A stretch of 64,000 bases of DNA from Marchantia polymorpha subsp. ruderalis. Taxonomy: Eukaryota; Streptophyta; Marchantiopsida; Marchantiales; Marchantiaceae. The DNA is taken from the NCBI GenBank assembly GCA_037833965.1, contig AP031355.1, positions 18,997,501 through 19,061,500 of the forward strand. The letters are read 5' to 3'. Made by a program: the position numbers and the translations under genes. Positions 1-64,000 of this stretch are shown piece by piece (position 1 is the first letter of the stretch; each line of letters opens with the position of its first letter). The notes beneath the pieces are model-generated. The model worked only from the letters and a program-made list of their open reading frames with translations. It ran no database searches and had not been told where the DNA came from.

Positions 1-1600
1 CCTTATAGCAGTAACAAAACTTTTAACACTGCAACAATAATTGTGTCATATGATCTCTGGATTGATTGTAACTTGGATTTACCTTAGATGACTTTTTGGT
101 AAATAATCATGATTTTAAAATAAAAATTCCTCTACATGCCCCTGTCTCAAACACCATCTTACATAATCTTTCCATTCATCATTCAATTTCAAACTCTCAT
201 CAACATTTCAAGATGATTGTGTAATTCAAACTTCTATTCATTCTGTGAAACAAATTTTCACACAATGAACTTCCAAACTTGATTAAGAGTTTATACTCTA
301 TATAAACTACTTGGAAAATTACCATAATAACATATAATCATTATCATCTTTTTAATTTTATTAAGATGGGGTAATAGTGAACATTACATAAGCATATTTA
401 ATCTTTTTAGAAGTTTAATTATACCTAGGTTGATAAATTAACATTTGAAATTTTAAAAGTTCTAAAACTTCTAGTTGACTCTAGGTCAACTTTAAACTTA
501 ATCTAAAAACAAAATTTCTATTACTTAGTCAAATTAATCAAAACTAACATGTAGTCAAATTATTTTCTCCTTGTAATGTGCATATTGATAGAAAAATTTT
601 TATTTTGCTTCTAGAATTTTTCTAATTATATTTCCAAGTATAAACATCATCATTAAACTAATCATGATCAATTTTTTGGTTAATTCTACTACTACTCAAC
701 ACATATAACAACCGATTTTACATTTTAACTTTAGCATACAATCATATGCATGTTGTTAAAGAATTTTAACCTCAATTGAATGATATGATTCTCATCATCA
801 TGTTTTGATGAGGACGCCGCGATGATATCAAAACCTTGTTGTTGAACTTATCCAAACCAACTAATATGTAGGAAGTCAATATTCAAGTAATTGCTGCTTT
901 TTCACGATCACTTGTTTCTTATTGTTAAAGCCGCAACAAGAGCAACAATTGCTCTCTGGATCATATTGAGAAAATTAAATAGCTCTAGCCCTCTATACAT
1001 TTCAAGAAATTTGATCCAAGAGCCCATGAAAATTGATATTTTGAGAGTTATGAAGTTAAACGAAGAAGAAAAAAAATGATGAAGATTGTTTTTTATTGTA
1101 GATGCATGAAGTTAAGCTTAGAAAACTGCTCTTTGAAAACATTGGAAAAAATCAAAGCTAAGATATTGAACATAATTTTTCATATATTATTTGAATAGCC
1201 TGGACGTATTTTCAAACCAATAACCTTTCCAAGTCTAAGGATCTAAGATCAAAGTTCCGTTGATGTTTGATGTTAGAAAATTTATGAAAGCTATTTGCAA
1301 TGTATGCATTTCCGACATTTCAACTTGTTTAAGAACCTACCAAGAAACAACAAATGATGAGGAGTATTGAGACATGTTAAAAAAAAAGCACGCTGATTCA
1401 TTTCCTCAATATCAACCTTATGAATCTGACATCAAATTCCAAGAAGATCCACAAACTCTCTATGTTCCAATCTACAACTTCTTCAATAAAAATCTTGCTG
1501 CATTGCCAGATTAATAATATATATAAATAACTTTTTTCTTAATAATTTTTTTGGCAAAAATCTCTATTTGATATTATAAGTCAATTGCTAGAGTTACAAT
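1..1600. other. AT-rich DNA without a recognisable gene
   Basis: This stretch is strongly AT-rich, with no reading frame showing family resemblance or plausible codon use. It directly precedes gypsy pol remains and may be the rotted upstream part of the same element, but no gag or protease motif is readable. Confidence 0.5.
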
Positions 1601-3230
1601 GTTATTTTTTAAGAAAAAAGACTTCTTCTAGATGTGTTTTGACTATGGTTGATTAAACAAGGTCACAATCAAGAACAACTATCCATTGATATGTATTTCA
1701 AAACTTTTTGATCAACTTGATCAAGCAAAGATTCACACTAAGATTGATTTTTGTGCAATGTACAGTCTAGTCCATACCAAGAAATATAACGACTAGAAAA
1801 CAACGTTCCAAACTAGGTATGAATACTTTGAATACAATATCATATCTTTTGATCTTATCAACACACACATTATATTTCTACACTTGATGAACTACATATT
1901 TCAAATATTTATTGATGATTTTGTTGTTTTTTATTTTGACAAAATATTGATTTCTCTAAAAATAGCAGAGATCACATCAATAACCTCTGTTCAGTGTTGG
2001 AAAAGCGTTGCATTGTTGGACTATACGTCAAATTGGAGAATTGCATTTTTCATCCATCTCAAAATAAATTTTGGTATTGCATCATTTCTGGAGAGTCTCC
2101 ATTCATAGATTGAACGAAGATTCAAATTCAAACAGTCACCAATTTGAAGAAACCGGTAACCATTCAAAACGTATCATGCTTTCTCAATTTTGCAAACTTT
2201 CATTGAATCTTCATCCTAAAACTTCTCCAAGATTGTAGTTAAGTTGATCAGATAACATTTGATCATTGCATGCAATTCAAATCCAAGTTCTGATAATACA
2301 TGTTGAAGATCTTACAAATGAAAATCAATCTATCTTTGATGTATCATACTCTGAAGAATGTACAAACCAAAGAATGAATGAAGTATTATAATAGTATACT
2401 GCTTGATGGTAGTATATTATTATAAGGTGTTCCATCAACTACCATCAAGATATTTGGATGCATCTACTTCTAGTTGCAAGATTTGACTACAATAATACAT
2501 TTCAAAAGTTCATTCACCAAACTCCATTCTTTGCAAACTATGGTTATCATCCACAATTCAAGTCTTTAAACTTGAATTTTGTAAAGAATCCAACTGGGCA
2601 AGATCTGGTCACTAAACTTTTGAAGATTCATAAAGACATGAAGTCAAGGCTTGTAAAAGCTTCAAAGCGGAAAAAGAGAAATGCACACAAATCCTAAAAG
2701 CAAAATCCAAACATCTCAATTGGAGATAATTTCTTGCTTTTGTGTCACAATCTAAAGACTTGTCGACACAGCGAAAAATTTGACTTTTAACTTAAATAAG
2801 CACGTCAACAAGATATCATATAGATTGTACTATCCATCATCTATGAAAATTCATCTAGTGTTTTGTGTTTACAAAACAGAAATAGAAAAACAAAAATTGA
2901 CTATTCTGGGATGATTGTTAGCAACTCCGCCACCAATCGAGATTAATGGAGAAGAAAAATTTGAAATTTCTAAGGTCGTCGACTCCCGCATTAATCGAAG
3001 CAATTTAGTATATCTTCTACATTGCTAGTGCTATGAAGTAAGCAAGAGAATTTGAGAGATTGCTTCTAATCATACTAATGATTCCAAAGTTATCAAAAAA
3101 TTTTGTCATCAATATATGATAAAACCTAATGTCAAAGATATTGAGTACAACACTTGTGGGTCAAGCTGTAATCATGTGACTATCACACAAAAATTGTTGT
3201 AATGAAATTTTAGTTTCTGTTTTTGATAAG
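1600..3230 (+). mobile_element. Decayed Ty3/gypsy chromovirus pol (RT, integrase, chromodomain remains)
   Basis: Pol-like peptides appear in the usual gypsy order across several frames. Around 1810-1960 there is a reverse-transcriptase stretch including HLMNYIF and IDDFVVFYFDKILIS, where the catalytic YLDD-type motif has become YFDK. Around 1985-2200 follow LYVKLEN-like and KKPVTIQN-like peptides. At 2458-2697 there is an integrase C-terminal piece with YNNTFQ, TPFFANYGYHP and LLKIHKDMKSRLVKAS. At about 2930-3150 come PPIEINGEEKF, VVDSRINRSNLVYLL and KVIKKFCHQY, the usual linker and chromodomain of plant chromoviruses. Many stops and frame changes show that the element is dead. Confidence 0.75.
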
Positions 3231-3388
3231 ATTAATAGAACAACTTATGAAAACTCGTTGCTTGAAGAGGTACGATGTCACGGTCATGACATTGTTGTAA
3301 TGAAATTTTAGTTTCTGTTTTTGATAAGATTAATAGAACAACTTATGAAAACTCGTTGCTTGAAGAGGTACGATGTCACGGTCATGAC
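3193..3388. repeat. Perfect 98-bp tandem duplication
   Basis: Bases 3193-3290 are repeated immediately as 3291-3388 with no difference that I can see; both copies start attgttgtaatg and end gtcatgac. The repeat lies just after the gypsy pol remains, probably at the pol/LTR boundary. Perfect identity in such degenerate surroundings points to a recent slippage or unequal-exchange event, or to an assembly duplication. Confidence 0.9.
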
Positions 3389-3840
3389 AGTAGTAGTGAT
3401 GGTGCGGAGTTCACATATAGAAGTTGACTTTTTTCAACCTTAGACATGGTGCCGACTTTTCAACTTTAGTGTTTCTTTTTAGCGTACTAGGAATATAAAT
3501 AGAGAGTTTTGGGACATTGTCATTCACTCTCTTAAACACCAATTGTACCAACTCTTCCAATATCAATATACATTATCTATATATAAAGTTTTGGAACTTC
3601 TAGTGCTATTTGGAGTCTTGTGTAAATTGTCTTTCGCAACAATTGTATACTTTTTGTTCCTTACATATAAGTTCTAAAATCTTAGAACTTTAAGAAGTTT
3701 ATTGATGCAGAAGTCAAGGCTACATAGTTGTTAGAACCTGAACACTTGAGTTCTATAAAGTTGTTGTTATTGTCTATTATTTTAACATTTCACCACATTT
3801 ATCAGCTTGATAAACTTTATTGTGTAAACAAGCCGTTCGA
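3389..3840 (+). mobile_element. Possible gypsy LTR remnant with TATA-like box
   Basis: Downstream of the chromodomain remains, this AT-rich block has a TATA-like tataaatagag near 3494, followed by a C-rich initiator-like stretch. That is the layout of a plant gypsy 3' LTR. No matching 5' LTR is recognised in the window, so the assignment rests on position only. Confidence 0.3.
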
Positions 3841-6268
3841 ATTTCATTGAATGCATATATTAAACTATGTAGATTGACATTATGGTATAAAGTTTGTACA
3901 CTTGCTGATCATATTATCACGACCTCGATGCACGCCCATACATTATGAAAAACTATGACAGCGATATAAATTCTGCTTAGTTGTGTAAAGGTTTCAAAAA
4001 ATTTGTAGTGGTGCCCACGAGAACATCTAAAAAAGAAAATATGGCTTTAACCCTTAACATCTAATTAAAGCAAATATGTTATGAAATTGATCTGAAATTC
4101 AACCGCAACATCTAATATTACCGAATACATATTGTTCAGTGGTTGAGTAGATTCGTGTTGTCGATTTATATGGGCTTAATCCAAACTCCTCTGGTCTGTG
4201 GTCTAAGTTCGTCTTGCTGCGTTGAACATGAGCACGGACAGAAAGTAGCGACCCCAGGCCAAAGACGAAGTTTCCAAGTCTGAAAGACTGTTGGCGCCAG
4301 CTGACAGATTGCCAGCTATGGTCGCTGTCACGAGTATAAAGCAATGCATGTCAAGTTATAGCAGACGCTCTGTATCTGTCTGAATTGTGAGGAAGCAGTA
4401 GCCCAAACCGATGGATATCTGTTGTATGAAGAAGTACGGTGGAGTTCCGTCAACAACTTTAACATCCACTCCTCCTGATCAGAAAATCTTATCTGATTCT
4501 TGGATGCTCTGTACCTCTGTGATCCTGTCACCACTCTAATGCGGACGTCCGTCATTGCATCCTGGCAAAACTGTCATACCAAGCCCGGGATCATCTATTT
4601 GCAAAACTAAAGGTGAAGGAAAACCAAAACCCTCGCTTCTCAAACGCCACCGAGTAAGACTTTCGAATGAATTTGCCCTTGTCGTACGACACTGCAAAAC
4701 AGCGATTCCGTCAGTTCTACGAAAATGAAATTGTCACATGCGAAAATCGGGATGGCATAGTTCTGGGGACTTTCGGGTGGAGAATTGATTGATACACTGC
4801 TTTGGTGTTTAGACTTTCGAATGCTGCTGACAGAAAAAAATGGCGTTGTCTCATCGGCTCTTCGTCCAGTGTCGAAAAAGACTGCGAAAGGTGAGGACAT
4901 CTAGGGTTTGTGCAGTCGATACAGTGTCGAACTTTGAACTGGATGATGGTCACTACAAGGTGAGACTTATTTGTATATGCAGTGAGCTAGTACTGCTGTA
5001 CGAAGGATTTTCCTTGGGGGAAACATTGTACTGACATGCTAGTACAATCACAGACTGTAGTGTTATGATCATCGAGTCAGGATTTCATAACCTGAGCCCA
5101 ATACGAGCTCGAGGCTTCCATGTATATTTCGTTGCAGTGTACATGGATAAATCCTGTTTGCAGTAAGTTGCCGTTCCTATCAGAGACAGGAGTGCTTTAC
5201 ACGCAACAATTATTGTTCGCCAGGTGTTGGGCCAAAGTATGGGCTGTGACGAAGTAAGTATTCAGGCTGCCCCCTTCCGGCCGACTTTGCAGAATCCTGC
5301 TGAATTGTCAGTCAACGAATGACTGCATGCTATACAAGGTGTTGCGAGTGCTGGAATGATTCGTTTATCTCGAAGGGCCGGCTTACTGTTAAGCTTGCAG
5401 CTTTAGCCATGCTACAGGACTTGGATAAGAAAAGTCATGGAAAGCCTGGAAGAGAAAAACATCAAGCAAGACCGAGATCATATGTAGAACCTGTTGTACC
5501 GATCGGTAGCATCAAGGTTTCAGGTAGTTTGACGATGACCACCTGCTCCAGTTGCCAGAAAACTCAGCAGCAAGGGAAGTTATGAGCAAAGCTTTTCGCC
5601 CTCGCAGCAGCATGCAGTAGCAATCGCCCAGATTGGTGTTCAAGTACACGTCTGTAGCATGCACGTGGGTTATGAGTGGTCGAAGAATAACCAGAAGATT
5701 GGACAGTGTCAGTTGCCATTCATTACCTTCATGCAGTGTGGCATGCTGGAAATATGAAGTATGCAGCATATTTCGTCAGTTCCAGTCTTTGCTTCGGATT
5801 CAAATCACTAACCAAGGCACCCGAAGAGACATGAGCGGCCGACATCTCCAGAGATTTTCTGTCGGTGACTTCGTGAGAAGTTTTTTACAATCTACGGCAG
5901 CCTTCTCATACAGACGGTACCTGAGAGATAGACAGAGAGGTTTCTTTCTTCTCCTATCCTGATAATGGGAGAGGTTGTAGTCTCACACTTGGGATATGAT
6001 CTGACGAATTCTCAAGATTAATCGAGAACTCAAGAATGTAAAGCTGAACTCCACATCCAAATTCATATGCACCAAGAATCTTTATGCTCCCAAATGTACA
6101 AGCTTTAGAGCTTTCAAATCCACTTTCACCAGATGGTTCAAACGGCAGGGGTTACAGATAAGAGAATATGCCTCTAGACACTTGGGCCAACAGAGATGAG
6201 GTCTGAAAGGCAGTGATTGATTGGAGAAAATCAGCTTCTTCCACTCGAAATTGCTTTGGCTAGTGATG

Positions 6269-6270
<2 letters not shown>
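3841..6270. other. Intergenic, nothing recognised
   Basis: Mixed-composition DNA with short overlapping frames on both strands. None shows a signal peptide, known motif or repeat within the window, and no exon chain with good splice sites was found. Confidence 0.4.

Positions 6271-6273
<3 letters not shown>

Positions 6274-6303
<30 letters not shown>
6274..6303. repeat. (GA)n microsatellite
   Basis: About 15 uninterrupted GA units. First of three GA/CT arrays within 1.1 kb. It produces artificial Ser-Leu-rich or Arg-Glu-rich frames that should not be read as genes. Confidence 0.95.
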
Positions 6304-6305
<2 letters not shown>

Positions 6306-6329
6306 CATGATTTTGAAGAGTGAGGAGTT

Positions 6330-6830
6330 TTTAGTGGCCTCTACAGCACTCTGCTTTGCAACTCGATGGGATGGATCGCACCGCAATTGATCTTGAAGTG
6401 CATCCATCAAGCATTCCAGGTAGACAGACTGGAGAGCAATTTCCGAGGATATATAGTGGCGATCTCCTGTCACTATGATCCCATGCAACAAGCCCAGGAG
6501 TCGTGTGTTGGGACAACGTCAAGCTCCAGATAGTCTGCTACATCCTGCGCTCAGAGCGTGTGGTGTGAGGTGTCCGCTTGATTGCAACATCCATATGATC
6601 GTCCCAAACAGCGAACTCGTGCTTGATCGTCAAGTCCGCCGGAAGGACGGTCGACACAGCTCCCCTCAGAAACCATCCAGATCGTGTACTTCACAGACTG
6701 TGGGAACCCTTCTGTGGCTGCGCGCGTGCTCACCGCATCCAAATGATTTGCGAGATAGGCCAAATCAGGCTTGAACTCCACCAGCCAGCCGTAGGACATG
6801 GCAGCAGTGGCGGCAGAAGCCAGTTACAGT
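6330..6830 (-). mobile_element. Possible copia RNase H remnant
   Basis: Read on the minus strand, peptides in shifting frames resemble the RT/RNase H end of copia pol: YGWLVEFKPDLAYLANHL (compare the usual TRPDIAYAV... motif), FPQSVKYTIWMV (compare H..AVKWILRYL), then LTIKHEFAVWDDHM with KRTPHTT, and GLVAWDHSDRR. Several frameshifts are needed and no LTR was seen. It could instead be remains of another gene. Confidence 0.35.
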
Positions 6831-6983
6831 AGATCTGTGACTCAAGCGCCGTTGTGACTTCCATAATGTCTGATTCGGCTGTAGCATCAGTTCGTGTCAG
6901 AATTGGACAGAGTTGCGCGTGGTCTCGAGCACTGTATGAACATAGACTTCGAGGGAGAGAGTCTGGGAATGTGCAAGTGTGTT

Positions 6984-7010
6984 AGAGAGAGAGAGAGAGA
7001 GAGAGAGAGA
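6984..7010. repeat. (AG)n microsatellite
   Basis: About 13 AG units; second of three dinucleotide arrays upstream of the left-most transferrin copy. Confidence 0.95.
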
Positions 7011-7364
7011 TATGGAGATAGAGAGATGAAAGAGCTCAGGGCAGAGGAGGTAGCAAGTGCTGCTGCTGCTCCTAGTGACGGAGTTGAAGAGCTTCCAGGA
7101 AGAAAAAGGTCTGCAAGGAATCAATGTGTTGCAATGTAGCTAAAGCTGCACGGTTAAGAGGATTATTGGATGTACTGCCGGGTCCGCCGCCATCGCAAGG
7201 GACAGACAGGAAACTGTTCAGCACTCGTGGGCCGAGGCACTGTGCCTTTTCTCCTACCATGGACCTTTCTCCGGATCAGATTCTCTGCCCGAGGGACATA
7301 TTAGTCACTGGCTTGTCATGTGATTCAAAGCAGCTCGTTCTCGCCATTCATCGGCTCCCGATTC

Positions 7365-7391
7365 TTCTCTCTCTCTCTCTCTCTCTCTCTC
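7365..7391. repeat. (CT)n microsatellite
   Basis: About 13 CT units on the plus strand, some 450 bp upstream of the start of the left-most transferrin-like copy. CT/GA tracts are common in plant leaders, but a functional role here is only a possibility. Confidence 0.95.
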
Positions 7392-7839
7392 CACAACGCC
7401 CTTAGATTCCAGTCGCTAGGATTCGTCGCCTCAACTCGACCTGCCTCGGGGTAAGCATGTACATCGACGCGTGTGCCTCTCGTCTTCCTGCACTGCAGGC
7501 TTTCTGCGACTATCCATGCATTCACGGAAGAATTAGCGCACTTGTACCGAGGAGAATCCGATAGCTCAATAGAATTTTTGTGCAAGAATCTGAGGCCATC
7601 GTAATAACTCGTTATTTCCAGAAAATGACAAATGTGAGAAATAGCATGCGTACGTTCATTTTCGATCCTGGACATCTAGTCGTTCATGCCGGCAAGCGCA
7701 TCGAGGATGGTCAGACACTACAAGGAAAGATGTGCAAGTTTGTTGTAGCAGTGCGTTAATGGATTCTAATCACATAAAAGGCTGTGTCGTTCCATGTTTG
7801 GGTGAAGGATTGTAAGGAGTTGGGAGCAGTGGAGTCAGA

Positions 7840-9714
7840 ATGGACACAAAGATACTTCTTGCAATGGTAATGCTTCTGTTTGTTGTGCTTTTCGTCGGGG
7901 CGAAGGCCCAGAGTGCAGCACCACCCGTTTCACCACATGATGAAGGTATGCCTATCGCTGCTCTTCCTCGTCTGCCTGCCTCTTCTGCTAGTATATATTT
8001 ATGCGCCGCGATGTGAATGCTGGAGTCCTCGAACTGGCATTATACTCCGAGCGTGATAAGTAAGATCATGTCGCGACATAGTGCCATGTTCTGCACTTGC
8101 TAACCTTTCGTGAGACTCTTCTCAACCGAGAACGGGATTCTCAACTCAACTATGTGAGGTGACTCTGTACGTTGCCTCGTCTTGAACAGATTGGGGATGG
8201 TGTATAACCTCGGCCGGTGATAAACCTGTATGCGATGAGATGATCAAGATCTTGGAGGGCTTGGATCCAGAGAAGTCCCACAAGTATTCCTGGTAAATTA
8301 TAATTGCTTCTTGAGATTAGTCTCCGGGAGTAATTGAGTGTAAATCCAAGAAATGCAGTCAATTCTGCACACGTGCATGCTGGTCCTCAGCCTTCATCTG
8401 CCTCTGCAGCGGATGTAGCGAAAGACGAGTGTCAGAATGTTCTTGTCAGAGCGGAAGGCTCCCTCCTAGCAGACCTCCATGTGTTCAATGCAGATTCATA
8501 AGACGAAAGAAAACTCAGATCACGATGTTCCCTTTTGACGTTGTTCCTATTTCTTGACACAGCGTCGTTGGCGAAGGACCCGAGGACTGCATGAAGAAAA
8601 TCAGTGCCGGGGAAGCGAAAATCGGTGTCTTCGATGGAGGCAACATCCGCAAAGCCAGCTCCAAGTATCAGCTGAAGCCTGTTCGTCTCGAGATCACCGG
8701 AACATCTACTGACAAGTACTACTCAGTCGGCATCGTCAAGAGCAGAAACTGCCCCAGAAACCTCGGCTCCCTCAGGGGCAAGCGCTCCTGCCACAGCGGC
8801 TACGGAAGATCTGCCGGATGGACTATTCCCTTGACATTCCTCGTCAACAACAACATCATGCCCGTCATCACCTCGTACACGCTCTTCCCTTGCTTCTCTG
8901 CCACGTGATTATTGGAAGTAATTCGAGTGCAATGTGGGCATGCAGTTGCATCGATCGGAATGCATCGAGTATCTAACATGGCGTTGACTTGGCGGGCATC
9001 GGATGTGTAGCAGCGGACCTAGTTCCAATGACATTCAATCGTTGAAGTATTTCTTCTTGAAGAGCTGCGCCCCAACGAATGACAACACCAAAGCAATCTG
9101 CAGTGCCTGTAAGAACACCACGCGCTGCACGCAGGAAGACGAGTACTACGATTACCATGGGGCATTCCGAGGCCTCGTTGAGGACTAATGCGACATTGCG
9201 TTCACGAAGCACAGCGTTCCGAGTGACTATGCATCCAATGGACCCAATGCGCAGTCAGACTGGGTTGGACTGGGCCCTGCCTCGGACTATGCACTGATGT
9301 GCCCGACTCCGTTGGATGGCGAGAGCTGCACCGACATAGCGAACTACGCCAAGTGCAACTTCGGATCAGCTCCCCCTCATACTGTCTTCGTTTCCGTGAC
9401 CTGGCCTGACCTGGAGCTCAAGGAGTTCCACGCAGTGATGGATGCTGCTAACAATGACCTCGCATTCAACAGACTGTTCTTCCAAGGAAACAACAAAGCA
9501 GGCACCATTTTCGTTGCCGATGCCACTAAAACTTTGTTGCACAGCCGATACTCTCGTCGGCCCTCTCGAGAAGGCTGTGAATTCGCTCGAAGCTATCAAC
9601 GACCTCAAGCCCGTCAACAGCGCTGCATGTGCGCACCATCTGCCTTCTGGTCGCGCTACCGCTGTGGCGCTTGCCGTCTCCAGCATCGTTTGGGCGGCAG
9701 CCAGCACCCTCTGA
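7840..9714 (+). pseudogene. Transferrin-like gene, copy A: stop and frameshift in exon 4
   Basis: It has the same four-exon plan and phases as the intact copies: exon 1 7840-7945 (signal peptide starting MDTKILLAMVMLLF), exon 2 8190-8292, exon 3 8563-8874, exon 4 9014-9714. Exons 1-3 are open. They keep the ligand Asp in VFDGGNIRKAS, the first ligand Tyr in DKYYSVGIVK and the anion-site CHSGYGRSAGW. Exon 4 keeps the second Tyr in YYDYHGAF, then hits TAA at 9186-9188 where the other copies have Ser230. The frame stays readable afterwards (CDIAFTKH, ligand His in APPHTVF) until a frameshift near 9535, after which TADTLVGPLEKAV continues in another frame to a hydrophobic tail. The sequence is clearly more diverged than the other three. 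It is best called a recent pseudogene; expression as a half-lobe cannot be excluded. Confidence 0.88.
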
Positions 9715-10544
9715 GTTCATGGGCCTCAGCTGTTGGATCTCGAGTCCACGTCCTCAAAAATCTCACACATGAAAACCGGGAAATGCCGTGGCGGCTGGCT
9801 TTTGTCTTGCGCACATCTTCGTCAGAACTTGCGAGCAAGAAGATCGGCCGCCATTCCAGAAAATATTAATCTAGTTGAAGACAGCCAGCACGACAGAAAT
9901 GCAGCTGGCTTGTGGAATACTGTCACAAGTCCAAACAAGGACCCGAAGGCGAATTGCACGTCTGCATCATTCTTTACAGTTATCTGTATCTGCATATAGA
10001 AACAATACCAAACCCCAGTCATAGGATATCTGCAATTGTAAAGTTCCGCTGTTACCATCTTCGAATACGATTTTCAGGCCATTCTTTTCACTTAACTTTT
10101 GTTAGACTTCCACAGAACACCGTGTAATACAATTCCTCGTTTCATGAATGGGTGAACATTTCTCACTACATTTATAACGTATGATATTTGGGAGCTTTGT
10201 TTACATTGGAATTGTTGTTGCACAGTGACGGGGAGGGAGTATCGTGTTTATGAAGGCACGAGTGCTATCTGAAAACGATGGCTGAAGTATGTTTTGTACG
10301 GCTGCTCTACACTGCACCAGTATGGATTCTGGGCATAGCTATGAACACTCTTAAATGAATGAATGGTGTAACTCCCTAATTTAGATCCGCTTGCAGAGGC
10401 ATGAGATGCGGAAAGAAATTGCAGGATTCGAAAATCTGAGGGGAGAGCATCATCGTCATATCTAGAGGACTCCACACCTCGTACCGTGGATTCAGTTTTT
10501 CACTTGCTCATCGATGATAATCACAATTTAGCGCTAATCTGTTC

Positions 10545-11360
10545 TTAGAAGTCGGCCCGGAACCCATAAACAGCAGTGAACACATTGCGGTCATAATCGC
10601 CACCAACGCAGTCCGCAATTGCCCTGTAGTCGCCCACAGCGACGAGAAATTTGATCACCTTGAGGCTGGAAACACGGCATTCCAAGTCTCCTGTGTGTGC
10701 TTTAAACTCAGCCTCGTTGTCAATGTCCGGCCGGTAAGAGCACGCCAGAGTAGGTCCACGACTTTATCTCCAATGCGGGATTGGAGAGCACACGCGACGG
10801 CGTACTGTCGGAGCATGCTCAGCTGCAGCATCAGCCTGCATGCCTCTCAAGGCGCGTGCCCGACACGAACGGCGAGTACAAACACAGCGCGAGGATCTGG
10901 TATTAAACTCGGATCCTTGTGTCTGACACAGGAAACCATTCGGGGCAGCTAAGCTTTCCCATCTTCGCCTAAGTCAACAGGCGGAAGCCACTCGCAGTTG
11001 TGTTTGATTCCGGAAAAAATATCAGGAACGAGGGGCAAGGTAAGAAGTTTAGAGGATAAGTTGCAACTTTCATCAGCTATGACGTCAGAGTGACGAACCG
11101 CAGTACGGTCGGACAGTAAGGACAATGTAGCCTATTCTCATATTGGTGGACTGGATGAATGAGTTTGAGAAAGGCTCCACAATAATCTGAACGTGTGATT
11201 TGCCCGGCGCTCCGATTGAGTGACGTGCCCTTGCGGTGTCAACGTCGATGTTATTGCTTTTACCGAAAGGGTTGAAGTCGTCTCTCGACCAAACAACAAT
11301 AGTTCGTAATCTATGAGTTGTATCTGGGGCTGAAATAGGACGAAGCTCTCGTCCTATTTC
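10545..11360 (-). pseudogene. Unrecognised minus-strand coding relic (unit A)
   Basis: I do not recognise this gene. On the minus strand a 72-codon open stretch without an ATG (10763 to 10545) ends in VIKFLVAVGDYRAIADC, GGDYDRNVFTAVYG and a stop, and looks like a last exon. Further upstream (about 11330 to 11095) another open stretch includes VVWSRDDFNPFGKSNNID and MRIGYIVLTVRPYCG. Homologous stretches occur in units B and C, but with different one-base indels and stops, so the reading frame is best kept here. Whether it is a gene or a shared pseudogene is not settled. It sits divergently next to the start of the decayed transferrin copy at 11568. A 12-bp inverted repeat with a 5-nt loop (11332-11360) marks its upstream edge in all three units. 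Confidence 0.4.
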
Positions 11361-11567
11361 TCACCCGAACCATTGCCTCCGAATTTCTGGTGCCAGTAAG
11401 GAACACGATTTGTCTTATAGGCTGGGCTAGCCTTTATAAGCATTGTCATCCTGGAAGACCAGATTCCTCTGAGTCAAAGGCCTCGCTGGAGAGGTGTTGT
11501 CTTGTGTTCGAACTTGCGGGTGGGACCGACTCAGGGGGAGGCAGATTATGTCCTGCAGAAGGAAATC

Positions 11568-12950
11568 ATGGTTGTTCGCTTTGTCATTGGACTGCTGCAG
11601 ATCGCAGTTCTTGTTGGAGCTTCAACACAAAATGCCACTGCTTCTCCAGTGTTTGCCGAAGAAAGATGGATGGATGGATGGATGGATGTGTCAAACCAAT
11701 GATTTCCTTATTGCTGTGTTCTGAGACTTTTATGTTGGACCCATTCGGCTCAACTTAGAAGCAACTATGGCTGACCACGATTGGTTTGGGTACCTCTTGT
11801 ACTGCAAAACCCTTTCAAGTGCATAATTTATCTGCGACCGTAATCATTAGAAATGGCGTGTAAACTCTTCGGACGACAAGCCCACCAGTCGTGATGAAAT
11901 GGTCCGAATTTTGGAACACTTGACCCGGAATCAGCTAACACTTATTTTTGAGAAACATGAAATTCTAGTATCTCGTTGATTTTGAGTTGGATCCCAGCAT
12001 TCATATACAGCTTCCTAGAAGGAGCATGTAAAGACACCTGTTTCTGCGTGCTAATATACGAGTAGAATCTCAAAAGTTACAAACCGACTTGACTGGATTG
12101 TAGAAACCATTCCGGATATAAAATTTCTGAATGGGAAATGAAAAGGCTCTCGCCTTCCACAGCTCAGACAGTATCGATGTATCAGGATGTTGACACAGCG
12201 ATGAAAACCTTCATATCATTTTGAGTGGAGGACTGCATGAAGAGGGTAAATTCTGAAGAGCCCAAGTTGGGTGTCTTCGATGGAGGTAAAATCCGCAAAG
12301 CGAGCAGGACCTACAAACTGAAGCCACTCCGTTTTGAGATCACACTAACTTCCATAGTCGGTCAGCATCGTTAAAAGGAATCCCTGTCCAAGAATACCTC
12401 TTTGCACGACCAGAAGGTCAAGAACTCATGCCACCGCCTTTGTGGAAGAGGTGCAGATCGTCACAGATAAGCACAATTGCTACGCCTCCTTAAATGTCAT
12501 TTCCCATACGCCTCGAGGATGCTGGAGCTCAGAATCAAATTCAGAGACCATACGCTGTAGCGGATACACTGGATCTGGTGCGGTTGCGAGCAGCGATCCT
12601 TCTTCCATGGACATGACCTCCGTGAGGGCCTTCTTGGCCCAGACCAGACACCGCCAACCATTGCGAGGAGTGGTTGCAGGCTTCATGCGATGTGGCTTTC
12701 ACCAAGCACTGCGTCCCGATCGGACCGATGTATGCCCGGCTCGTCCGATCGGGCGACAACTTCGGTCTGCTGCTCGCCACACCATCACCTGTCTGAGTCG
12801 TGGTCCGCTGCGGAGGTGGACGATCGACTCCTCTCTCGTTCAACATTCGTGCACTTCAGGCGAGAGTGCCCACGGATCCATCTTCGGAACTGACCTGCCT
12901 CCGCTGATGTTTTATAACCCGCCATTGGAGCCCCACTATCGCACAAAATG
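11568..12950 (+). pseudogene. Decayed transferrin-like gene, second lineage, copy 1
   Basis: Exon 1 (from ATG 11568) encodes a signal peptide followed by QNATASPVFAEE, matching QNATAPPVSAED of the intact genes. The splice donor expected after it is replaced by an ATGG-repeat tract (about 11664-11687). Exon 2 remains at about 11851-11944 (SSDDKPTSRDEMVRILEHL). Exon 3 remains at about 12225-12440, with EDCMKRVNSEEPKLGVFDGG and KIRKAS, then loses frame near the Tyr-ligand strand. Exon 4 remains include TSVRAFLAQT and CDVAFTKHCV. Multiple frameshifts make it non-functional. It differs from copies A-D throughout, so it is an older paralogue, not a recent copy. Confidence 0.8.
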
Positions 12951-13044
12951 AGAAATTTCTCCTCAGTTGAATGAAGGAATTTTTGTTTATGAAATTTGGA
13001 TTTTATGAAATAGTTGTGTTTAAATAATATTTATTCTCAGTAAA

Positions 13045-14040
13045 ATTAGTGTTGCAAAAAATAGTAGTGAATATGTTTTTAGCTCGGTATGACCGGTTTA
13101 TTGTCGTGTGTATTCATGTATTTGGAAATGTAAACTTGCTATGATACCTTGGAGTTTAATGGAACTATAGTAGATGACTTTGAAAGCGTATCATACTATC
13201 TGCTGAAGTGTTTACTCTATCAGTTTATAGCATAGACTCTTTCGATGAATTATATCCTCATTACATAGAAACAGAACTGATGCAATCCGTACAAGAATGA
13301 TCATGTTGGATTAAGTTTTTCAAAGTGGGATTCTCTTGTTAAATTTTAAAATATTTGACCAAGATTGTTTGGATATGGTAAGGGTAACATGATATATTTT
13401 CTATAGTGATGCTATTGGAGCTAGCCTTGTGTTATCGTTTAGATCTTATGTGTATGCCAGCCTTCCCACCCTTCTTGCTACACTGCTCTTGCCTACCACC
13501 TCTTACCTCCAGCATGCAACATATTCATTGTGTAGTTCATCTCGAGTTTGAGCTTTAAGTTCTTGGTAGCATCGCTTCGAGTACAGGTGCAGTAGCTTGA
13601 CAGCGCGCACCAAGCAATCATAACAACGTGAAGACTACATCAAGTGGTTCTGAAAAACTGTAATGTAAATGATTCCCTCATCGATCGAATGAGCTCATAA
13701 ACATGGCTCAAATTTGTTTGCTCCATGCATATCTTTCTGACTTACCAAGCGATCATAGAAATGGTTTTTTGGGAAGAAATCAATACTTCATTTTATAATT
13801 CCGGCCTTCTCACAATGAAAGCTAAACTTACACATCTAAGCTTGACTAGTATATTCAAAACACAACTTCAAAATAATTTGAAGAGAGATTACATTCACTT
13901 CATTCATTGCGACTTTTCAGATCAGCATCGGTTCTAAAAGACCAATCATGTCGGTATTTCTTGAACTTGATATTAGAAGCAAAAATTTTTGCCTTCTATT
14001 ATCAAGTTCAAGAAATTTTTACAGCAAACTCTCAAGTGGA
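13045..14040. other. AT-rich spacer between units A and B
   Basis: No gene, repeat or element is recognised. The left boundary is where similarity to the end of unit C stops. The right boundary is where similarity to the start of unit C begins. Confidence 0.5.
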
Positions 14041-15050
14041 GTAACCTATGACTTTCATGCAATCTTTCAAGTTACAACAAACAACTTCTGAATTACCAAG
14101 CCTTTAGCACTCGATGCGCACTCCCATGATATGACTGGAAAAAGTTAAGTTCGTATCCTGCTTTTTCGGTGTGAGCTTCTTTAATGTGGTTGTTACAATC
14201 TAGAACTTGCCCTCAAAGACTACCTGTACTTAGAACTCTGTACAGGAGTAAATTCAGTTCAATTCAATCAAGACACAATTACACTCAATGAGTTGCATCC
14301 TAGAACCTCTACCATCGAAAAGAGGAATTATCTGTGGGTTCACAGTCTCAGGACCTGGAACCTCAGGGCCAGTGCATGTGTTTCCGCCGAAGCTCAAGAT
14401 CGAAACATGCCGCAAGAGAAAAAAGGAAAAGAAATTCCTTGCTTCTGAATTCAGTTCTAAGTTTAGTACTGACTATGATTGAGCATTCGAAACTTAGAAT
14501 GACTCGTCCAGCGTGGTGGACGTCCGCAGAATGTCAATAAGAGGATATCTGATTTGAATGATGCATTCTTTAGAAAGTTGATTATCAGGCTGAGGTTTCC
14601 TCGCACTCACTCGATTTCTTGTCACCTGTCGGATTCAGAGATGAGAGAAGTAGCAAAGAGAATTTGCTCGCAGCTCCTTGTGCGCTTAATATTCCCGATG
14701 GTGTCAGAGGCGAAGGGCGGGGGCACGTATGATGACATCTGAAACCTCGAAGGCACGCGGCGACCTGCGAGACATGCGGCGGGCTCGCGTCCGGGCATGG
14801 CTCACACCGGCGAACTGCAGCATGTCCCACCAAGGCGTGTGCCCCACACGGTCGGCACAGCTCTATCCAATACCGAGATACCACGTGAGCCCAGGGCAAT
14901 GCGGGCGCTTACGCCGCACAGGCGTCCGATCCAGAGGGAGGCGAGATCGAGTCACCGTCCGAAGTCAACGGGGAGGGGGATTCTAATCTGCACACCAAGC
15001 AGCGCATCGCTCCAGTTCCCCGCAGCTGCATCTTCTCGTCGGCTTCTTGC

Positions 15051-16055
15051 ACGGCAGGCTAGATAAACCCCGACCGTATGCCTGTGGGCTGACGGCATAC
15101 GGTCACCGTCGTGACGGTCTCTCCTTTGTCACCGTCGCGTGAAGAACTCACCCGTCCAGCTCGCACCCTCTAGAAGTCGAGCGCGCATCCTCTAGAAGCC
15201 GTTCGATGCATTTGCTCAACATGACCTTCGATTCTCAGCGCTTTACCGCTGGCTGCTCCGTAGCTGCTTTGTCGATTAGAGGGTTTAGGCTTCACAAGAT
15301 TAGAATTCATGCACCCAGGTAGGGGGATCATTCCTCAGACACGGCAGTCACTTCTGATAATAAGGATTCCACGGAATAATGAGGAAAGTAAGCACCATCC
15401 CTGTGATCGAGACCTAGACATGCACGAGTATTATGCAATCACGTCTTGAAATCGACTCGTCCTGTTCATAAACGCGATTAGATCGTGTTCAGGGACTAGC
15501 TGCCTACAGCTCCGTAGCTGACATTGTGCTCGAAATGTTTCAGCTTTACAGGACTAAAATTCATCCTGCCAGCTTCTGGTAAATTTCCATGGCCACGACA
15601 ATAACTCCCGCAGATACACAGCAAGTCTGCCGTCACGGGAGAACACGTTTACTTTGGGGTCGAAGTCATTCCTAAGACCCCGAAGAGAACATTTTTGATT
15701 CTTGTTAATTTAGATGGGATGGTGCTCCACTGAAGGATTGTTCGGATTTCTTTAGAATTATTTGGCGTGTATAGTCGATTTGGGCTTAGTTGAAGGTTTG
15801 AGCTGATGGCGAGCTGAAGATCCAAGACTCTGAGCCCCGCACGAAGGCTCTTGGCGCGCACACCGTATGGGTTTAGCCTGATCCGCCATCACCAATCGCA
15901 AAGTGCTTTCCAAGAAATGCGAGACGAAAATTTCCTCCGGTCTCGTCTCGAAAACCCCAGTGACGGTGAAACCCCTGGATGACGGTGACACACGAACGGT
16001 GTACGTATACCGTCAACCCGCGAGGTATACGGTCGGGGTTGATCTAGCCAAAAAT
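15051..16055. mobile_element. Non-autonomous DNA transposon, 1005 bp, with TIRs and 8-bp target duplication
   Basis: The element is flanked by CTTCTTGC at 15043-15050 and again at 16056-16063. Units C and D have a single CTTCTTGC at the same place, giving two empty sites. Both ends carry an inverted repeat of roughly 50 bp: GGCTAGATAAACCCCGACCG on the left and, reverse-complemented, GGCTAGATCAACCCCGACCG on the right, beginning 6 bp inside each target duplication. Each terminal repeat itself folds back (GACCGTATGCC with GGCATACGGTC on the left). No transposase frame is present. An 8-bp duplication suits the hAT superfamily, but the tips do not show a clear hAT consensus, so the superfamily is tentative. 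Confidence 0.88.
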
Positions 16056-16847
16056 CTTCTTGCCTCCCCGCTTCCCAACCAGATTGAAGTCCCAGTTTCT
16101 TACCCAGCAGAGGTCCTTGCCAGTGATAAATGGCTTCAGATCGTATAAATTAAAAGGCTACTGCCCATTACGTTGACCCATCATCAAATATCAAATATCA
16201 TTAATATTATTATCACCGAATTCCGTTGACATTGCAGACCAGAATTCCTTGAAATTAGAAGAAGTTTATTACCGGATAAGAGAGGACTCGTGAACTTTGT
16301 GAAAGCCAGAACCAAAATAAGTTCAAAACTTCTTGGAGCTGGAATCGTGGAATCGATTCTTCGATCACCGACGCAGTTTTGCATCTGGAAGTGGAAGTTG
16401 AACGATGCCGGAGTGGTACTTGCCATTGCCGACCAGATTGTGTTCTCCACGAGCATCTAAATGTAGATAAGTTTTTGTTCGAATCAGTGCGTTTGCAACC
16501 GAGATGCCAGCTCCCAGTCCAGATCTGGCCGTCTAATTACAGCTCGACTGGTCAAGGATGAGGGCGTTTCGACCGGCTGTTGTTTTACCCCGAGTTAATA
16601 TCATCGTTCGGCGTTCAGATCCAGTGACGTGCGGCTGATGTGCAAAGTTCAATGGAGAAGTTGACTGTGTTGAAGCAAGCCCCGGGGAACGAGCTGGTGC
16701 TGTGCTAAAAATATGAAAGTTACTGTGACGAAGGATGCGCATCTCGCGGCCCCGGGGAGGCAAAGCTCCTCTGAGGAATCCTTTATTAAGCCCGCTGCGG
16801 TCTTCAATCCCAGACCCCAGAGCTGACTCTCCTCATCATTGTCGGTT

Positions 16848-16949
16848 GTACTTCCTGTACCTTGAGTACCATCCGTACTCTGCTACTCATCCGACAAAGT
16901 ACAGGTGCAACTCGTTTTTCGTAGGGGTCCTCCCATCCTCGACTGGTAC
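16848..16949. promoter_or_regulatory. GTAC cluster upstream of transferrin gene B
   Basis: Six GTAC motifs lie at 16848, 16857, 16866, 16875, 16899 and 16946, about 450-550 bp before the start codon. By chance one GTAC is expected per 256 bp. GTAC is the core recognised by SBP-domain factors (CRR1 in Chlamydomonas, SPL7 in Arabidopsis), which govern copper and, in algae, part of the iron-related response. Binding here is inferred from the motif only. Confidence 0.4.
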
Positions 16950-17393
16950 CTTCTCTAGGTGAGCCTACGCTCAGTAGTGCTCTTAGGATTGTCATCCATT
17001 CCGCGCGGTGTGAATCTGTTACAGTGACTGCATTATACAACAACAGGGAGTACGGACCAGGATTTGATACTACTCCGCAGGAAATGTAGAAATATTAGCC
17101 CGAAGACTTAGAGCCCTGTTTGGAATTTTGTCTGAACTGTGCGTCTGGTACGTTCACGGGTCTAGCTCGAGTTTGAAATTATTCATAGTAATGGCCTGCA
17201 ATCATCTGGAAAAGGAGACAGACATCGCTATGCTCGCATGACTTTGTTCGGTCATCGAAAGGCGTTCCGAACTGGTCCAATGCCTGCAGTTAAATATGTT
17301 GCAGTTTTCAGAGCCGCGAAGACCTGATGTGTTGTCTTTCTCGTGATTCTTTGCAGCAAACCAGCTGCAAGGCGAATCTGCCCAGTCTTGGAG

Positions 17394-19234
17394 ATGGCGA
17401 GTCGTACGTTGCTCAGCGTTTTGTTGTTTGCACTGTTCGTGAGTGCCGCAGCGCAAAATGCCACTGCCCCACCGGTCTCAGCTGAAGATGAAGGTACGAC
17501 ATACGACTCATGACCCCTAGCGGATTTACAGCCACTTTCATCTCCTAGCGAATCTGATGCCGTCTGTTTAGCTTCTACATTCTGCTCCTTCAGACTCAGA
17601 ACCGCAACATCATCTTTTATGCCATTTCTGTTTCTTGCTTCGATGTGTTCTGTCCAATCGAGACTACTGGCCGGTCATCGATCCCAGCTACAAGGATTCC
17701 GCAGTGCTACATTTCAATCACGTCAGATTTCTAAGATTGCATCCGTCGCTCTTTCAGATTGGGGTTGGTGTGTGACGACCGAAGGCGACAATCCGACATG
17801 CCAATCATTGATCACAATCTTGGCAGACCTCGACCCAGAAGCAGCCCACAAGTACTCCTGGTAAGCTAGTGCGACTACCGATCGTGTTCTCGTTTTCATT
17901 GATCTTAACGAATCGTGGGACGAACATGTTCGCTCACATGGATTCCAAAGCCATGAGTGTTGGATTCAAAAGGCAATGCTCATGAATGAATAGAATGAAA
18001 GGCAGGTCAATGTGACGCATTTGGGCCCCAGTTCGGAGGGTGGATTCCCTTTGCCACGGTGTGCCCGAAAGTGGCTGACTGGAGTGAGCGTGCATGAAAA
18101 TGTGCAGCATCGTAGGGGACGGAGCTGAGGACTGCATGAAGAAGATCAACAATGGAGACGCGAAATTCGGAGTGTTCGACGGAGGAAACATCCGCAAGGC
18201 GAGCAACACGTACAATCTGAAGCCAATCCGCATTGAGATCACCGGAACCTCGACCGACAGATACTTCTCGGTGGGTGTGGTGAAGAAGGACAACTGCCCC
18301 AGAAACATCAACGACCTCAAGGGCAAGCGCACTTGCCACAGCGGATACGGAAGAGCGGCAGGATGGACCATCCCCATCACGTACCTCGTCGACAGCAAAA
18401 TCATTCCCGTCGTCACATCGTAAGTTGTCAATCGTAAGATGTGCATCGATTTGCATATTTTGTGTGGACCCATCGATTACTGCAGCTCTGCTCGTGTCAG
18501 ATGTGACAGACCATTATTGATTGATTGTGTCGTGCAGAGGCCCCGCTCAGAACGACATCGAGTCCGTGAAGGCATTCTTCTCCAAGACCTGCGCAGCATC
18601 GAACGATCAGACCAAGGCCGTGTGCTCGGCCTGCAAGACCACGACCGGGTGCACGCAGGAGGACATCTACTACGACTACGAGGGAGCGTTCCGCGGCGTG
18701 GTCGAGGACTCGTGCGACATCGCCTTCACCAAGCACAGCATCCCGATCGATTACGCATCTAACGGCCAGTACGCGCAGACCGGGTGGACTGGGTTGGGCC
18801 CGGCCTCCGACTACGCGCTCCTGTGCCCGACGCCGTTGAACGGGGCGTTCTGCACTGACGTGGCCAACTACGCCGACTGCAACTTCGGCAACGCCCCGCC
18901 GCACACCATCTTCGTCGCCAGCGACTGGCCCGCCGTCGAGGTGCAGGAGTTCCAGGCCGTGCTCGACGCCGCCAACAACGACCCCGCCTTCAACGCGCTC
19001 CTCTTCCAGGGCAAGAACACGGCCGGCTCCATCTTCGTCTCCGACGCCACCAAGACGTTGGCGTACTCCGGCACCGTCGACGCGCTGGTCGCCCCCATCG
19101 AGAAGGCCGCCACCTCGCTCGAGGCCATCAACGCCGCCAAGCCTCCCGCCGGTGCCGCCGCCGGCCTCCTGCCCTCGCTCCTCGGCGTCGTGGCTGCTGC
19201 CACCTCCGGCCTCGTCTTGGCCGCTGCTCTCTAG
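17394..19234 (+). CDS. Single-lobe transferrin-like protein, GPI-anchored (copy B)
   Basis: Exons 17394-17493, 17758-17860, 18108-18419 and 18538-19234 (GT-AG; 1212 nt including stop) give 403 residues. Residues 1-20 are a signal peptide (MASRTLLSVLLFALFVSAAA) followed by an N-glycosylation sequon (NAT). Residues 35-350 form one transferrin lobe. Iron ligands by family alignment are Asp92 (VFDGGNIRKAS), Tyr120 (DRYFSVGVVKK), Tyr219 (YYDYEGAF) and His294 (APPHTIF). The anion site is Ser146/Arg150 in CHSGYGRAAGW; human N-lobe has Thr and Arg. Cysteines are plentiful, as expected of a secreted protein. The last ~27 residues are hydrophobic after a Gly/Ala-rich stretch, with nothing beyond: a GPI-attachment signal. 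Animal transferrins are mostly two-lobed (~700 residues); this has one. The likely role is Fe(III) binding or uptake at the cell surface. Exon 4 is very GC-rich at third positions. A possible leader intron ends at the cag before CAAACC (about 17357). Confidence 0.92.
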
Positions 19235-20076
19235 ACATGAGGATTGCCGTGATTGCTTCGGCCCGTGAGATCTCTACTATATGCATTCTTTCGATAGCGT
19301 TTTGAAGTGCTGAGTTTTCAAGTTTTACGATTCCGGGTGACCATCAGGGCCATCTGTCGTCTACATATAGTCGTCTCGTGTGGCCTCGGATCCCGTAAAG
19401 ATGTGATTTAGGCTGGCTTGTGGAATACTTTCACAAGTCCAAACAAGGACCCGAAGGCGAATTGCACGTCTGCATCATTCTTTACAGTTATCTGTATGTG
19501 CATATAGAAACAATACCAAAACAACCAGGCAGAAGAGTTAGGATTTCTGCAATTGTAAAGTTCTGCTGCTACCATCTTCAAATAAGATTTTCAGACCATT
19601 CTTTTCACTTGACTTTTGTTGGAGTTTCACAGAACACCATGTAATACAATTTCTCGTGTCATGAATGGGTGAACATTTCCCACTACATTTATAACGTATG
19701 ATTCTTCCTAATTTGTTTTTGGGAGCTTTGGTTACATTGGTATTGTTGCACAGTGTAAGATAATACTTTGACGGGGGAGGAGTATCGTGTTTATGAAGGC
19801 ACGAGTGCTATCTGAAAACGATGGCTGAAGTATGTTTAGTACGGCTGCTCTACACTGCACCAGTATGGATACTGGGCATAGCTCTGAACACTATTAAATG
19901 AACGAATGGTGAAACTCCCTAATTTAGATCCACAGAGGCATAAGCTGCGGAAAGAAATTGCAGGGTTCTAAAATTTGAGGGAAGAGCATCATCTTCATAT
20001 CTAGAGGACTCTACACCTCGTACCGTGGATTCAGTTTTTCACTTGCTCATCCATGATAATCACAATTGAGCGCTTA

Positions 20077-20903
20077 TCATTTATTAGTAGTCGGCCCGGA
20101 ACCATACACAGCTGTGAACACATTGCGGTCATAATCGCCACCAACGCAGTCCGCAAATGCCCTGTACACGCCCACAGCGACGAGAAATTTGATCACCTTG
20201 AGGCTGGAAATACGGCATTCCAAGTCCCTGTGTGTGCTTTGAACTCAGCCTCGTTTTCAATGTCCGGCCGGCAGGAGCACGGCAGAGTAGGTCCACGAGT
20301 TTATCTCCAATGCGAGATTGGAGAGCACACGCGACGGCGTACTGTCGGAGCATGCTCAGCTGCAGCATCAGCCTGCATGCCTCTCAAGGCGCGTGCCCGA
20401 CACGAACGGCGAGTACAAACACAGCACGAGGACCTGGTATTAAGCTCGGATCCTTGTGTCTGACACAGGAAACCATTCATTGATGGCAGCTAAGCTTTCC
20501 CATCTTCGCCTAAGTCAACAGGCGGAAGCCACTCGCAATTGTGTTTGATTCCGAAAAAAACATTAGGAACGCGGGCCAAGGTAAGGATAAGTTGAGGATA
20601 AGTTGCAACTTTCGTTAGCTATGACGTCAGAGTGACGAACCGCAGTACGGTCGGATAGTAAGGACAATGTAATCTATTCTCATATTGGTGGACTGGATGA
20701 ATGAGTTTGAGAAAGGCTCCACAATAATCTGGACATTGTGATTTGCCCGGCGCTCCGATTGAGTGAAGTGCCCTTGCGGTGGCAATGTCGATGTTATTGC
20801 TTTTACCGAAAGGGTTGAAGTCGTCTCTCGACCAAACAACAATAGTTCGCAATGTATGAGTTGTATCTGGGGCTGAAATAGGACGAAGCTCTCGTCCTAT
20901 TTC
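20077..20903 (-). pseudogene. Unrecognised minus-strand coding relic (unit B)
   Basis: This is the counterpart of the relic at 10545-11360. The end reads VIKFLVAVGVYRAFADC, GGDYDRNVFTAVYG, then GSGPTTNK and a stop, because one base is missing relative to unit A. A second one-base loss near 20223-20232 breaks the join to the preceding stretch. Upstream the VVWSRDDFNPFGKSNNID stretch is present, with an extra base before its C-terminal half. The 12-bp inverted repeat at the edge (20875-20903) is conserved. Function unknown. Confidence 0.4.
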
Positions 20904-21110
20904 TCACCCGAACCCTTGCCTCCGAAATTATGGTGCCAGTAAGGAACACGATTTGTCTTATTGACTGGGCTAGCCTTTATAAGCATTGTCCTCCTGGAAG
21001 ACCAGATTCCTCTGAGTCAAAGGCCTCGCTGGAGAGGCGTTGTCTTGGGCTCGAACTTGCGGGTGGGACCGACTCAGGGGGAGGCAGATTATGTCCTGCA
21101 GAAGGAAATC

Positions 21111-22332
21111 ATGGTTGTGCGCTTAGTCATTGGACTGCTGCAGATCGCAGTTCTTGTTGGAGCTTCAACACAAAATGCCACTGCTTCTCCAGTGTTTGCC
21201 GAAGAAAGATGGATGGATGGATGGATGTGTTACACTAATGATTTACTTATTGCTGTGTTCTGAGACTGTTCTGTTGGACCCATTCGGCTCCACTAAGAAG
21301 CAACTATGGCTGATCACGATTCGTCTGGGTACCTCTTGTACTGCATAATTTATTTGCGACCGTAATTATTAGAAATGGTGTGTAACCTCTTCGGACGACA
21401 AGCCCACCAGTCGTGATGAAATGGTCCGAATTTTGGAACACTTGACCCGGAATCAGCTAACACCTATTCATTCTTGAGAAACATGAAATTCTAGTATCTC
21501 GCTGATTTTGAGTTGGATCCCAGCATCCATATTCAGCTTACTAGAAGGAGCATGTAAATGCACCTGTTTCTGCGTGCTAGTATACGAGTAGAATCTCAAA
21601 AGTTACAAACCGACTTGACAGGATTATAGAAATCATTTCGAATATAAAATTTCTGAATGGAAAATCTGGCTGTGAATTGAAAAGGCTCTCGCCTTCCACA
21701 GGTCAGACAGTATCGATGTATTAGGATGTTGACTCAGCGATGAACACCATCATTGAATTTTGAGTGGAGGGCTACATGAAGAGCGTCCATTCTGAAGAGC
21801 CCAAGTTGGGTGTCTTCGATGGAGGTAAAATCCGCAAAGCGAGCAGGACCTACAAACTGAAGCCACTCCGTTTTGAGATCACACTAACTTCCATAGTCGG
21901 CATCGTTAAAAGGAATCCTCGTCCAAGAATACCTCTTTCCACGACCAGAAGGGCAAGAACTCATGCCACCGCCTTTGTGGAAGAGGTGCAGATCGTCACA
22001 GATAAGCACAATTGCTACGCCTCCTTAAATGTCATTTCCCACACGCCTCGAGGATGCTGGAGCTCAGAATCAAATTCAGAGACTATATGCTGTAGCGGAT
22101 ACACTGGATCTGATGCGGTTGCGAGCAGCGATCCTTCTTACATGGACATGACCTCCGTGAGGACCTTCTTGGCCCATACCAGACACCGCCAACCAATGCG
22201 AGGAGTGGTTGTAGGCCTCATGCGATGTGGCTTTCACCAAGCGCAGCATCCCGATCGGACTGATGTATGCCCGGCTCGTCCGATCGGCCACAACTTCGGT
22301 CTTCTGCTCCCCACAGCATCATCTGTTTGAGG
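21111..22332 (+). pseudogene. Decayed transferrin-like gene, second lineage, copy 2
   Basis: The signal-peptide exon starts at 21111 (MVVRLVIGLLQIAVLV, then QNATASPVFAEE) and again runs into an ATGG tract instead of a splice donor. Exon 2 remains are at about 21371-21463. Exon 3 remains are at about 21765-21980, where ATG 21774 opens MKSVHSEEPKLGVFDGGKIR; exon 4 remains run to about 22300. Frame is lost after the Tyr-ligand strand, where the other lineage has SVGVVKK. Similarity to copies 1 and 3 stops near 22332, next to the DNA carrying the Harbinger remains, so the 3' end appears to have been replaced or deleted. Confidence 0.8.
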
Positions 22333-23030
22333 GCCAAGCCACACAACGGGCAGTCGGCACTTACCTCCTCGCTAGTAGATAAGGGAATCTTCTTAGTACT
22401 CACTCGTTCACCTGGAAATAACCCCTCATGGTACCACACGGCCGGCAATTATGGAATGGAAAGTGCTTGCAAACGGACACCTATCGAGAAGAAGAGCAAA
22501 CAGGCACTTTACAATTTTTTTCATCTTTATTTCCAAAAGGCTTTCCTATCCTAAACTTCAGTGCTTATTTTCTGTCACTTTTACATTAGACTCTTGGATC
22601 CTAAACCCTAGTTATTCAATTCCATGTGTTTTTTATCAAAGTATTTAATCTTCATTTTCTTTACTTACATTGTAACAATAAACAATGACGAATACATTCT
22701 TAAATTTTTTTTCTTTTATTGCAATTCACACTATTTTGCACGATGGAATGTGTTCATAGAGATGAAAGTATCATTTTCATATTGCATTGGTAACAAACGT
22801 ATTGCATGTCGATTATGGTGCAAAGATTCATGCTTTGGAGAGTGATTAGGTCTCGAGGTTTATATGGGCCCATGATATAGGGTTGGGGTAACTCGGGTTT
22901 TTTGACCTAAACTTACTCGGATCATTCAATGCGAGGGAGTTCAAAAGTCGCATGCGGATGGATGTTTTCACATTTGAGTTATTGTGTTCCACTCTTGCGC
23001 CTTCATTGCAAAAACACAATACTGACATGC
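22333..23030. other. Sequence unique to the B-C junction, no gene seen
   Basis: AT-rich DNA between the truncated pseudogene and the Harbinger transposase remains. It has no counterpart at the ends of units A or C, so it may be the terminal part of the inserted element. I could not find convincing inverted termini. Confidence 0.4.
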
Positions 23031-23034
23031 GGTC

Positions 23035-23767
23035 TGCTGTACCGGTTCAAGTGAAGGTGGCGGTCTTCATTTCAAGATAGGCCACAGGTTACTTCATGCA
23101 GAGCATTGCGGATTTATCGGATTGGTATGTCAACAATTCAACAGCCTGTCAACCAGTTCACTCATGCTGTGAAGTTGCTACTCCTCAAGAAATTCATTTC
23201 GTGGCTTTCTACCACCACTATGGATAAATTTTCTAAAGAGTTTGAAGATCTTCATGGAATACCGTATGTGGTTGTTGCGGTGGATGATTCTCACATACTA
23301 ATTGTGGCACCTAGGCTACATGCGGCTGATTATTACAATCGTAAAAGATTTCACTCTATACTATTGCACGGTGTTGTATCTAGCAAGTGCTTATTTTGGG
23401 ATTTTGACATAGGATGGGTCGGATCCATGCATGACACTAACCTATGGGGAAGAACCGCGATTGGCTAATATTGCGAAGCTAGAAGCTTACGCCTTATGCT
23501 TTGGTTGGGGATGCGGCCTACCCTTGCTGTCCTTGGATGTTAGCCCTCTTAAGGAGTCACAAAGACGGGCTTACTCGAGAGAAATACAACTGGAACTTTG
23601 TTCATAGTTCCACTAGTATGTGCATTAAGCGAGCATTTGAAATGCTCAAGAATAGGTGGCGAATATTGTTAAAAAGGATTGACGTGCAACTTAAGAACGT
23701 GTCTGAGTTGGTGAGTACTTGCCTTATGCTACATAACATATGCATCATTCTAGGAGACAACTTTTGA
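23035..23767 (+). mobile_element. Decayed PIF/Harbinger transposase
   Basis: Peptides follow the DDE transposase of PIF/Harbinger elements (HARBI1-like) in order: PVQVKVAVF, IGMSTIQQPVNQF, VVVAVDDSHI (first catalytic Asp), YYNRKRFHSILLHGVV, DFDIGWVGSMHDTNLW, VGDAAYP (second Asp), then SMCIKRAFEMLKNRWRIL and CLMLHNICI. The catalytic glutamate usually found as VERAF is a lysine (IKRAF). Frameshifts near 23100 and between 23468 and 23501 break it into three frames. The element is inactive and lies between units B and C. Confidence 0.85.
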
Positions 23768-25632
23768 AATTGAGAGTGGTTGCAAGAGACATCAGACGAA
23801 GTGCAAAATGGATTGTCACTTATGACACCTTCGGGGCCTGCAAGACAAGAAAAGCTTGTGGTGGTTAACCATGCGTGACATAGCCTTGCTGGAATTGAAG
23901 ATAACTCTCGAGAAAGATTGGAGTACTTCAAACAAGAGATCACAAGAGAATTCCAATTTCAATGACAACTAGAGGTAAAAGTGCAAAAGAGTTGTCTCCA
24001 AGGCGGAATGGCATTGCCAAAAGTTTGTGAATGGCTACAATAGGAGTGTGTGACAGAAACATATTCCATGAACGTCAACTAGGCTAGCCTAGTATTTGCT
24101 GTTTTGTGCATTTTCTGAAGCTAGCAAGTAGTAAGGTTCTCAGTGAACTAGTTAGACTTGTGGCCTTACATATTTGAGTGCAATGTTCCGTGGTATTGGG
24201 ACCCAATATATACACACCCTCTGTTTTTATTTCAAGGATGATGCTGGCTAGATGGTTCCTTAAACCTATATTTGTCGCACGTAGAAAATACTAAAAACTT
24301 CTGTTCTGTTAAATTTACAAACAATGATGTCTAGGTTGAGGATGGATATTAGACGAGAGTTAGTAGCACTGTACTCTAGAGAACTTCATAGATCTCAAGT
24401 GGTCTTCATCTTGCTAATGCTTGAACACTCAAAGTTCACTCATACTGCAGAATGCAAAGACAAGGTGAAGAAAATATCTGAATGTTATTTGTAGTCATCA
24501 TGAAAATTTACATATGGCTTCCTACAGATTTGACTGGAAATCAACCAGCTGATTCTAAAAAAGTAATCCTTTCTAGCTAATCTGGCTCAAAAGGCCAGGT
24601 ACACCTCCAACGGAGCCTAATATGACATAGACTCTTTTGGTTAAGCTTTCAATGGATCCCTTTCACTCCAGGATATAATGGAGCGAGAATGCACTAGCGC
24701 GAAACATAAAGATCTATATCTCTACAAAATTGTAGTATTGTATAAATACAACTATCCTCTTCCGACTTATTTTCTTCCTCTTTTGAGGTATTGCGCTTCC
24801 GTATGCCTAACCATTTTGTAAATGATTGTCAGCAAAGTGTACATGTAAATGGGTTGTGATGTGATGAAGACATACTAGAGATAATTCTCCGATGAGCACC
24901 ACAGATTTCATACCGCATGCATAAGATCATTGACTATCTTCACTAAACTAGACAAAAGAAAGCAGAGATAATGTCACGATATCTTTGACAAGAAGATTGC
25001 ACAAATTTTGAGCCTACAACTCCAGATCGCGCATGTAAATCACACAAGAATCCCACGATTTTGAATGCCTCTTTACTCTCTTGATAGAAATGCTTTTCAG
25101 TCACTATTGCACGCATCGAACTAGCTAAGAACTAGTTATTCAGTACCTATATAGTACTTCAGTATTGTCTCCCTGAAACATAGAAGAAACAGAAAACTTC
25201 TCAATATAGATCCTTTAAACATGAACAGTTGAAATTTAATTAGACTCATGGACTAAGAACTGAGACCTTCAGACTTAGAACCTTATAATGGAATGAGCTC
25301 ATCATTTGAGATCAAGGGTTAAAAAATATATTGACGCTCTCATCAGCAATACTAGCGAGAAACCCAAATGAACAAAATCCGGAACATATCATATCTGTGC
25401 TCAAAAGTGCTGAATAAAACAGCCAACTTCAGTACTTAAAAAAGCAACAAAAAGAACTCGAAGGGTCTGAAAAAAGCTCAAAAAAACATCTGCAATTTAC
25501 CAGTATGAAGATCACATTGAAGAATAGGTGTGTGACTTCATCACTTCATGACGTGAGGACAAAGATAATAAACTAAAGTGCACTTCTTTGAACTCTTGTA
25601 GTAAATCTTGTTCACCTAGAATTCATCTCCAC
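23768..25632. other. AT-rich interior of the Harbinger region, nothing recognised
   Basis: About 1.9 kb of AT-rich sequence between the transposase and Myb-like remains. It contains scattered transferrin-unrelated short frames only. Confidence 0.4.
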
Positions 25633-26118
25633 CTAGAGTTCATTAACTAATTTCTCCATGGTTTTTTGCATACTCATTAGTAAAGCCATTTTTATATCAT
25701 CATTGATCTTCAGACTATCTAGTAAAATCTTACTAATCTCTTTAAGCTCTCCAAGACATCTTTCCAAAAACAAATCCTCTTTTCGCTTAGGCTCCGGTCA
25801 TTTTGATGAACTCTCCTCGCTTTTTTACTCCGTTGTATTTGACTCCGAAGTGACGCTGCAGTTCACTTCATCTCCGTTCATAACACTGGCATGGGCATGT
25901 GAAACAACATTTTCCCTGTTAAACATAAACTCATCCACCAAGAGATACCATCGGCATTTCTCCGATCATTGCAATACTGACTTCATATTCATAGCCTTGT
26001 CTTCTTTGTATTTGTTATAGATTGTATTCCGTTTATTCCTACATGCTTCAGTGTCTTTATTGAAATCATGACACATTGACACAAGCTTCGTGTGAAGCCA
26101 TGACCATTTATCAACACC
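25633..26118 (-). mobile_element. Decayed Myb/SANT-like ORF of the PIF/Harbinger element
   Basis: On the minus strand the sequence reads WSWLHTKLVSMCHDFN, then EACRNKRNTIYNKYKEDKAM, EKCRWYLLVDEFMFNRENVV, and a C-terminal helix-rich part ending LGELKEISKILLDSLK and MSMQKTMEKLVNEL before a stop at 25633-25635. This is the layout of the Myb/SANT-like trihelix DNA-binding protein that accompanies PIF/Harbinger transposases. Three in-frame stops make it non-functional. It converges with the transposase remains 1.9 kb away, so both probably come from one element. Confidence 0.7.
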
Positions 26119-27060
26119 TGAACAGAACAGAAAAGCATAAGAGTGTATTAAAAAATCATTGTTAAACAGATCTACAAAAGAAAAGAATATTGAGAAAAGA
26201 AATTGATATCACGCAGATTTCTGACTAATGGCTGTAGTATTTTCACGTTCTATGGTGTTCTCATACTTATATCTGTCTTCACCATGTTATGAATGCTATT
26301 TTTGAAGTTCATGTGGAGATGTTAGAAGCGGCAGCAGTACACTACTGACGCTCAGTTTGTGATAGCAGGCTCGTTTCAAGTGTGCCAGATAGGAAGCTTG
26401 AGTTTAATGTGTATACTGCTTCAAACACAAGGTTATGATTATGTATAACAAATGCTAAGCTGAAAAGTTTCACTGCTCTACGAAGAATTGAGAATTCACA
26501 AAAGTACGTTAATATTTCAGTTGTGCCAGCATCTGATATAAGCGACGTATTCTTAGAAGACAAAAAGGAAAGACGCACGCAGCTCAAAGCTCCCTATCAG
26601 CACTTAGTTTTCTTGCATGAGCTATGGATCAGGTTCAGGACTTGTATACAGTGATAGCTTTGTAAACTCTGAAAAGTTGAAACAAAAACTACTATGTTTC
26701 AGATGTCAATAGGATTGTACAAATGCTTCTCGGCTAAACGGAATCGACTGTATATTTGATGTCACATGACGAGGCGCAAGAAGATTTCCAAACTCTATCA
26801 ACTTTTTACTATCATGACCCTTTGCAGATAAGTCTTGTAATGTTAACCGTATTTGCTGAAACATGTGGATAGTCACATGGGACCGTGTCCAGCGTAGGTG
26901 TAGAAAATATAATCCTGTTAAAGATCACTGGATCTGGGTTTTTTTATCCGAAGACCTAGAAGGCTCGAACACTCACTAAAACTGTGGTACGTACTGATTG
27001 TAGCTTGTACAGAAAGAAGGAATTTGTAAAGTTCTCTAGAAGGCAAGTTCAACACGAGTA
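26119..27060. other. AT-rich DNA to the start of unit C, no gene seen
   Basis: No recognised coding stretch. A short direct repeat (agtaacctatcac) at about 27056-27090 lies at the boundary with unit C and may mark the junction of the duplication or the end of the inserted element. Confidence 0.35.
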
Positions 27061-28856
27061 ACCTATCACACAAGTAACCTATCACGTTCATGCAATCTTT
27101 CAAGTTACAGCAAACAACTTCTGATTTACCAAGCCTTTAACACTCGATGCGCACTCCCATGATATGACTGGAAAAAATTAATTTCGTATCCTGCTTTTTC
27201 GGTGTGAGGTTCTTTAACGTGGTTGTTACAATCTAGAACTTGCCCTCAAAGACTACCTTAGAACTCTGTACAGGAGTAAATTCAGTTCAATTCAATCAAG
27301 ACACAATTACACTCAATGAGTTGCATCCTAGAGCCTCTACCATCGAAAAGAGGAATGATCTGTGGGTTCACAGTCTCAGGACCTGGAACCTCAGTGCCAG
27401 TGCATGTGTTTCCACCAAGCTCAAGATCGAAGCATGCCGGAAAAGAAAAAAGAAAAAAGAATCCTTGCTTCTGAATTCAGTTCTGAATTTAGAACTACTG
27501 ACAATGATTGAGCCTTCGAAACTTAGAATGACTCGTCCAGCGTGGTGGACCTCCGCAGATATCTGCTTTGAATGATTCATTATTTAGAAAGTTGATAATC
27601 AGGCTGAGGGTTCCTCGCACGCACTCGATTTCTTGTCACATGTCCGATTCAGAGATGAGGGAAGTAGCGAGATCTCAAAGGGAATTTGCTCGCAGCTCAT
27701 TGTGCGCTTGATTTTCCCGACGGTGTCAGAGGCGAAGGGCGGGGGCACGTATGATGACATCTGAAACCTCGAAGGCACGCGGCGACCTGCGAGACATGCG
27801 GCGGGCTCGCGTCCGGGCATGGCTCACACCGGCGAACTGCAGCATGTCCCACCAAGGCGTGTGGCCCACACGGTCGGCACAGCTCTATCCAATACCGAGA
27901 TACCACGTGAGCCCAGGGCAATGCGGGCGCTTACGCCGCACAGGCGTCCCATCCAGGGGGAGGCGGGATCGAGTCACCGTCCGAAGTCAACGGGGAGGGG
28001 GATTCTAATCTGCACACCACGCAGCAGCGCAACGCCTCCAGTTCCCGGCAGCTGCATCTTCTCGTCGGCTTCTTGCCTCCCCGCTTCCCAACCGGATTGA
28101 AGTCCCAGTTTCTTACCCAGCAGAGGTCCTTGCGAGTGATAAATGGCTTCAGATCGTATAAGATAAAAGGCTACTGCCCATTCCGTTGACCCATCATCAA
28201 ATATCATTAATCATTAACATTATCACAGAATTCCGTTGACATTACAGACCTCAATTACTTGAAGTTTAGAAGAAGTTTATTACTAGATAAGAGAGGACTC
28301 GTGAACTTTGTGAAAGCCAGGACCAAAATAAGTTCAAAACTTCTTGGAGCTGGAATCGTGGAATCGATTGTTCGGTCCCAGACGCAGTTTTGCATCGGGA
28401 AGTGGAAGTTGAACGACGCCGGTGGTAATTGCCATTGCTGACCAAATTGTGTTCTCCACGAGCATCTAAATGTAGATAATTTTTTGTTCGAATCAGTTCG
28501 TTTGCAGCCGAGATGCCAGCTCCCAGTCCAGATCTGGCCGTCTAATTACAGCTCGACTGGTCAAGGATGAGGGCGTTTCGACCGGCTGTTGTTTTACCCC
28601 GAGTTAATATCATCGTTCGGCGTTCAGATCCAGTGACGTGCGGCTGATGTGCAAAGTTCAATGGAGAAGTTGACTGTGTTGAAGCAAGCCCTGGGGGACG
28701 AGCTGGTGCTGTGCTAAAAATATGCAAGTTACTGTGACGAAGGATGCGCATCTCGCGGCCCCGGGGAGGCAAAGCTCCTCTGAGGAATCCTTTATTAAGC
28801 GCTGCGCGGTCTTCAATCCCAGACCCCAGAGCTGACTTTCCTCATCATTGTCGGCT

Positions 28857-28948
28857 GTACCTCCTGTACTTGAGTACCATCCGTACTCATCCGACAAAGT
28901 ACAGGTGCAACTCGTTTTTCGTAGGGGTCCTCCATCCTCGACTGGTAC
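28857..28948. promoter_or_regulatory. GTAC cluster upstream of transferrin gene C
   Basis: Six GTAC motifs lie at 28857, 28866, 28874, 28883, 28899 and 28945, about 470-560 bp before the start codon, and match the clusters of units B and D. The 28874-28886 pair forms an inverted repeat, GAGTAC-5-GTACTC. A further GTACTAC, fitting the SPL7-type GTACTRC element, lies at about 29089. Confidence 0.4.
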
Positions 28949-29414
28949 CTTCTCTAGGTGAGCCTACGGGCAGCAGCACTAGTGTTCTGAGGATTGTCGT
29001 CCATTCCGCGCGGTGTGAATCTGTTACGGTGACTGCATTGCACAGAACGTGAGATACAACAACAGGAAGTACGGACCAGGATTTGAAAGTACTACGCAGA
29101 AATTGTAGAAATGTTAATCTGAAGACTTACAGCCCTGTTTGGAATTTGGTCTGAACTGTGCGTCTGGTACGTTCACGGGTCTAGCTCGGGTTTGAAATTA
29201 TTCATAGTAATGGCCTGCAATCATCTGGAAATGGAGATAGACATCGGTATGCTCACACGATGTTCGTTTTTCGAAAGGCGCTCCGAAGTGGTCCAATGCC
29301 TGCAAGTAAATATGTTGCAGTTTTCTGAGCCGCGAAGACCGACCCTGATGTGTTGTCTTTCTCGTGATTCTTTGCAGCAAACCAGCTGCAAGGCGAATCT
29401 GCACAGTCTTGGAG

Positions 29415-31264
29415 ATGGCGAGTCGTACGTTGCTCAGCGTTTTGTTGTTTGCACTGTTCGTGAGTGCCGCAGCGCAAAATGCCACTGACCCTCCGGTCTC
29501 AGCTGAAGATGAAGGTACGACATACGACTCATGACCCCTAGCGGATTTACAGCCACCTTCATCTCCAAGTGAATCTGATGCCGTCTGTTTAGCTTCTACA
29601 TTCTGCTCCTCCAGAATCAGAACCCCTATATCATATTTTATCCCATTTCTTCTTCTTGCTTCGACTTGTTCTGTCCAATCGAGACAACTGGCCGATCATC
29701 GATCCCAGCTAGAAGGATTCCGCAGTGCTACATTTCAATCACGTCAGATTTCTAAGATTACATCCGTTGCTCTTCCAGATTGGGGTTGGTGTGTGACGAC
29801 CGAAGGCGACAATCCTACATGCCAATCATTGATCACAATCTTGGCAGACCTCGACCCAGAAGCAACCCACAAGTACTCCTGGTAAGCTAGTGCGACTCCC
29901 GATCGTGTTCTCGTTTCAGTGATCTTAACGAATCGTGGGACGAACACGTTCACTCGCATGGATTCCAAAGCCATGAGTGTTGGATTCAAAAGGCAATGCT
30001 CATGAATGACATGAATGAATAGAATGAAAGGCAGGTCAATGTGACGCATATGGGTCCCATTTCGGAGGGTGGATATCCTTTGCGACGGTGTGACCAAAAG
30101 GCTGACTGGAGTGAGTATGCATGAAAATGGTGCAGCATCGTAGGGGATGGAGCCGAGGACTGCATGAAGAAGATCAACAATGGAGACGCGAAATTCGGAG
30201 TGTTCGACGGAGGAAACATCCGCAAGGCGAGCAACACGTACAACCTGAAGCCAATCCGCATTGAGATCACCGGAACCTCGACCGACAGATACTTCTCGGT
30301 TGGTGTGGTGAAGAAGGACAACTGCCCCAGAAACATCAACGACCTCAAGGGCAAGCGCACTTGCCACAGCGGATACGGAAGAGCGGCAGGATGGACCATC
30401 CCCATCACGTACCTCGTCGACAGCAAAATCATTCCCGTCGTCACATCGTAAGTTGTCAATCGTAAGAATGTGCATCGATTTGCATATTTTTCGTGGACCC
30501 ATCGATTTACTGCAGCTCTGCTCGTGTCAGATGTGACAGACCATTATTGATTGATTGTGTCGTGCAGAGGCCCCGCTCAGAACGACATCGAGTCCGTGAA
30601 GGCATTCTTCTCCAAGACCTGCGCAGCGTCGAACGATCAGACCAAGGCCGTGTGCTCGGCTTGCAAGACCACTACCGGGTGCACGCAGGAGGACATCTAC
30701 TACGACTACGAGGGAGCGTTCCGCGGCGTGGTCGAGGACTCGTGCGACATCGCCTTCACCAAGCACAGCATCCCGATCGATTACGCATCTAACGGCCAGT
30801 ACGCGCAGACCGGGTGGACTGGGTTGGGCCCGGCCTCCGACTACGCGCTCCTGTGCCCGACGCCGTTGAACGGGGCGTTCTGCACTGACGTGGCCAACTA
30901 CGCCGACTGCAACTTCGGCAACGCCCCGCCGCACACCATCTTCGTCGCCAGCGACTGGCCCGCCGTCGAGGTGCAGGAGTTCCAGGCCGTGCTCGACGCC
31001 GCCAACAACGACCCCGCCTTCAACGCGCTCCTCTTCCAGGGCAAAAACACGGCCGGCTCCATCTTCGTCTCCGATGCCACCAAGACGTTGGCGTACTCCG
31101 GCACCGTCGACGCGCTGGTCGCCCCCATCGAGAAGGCCGCCACCTCGCTCGAGGCCATCAACGCCGCCAAGCCTCCCGCCGGTGCCGCCGCCGGCCTCCT
31201 GCCCTCGCTCCTCGGCGTCGTGGCTGCTGCCACCTCCGGCCTCGTCTTGGCCGCTGCTCTCTAG
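29415..31264 (+). CDS. Single-lobe transferrin-like protein, GPI-anchored (copy C)
   Basis: Exons 29415-29514, 29779-29881, 30136-30447 and 30568-31264 have exactly the lengths of copy B and encode 403 residues. The iron ligands Asp92, Tyr120, Tyr219 and His294, the anion-site Arg150, the signal peptide and the GPI-type tail are all unchanged. Differences from copy B are very few: Ala26 to Asp just after the signal peptide (NATDPP) and Ala63 to Thr at the end of exon 2 (EATHKYS), plus silent changes, several shared with copy D. The possible leader intron would use the donor gcaagtaaat near 29304. The 3' region differs by a 40-bp hairpin insertion (31311-31351). Expected to work like copy B at the cell surface. 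Confidence 0.92.
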
Positions 31265-31310
31265 ACATGAGGATTTCCGTGATTGCTTCGGCCCGTGAGA
31301 TCTCTTCTAT

Positions 31311-31356
31311 ATGAGTGTAGTGATTTTAGTGTGTATACACTAAAATCATTATATGC
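31311..31356. repeat. Hairpin insertion in the 3' region of copy C
   Basis: Between two TATATG hexamers lies about 35-40 bp absent from copies B and D. Its core (31321-31348) has 12-bp perfect arms TGATTTTAGTGT / ACACTAAAATCA around GTAT. It lies about 50 bp after the stop codon, so it would be in the 3' UTR. Confidence 0.8.
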
Positions 31357-32162
31357 ATTCTTTCGACAGCGTTTTGAAGTGCAGAGTTTTCTAATTTTAC
31401 GATTCCGGGTGACCATCAGGGCCATCTGTCGTCTACATATAGTCGTCTCGTGTGGGCTCGGATCCCGCAAAGATGTGATATAGGCTGGCTTGTGGAATAC
31501 TGTCACAAGTCCAAACAAGGACCCGAAAGCGAATTGCACGTCTGCATCATTCTTTACAATTATCTGTATGTGCATATAGAAACAATACCAAAACACCCAG
31601 GCAGAAGTTAGGATTTCTGGAATTGTAAAGTTCCGCTGTTACCATCTTCGAATACGATTTTCAGGCCTTTCTTTTCACTTTTGTTGTTCAGACTTTTGTT
31701 GGAGTTCCACAGAACACCGTGTAATACAATTCCGCGTTTCATGAATGGGTGAACATTTCTCACTACATTTATAACGTATGATTCTTCCTAAAAAAATTTC
31801 GCGAGCTTTGGTTATATTGGAATTGTTGTTGCACAGTGTAAGATAATACTTTGACGGGGGAGGAGTATCGTGTTTATGAGGGCACGAGTGCTATCTGAAA
31901 ACGATGATGGCTGAAGTATGTTTTGTACGGCTGCTCTACACTGCACCAGTATGGATTCTGGGCATAGCTCTGAACAATCTTAAATGAATGATTGGTGTAA
32001 CTCCCTAATTTAGATCCGCTTGCAGAGACATGAGCTGCGGAAAGAAATTGCAGGATTCGAAAATTTGAGGGAAGAGCATCATCGTCACATCTAGAGGACT
32101 CTCCACCTCGTACGTGGATTCAGTTTTTCACTTGCTCATCGATGATAATCACAATTGAACGC

Positions 32163-32986
32163 TTATCTTTTATTAGTAGTCGGCCGGAAACCATAAACAG
32201 CAGTGAACACATTGCGGTCATAATCGCCACCAACGCAGTCCGCAATTGCCCTGTACATGACCACAGCGACGAGAAATTTGATCACCTTGAGGCTGGAAAT
32301 ACGGCATTAAAAGTCTCCTGTGTGTGCTTTGAACTCAGCCTCTTTCAATGTCCGGCCGGCAAGAGCACGGCAGAGTAGGTCCACGAGCTTATCTCCAATG
32401 CGAGATTGGAGAGCACACGCGACGGCGTACTGTCGGAGCATGCTCAGCTGCAGCATCAGCCTGCATGCCTCTCAAGGCGCGTGCCCGACACGAACGGCGA
32501 GTACAAACACAGCACGGGGACCTGGTATTAAACTCGGATCCTTGTGTCTGACACAGGAAACCATTCGGGGCAGCTAAGCTTTTCCATCTTCGCCTAAGTC
32601 AACAGGCGGAAGCCACTCGCAGTTGTGTTTGATTCCGGAAAAAACATTAGGAACGCGGGCCAAGGTAAGGATAAGTTGAGGAAAAGTTGCAACTTTCGTT
32701 AGCTAAGACGTCAGAGTGACAAACCGCAGTACGGTCGGATAGTAAGGACAATATAATCTATTCTCATATTGGTGGACTGGATGAATGAGTTTGAGAAAGG
32801 CTCCACAATAATCTGGACTTATGATTTGCCCGGCGCTCCGATTGAGTGACGTGCCCTTGCGGTGGCAACGTCGATGTTATTGCTTTTACCGAAAGGGTTG
32901 AAGTCGTCTCTCGACCAAACAACAATAGTTCGCAATGTATGAGTTGTATCTGGGGCTGAAATAGGACGAAGCTCTCGTCCTATTTC
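32163..32986 (-). pseudogene. Unrecognised minus-strand coding relic (unit C)
   Basis: Third copy of the relic. It ends VVMYRAIADC, GGDYDRNVFTAVYGF, RPTTNKR and a stop. A TAA is created near 32307 (tta in the plus strand) where unit A reads through, and another stop follows the GAPGKS segment. The edge inverted repeat is at 32958-32986. Taken with units A and B, the lesions differ between copies, so the original reading frame was probably open when the units first duplicated. Confidence 0.4.
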
Positions 32987-33191
32987 TCACCCGAACCATT
33001 GCCTCGAAATTATGGTGCCAGTAAGGAACACGATTTGTCTTATTGACTGGGCTAGCCTTTATAAGCATTGTCCTCCTGGAAGACCAGATTCCTCTGAGTC
33101 AAAGGCCTCGCTGGAGAGGTGTTGTCTTGGGCTCGAACTTGCGGGTGGGACCGACTCAGGGGGAGGCAGATTATGTCCTGCAGAAGGACTC

Positions 33192-34515
33192 ATGGTTGTG
33201 CGCTTTGTCATTGGACTGCTGCAGATAGCAGTTCTTGTTGGAGCTTCAACACAAAATGCCACTGCTTCTCCAGTGTTTGCCGAAGAAAGATGGATGGGTG
33301 GATTGATGTGTTACACTAATGATTTACTTATGGCTGTGTTCTGAGACTGTTCTGTTGGACCCATTCGGCTCCACTAAGAAGCAACTATGGCTGACCACGA
33401 TTGGTTTGGGTACCTCTTGTACTGCATAATTTATTTGCGACCGTAATTATTAGAAATGGTGTGTAACCTCTTCGGACGACAAGCCCACCAGTCGTGATGA
33501 AATGGTCCGAACTTTGGAAACATGAAATTCATGTATCTCGCTCATTTTGAGTTGGATCCCAGCATCCATATGCAGCTTACTAGAAGGAGCATGTAAAGGC
33601 ACCTGTTTCTGCGTGCTAATATACGAGTACAATCTCAAAAGCTACAAACCGACTTGACTAGATTGTAGAAATCATTCCGGATATTAAATTTCTGAATGGG
33701 AAATCTGGCTGTGAAATGAACAGGCTCTCGCCTTCCACAGTTCAGACAGTATCGATGTATCAGGATGTTGGCACAGCGATGAACACCATCATTGAATTTT
33801 GAGTGGAGGACTACATGAAGAGGGTCAATCCTGAAGAGCCCAAGTTGGGTGCTTCGATGGAGGTAAAGTCCGCAAAGCGAGCGGGACCTACAAACTGAAG
33901 CCACTCCGATTTTGAGATCACACTAACTTCCATAGTCGGCATCGTCAAAGGGAATCCCTGTCCAAGAATACCTCTTTGCACGACCAGAAGGGCAAGAACT
34001 CATGCCACCGCCTTTGTGGAAGAGCTGCAGATCGTCACAGATAAGCACAATTGCTACGCCTCCTTAAATGTCATTTCCCATACGCCTCTAGGATGCTGGA
34101 GCTCAGAATCAATTAAGAGATTAAGAGACCATATGCTGTAGCGGATACACTGGATCTGGTGCGGTTGCGAGCAGCGATCCTTCTTCCATAGACATGACCT
34201 CCGTGAGGGCCTTCTTGGCCCAGACCAGTGCGTCAAGCAACGACACCGTCAACCATTGCGAGGAGTGGTTGCAGGCTTCATGCGATGTGGCTTTCACCAA
34301 GCACTGCATCCCGATCGGACCGATGTATGCCCGGCTCGTCCGATCGGCGACAACTTCGGTCTGCTGCTCGCCACACCATCATCTGTCTGAGTCGTGGTCC
34401 GATCGCCACCGTTCTCGTTCAACATTCGTTCACTCCAGGCGAGAGTGCCCACGGATCCATCTTCGCTACTGACCTGCCTCCGCTGGTGTTTTATAACCCG
34501 CCATTGGAGCCGCAC
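33192..34515 (+). pseudogene. Decayed transferrin-like gene, second lineage, copy 3
   Basis: Exon 1 starts at ATG 33192 and ends in a degenerate ATGG-like tract (agatgggtggattgatg). Exon 2 is cut short at about 33453-33523. Exon 3 remains begin near 33806 (EDYMKRVNPEEPKLG) with a one-base deletion before the Asp-ligand strand. The exon 4 remnant is the best preserved of this lineage: TSVRAFLAQTSASSND, then HCEEWLQASCDVAFTKHC, showing that copy 1 lost an internal stretch here. Clearly non-functional. Confidence 0.8.
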
Positions 34516-34630
34516 TATCGCACAAAATCAGATATTTTTCCTTGGTTGAGTGAAGGAATTTTTTCTTTACGAGTTTAGGATTTTATGAAATAGATGTGTT
34601 TAAATCATATTTATTTTTAGTAAGAATGAC

Positions 34631-36904
34631 ACAATTTATCTTTAATATTTATATTATAAACTAAACATTATATGCTTTTATTTTTATTTTTATCACATGT
34701 CATCTAAAGTTCATAGTTTATGATACATCACATAAAAAAAAAATTAAACCTATGAAAATTTTATATTTTATTCAATATTGTTGGAGTAGATTCAATCATA
34801 CTTTCAGTTATTTTCCATATAGGTTTTAATTCATTAGATGAATTTTCTCTATGATGTCTATAATATGACATCATATCAAATTAAAATTATTTTATTAATA
34901 TTATATTTCTATTTCATACATACCAAAATATCATTTCACATTTCATTGTGTTTGTAAGTTTGAAATTCAAATAATGCATCAACTTATTTTAATTTTTTGA
35001 AGAAAAAAAGTTAGGATGCATAATTTAAAATAAAATTCTCATTTGTGATAATTAATATGACTTTTTCATTGTTTCTTGTCATGTATTTGTGAGGGTTGTA
35101 TCTTTTTTATCTTCAAATTATTATTATTTTAAATGAGTAAGGTCATAATTTTTATTTTAAAATAATCATTGTTTTTTTATTTTATTTATACTTTTCTCCT
35201 CCATTTTATTTTAAAAATGATTGTAGATGTAGTTATATTATTTATAATCATACAAAAATTCAACTTTACGAAGCATATTTTACATCTAGACCTGTGACAA
35301 TTGTCTTAATGGTTGTTCCTCATCAAGTTATTAATTTCATTTGCATAATATTCTAGAAAATCTTTATGATGATACACTACCACAAGTACATATTTGATTC
35401 ACACATATATAATTGATTGATATTCAAAGTCCATATAATATTCAATGTGTTAATGAATGTCTCATTTTTTTGTCCAATATCTGATATTCATTCTTGCAAT
35501 TTAAAGAATATTGATTGTCTGAAAATTTTGTGGAAAAGTCACCTTCATTCTAATCCATAAGATAGAATCGATTGTACAAATCAACTATTTTTCTAATAAA
35601 GTGTTTCAAATCTTATACAGCGTTTCAAAACCTTATCCATGAAAAAACAAACTCATGCGAGTGTGTGCAATAATATTTGAAACATAAATTTGAAATAAAC
35701 ACCTATCGTTCATCATAACATGTATCTCTAAAAACTTTCATGCTCTATTTATTTTGTAACCTTTACTTACATGATTTTTTCATAGGAAAGAAAAGATTGA
35801 TTTGATATTTGATCTTTCAAATATCAAGTTTCTTAGTCTTTTTAATCATATTGATAGAGATTAATTTGGTTAACTGGAATTTTCTGTTATTTAATTTTCA
35901 ACGTCTAAATTATTTTCTTTAGGCATTTTACTTTCCTTTTGCAAAAATCATATCTTTCATGTCTTGATGTTATGTACATTTCACAATTATAGATTGTTTT
36001 AACTTTACTTTCAACCATTATTGTGTACAATATTTTGTAATTAATATATTATTTTTCACGTTTTTACAGTAATACAATGTAAGTATGATAAGTATCAAAT
36101 TTTTCAAAATAAAAGTCACTCAATCTAATCATGATATTACACCAGTTTTATGATATTTTTTAATTAAAATTTTTAACGATATTCATATTACATTCTATTT
36201 AGTTGAATTATTTTCTTAAAAATAATATATGTGTTGAAAGAAATATGAATCAATTATTCATATTTTTAAAATATTTAATATTAGGATTAAATAAAAATGA
36301 TACATTCTTATGTCTCTTTTCAACTAAGGATGAAAAACATAATTGATACATCCAACTTCATCATTGAAAGAAGATATGCAGAATTATTTTGCAAATAATT
36401 TACTTCAAATGAAAAGGTTATCTTTTATCATTAAAATTTTGATGAATTATGTATATACACACTTTTAAAAAATAACTCTTGAACATTCAATGAGCTCAAG
36501 AATTTATATCAAGGTTTGACCTCCAATAACTCCAAGAAAAATTATGTCCAATATGAAGATAGATAACGAAACAGTCCCATATTTTGAGTGTCAACAAAGC
36601 ATCATGTGTTGACAATTCAGATAATGATACGAGTAATAATTGTAGTTATTTATGATGATCAAATGAACAATTAACTCTGCTTTTGAGGTATTGAGCAATA
36701 AGCCTTTGTTTTCAAGTTAGAATCAAATTCTATGCAAAAAAGAAACATTTTTTTGGGGGGTTAGATTTGACTATGTTTCATTACATTGAAGTATTCAAAT
36801 TTCATGACTTATGCAATCAAGACTTAATATGTTATAGGATTCATCTCTCTTAAAAGCTGGTTCATGCATCCATCCCATTATTTAACATAATTCTAGTATT
36901 CAAA
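34631..36904. other. AT-rich block between units C and D
   Basis: About 2.3 kb of very AT-rich DNA with no recognisable gene. It interrupts the array: unit D resumes at about 36905, inside the GC-rich 5' block, so the leading 350 bp or so present in units B and C are missing. It may be rotted transposon DNA, but no motif supports that. Confidence 0.5.
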
Positions 36905-38320
36905 AAAGAAAAAGAAATTCCTTGCTTCTGAATTCAGTTCTGAATTTAGTACTGACTATGATTGAGCTTTCGAAACTCAGAATGACTCGTCCAGCGTGGT
37001 GGACGTCGGCAGAATGTCAATAAGAGGATATCTGCTTTGGATGAAGCATTCTTTAGAAAGTTGATTATCAAGCTGAGGTTTCCTCGCACGCACTCGATTT
37101 CTTGTCACCTGTCGGATTCGGAGATGAGAGAAGTAGCAAAGGGAATTTGCTCGCAGCTCCTTGTGCGCTTGATTTTACCGATGGTGTCAGAGGCGAAGGG
37201 CGGGGGCACGTATGATGACATCTGAAACCTCGAAGGCACGCGGCGACCTGCGAGACATGCGGCGGGCTCGCGTCCGGGCATGGCTCACACCGGCGAACTG
37301 CAGCATGTCCCACCAAGGCGTGTGCCCCACACGGTCGGCACAGCTCTATCCAATACCGAAATACCACGTGAGCCCAGGGCAATGCGGGCGCTTACGCCGC
37401 ACAGACGTCCGATCCAGAGGGAGGCGGGATCGTGTCACCGTCCGAGGTCAACGGGGAGGGGAATTCTAATCTGCACACCACGCAGCAGCAGCGCAACGCT
37501 CCAGTTCCCGGCAGCTGCATCTTCTCGTCGGCTTCTTGCCTCCCCGCTTCCCAACCGGATTGAAGTCCCAGTTTCTTACCCAGCAGAGGTCCTTGCGAGT
37601 GATAAATGGCTTCAGATCGTATAAGATAAAAGGCTACTGCCCATTCCGTTGACCCATCATCAAATATCATTAATCATTAACATTATCACAGAATTCCGTT
37701 GACATTTCAGACATCAATTCCTTGGAAGTTTAGAAGAAGTTTATTACCAGATAAGAAAGGACTCGTGAACTTTGTGAAAGCCAGGACCAAAATAAGTTCA
37801 AAACTTCTTGGAGCTGGAATCGTGGAATCGATTGTTCGGTCCCCGACGCAGTTTTGCATCGGGAAGTGGAAGTTGAACGACGCCGGTGGTAATTGCCATT
37901 GCTGACCAAATTGTGTTCTCCACGAGCATCTAAATGTAGATAAGTTTTTGTTCGAATCAGTGCGTTTGCAGCCGAGATGCCAGCTCCCAGTCCAGATCTG
38001 GCCGTCTAATTACAGCTCGACTGGTCAAGGATGAGGGCGTTTCGACCGGCTGTTGTTTTACCCCGAGTTAATATCATCGTTCGGCGTTCAGATCCAGTGA
38101 CGTGCGGCTGATGTGCAAAGTTCAATGGAGAAGTTGACTGTGTTGAAGCAAGCCCTGGGGGACGAGCTGGTGCTGTGCTAAAAATATGCAAGTTACTGTG
38201 ACGAAGGATGCGCATCTCGCGGCCCCGGGGAGGCAAAGCTCCTCTGAGGAATCCTTTATTAAGCGCTGCGCGGTCTTCAATTCCAGACCCCAGAGCTGAC
38301 TCTCCTCATCATTGTCGGCT

Positions 38321-38413
38321 GTACCTCTTGTACTTGAGTACCATCCGTACTCATCCGACAAAGTACAGGTGCAATTCGTTTTTCGTAGGGGTCCTCCCAT
38401 CCTCGACTGGTAC
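38321..38413. promoter_or_regulatory. GTAC cluster upstream of transferrin gene D
   Basis: Six GTAC motifs lie at 38321, 38330, 38338, 38347, 38363 and 38410, about 480-570 bp upstream of the start codon, at the same relative place as in units B and C. Shared ancestry of the units explains the conservation, so it is not independent evidence of function. Confidence 0.4.
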
Positions 38414-38889
38414 CTTCTCTAGGTGAGCCTACGGGCAGCAGCACTAGTGTTCTGAGGATAGTTGTCCATTCCGCGCGGTGTAAATCTGTTACTGTGACTG
38501 CATTGCACAGAACGTGATATACAACAACAGGAAGTACGGACCAGGATTTGAAAGTACACCGCAGAAATTGTAGAAATATTAGCCCGAAAACTTAGAGCCC
38601 TGTTTGAAATTTTGTCTGAACTGTGCGTCTGGTATATTCACGGGTCTTGCTCGGGTTTGAAATTATTAGAAATTCATAGAAATGGCCTGCAATCATCTGG
38701 AAATGGAGATAGACATCGCTATGCTCGCATGACTATGTTCGTTCATCGAAAGGCGCTCGGAACTGGTCCAATGCCTGCAGGTAAATATGTTGCAGTTTTC
38801 AGAGCCGCGAGGACCGACTCTGATGTGTTGTCTTTCTCGTGATTCTTTGCAGCAAACCAGCTGCAAGGCGAATCTGCACAGTCTTGGAG

Positions 38890-40746
38890 ATGGCGAGTCG
38901 TACGTTGCTCAGCGTTTTGTTGTTTGCACTGTTCGTGAGTGCCGCAGCGCAAAATGCCACTGCCCCACCGGTCTCAGCTGAAGATGAAGGTACGACATAC
39001 GACTCATGACCCCTAGCGGATCTACAGCCACTTTCATCTCCTAGCGAATCTGATGCCGTCTGTTTAGCTTCTACATTCTGCTCCTCCAGACTCAGAACCG
39101 CAACATCATCTTTTATGCCATTTCTGTTTCTTGCTTCGATGTGTTCTGTCCAATTGAGACTACTGGCCGGTCATCGATCCCAGCTACAAGGATTCCGCAG
39201 TGCTACATTTCAATCACGTCAGATTTCTAAGATTGCATCCGTCGCTCTTTCAGATTGGGGTTGGTGTGTGACGACCGAAGGCGACAATCCTACATGCCAA
39301 TCATTGATCACAATCTTGGCAGACCTCGACCCAGAAGCAGCCCACAAGTACTCCTGGTAAGCTAGTGCGACTACCGATCGTGTTCTCGTTTTCATTGATC
39401 TTAACGAATCGTGGGACGAACATGTTCGCTCACATGGATTCCAAAGCCATGAGTGTTGGATTCAAAAGGCAATGCTCATGAATGAATAGAATGAAAGGCA
39501 GGTCAATGTGACGCATATGGGTCCCATTTCGGAGGGTGGATATCCTTTGCGACGGTGTGACCAAAAGGCTGACTGGAGTGAGTGTGCATGAAAATGGTGC
39601 AGCATCGTAGGGGATGGAGCCGAGGACTGCATGAAGAAGATCAACAATGGAGACGCGAAATTCGGAGTGTTCGACGGAGGAAACATCCGCAAGGCGAGCA
39701 ACACGTACAACCTGAAGCCAATCCGCATTGAGATCACCGGAACCTCGACCGACAGATACTTCTCGGTTGGTGTGGTGAAGAAGGACAACTGCCCCAGAAA
39801 CATCAACGACCTCAAGGGCAAGCGCACTTGCCACAGCGGATACGGAAGAGCGGCAGGATGGACCATCCCCATTACGTACCTCGTCGACAGCAAAATCATT
39901 CCCGTCGTCACATCGTAAGTTGTCAATCGTAAGATGTGCATCGATTTGCATATTTTGCGTGGACCCATCGATTTACTGCAACTCTGCTCGTGTCAGATGT
40001 GACAGACCGTTATTGATTGATTGTGGCCGTGATTGATTGTGTCGTGCAGAGGCCCCGCTCAGAACGACATCGAGTCCGTGAAGGCATTCTTCTCCAAGAC
40101 CTGCGCAGCGTCGAACGATCAGACCAAGGCCGTGTGCTCGGCTTGCAAGACCACTACCGGGTGCACGCAGGAGGACATCTACTACGACTACGAGGGAGCA
40201 TTCCGCGGCGTGGTCGAGGACTCGTGCGACATCGCTTTCACCAAGCACAGCATCCCGATCGATTACGCATCGAACGGCCAGTACGCGCAGACCGGGTGGA
40301 CTGGGTTGGGCCCGGCCTCCGACTACGCGCTCCTGTGCCCGACGCCGTTGAACGGGGCGTTCTGCACTGACGTGGCCAACTACGCCGACTGCAACTTCGG
40401 CAACGCCCCGCCGCACACCATCTTCGTCGCCAGCGACTGGCCCGCCGTCGAGGTGCAGGAGTTCCAGGCCGTGCTCGACGCCGCCAACAACGACCCCGCC
40501 TTCAACGCGCTCCTCTTCCAGGGCAAAAACACGGCCGGCTCCATCTTCGTCTCCGATGCCACCAAGACGTTGGCGTACTCCGGCACCGTCGACGCGCTGG
40601 TCGCCCCCATCGAGAAGGCCGCCACCTCGCTCGAGGCCATCAACGCCGCCAAGCCTCCCACCGGTGCCGCCGCCGGCCTCCTGCCCTCGCTCCTCGGCGT
40701 CGTGGCTGCTGCCACCTCCGGCCTCGTCTTGGCCGCTGCTCTCTAG
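38890..40746 (+). CDS. Single-lobe transferrin-like protein, GPI-anchored (copy D)
   Basis: Exons 38890-38989, 39254-39356, 39603-39914 and 40050-40746 encode 403 residues. The protein is the same as copy B apart from an Ala-to-Thr change in the Gly/Ala-rich stretch before the tail (KPPTGAAAG). All iron-ligand and anion-site residues are kept. Silent sites agree more with copy C than with B. Intron 3 carries a 16-bp duplication (tgattgattgtggccg region, about 40014-40040) not found in B or C. A possible leader intron has the best donor of the three (ctgcaggtaaat, about 38777) and the acceptor ttctttgcag before CAAACC. The 3' flank is cut off at 40918, so its terminator region may differ. Confidence 0.92.
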
Positions 40747-40918
40747 ACTTGAGGATTTCCGTGATTGCTTCGGCCCGTGAGATCTCTACGATGTGCATTC
40801 TTTCGATAGCGTTTTGAAGTGCAGAGTTTTCAAGTTATACGATTCCGGGTCACCATCAGGGCCATCTGTCGTCTACATATAGTCGTCTCGTGTGGCCTCG
40901 GATCCCGCAAAGATGTGA

Positions 40919-42439
40919 GCGTGATTTATCTGAGTTTTGTTCACTATGGTCCAAGTCTGGAGTGAGGAGGGACTTCGACCCCAGGAAATGTCAATATATC
41001 TGCTTGTTCGCCTCACCCGACTGTACGTATTTCATTCAGGGAGCAATCCAGATACTCACTGTAGGAAGGGGACGTGTTATCTCGTTCAGTGCATAGATTG
41101 TTCTACTCTTATGTGATAAAAAAATTAAAAATCTGGAAGTTTCACGACATTCGCAAGTGCTCGTTATCCTCAGTTACTCGACTGAAATTGCGCGTGTATG
41201 CATGTTCCTTTTCAGTACCATACACATGACATTGCTTTACATTTCCCAACTGATTCATCCCATCGAAGACGAATCTAAGTTCCTCTCCGTCCATGTGAGC
41301 AGGTAAATTTCTATCGTAAAATATTATGATTGTATATGTAAGTCATTCTCGAAGTACAAATCATGACATCTTATCAATGTACATTTATTTTAGAATTATA
41401 CTAAAGACTGTAGAAACCTATTTGAGTTGGAATCCTGCAAGCAAGGTAAAAATCTGTGAAGAAAAAATGTGTACACTGTCACGTGTAAACATCATAAGCC
41501 AATTGTTAGCACCCATGCATAAAACGTTGAAGAGACGATACAGCAGACAAGGAGATGAGGAGAAGTAGTCTTTTGACATATGACCGAGTTTTTTCATAAT
41601 CGAATTACTGACCATCTATAATGTGGACAATGACATAACTGTCCAAAATTGACAAAGTTTTTTATTTTCTTTCGCGGCATGTTTCGACCGCGATATGAGG
41701 TCAAACCCGCGTTGTGGATTGACATACATATCCACCTCTGTAATACGGGCTGAATGTCAACCTGAGGCTTATCTATCACACCTCGTATACATTGAACAGC
41801 ATATGAGTGGCAATATGATTGAACATGTATTCAGCCTCTAGCTTGTACCTTGGTAAATTAGTACTGGCACGAATTTGGGGACTTTTCGGAGGTCAGTACT
41901 TTATCTCAACTTGTGCATTTCTTACTATCACTGCTTACGTAGGAAGGCACATGCACGAACCCTCATATGAGTTATAGATGGTAAAGCCTTTCACACTGGA
42001 ACTGACTTTGCTATCTACAAATATAGCGCGGAGAGTAGAACCTGTGACGAGTGATAAGGTTCAAATTAGAACTATTTAGATTGTGATTAATCATTAGACA
42101 ATGCAACCTTGGTGAAAATTAACTAGTCCATGAATCAGAAGGCGTCTTTCTCGTATTTGAATCAGAAGCAAACTTGGGCTGACCAAAGTATTTTTGGTTC
42201 TCATTATAAATACATTCTCGTATTGTTTGATGTTACACGTATAGCTTAACAAGTTAGCCTCTTACACGCTTGTGACCTGAAAATGGTTGAACACAATCCG
42301 ATAGCGCAAAATTTCGTATGGACGTTATCAGTCTTTTGGCCTGTTTAGTGCTGGTTGTAACACGTGATCGATTGCTTTCTTCCCAGTTTGTTGTTGACTT
42401 GCAGTGGACAAGAACTGGTACCTGTCTTGCAATGAAAGA
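40919..42439. other. Intergenic, nothing recognised
   Basis: About 1.5 kb between the truncated unit D and the copia element. Short frames only, no motif or repeat seen. Confidence 0.45.
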
Positions 42440-42992
42440 GGAAGTGTTGGGGTGCACACAATCTTCGGCATAGTGTCTTATACCGGGGGTTTGGGGGCGG
42501 AGCCCCCAAAGACACCTGTGTCCCGCAGTTCGTGTGTGAGACTTTAGTAGCATATCCGACTGCAGCAAAAATGTTAGTTTGAGAAACCTCCGTGTGTTAA
42601 TAATTAGGGTTAGACGCTTTTAGAGGAAACAAAGAGAGAGGCAAGAGAAAACGCATTTCAGAGAGATTACGAGAGAAGACTTCGGCTTTCTTGTTCAGTT
42701 TTTATAATTTGACTGTACTCTTTGATCGATTCATAGTGGACTGATGGGGCTTCCGTGGTTTTTCCTTGCGTTTGAGTTTTTTCACTTATATCTTGTGCCT
42801 CGTATTTTTCTTTCGGGTTTTTCTATCAACTATTTGCTTGTGGTTCGTTTTGGTGCTTGTGATTTGTTGTTCCCAAGATCCGTAGGCGTAGCAGGGTTGA
42901 GAACTAATATCAGAGCTATTGATTGCGGTAGAGTTTGTTCGACAGGTTAGGGTTTAATCTCTTGTGGACAAGCTTGGGTTTCCGTGGAAGCT

Positions 42993-43460
42993 ATGGGTTT
43001 TGATGATGGCAAGCAGAAGATGGAGAAGTTTGACGGGTCATACTTCGCATTCTGGAAGACGCATATAGAGGACTATCTGTATCAGAAGGATCTTTACCGG
43101 CCGTTGTTGGGTAAAGAGAAGGGGAAGAAAACATGAGAGTACAATGAGGATTGAGAAGTTTTGGATAGAAAGGCGTTGGGAGTAATTCGCCTGTCCCTTT
43201 CCAAATCAGTCACCCATAACATATTGAAGGAGAAAACGACGGTGGGGCTTATGCAAGCGTTGAAAGAGATGTACGAGCAACCGTCTATTACAAATAAGGT
43301 ACATCTTATGAAAAAACTATTCAACTTGTCTATGCCAGGGGTTCAAACAACATTTTGGCGGTATCAAAATCATAACAGTAATATGTCAAAATCAAAGGGC
43401 GAATGTTGGAATTGTGATCAAATAGGGTATGTGAGAAACCTGCAAAGCACTGAAGAGTAG
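42993..43460 (+). pseudogene. copia gag remnant
   Basis: It opens at ATG 42993 (MGFDDGKQKMEKFDGSYF...), with the typical gag start KFDGSYFAFWK and EDYLYQKDLYRPLLG. The same frame continues past TGA codons at 43134 and about 43152, both at positions that are Trp in relatives, into LDRKALGVIRLSLSKSV and EMYEQPSITNKVHLMKKL. A damaged zinc knuckle CWNCDQIGYVRN ends the readable part, which loses its His and last Cys. Confidence 0.75.
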
Positions 43461-43499
43461 TAATAATGGGCATGAGGCTCATGTTGTGCACGATGCATG

Positions 43500-44640
43500 A
43501 ACATGTATTCTTGCTATGAACACCAAATCATGGATGATTGATTCTGGTGCTTCATTCCATGCCACTGCTAACAGGGATGTTCTGCAAACTATGTAGTATG
43601 GGACTTTGAAAAAGTATACTTGGGCGATGAAAAGCCGTGTAGTATTGTGGGAAGAGTAGATGTTCAGATTGCAACGCATGGGTACACATGATGTCTGAAA
43701 GATGTCAGGCATGTTCCGAATCTGAAGAGGAATTTTGTTTCGGTTGGACAGTTTGCAGCAGCAGGTTACACATCAACATTCACAAGGGACACATGGAGAG
43801 TCTCCAACGGTATCATGGTGGCGGCTAAAGTCAAGAAAGTTGATACACTTTACTTGACTTCACATCGTAGCGACACACTTGCAGTTTTAGACAACATAGA
43901 GAGTTCAAATTTGTGGCACAATAGACTAGGGCATATGAGTGAGAAGGGAATGAAGGTTTGCAGGCAATTGGGAAACTACCAGAGTTAGAGTCAGTGGATA
44001 TTGACATTTGTGAGGATTGTATCTTCAGAAAACAAAAACGGGTAAGTTTTCAGAAAGGCGGCAAACCACCCAGGGCTCAGAAGCTAGAGCTTGCCCTTAC
44101 AGATTTGTGAGGTCCAACTACAGTGCGTTCTCTCGGCGGTTCTTACTACTTTGTTACCTTTATCAATCATCATTCGAGAAAGGTATGGGTATACTGGAAC
44201 CCATTCCAAACGAATCCCATTCAAGCCAAAGAATTTCTTGAACTCCTCCAACTCATACTCGACTCCATTGTCGGATCTCAACCGTTTCACCTTCAAGTTT
44301 GTTTCATTTTCAACCATGGCTTTACACTTCTTGAAGACTTCAAAGACCTATGACTTTTGCTTTGTGAAGTATACCCATACCTTTCTCAAATGATCATCGA
44401 TAAACGTAACAAAGTAGTAAGAACCGCCAAGAGAACGCACTGTAACTGGACCCCAAAAATTTGTAAGGGCAAGCTCTAGCTTCTGAGCCCTGGGTGGTTT
44501 GCCGCCTTTCTGCATCTGCATCTGCCCAAAACATCTTAGCCAAACCTGCGTGTATCCGCATGCTCCCAGCACGCTTCGTCAAAGTCATGTTCATCCTGTC
44601 TGCAATGTCGTAAAGCTATGGAGTCCTTTCCAAACGATGC
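43500..44640 (+). pseudogene. copia protease and rearranged integrase remnant
   Basis: WMIDSGASFHAT (about 43531) is the protease active site. LWHNRLGHMSEKGM (about 43911) is the pre-integrase zinc region. KPPRAQKLELALTD and TVRSLGGSYYFVTF (44060-44170) begin the integrase core. The following part is inverted: bases 44370-44515 repeat 44040-44180 in reverse orientation, and on the minus strand the core continues as VENETNLKVKRLRSDNGVEY (about 44310 to 44190). MNMTLTKRAGSMRIHAGLAK lies on the minus strand at 44594-44535. Plus-strand order resumes at about 44640 with VYLINLGPSVPLNFG. Confidence 0.8.
44040..44515. repeat. Inverted repeat inside the copia integrase
   Basis: The arms (about 44040-44180 and 44370-44515) are inverted copies of the same integrase segment, each reading KGGKPPRAQKLELAL and GGSYYFVTF on opposite strands, at roughly 90% identity by eye. 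The spacer holds the next integrase segment on the minus strand. This is a foldback structure created within the element. Confidence 0.85.
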
Positions 44641-44771
44641 AGTTAGTACAGCAGTATATTTGATCAATCTTGGGCCATCAGTTCCGTTAAACTTTGGCAT
44701 ACCAGAGGAGGTTTGGAGTGGTAAAAAGTTAAATCTGTCACATCTACTGGTTTTGAGGTTGTATTTCTTAT

Positions 44772-45875
44772 GTGCATATTAGCAATCATGACAGGGATAA
44801 GCTTGATGCTAAGTCACAGAAATGCACCTCTATTGGGTACGACGGAGATGAGTTGGGTTATCATTTTTCGGATGACAAGAACAAGAAGGTAATGAGAATC
44901 AGAGACGTTGTGTTCAATCAAAAGGTGATGTACAAGGACAAAAATAACATACGGAGCATTGAGGATACTGATTTGGATACAGATACATCTGAATATTTTG
45001 AGCGGCAGTATCTTCCAGATGACAATAGGTTTGAGCAGGGGTTCAGTGAGATAGAGGAGAGAGCTTTAGATGAGAAAGTTTCAGAGGCAACAGTTTCAAA
45101 TGGGTTAGCTCCAGAAACAGGGACTAGTTCAACGGTCAAAGAACTAAGGGGGACAGCCAGATCACACAAGCCAAATCCAAAATATATTTCTTCGCTTGAT
45201 TACTTGCTTTTAAGGTACAGTGGAGAACCAGAATGCTTTGATGAGGTTTTGGAGGTTCTTGATTCAGCTAAGTGGAAGACTACGATGCAAGAAGAGATGA
45301 ATTTTCTTCATTCTAACGGTACTTGGCAGTTAGCTCAACTTCCCGCTGGAAAGAAAGCCTTGCAGAACAAGTGGATCTATCGGCTTAAGCAAGAGAGTGA
45401 TGGCAAGAAAAGGTACAAGGCAAGATTGGTTGTTAAGGGCTTCCAACAAAAGGAGTGTATCGATTATACAGAGATATTTTCGCCAGTTGTGAAGATTGTG
45501 ACTATGAGAATGGTGTTGTGTTTAGTTGCTGCAGAGAATCTCTACCTTGAGCTGTTAGATGTTAAAACTGCTTCTCTTCACGGGGACTTGGATGAAGAAA
45601 TCTACATGAAGCAACCTATTGGCTTCATTGTGAAAGGCAAGGAAGAGATGGTATGCAGGCTCAAGAAGAGTTTGTATGGTTTGAAACAGGCTCCCAGACA
45701 GTGGTACAAAAAGTTTGATGGTTTCATGTTACGTAGTGGCTACACAAGGTGCAATGGAGATCACTCTTGTTTCTTCAAGAGGTTTGAGAGAAGCTACATT
45801 ATTTTATTACTCTACGTAGATGATATGCTCGTAGAGGATTCTTGTGTTAGGGAGATCAACAGGTTGAAGCAATAG
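44772..45875 (+). pseudogene. copia reverse transcriptase, longest open part
   Basis: A 367-codon open stretch covers the end of integrase and the RVT_2 reverse transcriptase. Visible motifs include NGTWQLAQLPAGKKAL, NKWIYRLKQ, ARLVVKGFQQ, YTEIFSPVVK, LLDVKTASLHGDLDEEIYM, KSLYGLKQAPRQWY and the catalytic YVDDML near residue 350. An in-frame TAG at 45873-45875 stops it just before the connection domain, which continues in the same frame as AREFAMKDLGAAKQI. Confidence 0.85.
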
Positions 45876-46771
45876 TTGGCAAGAGAGTTTGCTATGAAAG
45901 ATCTGGGTGCAGCTAAGCAGATACGTGGGATGAGGATCAACAGGAATATGGCTCAAGGGACTTTGACGTTGAGTCAGGCTGAATATATTAGACGCGTTCT
46001 AGAGAGGTTCAATATGCATGGTGCTAAGGCAGTTAACACACCCCTAGGAAGTCACTTCAAACTTTCTCATGGGCTATCATCCAAGACAAATGCACAGAGA
46101 GAATACATGGCGAAGGTTTTGTATACCTCAGCCATTGATAGTCTGATGTATGCCATGGTGAACACGAGATCAAAAATTGCCCATGCAATGGGAGTTGTGA
46201 GCAGGTTTGCTAACAATCCAGGGAAACAGCAGTGAGAAGCAGTAAAGTGGATCATGCGACATTTGAGAGGTATAGCTGATTTGCCACTTTGTTTTGGAAG
46301 AGGGAAGTTGACTGTGAAGGGATATGTGGATGGAGAATTTTCCGGTGATTAGATTATGCGGCAAAGCACCACAGGTTATGTCTATACTATGGATTCAACA
46401 GCGGCGAGTTGGATCTCACATCTGCAAAAATTAGTGACATTATCCATGACAAAAGCTGAGTATGTGGCCGTGATTGAGGCTGCAAAGGAGATGATTTGGA
46501 TGAAGGGTTTTTTGGAGGAGTTGGGTTTGAAGCAAGAGAACGTTCTTTTCAGTGATAGCCGGAGTGCTATACACCTTGCCAAAAATCCAATGTTCCATGA
46601 CAGGACGAAACACATTGATTGAAGGCATCATTCCATTCGTTCGCTTTTGGAGGATGGGGATTTGTTGCTACAGAAGATTTTGGGGGATGAAAATCCAGCA
46701 GTTATGTTGACCAAGTCTGTTATTGTTGAGAAACTGAAGTTGTGTTCGACTTTAGTTGGTCTTCATGCTTG
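45876..46771 (+). pseudogene. copia RT connection and RNase H remnant
   Basis: In the same frame as the RT: GTLTLSQAEYIRRVLERFNM and MYAMVNTRSKIAHAMGVVSR, then TGA at 46233-46235 where relatives have Trp (KQQ-stop-EAVKWIM). RNase H follows with YVDGEFSGD, a TAG, then QSTTGYVYTM, WISHLQKLVTLSMTKAEYVA (catalytic Asp-Glu-type region) and SAIHLAKNPMFHDRTKHID, another stop, and HHSIRSLLEDGDLLL. It ends just upstream of the polypurine tract. Confidence 0.85.
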
Positions 46772-47264
46772 AAGAGATGATGGGCCTGGAGCCGCACCAA
46801 AAAGGGTCGGGTGACTACGTCCACGTTCTTTGAGATTACTTGGGCTTGCAGTGGTTTGTTTGCTGATGCTTTGGTTATCTTCAAGTGGGAGATTGTTGGG
46901 GTGCAGAAAACCTTCAGTAGTGTTTTATACCGGGGGTTAGGGGCCAAGAGTCCCAAGGTACAAGTATGTTAAAATGCTAGTTTTGAGAAACCTCCGTGTG
47001 TTAATAATTAGGGTTAGACGCTTTCAGAGTAAACAAAGAGAGAGGCAAGAGAAAACGCACCTCGATAGATTGCAAGACTTATACTCTTTGATCGATTCAC
47101 AGTGGACTGGTGCGGATTCCGTGGTTTTTCCTTGCGTTTGAGATTTTCCAAGTATATCTTATGCCTCGTATTTTTCTTTCAGGTTTTCTATAAAGTATTT
47201 GCTTGTTTTTCTTTTGATGATCTGTTGTCACCAAGATAAGTAGTGCGTAGCAGGGTTGAGGAAA

Positions 47265-49444
47265 TATTAAACATGAAGGATCGGCACCATATACTATCTA
47301 AGCCCAATACCAGCCTGGCCGCCTCTTACATGTTTCTCCCAAATGTCTCCGGTCATGAGCTATTCCGTTGTACTTCCTGCCTAGAGGCAAAACGTACCGA
47401 AATTGTAGGCAAGAATTCTCTTGGTAATGGTTCCTTCTTGTTCATATAATTATCATAGTCTCAAGAACTTCCGAGCGCCAAGTAGAGTTTATGAAGACTA
47501 CTACCTCCACGTCTCTGTCGTGTAAACCTCGATTCCGTCTCTTGAGTTCCGGGTAGCTCGCTGTCTTCAACTTTCGGTGAGGTGAGTCGAATTGACCGCA
47601 CTTGCATTGCAACTTTCTGCACTACAAGTTTTGCTGTGAACGCCTAATTTCCGTTGTCCCAATGTGTGATAAAAAATATCCTGGTGTTTGCTGATGGTGG
47701 ACAAATGCCTCGATTTCCATTTACGATCGACCTGTCTCAACGAAGTTTGTTCCTGTCTAATGTGTTTCTTCCATCGCAATCTCTCTATTGTCGAAACTTC
47801 TCGGATGTCCAGGTTCTTGATCTTGGATTTCCCGATTGATCTGGAAGAAACTGCTCCTCAACGCTGTGACAACTCTGTGACAACGCTGATCCACATTAAA
47901 GCGATAAAAGTGGATCTATTGTGTCTTCCGGTCACGGAATGGTTCTGTTTCTTTGTTTTGACTCGGATTTTTCGAGTCAAAACAAAACTCCGGTTTTCGT
48001 GTGGGTTTGCTGCTCACAATCGCATCCGTGAACTTCTGATTTAATCGGTTCTAGCCGGAACACAATCTTCTCAATCACGTTCCTCTCGTCATATGGTGCG
48101 GTTGTTCACATCACCGGACGCATCATGCCAGTGAGTTTCCACATGTATGTGCTCTGGAAACTTCTCTACAGCATGCGGCAGTGGATCCGGCATGTGGGCT
48201 CTGTAGCCGAAACTAAAGCTCCGGTTTGAAACTAAAGCTATTTGGCTCGATGGGCTTGATGAGTGTACAGTCCGCTGGACCAAATTTGTCGAATTGCAAC
48301 TGGGACCACTATAGGCTGTGGATCCCCTCCCATCGCCTTGCATCAAGCGACGGAGTTGCGGCCGAGCTTCAAGGCATCGTCGTCCCCAAGCTACTTTCGA
48401 CACGATAGAATTTCCGTTCGAAGCACTGGACACTGGGTATCGTCGTGTACGCTCTCCTCCATGCGAATCATCATCGATGTCCGAAATACAATGGAGCAAC
48501 CCGTCCGCCTGCAAGATCTACCAGAACTGCAAACCATAGTTGGCGTTCGCTGTACGCCAGCTCTGCCACACTCCGGGAATCCTCATAACTGGAAAGTTCC
48601 GAGCCTGCTCCCACTAGTGAATTCGTTCATCTCCCAAAAGAAGCAGTGACGCGCAGCCTGACAGCTGCACTTACTCGGGTACGAAGTTCATCGTGTGCCT
48701 CGGTCGGTGATCAACGCAGTACTTTCAGTAGACCACCGAAATCTGGTGCGCAAAGCCTGGTCGGATGATGGACGTGGTTCGGCTTCGAGATCAGAAATCA
48801 GCAGCGACAGGATCGAATTTCCGTACACATTACTGGACACAGGATATCGTCGATCGGCTTCGGTCGTGTGACAGTACGCTGAAACGAGCGGAGATTTGGA
48901 GTCTGTAGGTAGTGAGTGTAATTTTGCATTGCTGTTTTGGTTTCCGCTTCTTGCGGGTATGTGAACGGGGGAGGGGGGTCTATAGGTTTTGGTATTGCGG
49001 CTTTGGAAGAGCGGATTCTGGAAAGAGTTTCCAGAATCCGTCGACTAAACTTTCCTCCGAACTTTACATGAATTTTAGAGATATGTTGTCCTTAGGAAGC
49101 CCCGGGTGATGATGAATGTATGTACACGTGGTGTTTTCGGGCTTTCGTCGAGGCCCACGTCATCGTCGTGAGAATGTCGTCCCCCCTGTCAGCTCACGAC
49201 GAGTTCTCCATTCGGTCGTTCGCCAGCGCCTTCGCACAAACTCTTGCGTTCCGTGGTGGTGAAGTTACTGCGCCTGCCGACCAGAATGTGCCCCTAGCCA
49301 CTGAATCGAGGCGGAAATCTGTACAGGCTCTTGCTGGATAGAAGTGCCGTAGAGCCTCAGTAGGTTCCGGAGAGACTGTCGACCGATCAATCAATCGATC
49401 GAGCGAGCGAGAGAGCCACGAGAGAGGTTGGATGGATGGATTGA
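47265..49444. other. Intergenic with a degenerate internal repeat and two hairpins
   Basis: No gene is recognised. Two 48-bp stretches, 48398-48446 and 48804-48853, are about 80% alike and in one frame read IEFPFEALDTGYRR and IEFPYTLLDTGYRR, suggesting a duplicated exon of an unidentified, now broken gene. Perfect hairpins lie at 47952-47986 (14-bp arms) and 49012-49040 (13-bp arms, 3-nt loop). Confidence 0.4.
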
Positions 49445-50020
49445 TCAGGACTTGATGGATTTGTTCGTGAGAGTGATGAACAACCATTCCAGACCCTCGA
49501 GAAGGCCCTCGCCGGTCACAGCGGACGCCCTCTGGAGATGCAGGGGCCTCTTCTCGCGCAAGGCCGCGAGATCAAGCGCCTCCTCGAACTCCTCGGGTTC
49601 TTTCATGGACCCGGGCAGATCCTGCTTGTTGGCGAACACCAGCAGCGCTGCGCCGCGAAGCTCCTCCTCTTGCAACATGCTGTGCAGCTCGTGACAGGCC
49701 TCGGCCTGACGGAGCCTGTCGCCGCTGTCCACGACGTAGATCACCGCCTGCGTGTTCGCGTAGTAGTGCCGCCAGAACTGCCGCCTGCCGGCCGAGCCTC
49801 CGACATCCCACACCGTGAAACTGATATTCTTATACTCGACGGTCTCGACATTGAATCCGATGGTCGGAATCGCGTCGACGACCTGTGATAGCTTCATCCT
49901 GTACAGGATTGTGGTCTTCCCGGCCCCATCCAGCCCCACAATCAAAATTCGCATCTCCTTCTTAATTAGCCTCGCGAAGAAGAAGAGGCTCCGAAACACC
50001 CTCGAAATCGTCAGCCCCAT
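49445..50020 (-). CDS. ARF-family small GTPase, intronless, with altered switch II
   Basis: A 191-residue protein close to ADP-ribosylation factor 1, a regulator of vesicle coat assembly on Golgi membranes. Gly2 (MGLTISRVF) is the usual myristoylation site. The P-loop is GLDGAGKTT, switch I is [14 protein letters not shown], the base-binding motif NKQD is present, and SAV replaces the usual CAT/SAK loop. In switch II the family sequence WDVGGQ is [17 protein letters not shown]: the glutamine needed for GTP hydrolysis is a serine. The N-terminal helix region is about five residues longer than in ARF1 (181 residues). The gene has no intron, whereas plant ARF1 genes normally do, so it may be a retrocopy. 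The frame is fully open and well conserved, so I treat it as a gene, function possibly altered. Confidence 0.85.
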
Positions 50021-50331
50021 CTCGGAAGAACCTTCAAGTCGACTCCCCTACGAGATCATTTCCTCGTCTACTGTCCCAATTTTCTGCTTCACGAGCCTTG
50101 CCCTTTCTTGATCGATCTCGGAACCGGTTCCTACAGCTGGCCTCTGGTCTCTCTAGTCTCACGCATATGCCTAAGTCGAGTCGTGGAGACAGAGCTACTC
50201 GCAGTTTCACGCATTCACTCGCTCAGTCAATCGTTCGATTTGTCCCCAAGGCGCTTGCGATTCTGTTCCCTTTCTTGGAAGAGAACGAGAACCTCACATC
50301 TGCTGCGGTTGTCAGCTGACACATCTAGAAG

Positions 50332-50634
50332 ATGAGCGAAGTGGATCTTAAACCGGGGGCGGGGGGAGTCCGATCCCAGCTCTCCCTGCTTCTGCCGAGG
50401 CTGATGCGACTAATGCAAGCTGGCAAATGGTTCCTTCGAGGAGGAAAAGAAAATCGCAACCATGTGCTGAAATTCGGTCGCCGAAGTCCACCGGAAGCTC
50501 GCAGCATGACCGTTGAAGAAGCCTCCGACCCCGCGGCAACAGCTGCATCCAATATAAAAGTGGGCAGAAATGCGGAACTCTTCATGGAACAGCTCATTGG
50601 ACCATCTGCAGATCGAAACTCGTGGGGTGCATGA
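50332..50634 (+). CDS. Hypothetical 100-residue protein, divergent from the ARF gene
   Basis: A frame of 100 codons starting 312 bp from the ARF start on the opposite strand. No family is recognised. The middle is basic (WFLRGGKENRNHVLKFGRRS) and the end acidic/neutral (NAELFMEQLIGPSADRNS). The opposite strand carries a longer 244-codon frame (50325-51059), low in complexity and Ser/Arg-rich, which looks like a shadow. It could be a real small gene sharing a two-way promoter with ARF, or a chance frame. Confidence 0.25.
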   Translation: MSEVDLKPGAGGVRSQLSLLLPRLMRLMQAGKWFLRGGKENRNHVLKFGRRSPPEARSMTVEEASDPAATAASNIKVGRNAELFMEQLIGPSADRNSWGA

Positions 50635-51011
50635 TCACACGACCGCGAAAGGTGCCATCGCGCGGACCTGGGGACAGCCCAACTCTTCCTGCTCGCTTGC
50701 TTTGCTTTGCTTGCGCTCTCGGTTTCGCAGACCGGATAGGCTGATGATCCTTTGAAGGCCGAGCAGTGAGTGAGTGCCCCACCGCCACCTTCGATTCGCT
50801 TTCTTCGGCCGCGGCTCGGGGACGAAGACGACGTTGCGTAGCAATGCGGGAAAGACACCAGATTCGATCGCATCGACCCCGCGATTCTCGGGTGGAAGAT
50901 AAGACACACCAATGCCTTCACTTTCTCCTCGTTCCCCTTCCTCCCAGCTTCGGTCCTGAGAGATTCCCTGCCGAGTCTCCTCGAGGCCGAAGCTGCCCAG
51001 ACGACGACAAA

Positions 51012-51044
51012 TGTGACCTTCCAACTTCGACTTGGAAGGTCACA
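51012..51044. repeat. Perfect hairpin, 13-bp arms
   Basis: TGTGACCTTCCAA and TTGGAAGGTCACA separated by 7 nt. One of several near-perfect short hairpins in this part of the window. Confidence 0.95.
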
Positions 51045-51239
51045 AATGGCCGGGTTCACACCTCTGGTATTCAGCGTCTTGCTGGTTTGTGGTTTGTGCT
51101 GAACCCGCCCGCTCGTCCGTCCCGATTCCGGAGCAGCTGACCTTCGTTGACGACGGCGGGGGACAACGGAGCGAGTGGAGCGGGGTGGAAGGCCAGATTT
51201 TAATATATTGTTCTAGGCTTTGGATTTCCAATTTTCAGT

Positions 51240-54170
51240 GAACAATATATGAAGATAATAGTAATTTTCTTTTTTTCATTTGAATGATATTTCTCTTTTT
51301 CCACTGTCCGAGGAGTGCCATTTCATTTCTAGCATTTTCTTCTCTTTTTTTCATTTACTGAAGAATAGATTTCAAAACCATATTTTCTTTAATATTGACA
51401 TTCTTATAGGGCTTTCATTTTAGCTGGACTTTCTGAAGATTGTGCTTATGTACGTGCTAAGAGATCCATGAAGCGTCGTTTTCAGTCATGTTATTTTAAT
51501 ATTGTTTTGCTTTGATGTTGTGATTTTATCTTGTGAAATTTGTATAACTCTATGTGCTTATCCTAATAACATGTTGGTTCACTTTGAGTTTATCAAAACG
51601 CAGTGATGTTTACTAAAATATTAATCTTATAGAATTTGTACTACTTATATAATTTTTTAAAAATAAATTTCTAACATTGTATTGTCTTATAAACTAAATA
51701 TAGATTTTGGTGTACTTTGCTAGGGATAACTCTTGACCACTGTAGGGTTTTGGCTGGTTTACTGGAAGACGTGGGTTTGGGTTAGATTCGATTCTGGCTA
51801 CTAACTTGCCCCTTATCATTGTATCGGTTTCAATTTGAGTAAACTGGTGTTTTCACGTGGAATAGCCAAAAGCGTACACCGTGTCAAATTTGCATGTTTG
51901 TCTATTTTTAATCATCACAAACCGATTAATCGATTGAAAAATTATCATTAAGTCATAAAATTAACAATTATAAAATATCATCAATAATAAAAATAAATTC
52001 TATTTAATGTGTTATGATATGTACTTAATGAAATTTGTTTCAAATGTTGTGTATTTTATAATATACGCATAAACTTTATCTCAAAACGTAATAAAAAATC
52101 ATTGAATTAAAAAATATTCTTATGTATATGCATTAAAAAATATTTATTTCAAAAAATCTGAAAATTGTTTTCAAATTATGAAAAAATTCAAAACTGTGTA
52201 AAGTTTTTTAATTTTTTGAAGTAAAAATAAAACTCATAAAAATTTAATAGGAAGATGAAATAAAGTAATTAATCCTCTAATTAAATATAAAATTATTTTA
52301 TTAGAAATGATCAGCAATTTTCATGAACGATTAGAATTTCTTTTTACCAAAAAGAGGTTGAATATTTTTTAATTTAGATCGAAATATTCAAAAAATATCA
52401 TGAACACTAGTTATATTCAGACTTCTATTGAAAGATTTGATTCAGTTAGATCTTTCAGTAGACAAATTTAGCTTTATCGAAAATTCTCAAGCTCAAGCAT
52501 AACAAAAATTATAATCGAAAAGAATTTTGAACATTTGAAAGTCATGAAATCTACTATATATGAGATTGATTTCATATATTGATTTCTTTTTTCTTTATAT
52601 TTACAATATCAATTTGTTTAATATAATTTGGATATACATTTTTTGTAGAAATAGATAATATTTTATTTTTTGGCCAATTTTTAGAAGAATTTATTTCCTT
52701 TATTTTAATATCATATTTTGGATTTATAACATTAATGTGCTCAAATGTTAATACTCAGAGTAGACTAATATGCTTGTAAAAATAGTTAGGTTGTGTTTTA
52801 TAAAAAAGCTGGTCAAAATTTTCTATGATATAAATTGGAGAGAAATTTACTCGCAAATCAACCACGCATTATGAATGTCTACTCTGTTACATGTTTAGTT
52901 AGAGCGAAATTTGCTAATTCAATGCAGTTGCTATCAGAGTGTACCTGAATTTGTTTCTATAGCGATTACTTCGCTGCTGCCGGAGTCATGTTCGTTGCGG
53001 GCTGCCGTCGTCGCGGTCGTTGCTTCAATACATAAATTTACAATGACATTTGAGATAATATTATCTTAGATAAAACATTCTTTATATAACTGACTAGTAA
53101 TTGGAGGTACAAATAACTATGTATGGTGACACTAAAGATGTGTATGCTATAGTATAGGATTTATGGTTGATCATGCTTGACTCAAGAGTTAATCTCAAAT
53201 TTTCAGGGAAATCTCCAGTCCAGTTAAATTGGGCCTCAGTTTTGCACTCTAAGATAAATGTATAGTTTTTTAAGGCCTTTCCACCCATTTATTCATGGAG
53301 GGGAAGACATCGACCTTGTATTGTGGCCATGGTCAATACACTTGTAATGATTTGATAAGTGTATACATATACTTAAGAAATCTTATGTTTTTGGAATGTG
53401 AAATCCAATAATATATAGATGTTTATGGGGTGCCATATGAGAGACTTGAAATAATATTTGAAATCTCGCTTCCTTGAAACACATATACTGCTGAAAAGGG
53501 AGCTTCGAGAGTGTAATCACATCGCAAGGACCTTTTCACTGGCTACATTTATTTCTAATGTATTTGAAACCACAAAGAACGAGCCCATAGAGACTATTTT
53601 GTAATATAGAGAAGCAGCAACAATTCCAGTAATCTCCCACTTAAGTACTTAACTTGAACCTGGAAGAATAGTGCGGACTTAGCCGATGGGTGACTGCGTT
53701 AGAAGAATCACTTCTTAACCATTTGGTTCTGCTGCAATGTCAAAGAAAACCAACGGAAAATTACTCAATGAGTTTCAACAGTGCGATATCATAGGAAGGC
53801 AGATGCTCTCGTTGTAAGGGCTCTAGCGCGCAAGTCCGATGTTAGTGAAGTAACTATCAAAAAGTTTTGGAAATCCTAAATAGGGCAGAGATAATGCAAG
53901 GTGCTACTGGATTTGCATATAGAATACAACTCACATGCTCGATGTTACGTGTTATATCAAAGAAGCTTTGGCAATCCAGTCACCAAGTTCTTTAAAAAAT
54001 ATATTCGTAAAGTAAAAAATGATGAAAATAAAAGTCGATTCGGAAACAGTGAATGAGATATTCAATGGCCGAAATTGCACAAACTATTGCAAAAATAAAT
54101 CTTTATGTTTGGATAAGAAGTTATTTTGGGTAAGTCAAAGTCCCACGCAGTAAAAGGGATCCCAACAAAA
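51240..54170. other. AT-rich gene desert
   Basis: Nearly 3 kb of AT-rich DNA with long A/T runs. No coding frame, repeat structure or RNA gene recognised until the tRNA pair. Confidence 0.5.
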
Positions 54171-54177
54171 GAGACCC

Positions 54178-54249
54178 TGCCTCCAGTGAGGATCGAACTC
54201 ACGACCTTTCCCTTACGAAGGGAACGCACTACCACTGTGCTATAGAGGC
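54178..54249 (-). tRNA. tRNA-Thr (anticodon CGT)
   Basis: Minus strand. It folds as a full cloverleaf: acceptor GCCTCTA/TGGAGGC (one T-G pair), D stem GCAC/GTGC, anticodon stem TTCCC/GGGAA with loop TTCGTAA (anticodon CGT, reads ACG), T stem GTGAG/CTCAC with loop TTCGATC. No intron; CCA is not encoded, as expected for a nuclear gene. A T-run (CTTTTA, complement of taaaag at about 54151) downstream could end Pol III transcription. Confidence 0.93.
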
Positions 54250-54256
54250 CTACCTT

Positions 54257-54330
54257 TGCTTCCACTGAGAGTTGAACTCAGGACCTCCCGCTTACTAAAC
54301 GGGTGCTCTAGCCAACTGAGCTATAGAAGC
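54257..54330 (-). tRNA. tRNA-Thr (anticodon AGT)
   Basis: Minus strand, 7 bp upstream of the tRNA-Thr(CGT) gene. Cloverleaf: acceptor GCTTCTA/TGGAAGC, D stem GCTC/GAGC, anticodon stem CCCGT/GCGGG with loop TTAGTAA (anticodon AGT, reads ACT), T stem CTGAG/CTCAG with loop TTCAACT. The T-loop sequence departs from the usual TTCGANT, which may weaken its B box. No T-run lies between it and the next tRNA. Confidence 0.92.
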
Positions 54331-54976
54331 TATATGCTTGGGAAGAAGAGTATTTGCAACTTATAGGGCTACATTAGGTGTGCCCAGTTGCTGAGTCACC
54401 TGATGCCTGGAAAACAACCTCATCTCCGATCACCACGATCGAAAATGTTCCAATTCCTTGTCGTTCGGGACCAGGAGTTGAATTCTCTTCTCCAGTGGTA
54501 AAATATGGACGTTGATTTACGCATGATGATCACTGCCAGGAACTTTCGGATTGTTCGTGAAGGAATTCGGATTTTGATCATATGTATGGGAGTCTTTGTT
54601 TTGTCGTATGTGCCGTATCTGCACTGCTCCGAAATTGAATATGAGCTCTGAGGCAATAGCCCAACAACCTGTCTACCGTCCACGTCCAGTAACTGTAAGA
54701 GACATCTTCAAAGATAAAACGGGCAGAGTTTCTTTGAGATGATGCGATCGAGTTACTGATACATGACTCGATCGAATCATCAAGAGGAAATGAAAACCCA
54801 CGTGATGAAAGCCCGACACTGCTGTCTGTACAGCTTCACGATCAATGATAACATTCTCACTCAACAATTAGAATTTGTCTCAAGTCTGTCTACTAGGTCT
54901 TCATACTCTTAGTAGTGAACATAACCATGTTCACTTCTAGCTCAGTAAGAAGGTAACAGATGAGAGTGGGCTTCAC

Positions 54977-55035
54977 TTCCGTAAACGGTTATATGATATA
55001 ACCGTCTACGGAATCAGATATAACTTATATCTGAT
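54977..55035. repeat. Two adjacent hairpins
   Basis: 54977-55012: TTCCGTaAACGGTTATA / TATAACCGTcTACGGAA (17-bp arms, one mismatch, 2-nt loop). Directly followed by 55013-55035: ATCAGATATAA / TTATATCTGAT around one base. Confidence 0.9.
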
Positions 55036-55735
55036 TTATGGGATGCGTCCTACAAGACCAATGGAATTAAAAGTTCTGCACTATCCTTTTTTGGTTGAAG
55101 ATAGATCATCATAAGAGGAAAGTGAATGTCAATGATTGCCCGAGTTGAAGTTGAATGACTGCTACGTTCGGATAATCTCAGGATGAAGTGGAATATTTCA
55201 CTAACGGATTACTTTAGTCAATTACGAAAATTATTCACTGGTTGCGTACGCAGACAAATTTTAGTCAAGAGACACAAGAACTCAAAAAGCTGTCAAGACG
55301 CATTTGTTTGTCCCCTCTATCGATATCTCGACAACGTCAAAGTGATCATAGGAACATGTGACGAACACCCAAAAGAGACTGATCTACCATAGGTCTGCGC
55401 CATCGTCTCGAAGATCCAGAGTTGAAACTTACTACTTCAGATCAGATGAGATGAAATTCCTAAACCCGAAATTCAAACTATCTCTTCTATGATATTCAAT
55501 TCTAATTGAGCCCCTCTTAAGGCCGTCCCATTGATCTGTAATTCAATTTTGTGCGTATTTGAGCGTCGACGTACAAGTATTTCACAAGTCTGTCCTCACA
55601 TTGTTCGTGGAATTGACTTGGTGCCTTCAGTCTTCATGAGGCTGTCACACGATCACATTAAACACTGCGATTCACTTTGGAATGATCCATAACTTAAAAG
55701 GCACCGAGTGTCATCGTGAAAGATTGACTAGCATT
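55036..55735. other. Intergenic, nothing recognised
   Basis: Short frames only; no motif, RNA gene or repeat beyond the hairpins on either side. Confidence 0.4.
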
Positions 55736-55775
55736 CGCCATGATGGCCTGTAATTATTTACAGGCCATCATGGCG
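55736..55775. repeat. Perfect hairpin, 18-bp arms
   Basis: CGCCATGATGGCCTGTAA and TTACAGGCCATCATGGCG separated by TTAT. This is the longest perfect hairpin in the window. It has no T-run after it and no gene nearby, so a terminator role is not supported. Confidence 0.95.
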
Positions 55776-56169
55776 AGCTGAGTCTAGAAAAATCCTGAAT
55801 CAATGTCTGAATAAACAATGAAACCTAGAAGAACCTCGACAACGCAGTGGCATGGTCTGGATAAGAGCAGGGCTTCTGAAGAAAGAATCTGTACATTGTT
55901 TCTAAGCAAAACCTCGAATTGGCGACAATCTGGAATTGGGCAGAGAGCATTTACACCTGTTTTGGGACCGCAATTCAATCAGCAGACCCTACAATGGCTA
56001 GCTACAATGGCTCGGTCTGATATCATTGTACGACGTGCAATTAGAGTTGATTTGGGTGGTGGACGTGAAAGCCATTCGCACTCAATCGACGGAGTCGGGA
56101 TCGCACTAGTTTTGAATGCAGTACTGTAAACACAATGCTGAGAGGCCAGAATCAGCAGCCTCCTCCCCC

Positions 56170-56433
56170 TCATCCACCTCCACAACCTCCACCACAACCT
56201 CCTCCGCCTCCTCCAGAATCTCCTCCTCCGCCTCCTCCGATTCCACCACCTGTAGTGGCAAAAGCTACAGATCCTCCGATAATCGGAGCACCAGTGCCGG
56301 AGTTATGTGCGCCGGAGTTATGTGCGCCGAGAGATGAGAGTCTGCAGATGCAGATGCAGATGCACGCGATGAGAATGAACAGCGCTCCACCGCCAAATAA
56401 TATTAATAACGGCACCCAGATAAAGCCATCCAT
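56170..56433 (-). CDS. Small membrane protein with glycine-rich tail
   Basis: 87 residues from ATG 56433. Residues 4-33 are a membrane segment (FIWVPLLILFGGGALFILIA, then CICICIC). A linker with a duplicated AHNSG unit follows, then a tail made almost wholly of Gly with Asp, Ser and Cys, ending GGGGCGGGCGGG. Plants have many unnamed small proteins of this build, with an N-terminal membrane helix and a Gly/Cys tail; that likeness is by architecture only. The opposite strand gives a Pro-rich frame (56135-56455), which is its mirror. I prefer the minus strand because of the clean membrane segment and the similar ORF at 60425-60736. Confidence 0.45.
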   Translation of the reverse strand: MDGFIWVPLLILFGGGALFILIACICICICRLSSLGAHNSGAHNSGTGAPIIGGSVAFATTGGGIGGGGGGDSGGGGGGCGGGCGGG

Positions 56434-56455
56434 GATGAGGAATGGCGAGGTCTAG

Positions 56456-57943
56456 CACGTTTCGCATGCTCTGCCGATTTTTAAACAGTCGGCGTCGGAG
56501 GGTGAGAGGAAGTCGTGAGGCGTAGGGGATACGCTACGTATGCGCGTCGGACAGACCGTTGAAGGCTGTATGGGGGACCAGCTGAATCGCAGCTCGTGTG
56601 AACCCCCCGCTGGAACTGCTGCAGATTAGCGAGTTCGTTCGATCCGATCGAGCTTATTCTTGATCGCTGCTCGGTGTTCGCCAATAGAAATCTGCTCGAT
56701 ATCTTCAGTGCGCAGATCTCACGAGCCTTTGAGTTTTAAACTTCAGACGAGCGATGAACTAGTGAATCTAGACACCGTCGATGGAATTATACTCGACTAT
56801 CAAACCAAAGATTGAACCTCTATGAAGCTCAGTGAAGAGACCATCAAATTTGCATTCTTGCTCCGGAGATTATCTCGAGTATAGCGCCTATGACAGATGG
56901 TGTTCCTTGCCTCGATCATTATATAGGCTTGTCCTAGATGCGCGGAAAAACCCAGGAGACCTGAGACAGCTTGTGCTCCTCGTGACCGTGTTTTCCGATC
57001 CAAGACTGGAGGAAGTGGTCTTGGACCACAAGTTTTCCAATCCTCATCGTGGGATTGAGGATTACTCCATAGCCGGAAGCCATCATGTGTACGATTCGGA
57101 TAACAGGGCTCAGGGCTTGCCTAGTCAAAGCCGATGCAACAGTCGACGGAATCAGGGCCATCGTGAAAGACCGCCACAGCTGGCGTCCTCTTGAGGGACA
57201 CTCAGACATCCAGAAAGTGCAAGGCCCCCACGGTGCAGTCAATCAAGCAAAGCTCTTGGAGTTCGGCATCCGCGCGATTACAATTGCCTAAGTACCTCAA
57301 GTACCATGCTCCAGTTGCTAAGAAAGTTGCAGGATTACATCGCATCCGATTGCCTCGAGCGCAAAACGGTCAAGGCATGGACTTAGCGTGCCATGCCTTG
57401 ACTAAAGAGAGGTCTTTCGTCTTCTGGTCATAGATTAACCCCCATCAACTCGGTCAAAGAGCGCAAAGACATCTACTTAGTGCCCACTGCTGTGATTGGT
57501 GAGATGATCGTGGAATGGAGAGGACACGGCGCGTCTGCGATACACAGGTGCGAGAGAAATTGGCTGCACTGCTGCCAACAGTTCACTCCAATGTTCCAGT
57601 ATCATTAGAAGTCTTTCCAGGAAGTGGGATCCCACGATTTCAAAATCATCCAACTCGCAGCTCTATTTGACCTCCGACGTTTCGAAGCAATGAGTGTAGG
57701 GGAAGCGCATGCATTTTGGAACCCAATTACCACTTTGCGATATAATTCTGCTTCTTCATACTTCCCTACGCTCAAGAGCCTTCAGCGCGCATTTAGATGT
57801 CATCAGTCCACTTTTAAGTGATCTATATCTGCACATAAATCCCGAAATCGAAATCGCAAAACAGCGACCTCGAAAATGTGAGTATGATCGAGCATTTCCT
57901 GCACACTTCGGGTCTCAAGGTCTCGTATAGCAACCCCTGAACA
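56456..57943. other. Intergenic with scattered short frames
   Basis: A minus-strand frame at 56934-57242 (102 codons) and overlapping plus frames show no recognised motif. A 12-bp perfect hairpin, GTCAAGGCATGG / CCATGCCTTGAC with a 10-nt loop, lies at 57369-57402. Confidence 0.35.
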
Positions 57944-58258
57944 ATGGATGCGAGCAGTTCTCCGGACATTCTGAGCTTTTTCTCCTCTCGAACCGCGGCT
58001 CCCAAGCTTCCCTCGTTTGAAGACACCCTTGGAACATACTGTAAGCCTCGAGTTTGGCTTACTTGCTGCCTTTTTTCAACTGATATCAGCAAGAAATCAC
58101 TGCAGATACAACATGAATATGACTTGTTAGCGATGGCTTTGCAGATGCAGGATGGATTGGTCCATGCTTTCCTGTCATCTCCAAAACCCCATGCCTCAGC
58201 TGCGCGTAGTGTTCCAGTGCCGCCCTTCTTCAGAGAAATGCCTTCAGTTTACCCGTGA
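57944..58258 (+). CDS. Hypothetical ORF, possible first exons of an unknown gene
   Basis: ATG 57944 opens MDASSSPDILSFFSSR and PSFEDTLGTY, followed at once by a donor-like gtaagc and, about 60 bp on, an acceptor-like tatcag. The unspliced frame stays open for 104 codons. About 30 bp after its stop, after a possible acceptor (ttctacag, about 58282), comes an open stretch GQKLMDNFADFSTYLACFF. These may be exons of one gene, but no family is recognised and a consistent splice chain was not found. Confidence 0.25.
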   Translation: MDASSSPDILSFFSSRTAAPKLPSFEDTLGTYCKPRVWLTCCLFSTDISKKSLQIQHEYDLLAMALQMQDGLVHAFLSSPKPHASAARSVPVPPFFREMPSVYP

Positions 58259-59157
58259 CACGCTAATTTTTTCCGTTCTACAGCTGGTCAAAAACTCATG
58301 GACAACTTTGCTGATTTTTCCACATATTTGGCTTGTTTCTTTGACGCAGCAGGCACGGGTAGCGTCTGATTGGTTTCTATTCTATATAGACCAGTAACCA
58401 AGTAGAACGATCGTCATCCGGCCTGCGAATCGAGATCTACATTGAAAATGAGCATAGCCATAGAGATTTATACCACAACTTCTCACAGTTGAGCCTGTAT
58501 GTTCTCCTCGTGTTTGGAAACCTTTAAACTCAGTCGGAATCTGGGCATGAGCTACATTACAAACACTTTCCAATTTTTGTTGTAAACACAACTTTGCGTT
58601 ATTAACCTCGGATAATTGCATGTAGTGCCCGGGATTGAAAGCCCTACATTCAAGCGAATCTTGCTGTAAAACCAGAAGACTAATTCACCCCGCCCGCCCT
58701 TCTTTGACGTGACAATGAACGTCAAACTATGCTTACATTGACGTTAAGTAGGCAAGCGCACGCTTAAAGGGTTGGGGACGAGAAGTAAATCACTTGACCC
58801 TTGAAGATGCATTTCTGATATGCATGGACGGAGAATTGTCAGGCAATAAAATGAGATTAAAGGTTGGACAGAAGGATCGAAGTAGGCCCGAGAAGCTTCT
58901 ATATTACAGTTTACTGAGCAGTTCGGAAAGATGCGTGAACGCTCCCTCGAGAACTTGTTCAGAATAGAATCATAGGTTTGTTTCGAACGCTTGCATGTAA
59001 GGCCCAGAGAACTGGATTCTTAATCGGTGTCATGAGTAAACTCGACTGTAGCTCATCTCGGTTTCTCGAAGAGCCCTCTTACCGAGATATGGACAGAAAA
59101 AAGTCACTGATCTTGCTCTAGTCCAACCAGTACTTTCGCCTAGCCGAGCTTGTGCTG

Positions 59158-59442
59158 TCATGCAGCACTGAGTTCAGAGAATCGCTCTGTCCAGATGTCA
59201 TCTGGTCTTGATTCGTCGAGGACTTGGATCATGGTTATCAGGCACAACATCCGAGACCATTGCGCATTTACATCACAAAAGCGTGGCCCAACGTCCTCCA
59301 GACTTTGGCTGTACTGGTCTGCTGACAGCGATTCAAATTGTGTATTCTGAAGCACAAGAGTCACAAGCATATCGTTTACAATGCAGACATTCGGGTAAAC
59401 CAATTTCACGTTTGTGCGCGTGGCTTGATCCTTAGGATACAC
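59158..59442 (-). CDS. Hypothetical ORF or gene fragment
   Basis: 94 codons with balanced composition, including LEDVGPRFCDVNAQWSRM and ITMIQVLDESRPDDIWTERF. This reads like part of a real alpha-helical protein and not a chance frame. No family is recognised, and no neighbouring exon was identified. Confidence 0.25.
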   Translation of the reverse strand: MYPKDQATRTNVKLVYPNVCIVNDMLVTLVLQNTQFESLSADQYSQSLEDVGPRFCDVNAQWSRMLCLITMIQVLDESRPDDIWTERFSELSAA

Positions 59443-60424
59443 TAAAGAATTAATTTTGCATCTGATAGAAGTGCTTGTAAAGGGTGTACGGTAGCCCGAC
59501 GTCGAAACAGGAAGATTGTTTGCTCATTTTTCTCGCACCATGCCCAGGAAGGAGATCAAGTGCCCATCTGAAGGACAATTTAGGTTTTTAATTTCAATCT
59601 CTTTGCTCCTCATATGGATTTAGAACGATGCACTAAATTTGAAGGTCAACACGGATGCACATGATAGTCAGAGGCGAGCACGGCTTAGAACAGAAGAGGA
59701 GGTAATTAAGGGCCTGGTAAGAACAAGATCGGGTGGAATTGGCTTCAGGCCGTCTCTGGTACTTGTTGCAGAGCTTCCTTAAGATCACAAAAACAATTCA
59801 CTTGGAAGCTGGATGTAAATTCTTTCTTTCAAGACATGTAACTTAAGAATGAACACAGTAGCTGGTGAAAGGTAGGAAACCGATCAGCCGCAAGCTTTTG
59901 TGCGAAGAGCCTGGTGGCTGAAGATTGCGGGGTATTGTCCTCTCAGTTCATGAGCTACAAAATCAGTGGATAAACTACAAACCTGCAAAATCCATAAGAG
60001 CGCGATAGTTGATACGGATGATGAAGATTCCTCAGGGTAACATTTCGGTAATCAGTCTAAACGTTCAGAGGAATTTAGATACTCGGTGGCAAAGCTGCTT
60101 CAACTCGTTCCCAAATGTTGATGGACAATGGAGACATGGAGGTAGTTAAAGTGTCTAGGTACATCAACTATCAAGAGTCTAGGTACTTCATCATTGTGGA
60201 AGGTGGGAGCTTTAAGGGAAAGGGACTGCTGCCCTTCATATACACAACATTGAGGTCTTCTATAATCGGTGGGACTGCTGGTGTGGAGTCCGTTTTGAGT
60301 TGTCAGCATCGGGACTTGTGCTCTCATCGTGTACCTCTCCCTATAATAAAGCATCTTGTACAGGTTCCAGTTCTCAATGCAAGATAGACAATGTTGGAAA
60401 CTCTAAATGCGTTATTTCTTCAAT
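59443..60424. other. Intergenic, nothing recognised
   Basis: A plus-strand 90-codon frame at 60115-60387 has no recognisable features. Confidence 0.35.
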
Positions 60425-60736
60425 TCATGAATTGACAGCAGCAGCACCACCACCACCAGAGCCATCTCCTACTACTCCCCCTCCATCTCCTCGAAGGGTA
60501 CCACCGGAATCAGCTCCTGCTTCTCCATGAGCACCATCATCAGCCCCTCCTACACTTTCTTCTTCAAGATCTCCAGTATTATGCTCACTTGGTTCAGGAA
60601 TGGCTCCTCCGGATTCAGACTGAGAGCTGTAGTCCGGCAGAGGAAAAATTCCTCTTATGACGATGAAAATGCATACGCAACCGACGACAACGGCAAAACT
60701 TACGAAGATGGTCGTAGATACGTGTGATGGACTCAT
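60425..60736 (-). CDS. Small membrane protein with acidic, glycine-rich tail
   Basis: 103 residues from ATG 60736. Residues 10-28 form a membrane helix (IFVSFAVVVGCVCIFIVI) followed by RG. An acidic, Ser/Glu-rich stretch comes next (about 35-75), then a Gly/Asp tail ending GGGGAAAVNS. The plan matches the ORF at 56170-56433 on the same strand, so the two may be distant paralogues. No known function; orientation would be N-terminal anchor with the tail on one side of the membrane. Confidence 0.4.
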   Translation of the reverse strand: MSPSHVSTTIFVSFAVVVGCVCIFIVIRGIFPLPDYSSQSESGGAIPEPSEHNTGDLEEESVGGADDGAHGEAGADSGGTLRGDGGGVVGDGSGGGGAAAVNS

Positions 60737-60739
60737 CAA

Positions 60740-61999
60740 GGAAGATAAGAATTTGCAGGCTCCTGCTGCGATTACTGCCTGTTTAAACGGTAAGACTTGA
60801 AGGGTACGATGAATAATCGAGATATATGCGTAGCTAGATTTGACAGCCGGCCATACTATGAACCAGACTAGATAGAGTTATGGCACCCCCGTATAGATTC
60901 TCTTGATCCTTTGATGAAGACTTGCCCGAGGTCTATGGAGGAGATAAAACGCGGCTGACCGAGACCCAAGAATCACCTGCTTGCAAATTACGGTTCTTTC
61001 CGACGAACTTCTCCAATGTCTTCTTGTTGGCTGCAGCTACATTCTCCGCTCTTCCTGTGCAGCAGATCGCTCATGTTAGCTGATAGTTCGATCTCCAGCC
61101 TCCTTCCGCCGAACCGTGACCAGCAAACTTCCTCAGGGGAATATAATTTCATCCCTTCAGCAACCTGCAGATAACGATCCAAGAGCTCGTTTTCTTTTCC
61201 GGAGATGATGGCATCGACAGAGGACGGGCTGTTGAACTTCCGATAGATTTATTATCACATCCAAATCGCTAAAATCCAATCCTTCGGGTGGGACTTGAAA
61301 ACAGAAATGCGATCTCGAGACAGTCGGAAGTTGCAACGCCCGCCCTCAGCCTGTGAAGCTCCGCAAATCAGCTCTTTAAGTATGGTTTCGGCCACCCCAA
61401 AGAGCCATGCGTGAGCAGTTCTGTGCGACCGACGAGCTAGCGAATCTCGAATGGTTGAAACATTTTAATTCTCTCACTGTAAACAGACAGTGCGTCCATT
61501 TCCGTGATTCCTCAACATATTCGACAGAATAGAGGAAGAGAAGTTGCACCACAAAAGAGGACAAATGTTCTGCGACATTATAGGCTGGACTAGCGATCCT
61601 GTAGGAACCGCTCAAGTTGCGCCGACACCAAAAAAGAGTAATTTTAAGATTGAGGGTCAGAGCGACTTCAGTCCCGTATTAGACCCGGATCTTTCTGAAA
61701 TCATAGCCACCGTAAGTCTCGATATTCCTTCCTTCCCTGTGACCGTCGCTCAGCCATTGATTCCCGCTGCCCAACGTTGTCTCAGGAGCTTGTTCTAGTC
61801 CGAACAGGGTTGGTGGAAGCCATCCTGAGAGCAGCGAGTAAGCCTTTCACGGGACTATGCTGCACGGCAGTCAATGCCTGAACGAGAAGCCTTGAGGTTG
61901 TGGCAACATTTTCAGCACGTGAATCAACAAACAGGGCTCAGGGCTCAGAGAGCGACGCAACGACTGACAACGATACAGACCGAGTTGAACGCCAGTCAT
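60740..61999. other. Intergenic, nothing recognised
   Basis: Mixed-composition DNA with short frames on both strands; none supported. Confidence 0.35.
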
Positions 62000-62242
62000 C
62001 ATTTGGGAAGGTCGCTTGAAAGACCCGCCCTTCCCAAATGCTTGTCTGCCAGGTCCAGCCCAGCTTCTTCTTTCAACAGTCTTGCAAGACAATATACTAT
62101 GTCCGTGTCTGTGTCTGATCGTGAGTGCCGTGAAAGCCAATCGTTCAATCGGTGAAGCCTGGTACGCCGTCCGATGAAGGTTCTCACCTCCACTGCAAGC
62201 ATGCATGACTCACAGTTTGTACTCGTTGAGTACGAACTGTGA
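62000..62242. repeat. Two short hairpins
   Basis: 62000-62040: CATTTGGGAAGG / CCTTCCCAAATG with a 17-nt loop. 62210-62242: TCACAGTTtGTACTC / GAGTACgAACTGTGA with a 3-nt loop and one mismatch. Confidence 0.9.
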
Positions 62243-62329
62243 CTTCCGTTGATGTCCATGAATCTCTGTGATGGATGGGCACGCCTGACCTTCAAGACAC
62301 ATTCGTGAAGTGCGTATTAATCAAGGTTG

Positions 62330-63640
62330 TACTTCTTCCACTTAGTTCATGAACGATCCAACAGTCAAGAATGAGACCGTCGGCATAATATTATTCAAAA
62401 CTACTTTTCTTTTAAATTTTATATAAGTTCTAACCAATCATTAAGATAAGGAGAAAATTAGTTGTACAATCAACAGCACTTAACGCGAATGAACGTATTT
62501 CGGTAAACAAATCAAGAGATAGTTGATTGTTTTGAGATAAAAGATCTTTCAAATTTTACAAGACATTAATAATTATATGTAAATAATATATCAACATTTA
62601 AGAGATTTTGTAAATTCATCAAATAATTGCATAATATATGAAATATTTAAAAGTCATAATGAACAACAATGTTTTATGTTTTTTGTTAATAAATGTATTA
62701 TTGAATGAATTTTGATTCTTTCAACCTAAATAATCCACCAATTTCACTGTAATTCAGTTACATGTGACAAAAAGGAATTTATGCAAGCTAATATGTGCTT
62801 CATATTATAAGCCTCTGTTTGTGTAAAAACATAAATCTTCAGTGAGATTATCATAATTATTTCTTGAAAAATTCACATTTCCACTTGTATGATAGTGAAA
62901 GCTGGTGATAGTTTACAATTAGGTATTAACTATTCAAATGGAGTAACTTAAGATCTAAAAGTACATCCAATATTGACACATAAGTAATATTTATTACTTA
63001 ACATTGCAAACTATAAACCACTAGTTTTGACATCTACTAAGCTATGTTTGTGATTTTTAAAAAATAAGAACTATCACAATAACATGTACATTTTGAGATG
63101 TGATAATCATGCATGTATTGATGTGAATATATGTGTATAAAAATTAATAAGCATCTATCATCTTTTTATAGAATTATAAAGTTGTATATTTAAGTATAAA
63201 TATCTATCATGATCAATGAATGATATTTCTTATCTGCGAAAAAAGGGAGTAATCTTATCAATTTGAAACAATAAAATATTCAGTTTTAAATTTAAATCAG
63301 TTATAGACTAACAATCACATTGTAAATTTATATAATAAAATATTAAAACTATTACTATTTTAAGTGAAATTGTAAGCATAAAATTAAAATTACAAGATAA
63401 AGATATGATTTTTAGTTGAATTTGAATGTGATTATTATATATTACACATATAATATTGTTTGCTTGTGGAATATGATTTACATGTACTAGTTGAAGTTCC
63501 AGGCCAAAAATGCTTGAGATTATAGTGAGTAATTACTTTGGATTGGCAAATAGTCTGGATGTATAAATAAAAGTCCAAACTAATACATGTTTCTATCTGT
63601 AATATAATTTGCATGAGTAACAAGTAGCACCACGTGTATT
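62330..63640. other. AT-rich DNA without genes
   Basis: Very AT-rich; no coding frame or RNA gene recognised. Composition changes sharply at about 63650, where the next ORF begins. Confidence 0.5.
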
Positions 63641-63715
63641 TTGCACTTAAGACTCATAGGCGATAGTCCAACGCTCCACCTGCCCTTCACTTTTGCGCTT
63701 TTCACTCTTTTCACG

Positions 63716-64000
63716 ATGTTGAGTTTTTCGTCCTCTCCTATTATAGCTGGTTTCATTCGCTCTCAAGCCTCTCGGATCGAGATCGTTAATCCAGAAGAAG
63801 GTGCAGTTTATCAGGAAGAAGTGCCTGATCAGAAAGAGGTTGTGAAAGAAGTTCATCAGGAGCAATTCTCTCAGGCAGACACGCAGCGAAAAAGAAAGCT
63901 ACAACAAGTGGTTTCTATTGGAAGTCGCCGTGTGGTAGTTCGTTGGATGATGCAAGAATGTGATTCCAACGGCAAGAAGGATATTTTCGCCAAAGCAGCG
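63716..64000 (+). CDS. Partial ORF running off the right edge, unrecognised
   Basis: ATG 63716 opens a frame of 95 codons with no stop before the window ends. It starts MLSFSSSPIIAGFIRS, has a Glu/Gln-rich middle (VPDQKEVVKEVHQEQF), a basic patch (TQRKRKLQQ) and then RRVVVRWMMQECDSNGKKDIF. The abrupt change from AT-rich DNA to this frame suggests the start of a gene or of a transposon ORF. The last part may be the beginning of a DNA-binding or helix-rich domain, but I do not recognise a family. Confidence 0.45.
   Translation, partial: MLSFSSSPIIAGFIRSQASRIEIVNPEEGAVYQEEVPDQKEVVKEVHQEQFSQADTQRKRKLQQVVSIGSRRVVVRWMMQECDSNGKKDIFAKAA

Follow-up and report, generated by a model that had tools for sequence, protein, structure and literature searches.

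What does a tandem array of transferrin-like genes do in a liverwort, and how did it arise? Transferrin is commonly presented as the iron carrier of animals, and among algae Dunaliella counts as the exception. We analysed a window of 64,000 nt from Marchantia polymorpha subsp. ruderalis, a source that bears out the land-plant-type genome of the original prediction, and traced in it a tandem array of three intact genes (copies B, C and D), a broken copy (A) and three relics, spread over about 33 kb.

Structure of the array

The array consists of the following features.

Copy A, broken paralogue: 7840 to ~9702, plus strand (exons 7840–7945, 8190–8292, 8563–8874, 9014–~9702)
Relic 1, old decayed transferrin gene: 11540–12797, ends approximate, plus strand
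Copy B, intact, 403 aa: 17394–19234, plus strand (exons 17394–17493, 17758–17860, 18108–18419, 18538–19234)
Relic 2, old decayed transferrin gene: 21080–22331, ends approximate, plus strand
Copy C, intact, 403 aa: 29415–31264, plus strand (exons 29415–29514, 29779–29881, 30136–30447, 30568–31264)
Relic 3, old decayed transferrin gene: 33160–34391, ends approximate, plus strand
Copy D, intact, 403 aa: 38890–40746, plus strand (exons 38890–38989, 39254–39356, 39603–39914, 40050–40746)
Duplicated block around copy B: 16056–19406 (94.4% identical to 28069–31313, up to 19283; 94.9% identical to 37532–40918)
Duplicated block around relic 1: 9904–12797 (91.5% identical to 19412–22331; recurs after copy C, pairs 89.6–94.4%)

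Each of the copies B, C and D has four exons with AG/GT borders and a spliced frame of 1212 nt with a single terminal stop. The three proteins of 403 residues differ at positions 25, 63 and 376 only, none of which is a ligand, so that the description of three intact, nearly identical genes is confirmed. The protein of copy C is that of MPTK1_5g14940 (P0001) of M. polymorpha subsp. ruderalis, and going by this gene name we take the array to lie on chromosome 5. Self-comparison of the window revealed that the copies lie within duplicated segments, at most 3.9 kb long, with an identity of approximately 90–95%, far beyond chance.

Assignment to the transferrin family

At the sequence level, the identification of the array protein as a true transferrin is firmly supported. 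PF00405 matches residues 37–301 with an E-value of 7.2e-42 and 144.2 bits against a curated cut-off of 20.3, and melanotransferrin is the best PDB match for the single sequence (E 1.6e-62) as well as for a profile of 18 rows (E 1.2e-93), in line with the transferrin-like character predicted from the letters. The original prediction had named a best match to bacterial periplasmic binding proteins as one observation that would speak against it. The bacterial phosphonate-binding family PF12974 reached 26.4 bits, just below its cut-off of 27 and far below the score of PF00405; it stands beside PF00405 in the protein database's precomputed list for P0001, P0004 and P0005. Chance likeness and a periplasmic binding protein are both ruled out by the transferrin matches in Pfam and PDB. 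No FEA-type family was found among the five Pfam families listed at E-values up to 10, a range in which the HMMER filters drop most matches above approximately 0.1. The single PF00405 stretch in 403 residues corresponds to one lobe, in contrast to two in melanotransferrin and three in the triplicated transferrin of Dunaliella. Two structure models were poor (mean pLDDT 46.9 and 50.8), and their matches to transferrin structures, with TM-scores of 0.11–0.36, added nothing independent.

History of the array

Against the live gene, the three relics align in short pieces, which show parts of it. They are 94–95% identical to one another, and a gap of five residues relative to the live protein is common to all three. 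This likeness, together with the common gap, indicates one old death that was copied along with its neighbour, and three separate old deaths are not favoured on the same grounds. The original prediction of three old decayed copies thus holds for the presence of the relics, but their number most likely reflects one multiplied death rather than three decays. Since identity among the relics is close to that among the live-gene blocks, the pair of live gene and dead relative was multiplied as a unit. The block of copy D stops 172 bases past its stop codon, with no relic detected there by self-comparison. Relic 1 lies directly 3' of copy A, at the place expected for a B-type gene; we infer that such a gene once stood before relic 1 and was later lost.

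Copy A has a different history. Identity to copy B is 76% in its exon 3 and 71% in its exon 4, the latter of which is disrupted by a stop codon in frame and a frameshift near position 9545. Translation up to the stop yields P0007, which is MPTK1_5g14910 (231 aa). Over 279 codons, with one stop codon omitted, the comparison of A with B gives dN 0.197 and dS 1.275, and the resulting ratio of 0.154 at this dS argues that copy A was long kept by selection. It seems to have been broken only lately. P0008, from another contig, carries an A-type exon 4 with neither stop nor frameshift, so an intact form of this exon exists somewhere. The copy had been described as freshly broken, which fits the recent look of its lesions but not the gene itself, an old and divergent paralogue (dS to B of about 1.3). 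Across the same 279 codons (exons 3 and 4), third-position G+C amounts to 87% in B versus 68% in A; gene conversion biased towards G+C, acting among the copies that multiplied, could explain the higher value in B.

Selection and exchange among the intact copies

Synonymous changes outnumber nonsynonymous ones among the differing codons of every pair of intact copies (B–C 11/2, B–D 14/1, C–D 5/3). The corresponding NG86 dN/dS values of 0.055 (B–C), 0.022 (B–D) and 0.185 (C–D) are imprecise, as they rest on 13, 15 and 8 differing codons, respectively, and can be lowered by conversion. Introns differ by 5.9% (B–C), 2.4% (B–D) and 4.8% (C–D), and the 1000 bases upstream of the three genes by 3.6–4.6%, with indels. 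These differences bear on the concern that the three copies stem from faulty assembly or from a very recent duplication of no consequence, which their near identity in protein might suggest. Divergence of this size in introns and upstream regions, indels included, is too much for sequencing error, the excess of synonymous change recurs in each pair, and alleles offer no explanation, since the main phase of Marchantia is haploid. We therefore regard such an origin as very improbable.

The three copies are not related uniformly along their length. Over 159 informative sites, the label of the odd copy switches 70 times, compared with 100.9 times in shuffles, and none of 20000 shuffles gave a count as low. 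The odd copy is mostly C at ~17595–17936, and B both before this segment (16081–16796) and after it (18021–18089). Such a mosaic pattern is characteristic of gene conversion or unequal crossing-over, and the combination of low dN/dS with mosaic copies points to selection plus exchange. Going by dN/dS, the data suggest that three live copies have been kept. They do not speak to why there are three, so that selection for dosage, as proposed in the original prediction, finds no backing here. The ongoing birth and death of copies that it had offered as the other reading is backed by the duplicate blocks, the relics and the mosaic pattern, with exchange between copies as an additional process.

Binding site, cysteines and protein ends

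Binding-site residues were read from an alignment to the human lobes, which included all of the 19 database relatives except P0002 and P0019 (17 rows), taking the roles of the aligned residues in human transferrin, as iron ligands or anion site, as our frame of reference. In the rows covering each site, the iron ligands are largely conserved, with Asp in 7/7, the first Tyr in 6/7, the second Tyr in 16/17 and His in 15/16; the anion-binding Arg is kept in 6/7, and the Thr of the anion site is replaced by Ser in 6/7. Aligned to human transferrin, the site residues of P0001 are Asp92, Tyr120, Ser146, Arg150, Tyr219 and His294. All four ligands and the Arg are present in P0001 and in P0003–P0006. 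P0018 is without the first Tyr and the Arg and P0016 without the second Tyr and the His; the family is consequently not uniformly iron-binding.

A cysteine of the lobe has moved. At the position of human Cys194, which we take to pair with Cys118 in human transferrin, 16 of 17 relatives have Gly and the remaining one, P0018, has Cys. A new Cys (residue 231 of P0001) occurs in 15 of the 16 rows extending to this position, with Ser in P0018 and Gly in the four human lobes, and the counterpart of Cys118 is kept in all seven rows covering it. This comparison, in which the rows with a named source organism are from Marchantia and Ceratodon, would be read most simply as a change of disulfide partner in the lineage of these plants.

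Hydropathy profiles of P0001, P0003, P0004 and P0005 display a hydrophobic N-terminus and a hydrophobic C-terminal stretch with 0–1 residue beyond it (0 residues after the C-terminal peak in P0001). Precursors of GPI-anchored proteins carry a hydrophobic stretch at the C-terminal end. The array protein thus probably has signal-like and GPI-like ends, as judged by hydropathy and not by a trained predictor. In P0016, the hydrophobic stretch is followed by a tail of 57 residues and is transmembrane-like in its hydropathy.

Among known proteins, animal melanotransferrin, which is GPI-anchored, matches the Marchantia protein in the Asp, Tyr, Arg, Tyr and His of its N-lobe. The two differ in lobe number (two versus one), and the Marchantia protein is without Cys at human position 194 and has a new Cys nearby.

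Relatives in a moss and a probable streptophyte alga

Each protein search scored the 8000 candidates sharing most words, and the named relatives come from Marchantia, from Ceratodon and from the eukprot entry SM000288S10780, which we take from the style of its name to be the zygnematophyte Spirogloea. Transferrin relatives are accordingly present in the moss Ceratodon and probably in one streptophyte alga. The Ceratodon purpureus proteins M758_11G125800, KC19_11G130300 and M758_3G112300 are 53–54% identical to the Marchantia protein and share its ligands, moved cysteine and hydrophobic end; by gene name, their genes lie on chromosomes 3 and 11. P0003 is close to these moss proteins.

A tree of nine rows separated P0001, P0003, P0004, P0005 and P0018 from the four human lobes with a support of 100/100. 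It is unrooted, includes neither Dunaliella nor invertebrate rows, leaves three of six inner branches open and drew a long-branch warning from the program, with P0018 on a long branch. A recent animal-to-plant transfer into Marchantia is not favoured by this split of plant-type rows from human lobes, small, long-branched and unrooted as the tree is. For another plant, a passage in the review PMC8401529, citing Bai et al. 2016, reports two transferrin genes transferred from insects to Theobroma cacao.

The claim that transferrins are unusual in land plants was half right. Against it stand the transferrin-like proteins of Marchantia and Ceratodon that are already in public annotation, where one name of P0001 begins with 'Transferrin-', and the 2016 animal/plant transferrin study which the review cites. 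Among the literature matches listed, no title concerns transferrins of Marchantia or other bryophytes, although an earlier mention is possible; PMC535811 and PMC4909054 were discarded as transferrin literature, the matching word in the matched text being 'transferring'. The Marchantia array is testable rather than categorically new, and what is worked out here is the history of the array, the single death behind the relics, the mosaicism of the copies and the cysteine shift.

Proposed function

We propose capture of ferric iron at the cell surface as the most likely function of the array protein, a reading that we hold at about even chances. It is suggested by the ligand-complete lobe, the probable surface location and the precedent of Dunaliella. 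The protein would be secreted and tethered by a GPI anchor to the outside of the plasma membrane, where Fe(III) and carbonate would be bound between the two halves of the single lobe via Asp92, Tyr120, Tyr219 and His294, and Arg150 and Ser146 would hold the anion. Fe(III) collected in this way could enter the cell by endocytosis or be handed over to a surface reductase and transporter, and the three copies would most likely increase the amount of protein.

As described in passages of PMC7676907, a transferrin-like protein of Dunaliella is involved in iron transport, and the triplicated transferrin-like protein of Dunaliella salina is placed at the plasma membrane (PMC7676907, PMC3645664; titles in the references of PMC12207447). 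Both proteins belong to the green lineage, although the Dunaliella salina protein is triplicated and that of Marchantia has one lobe, and they are likened here by these descriptions only. Algal phytotransferrin (ISIP2A/FEA) binds Fe(III) with carbonate at the surface and, according to PMC7972479, evolved convergently; it works as proposed for the Marchantia protein, but is of separate origin. Marchantia is also cited, in a passage of PMC6834603, as support for reduction-based Strategy I uptake, which may leave a transferrin route unneeded, or the two routes may coexist.

The same binding site could also serve to hold surface Fe(III) in order to starve microbes instead of feeding the plant, as lactoferrin and ovotransferrin do in animals. 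This iron withholding is the main rival, and it gains from the history of the array, since repeated tandem duplication with gain and loss of copies is common for defence genes. We nevertheless consider it less likely than capture, since a membrane-anchor-like tail fits the cell's own capture better than a shed sequestering agent, and the few amino-acid changes among the copies are unlike the rapid divergence seen in many defence genes. Less probable again is a role in which iron would be a side activity, the protein handling another trivalent metal such as aluminium or acting as a structural or signalling surface protein. That relatives can lose the site, as seen in the ligand losses of P0016, with its transmembrane-like segment and tail, and of P0018, would agree with such a role, whereas the Marchantia protein and P0003–P0006 keep every ligand tested.

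Extended beyond the liverwort, surface capture of ferric iron becomes a broader proposal, in which a single-lobe, surface-anchored transferrin importing Fe(III) without prior reduction was inherited by streptophyte algae and bryophytes, with the liverwort keeping and multiplying it and vascular plants using other routes. We put this forward tentatively, as a possible but doubtful scenario. If true, it would make the reductive and chelate strategies seen in flowering plants only part of the original iron toolkit of land plants. With intact copies that have all ligands, in a liverwort amenable to genetics, and with the moss relatives and the probable algal one, the early use and multiplication of a surface transferrin in land plants becomes testable. 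For studies on the evolution of the site and its support, natural variants are available in the shifted cysteine, the relative that resembles a transmembrane protein and the relatives poor in ligands.

Other features in the window

Just past copy D lies a degraded copia-type retrotransposon (42568–47260) with matches to reverse transcriptase and gag-pre-integrase and a sub-threshold gag match. Its ends are similar (42568–42668 with 46971–47071 and 42716–42901 with 47082–47260), and an inverted repeat of 145 bases, 93% alike, is located within its region (44051–44195 and 44368–44512). Further downstream, on the minus strand, an uninterrupted open frame encodes an ARF-family GTPase (49448–50020; Pfam Arf, E 3.2e-66), and two tRNA-Thr genes with the anticodons CGT and AGT lie 7 bases apart (54178–54330). 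Upstream of the array, a 98-base unit forms a perfect tandem pair in AT-rich DNA (3193–3389).
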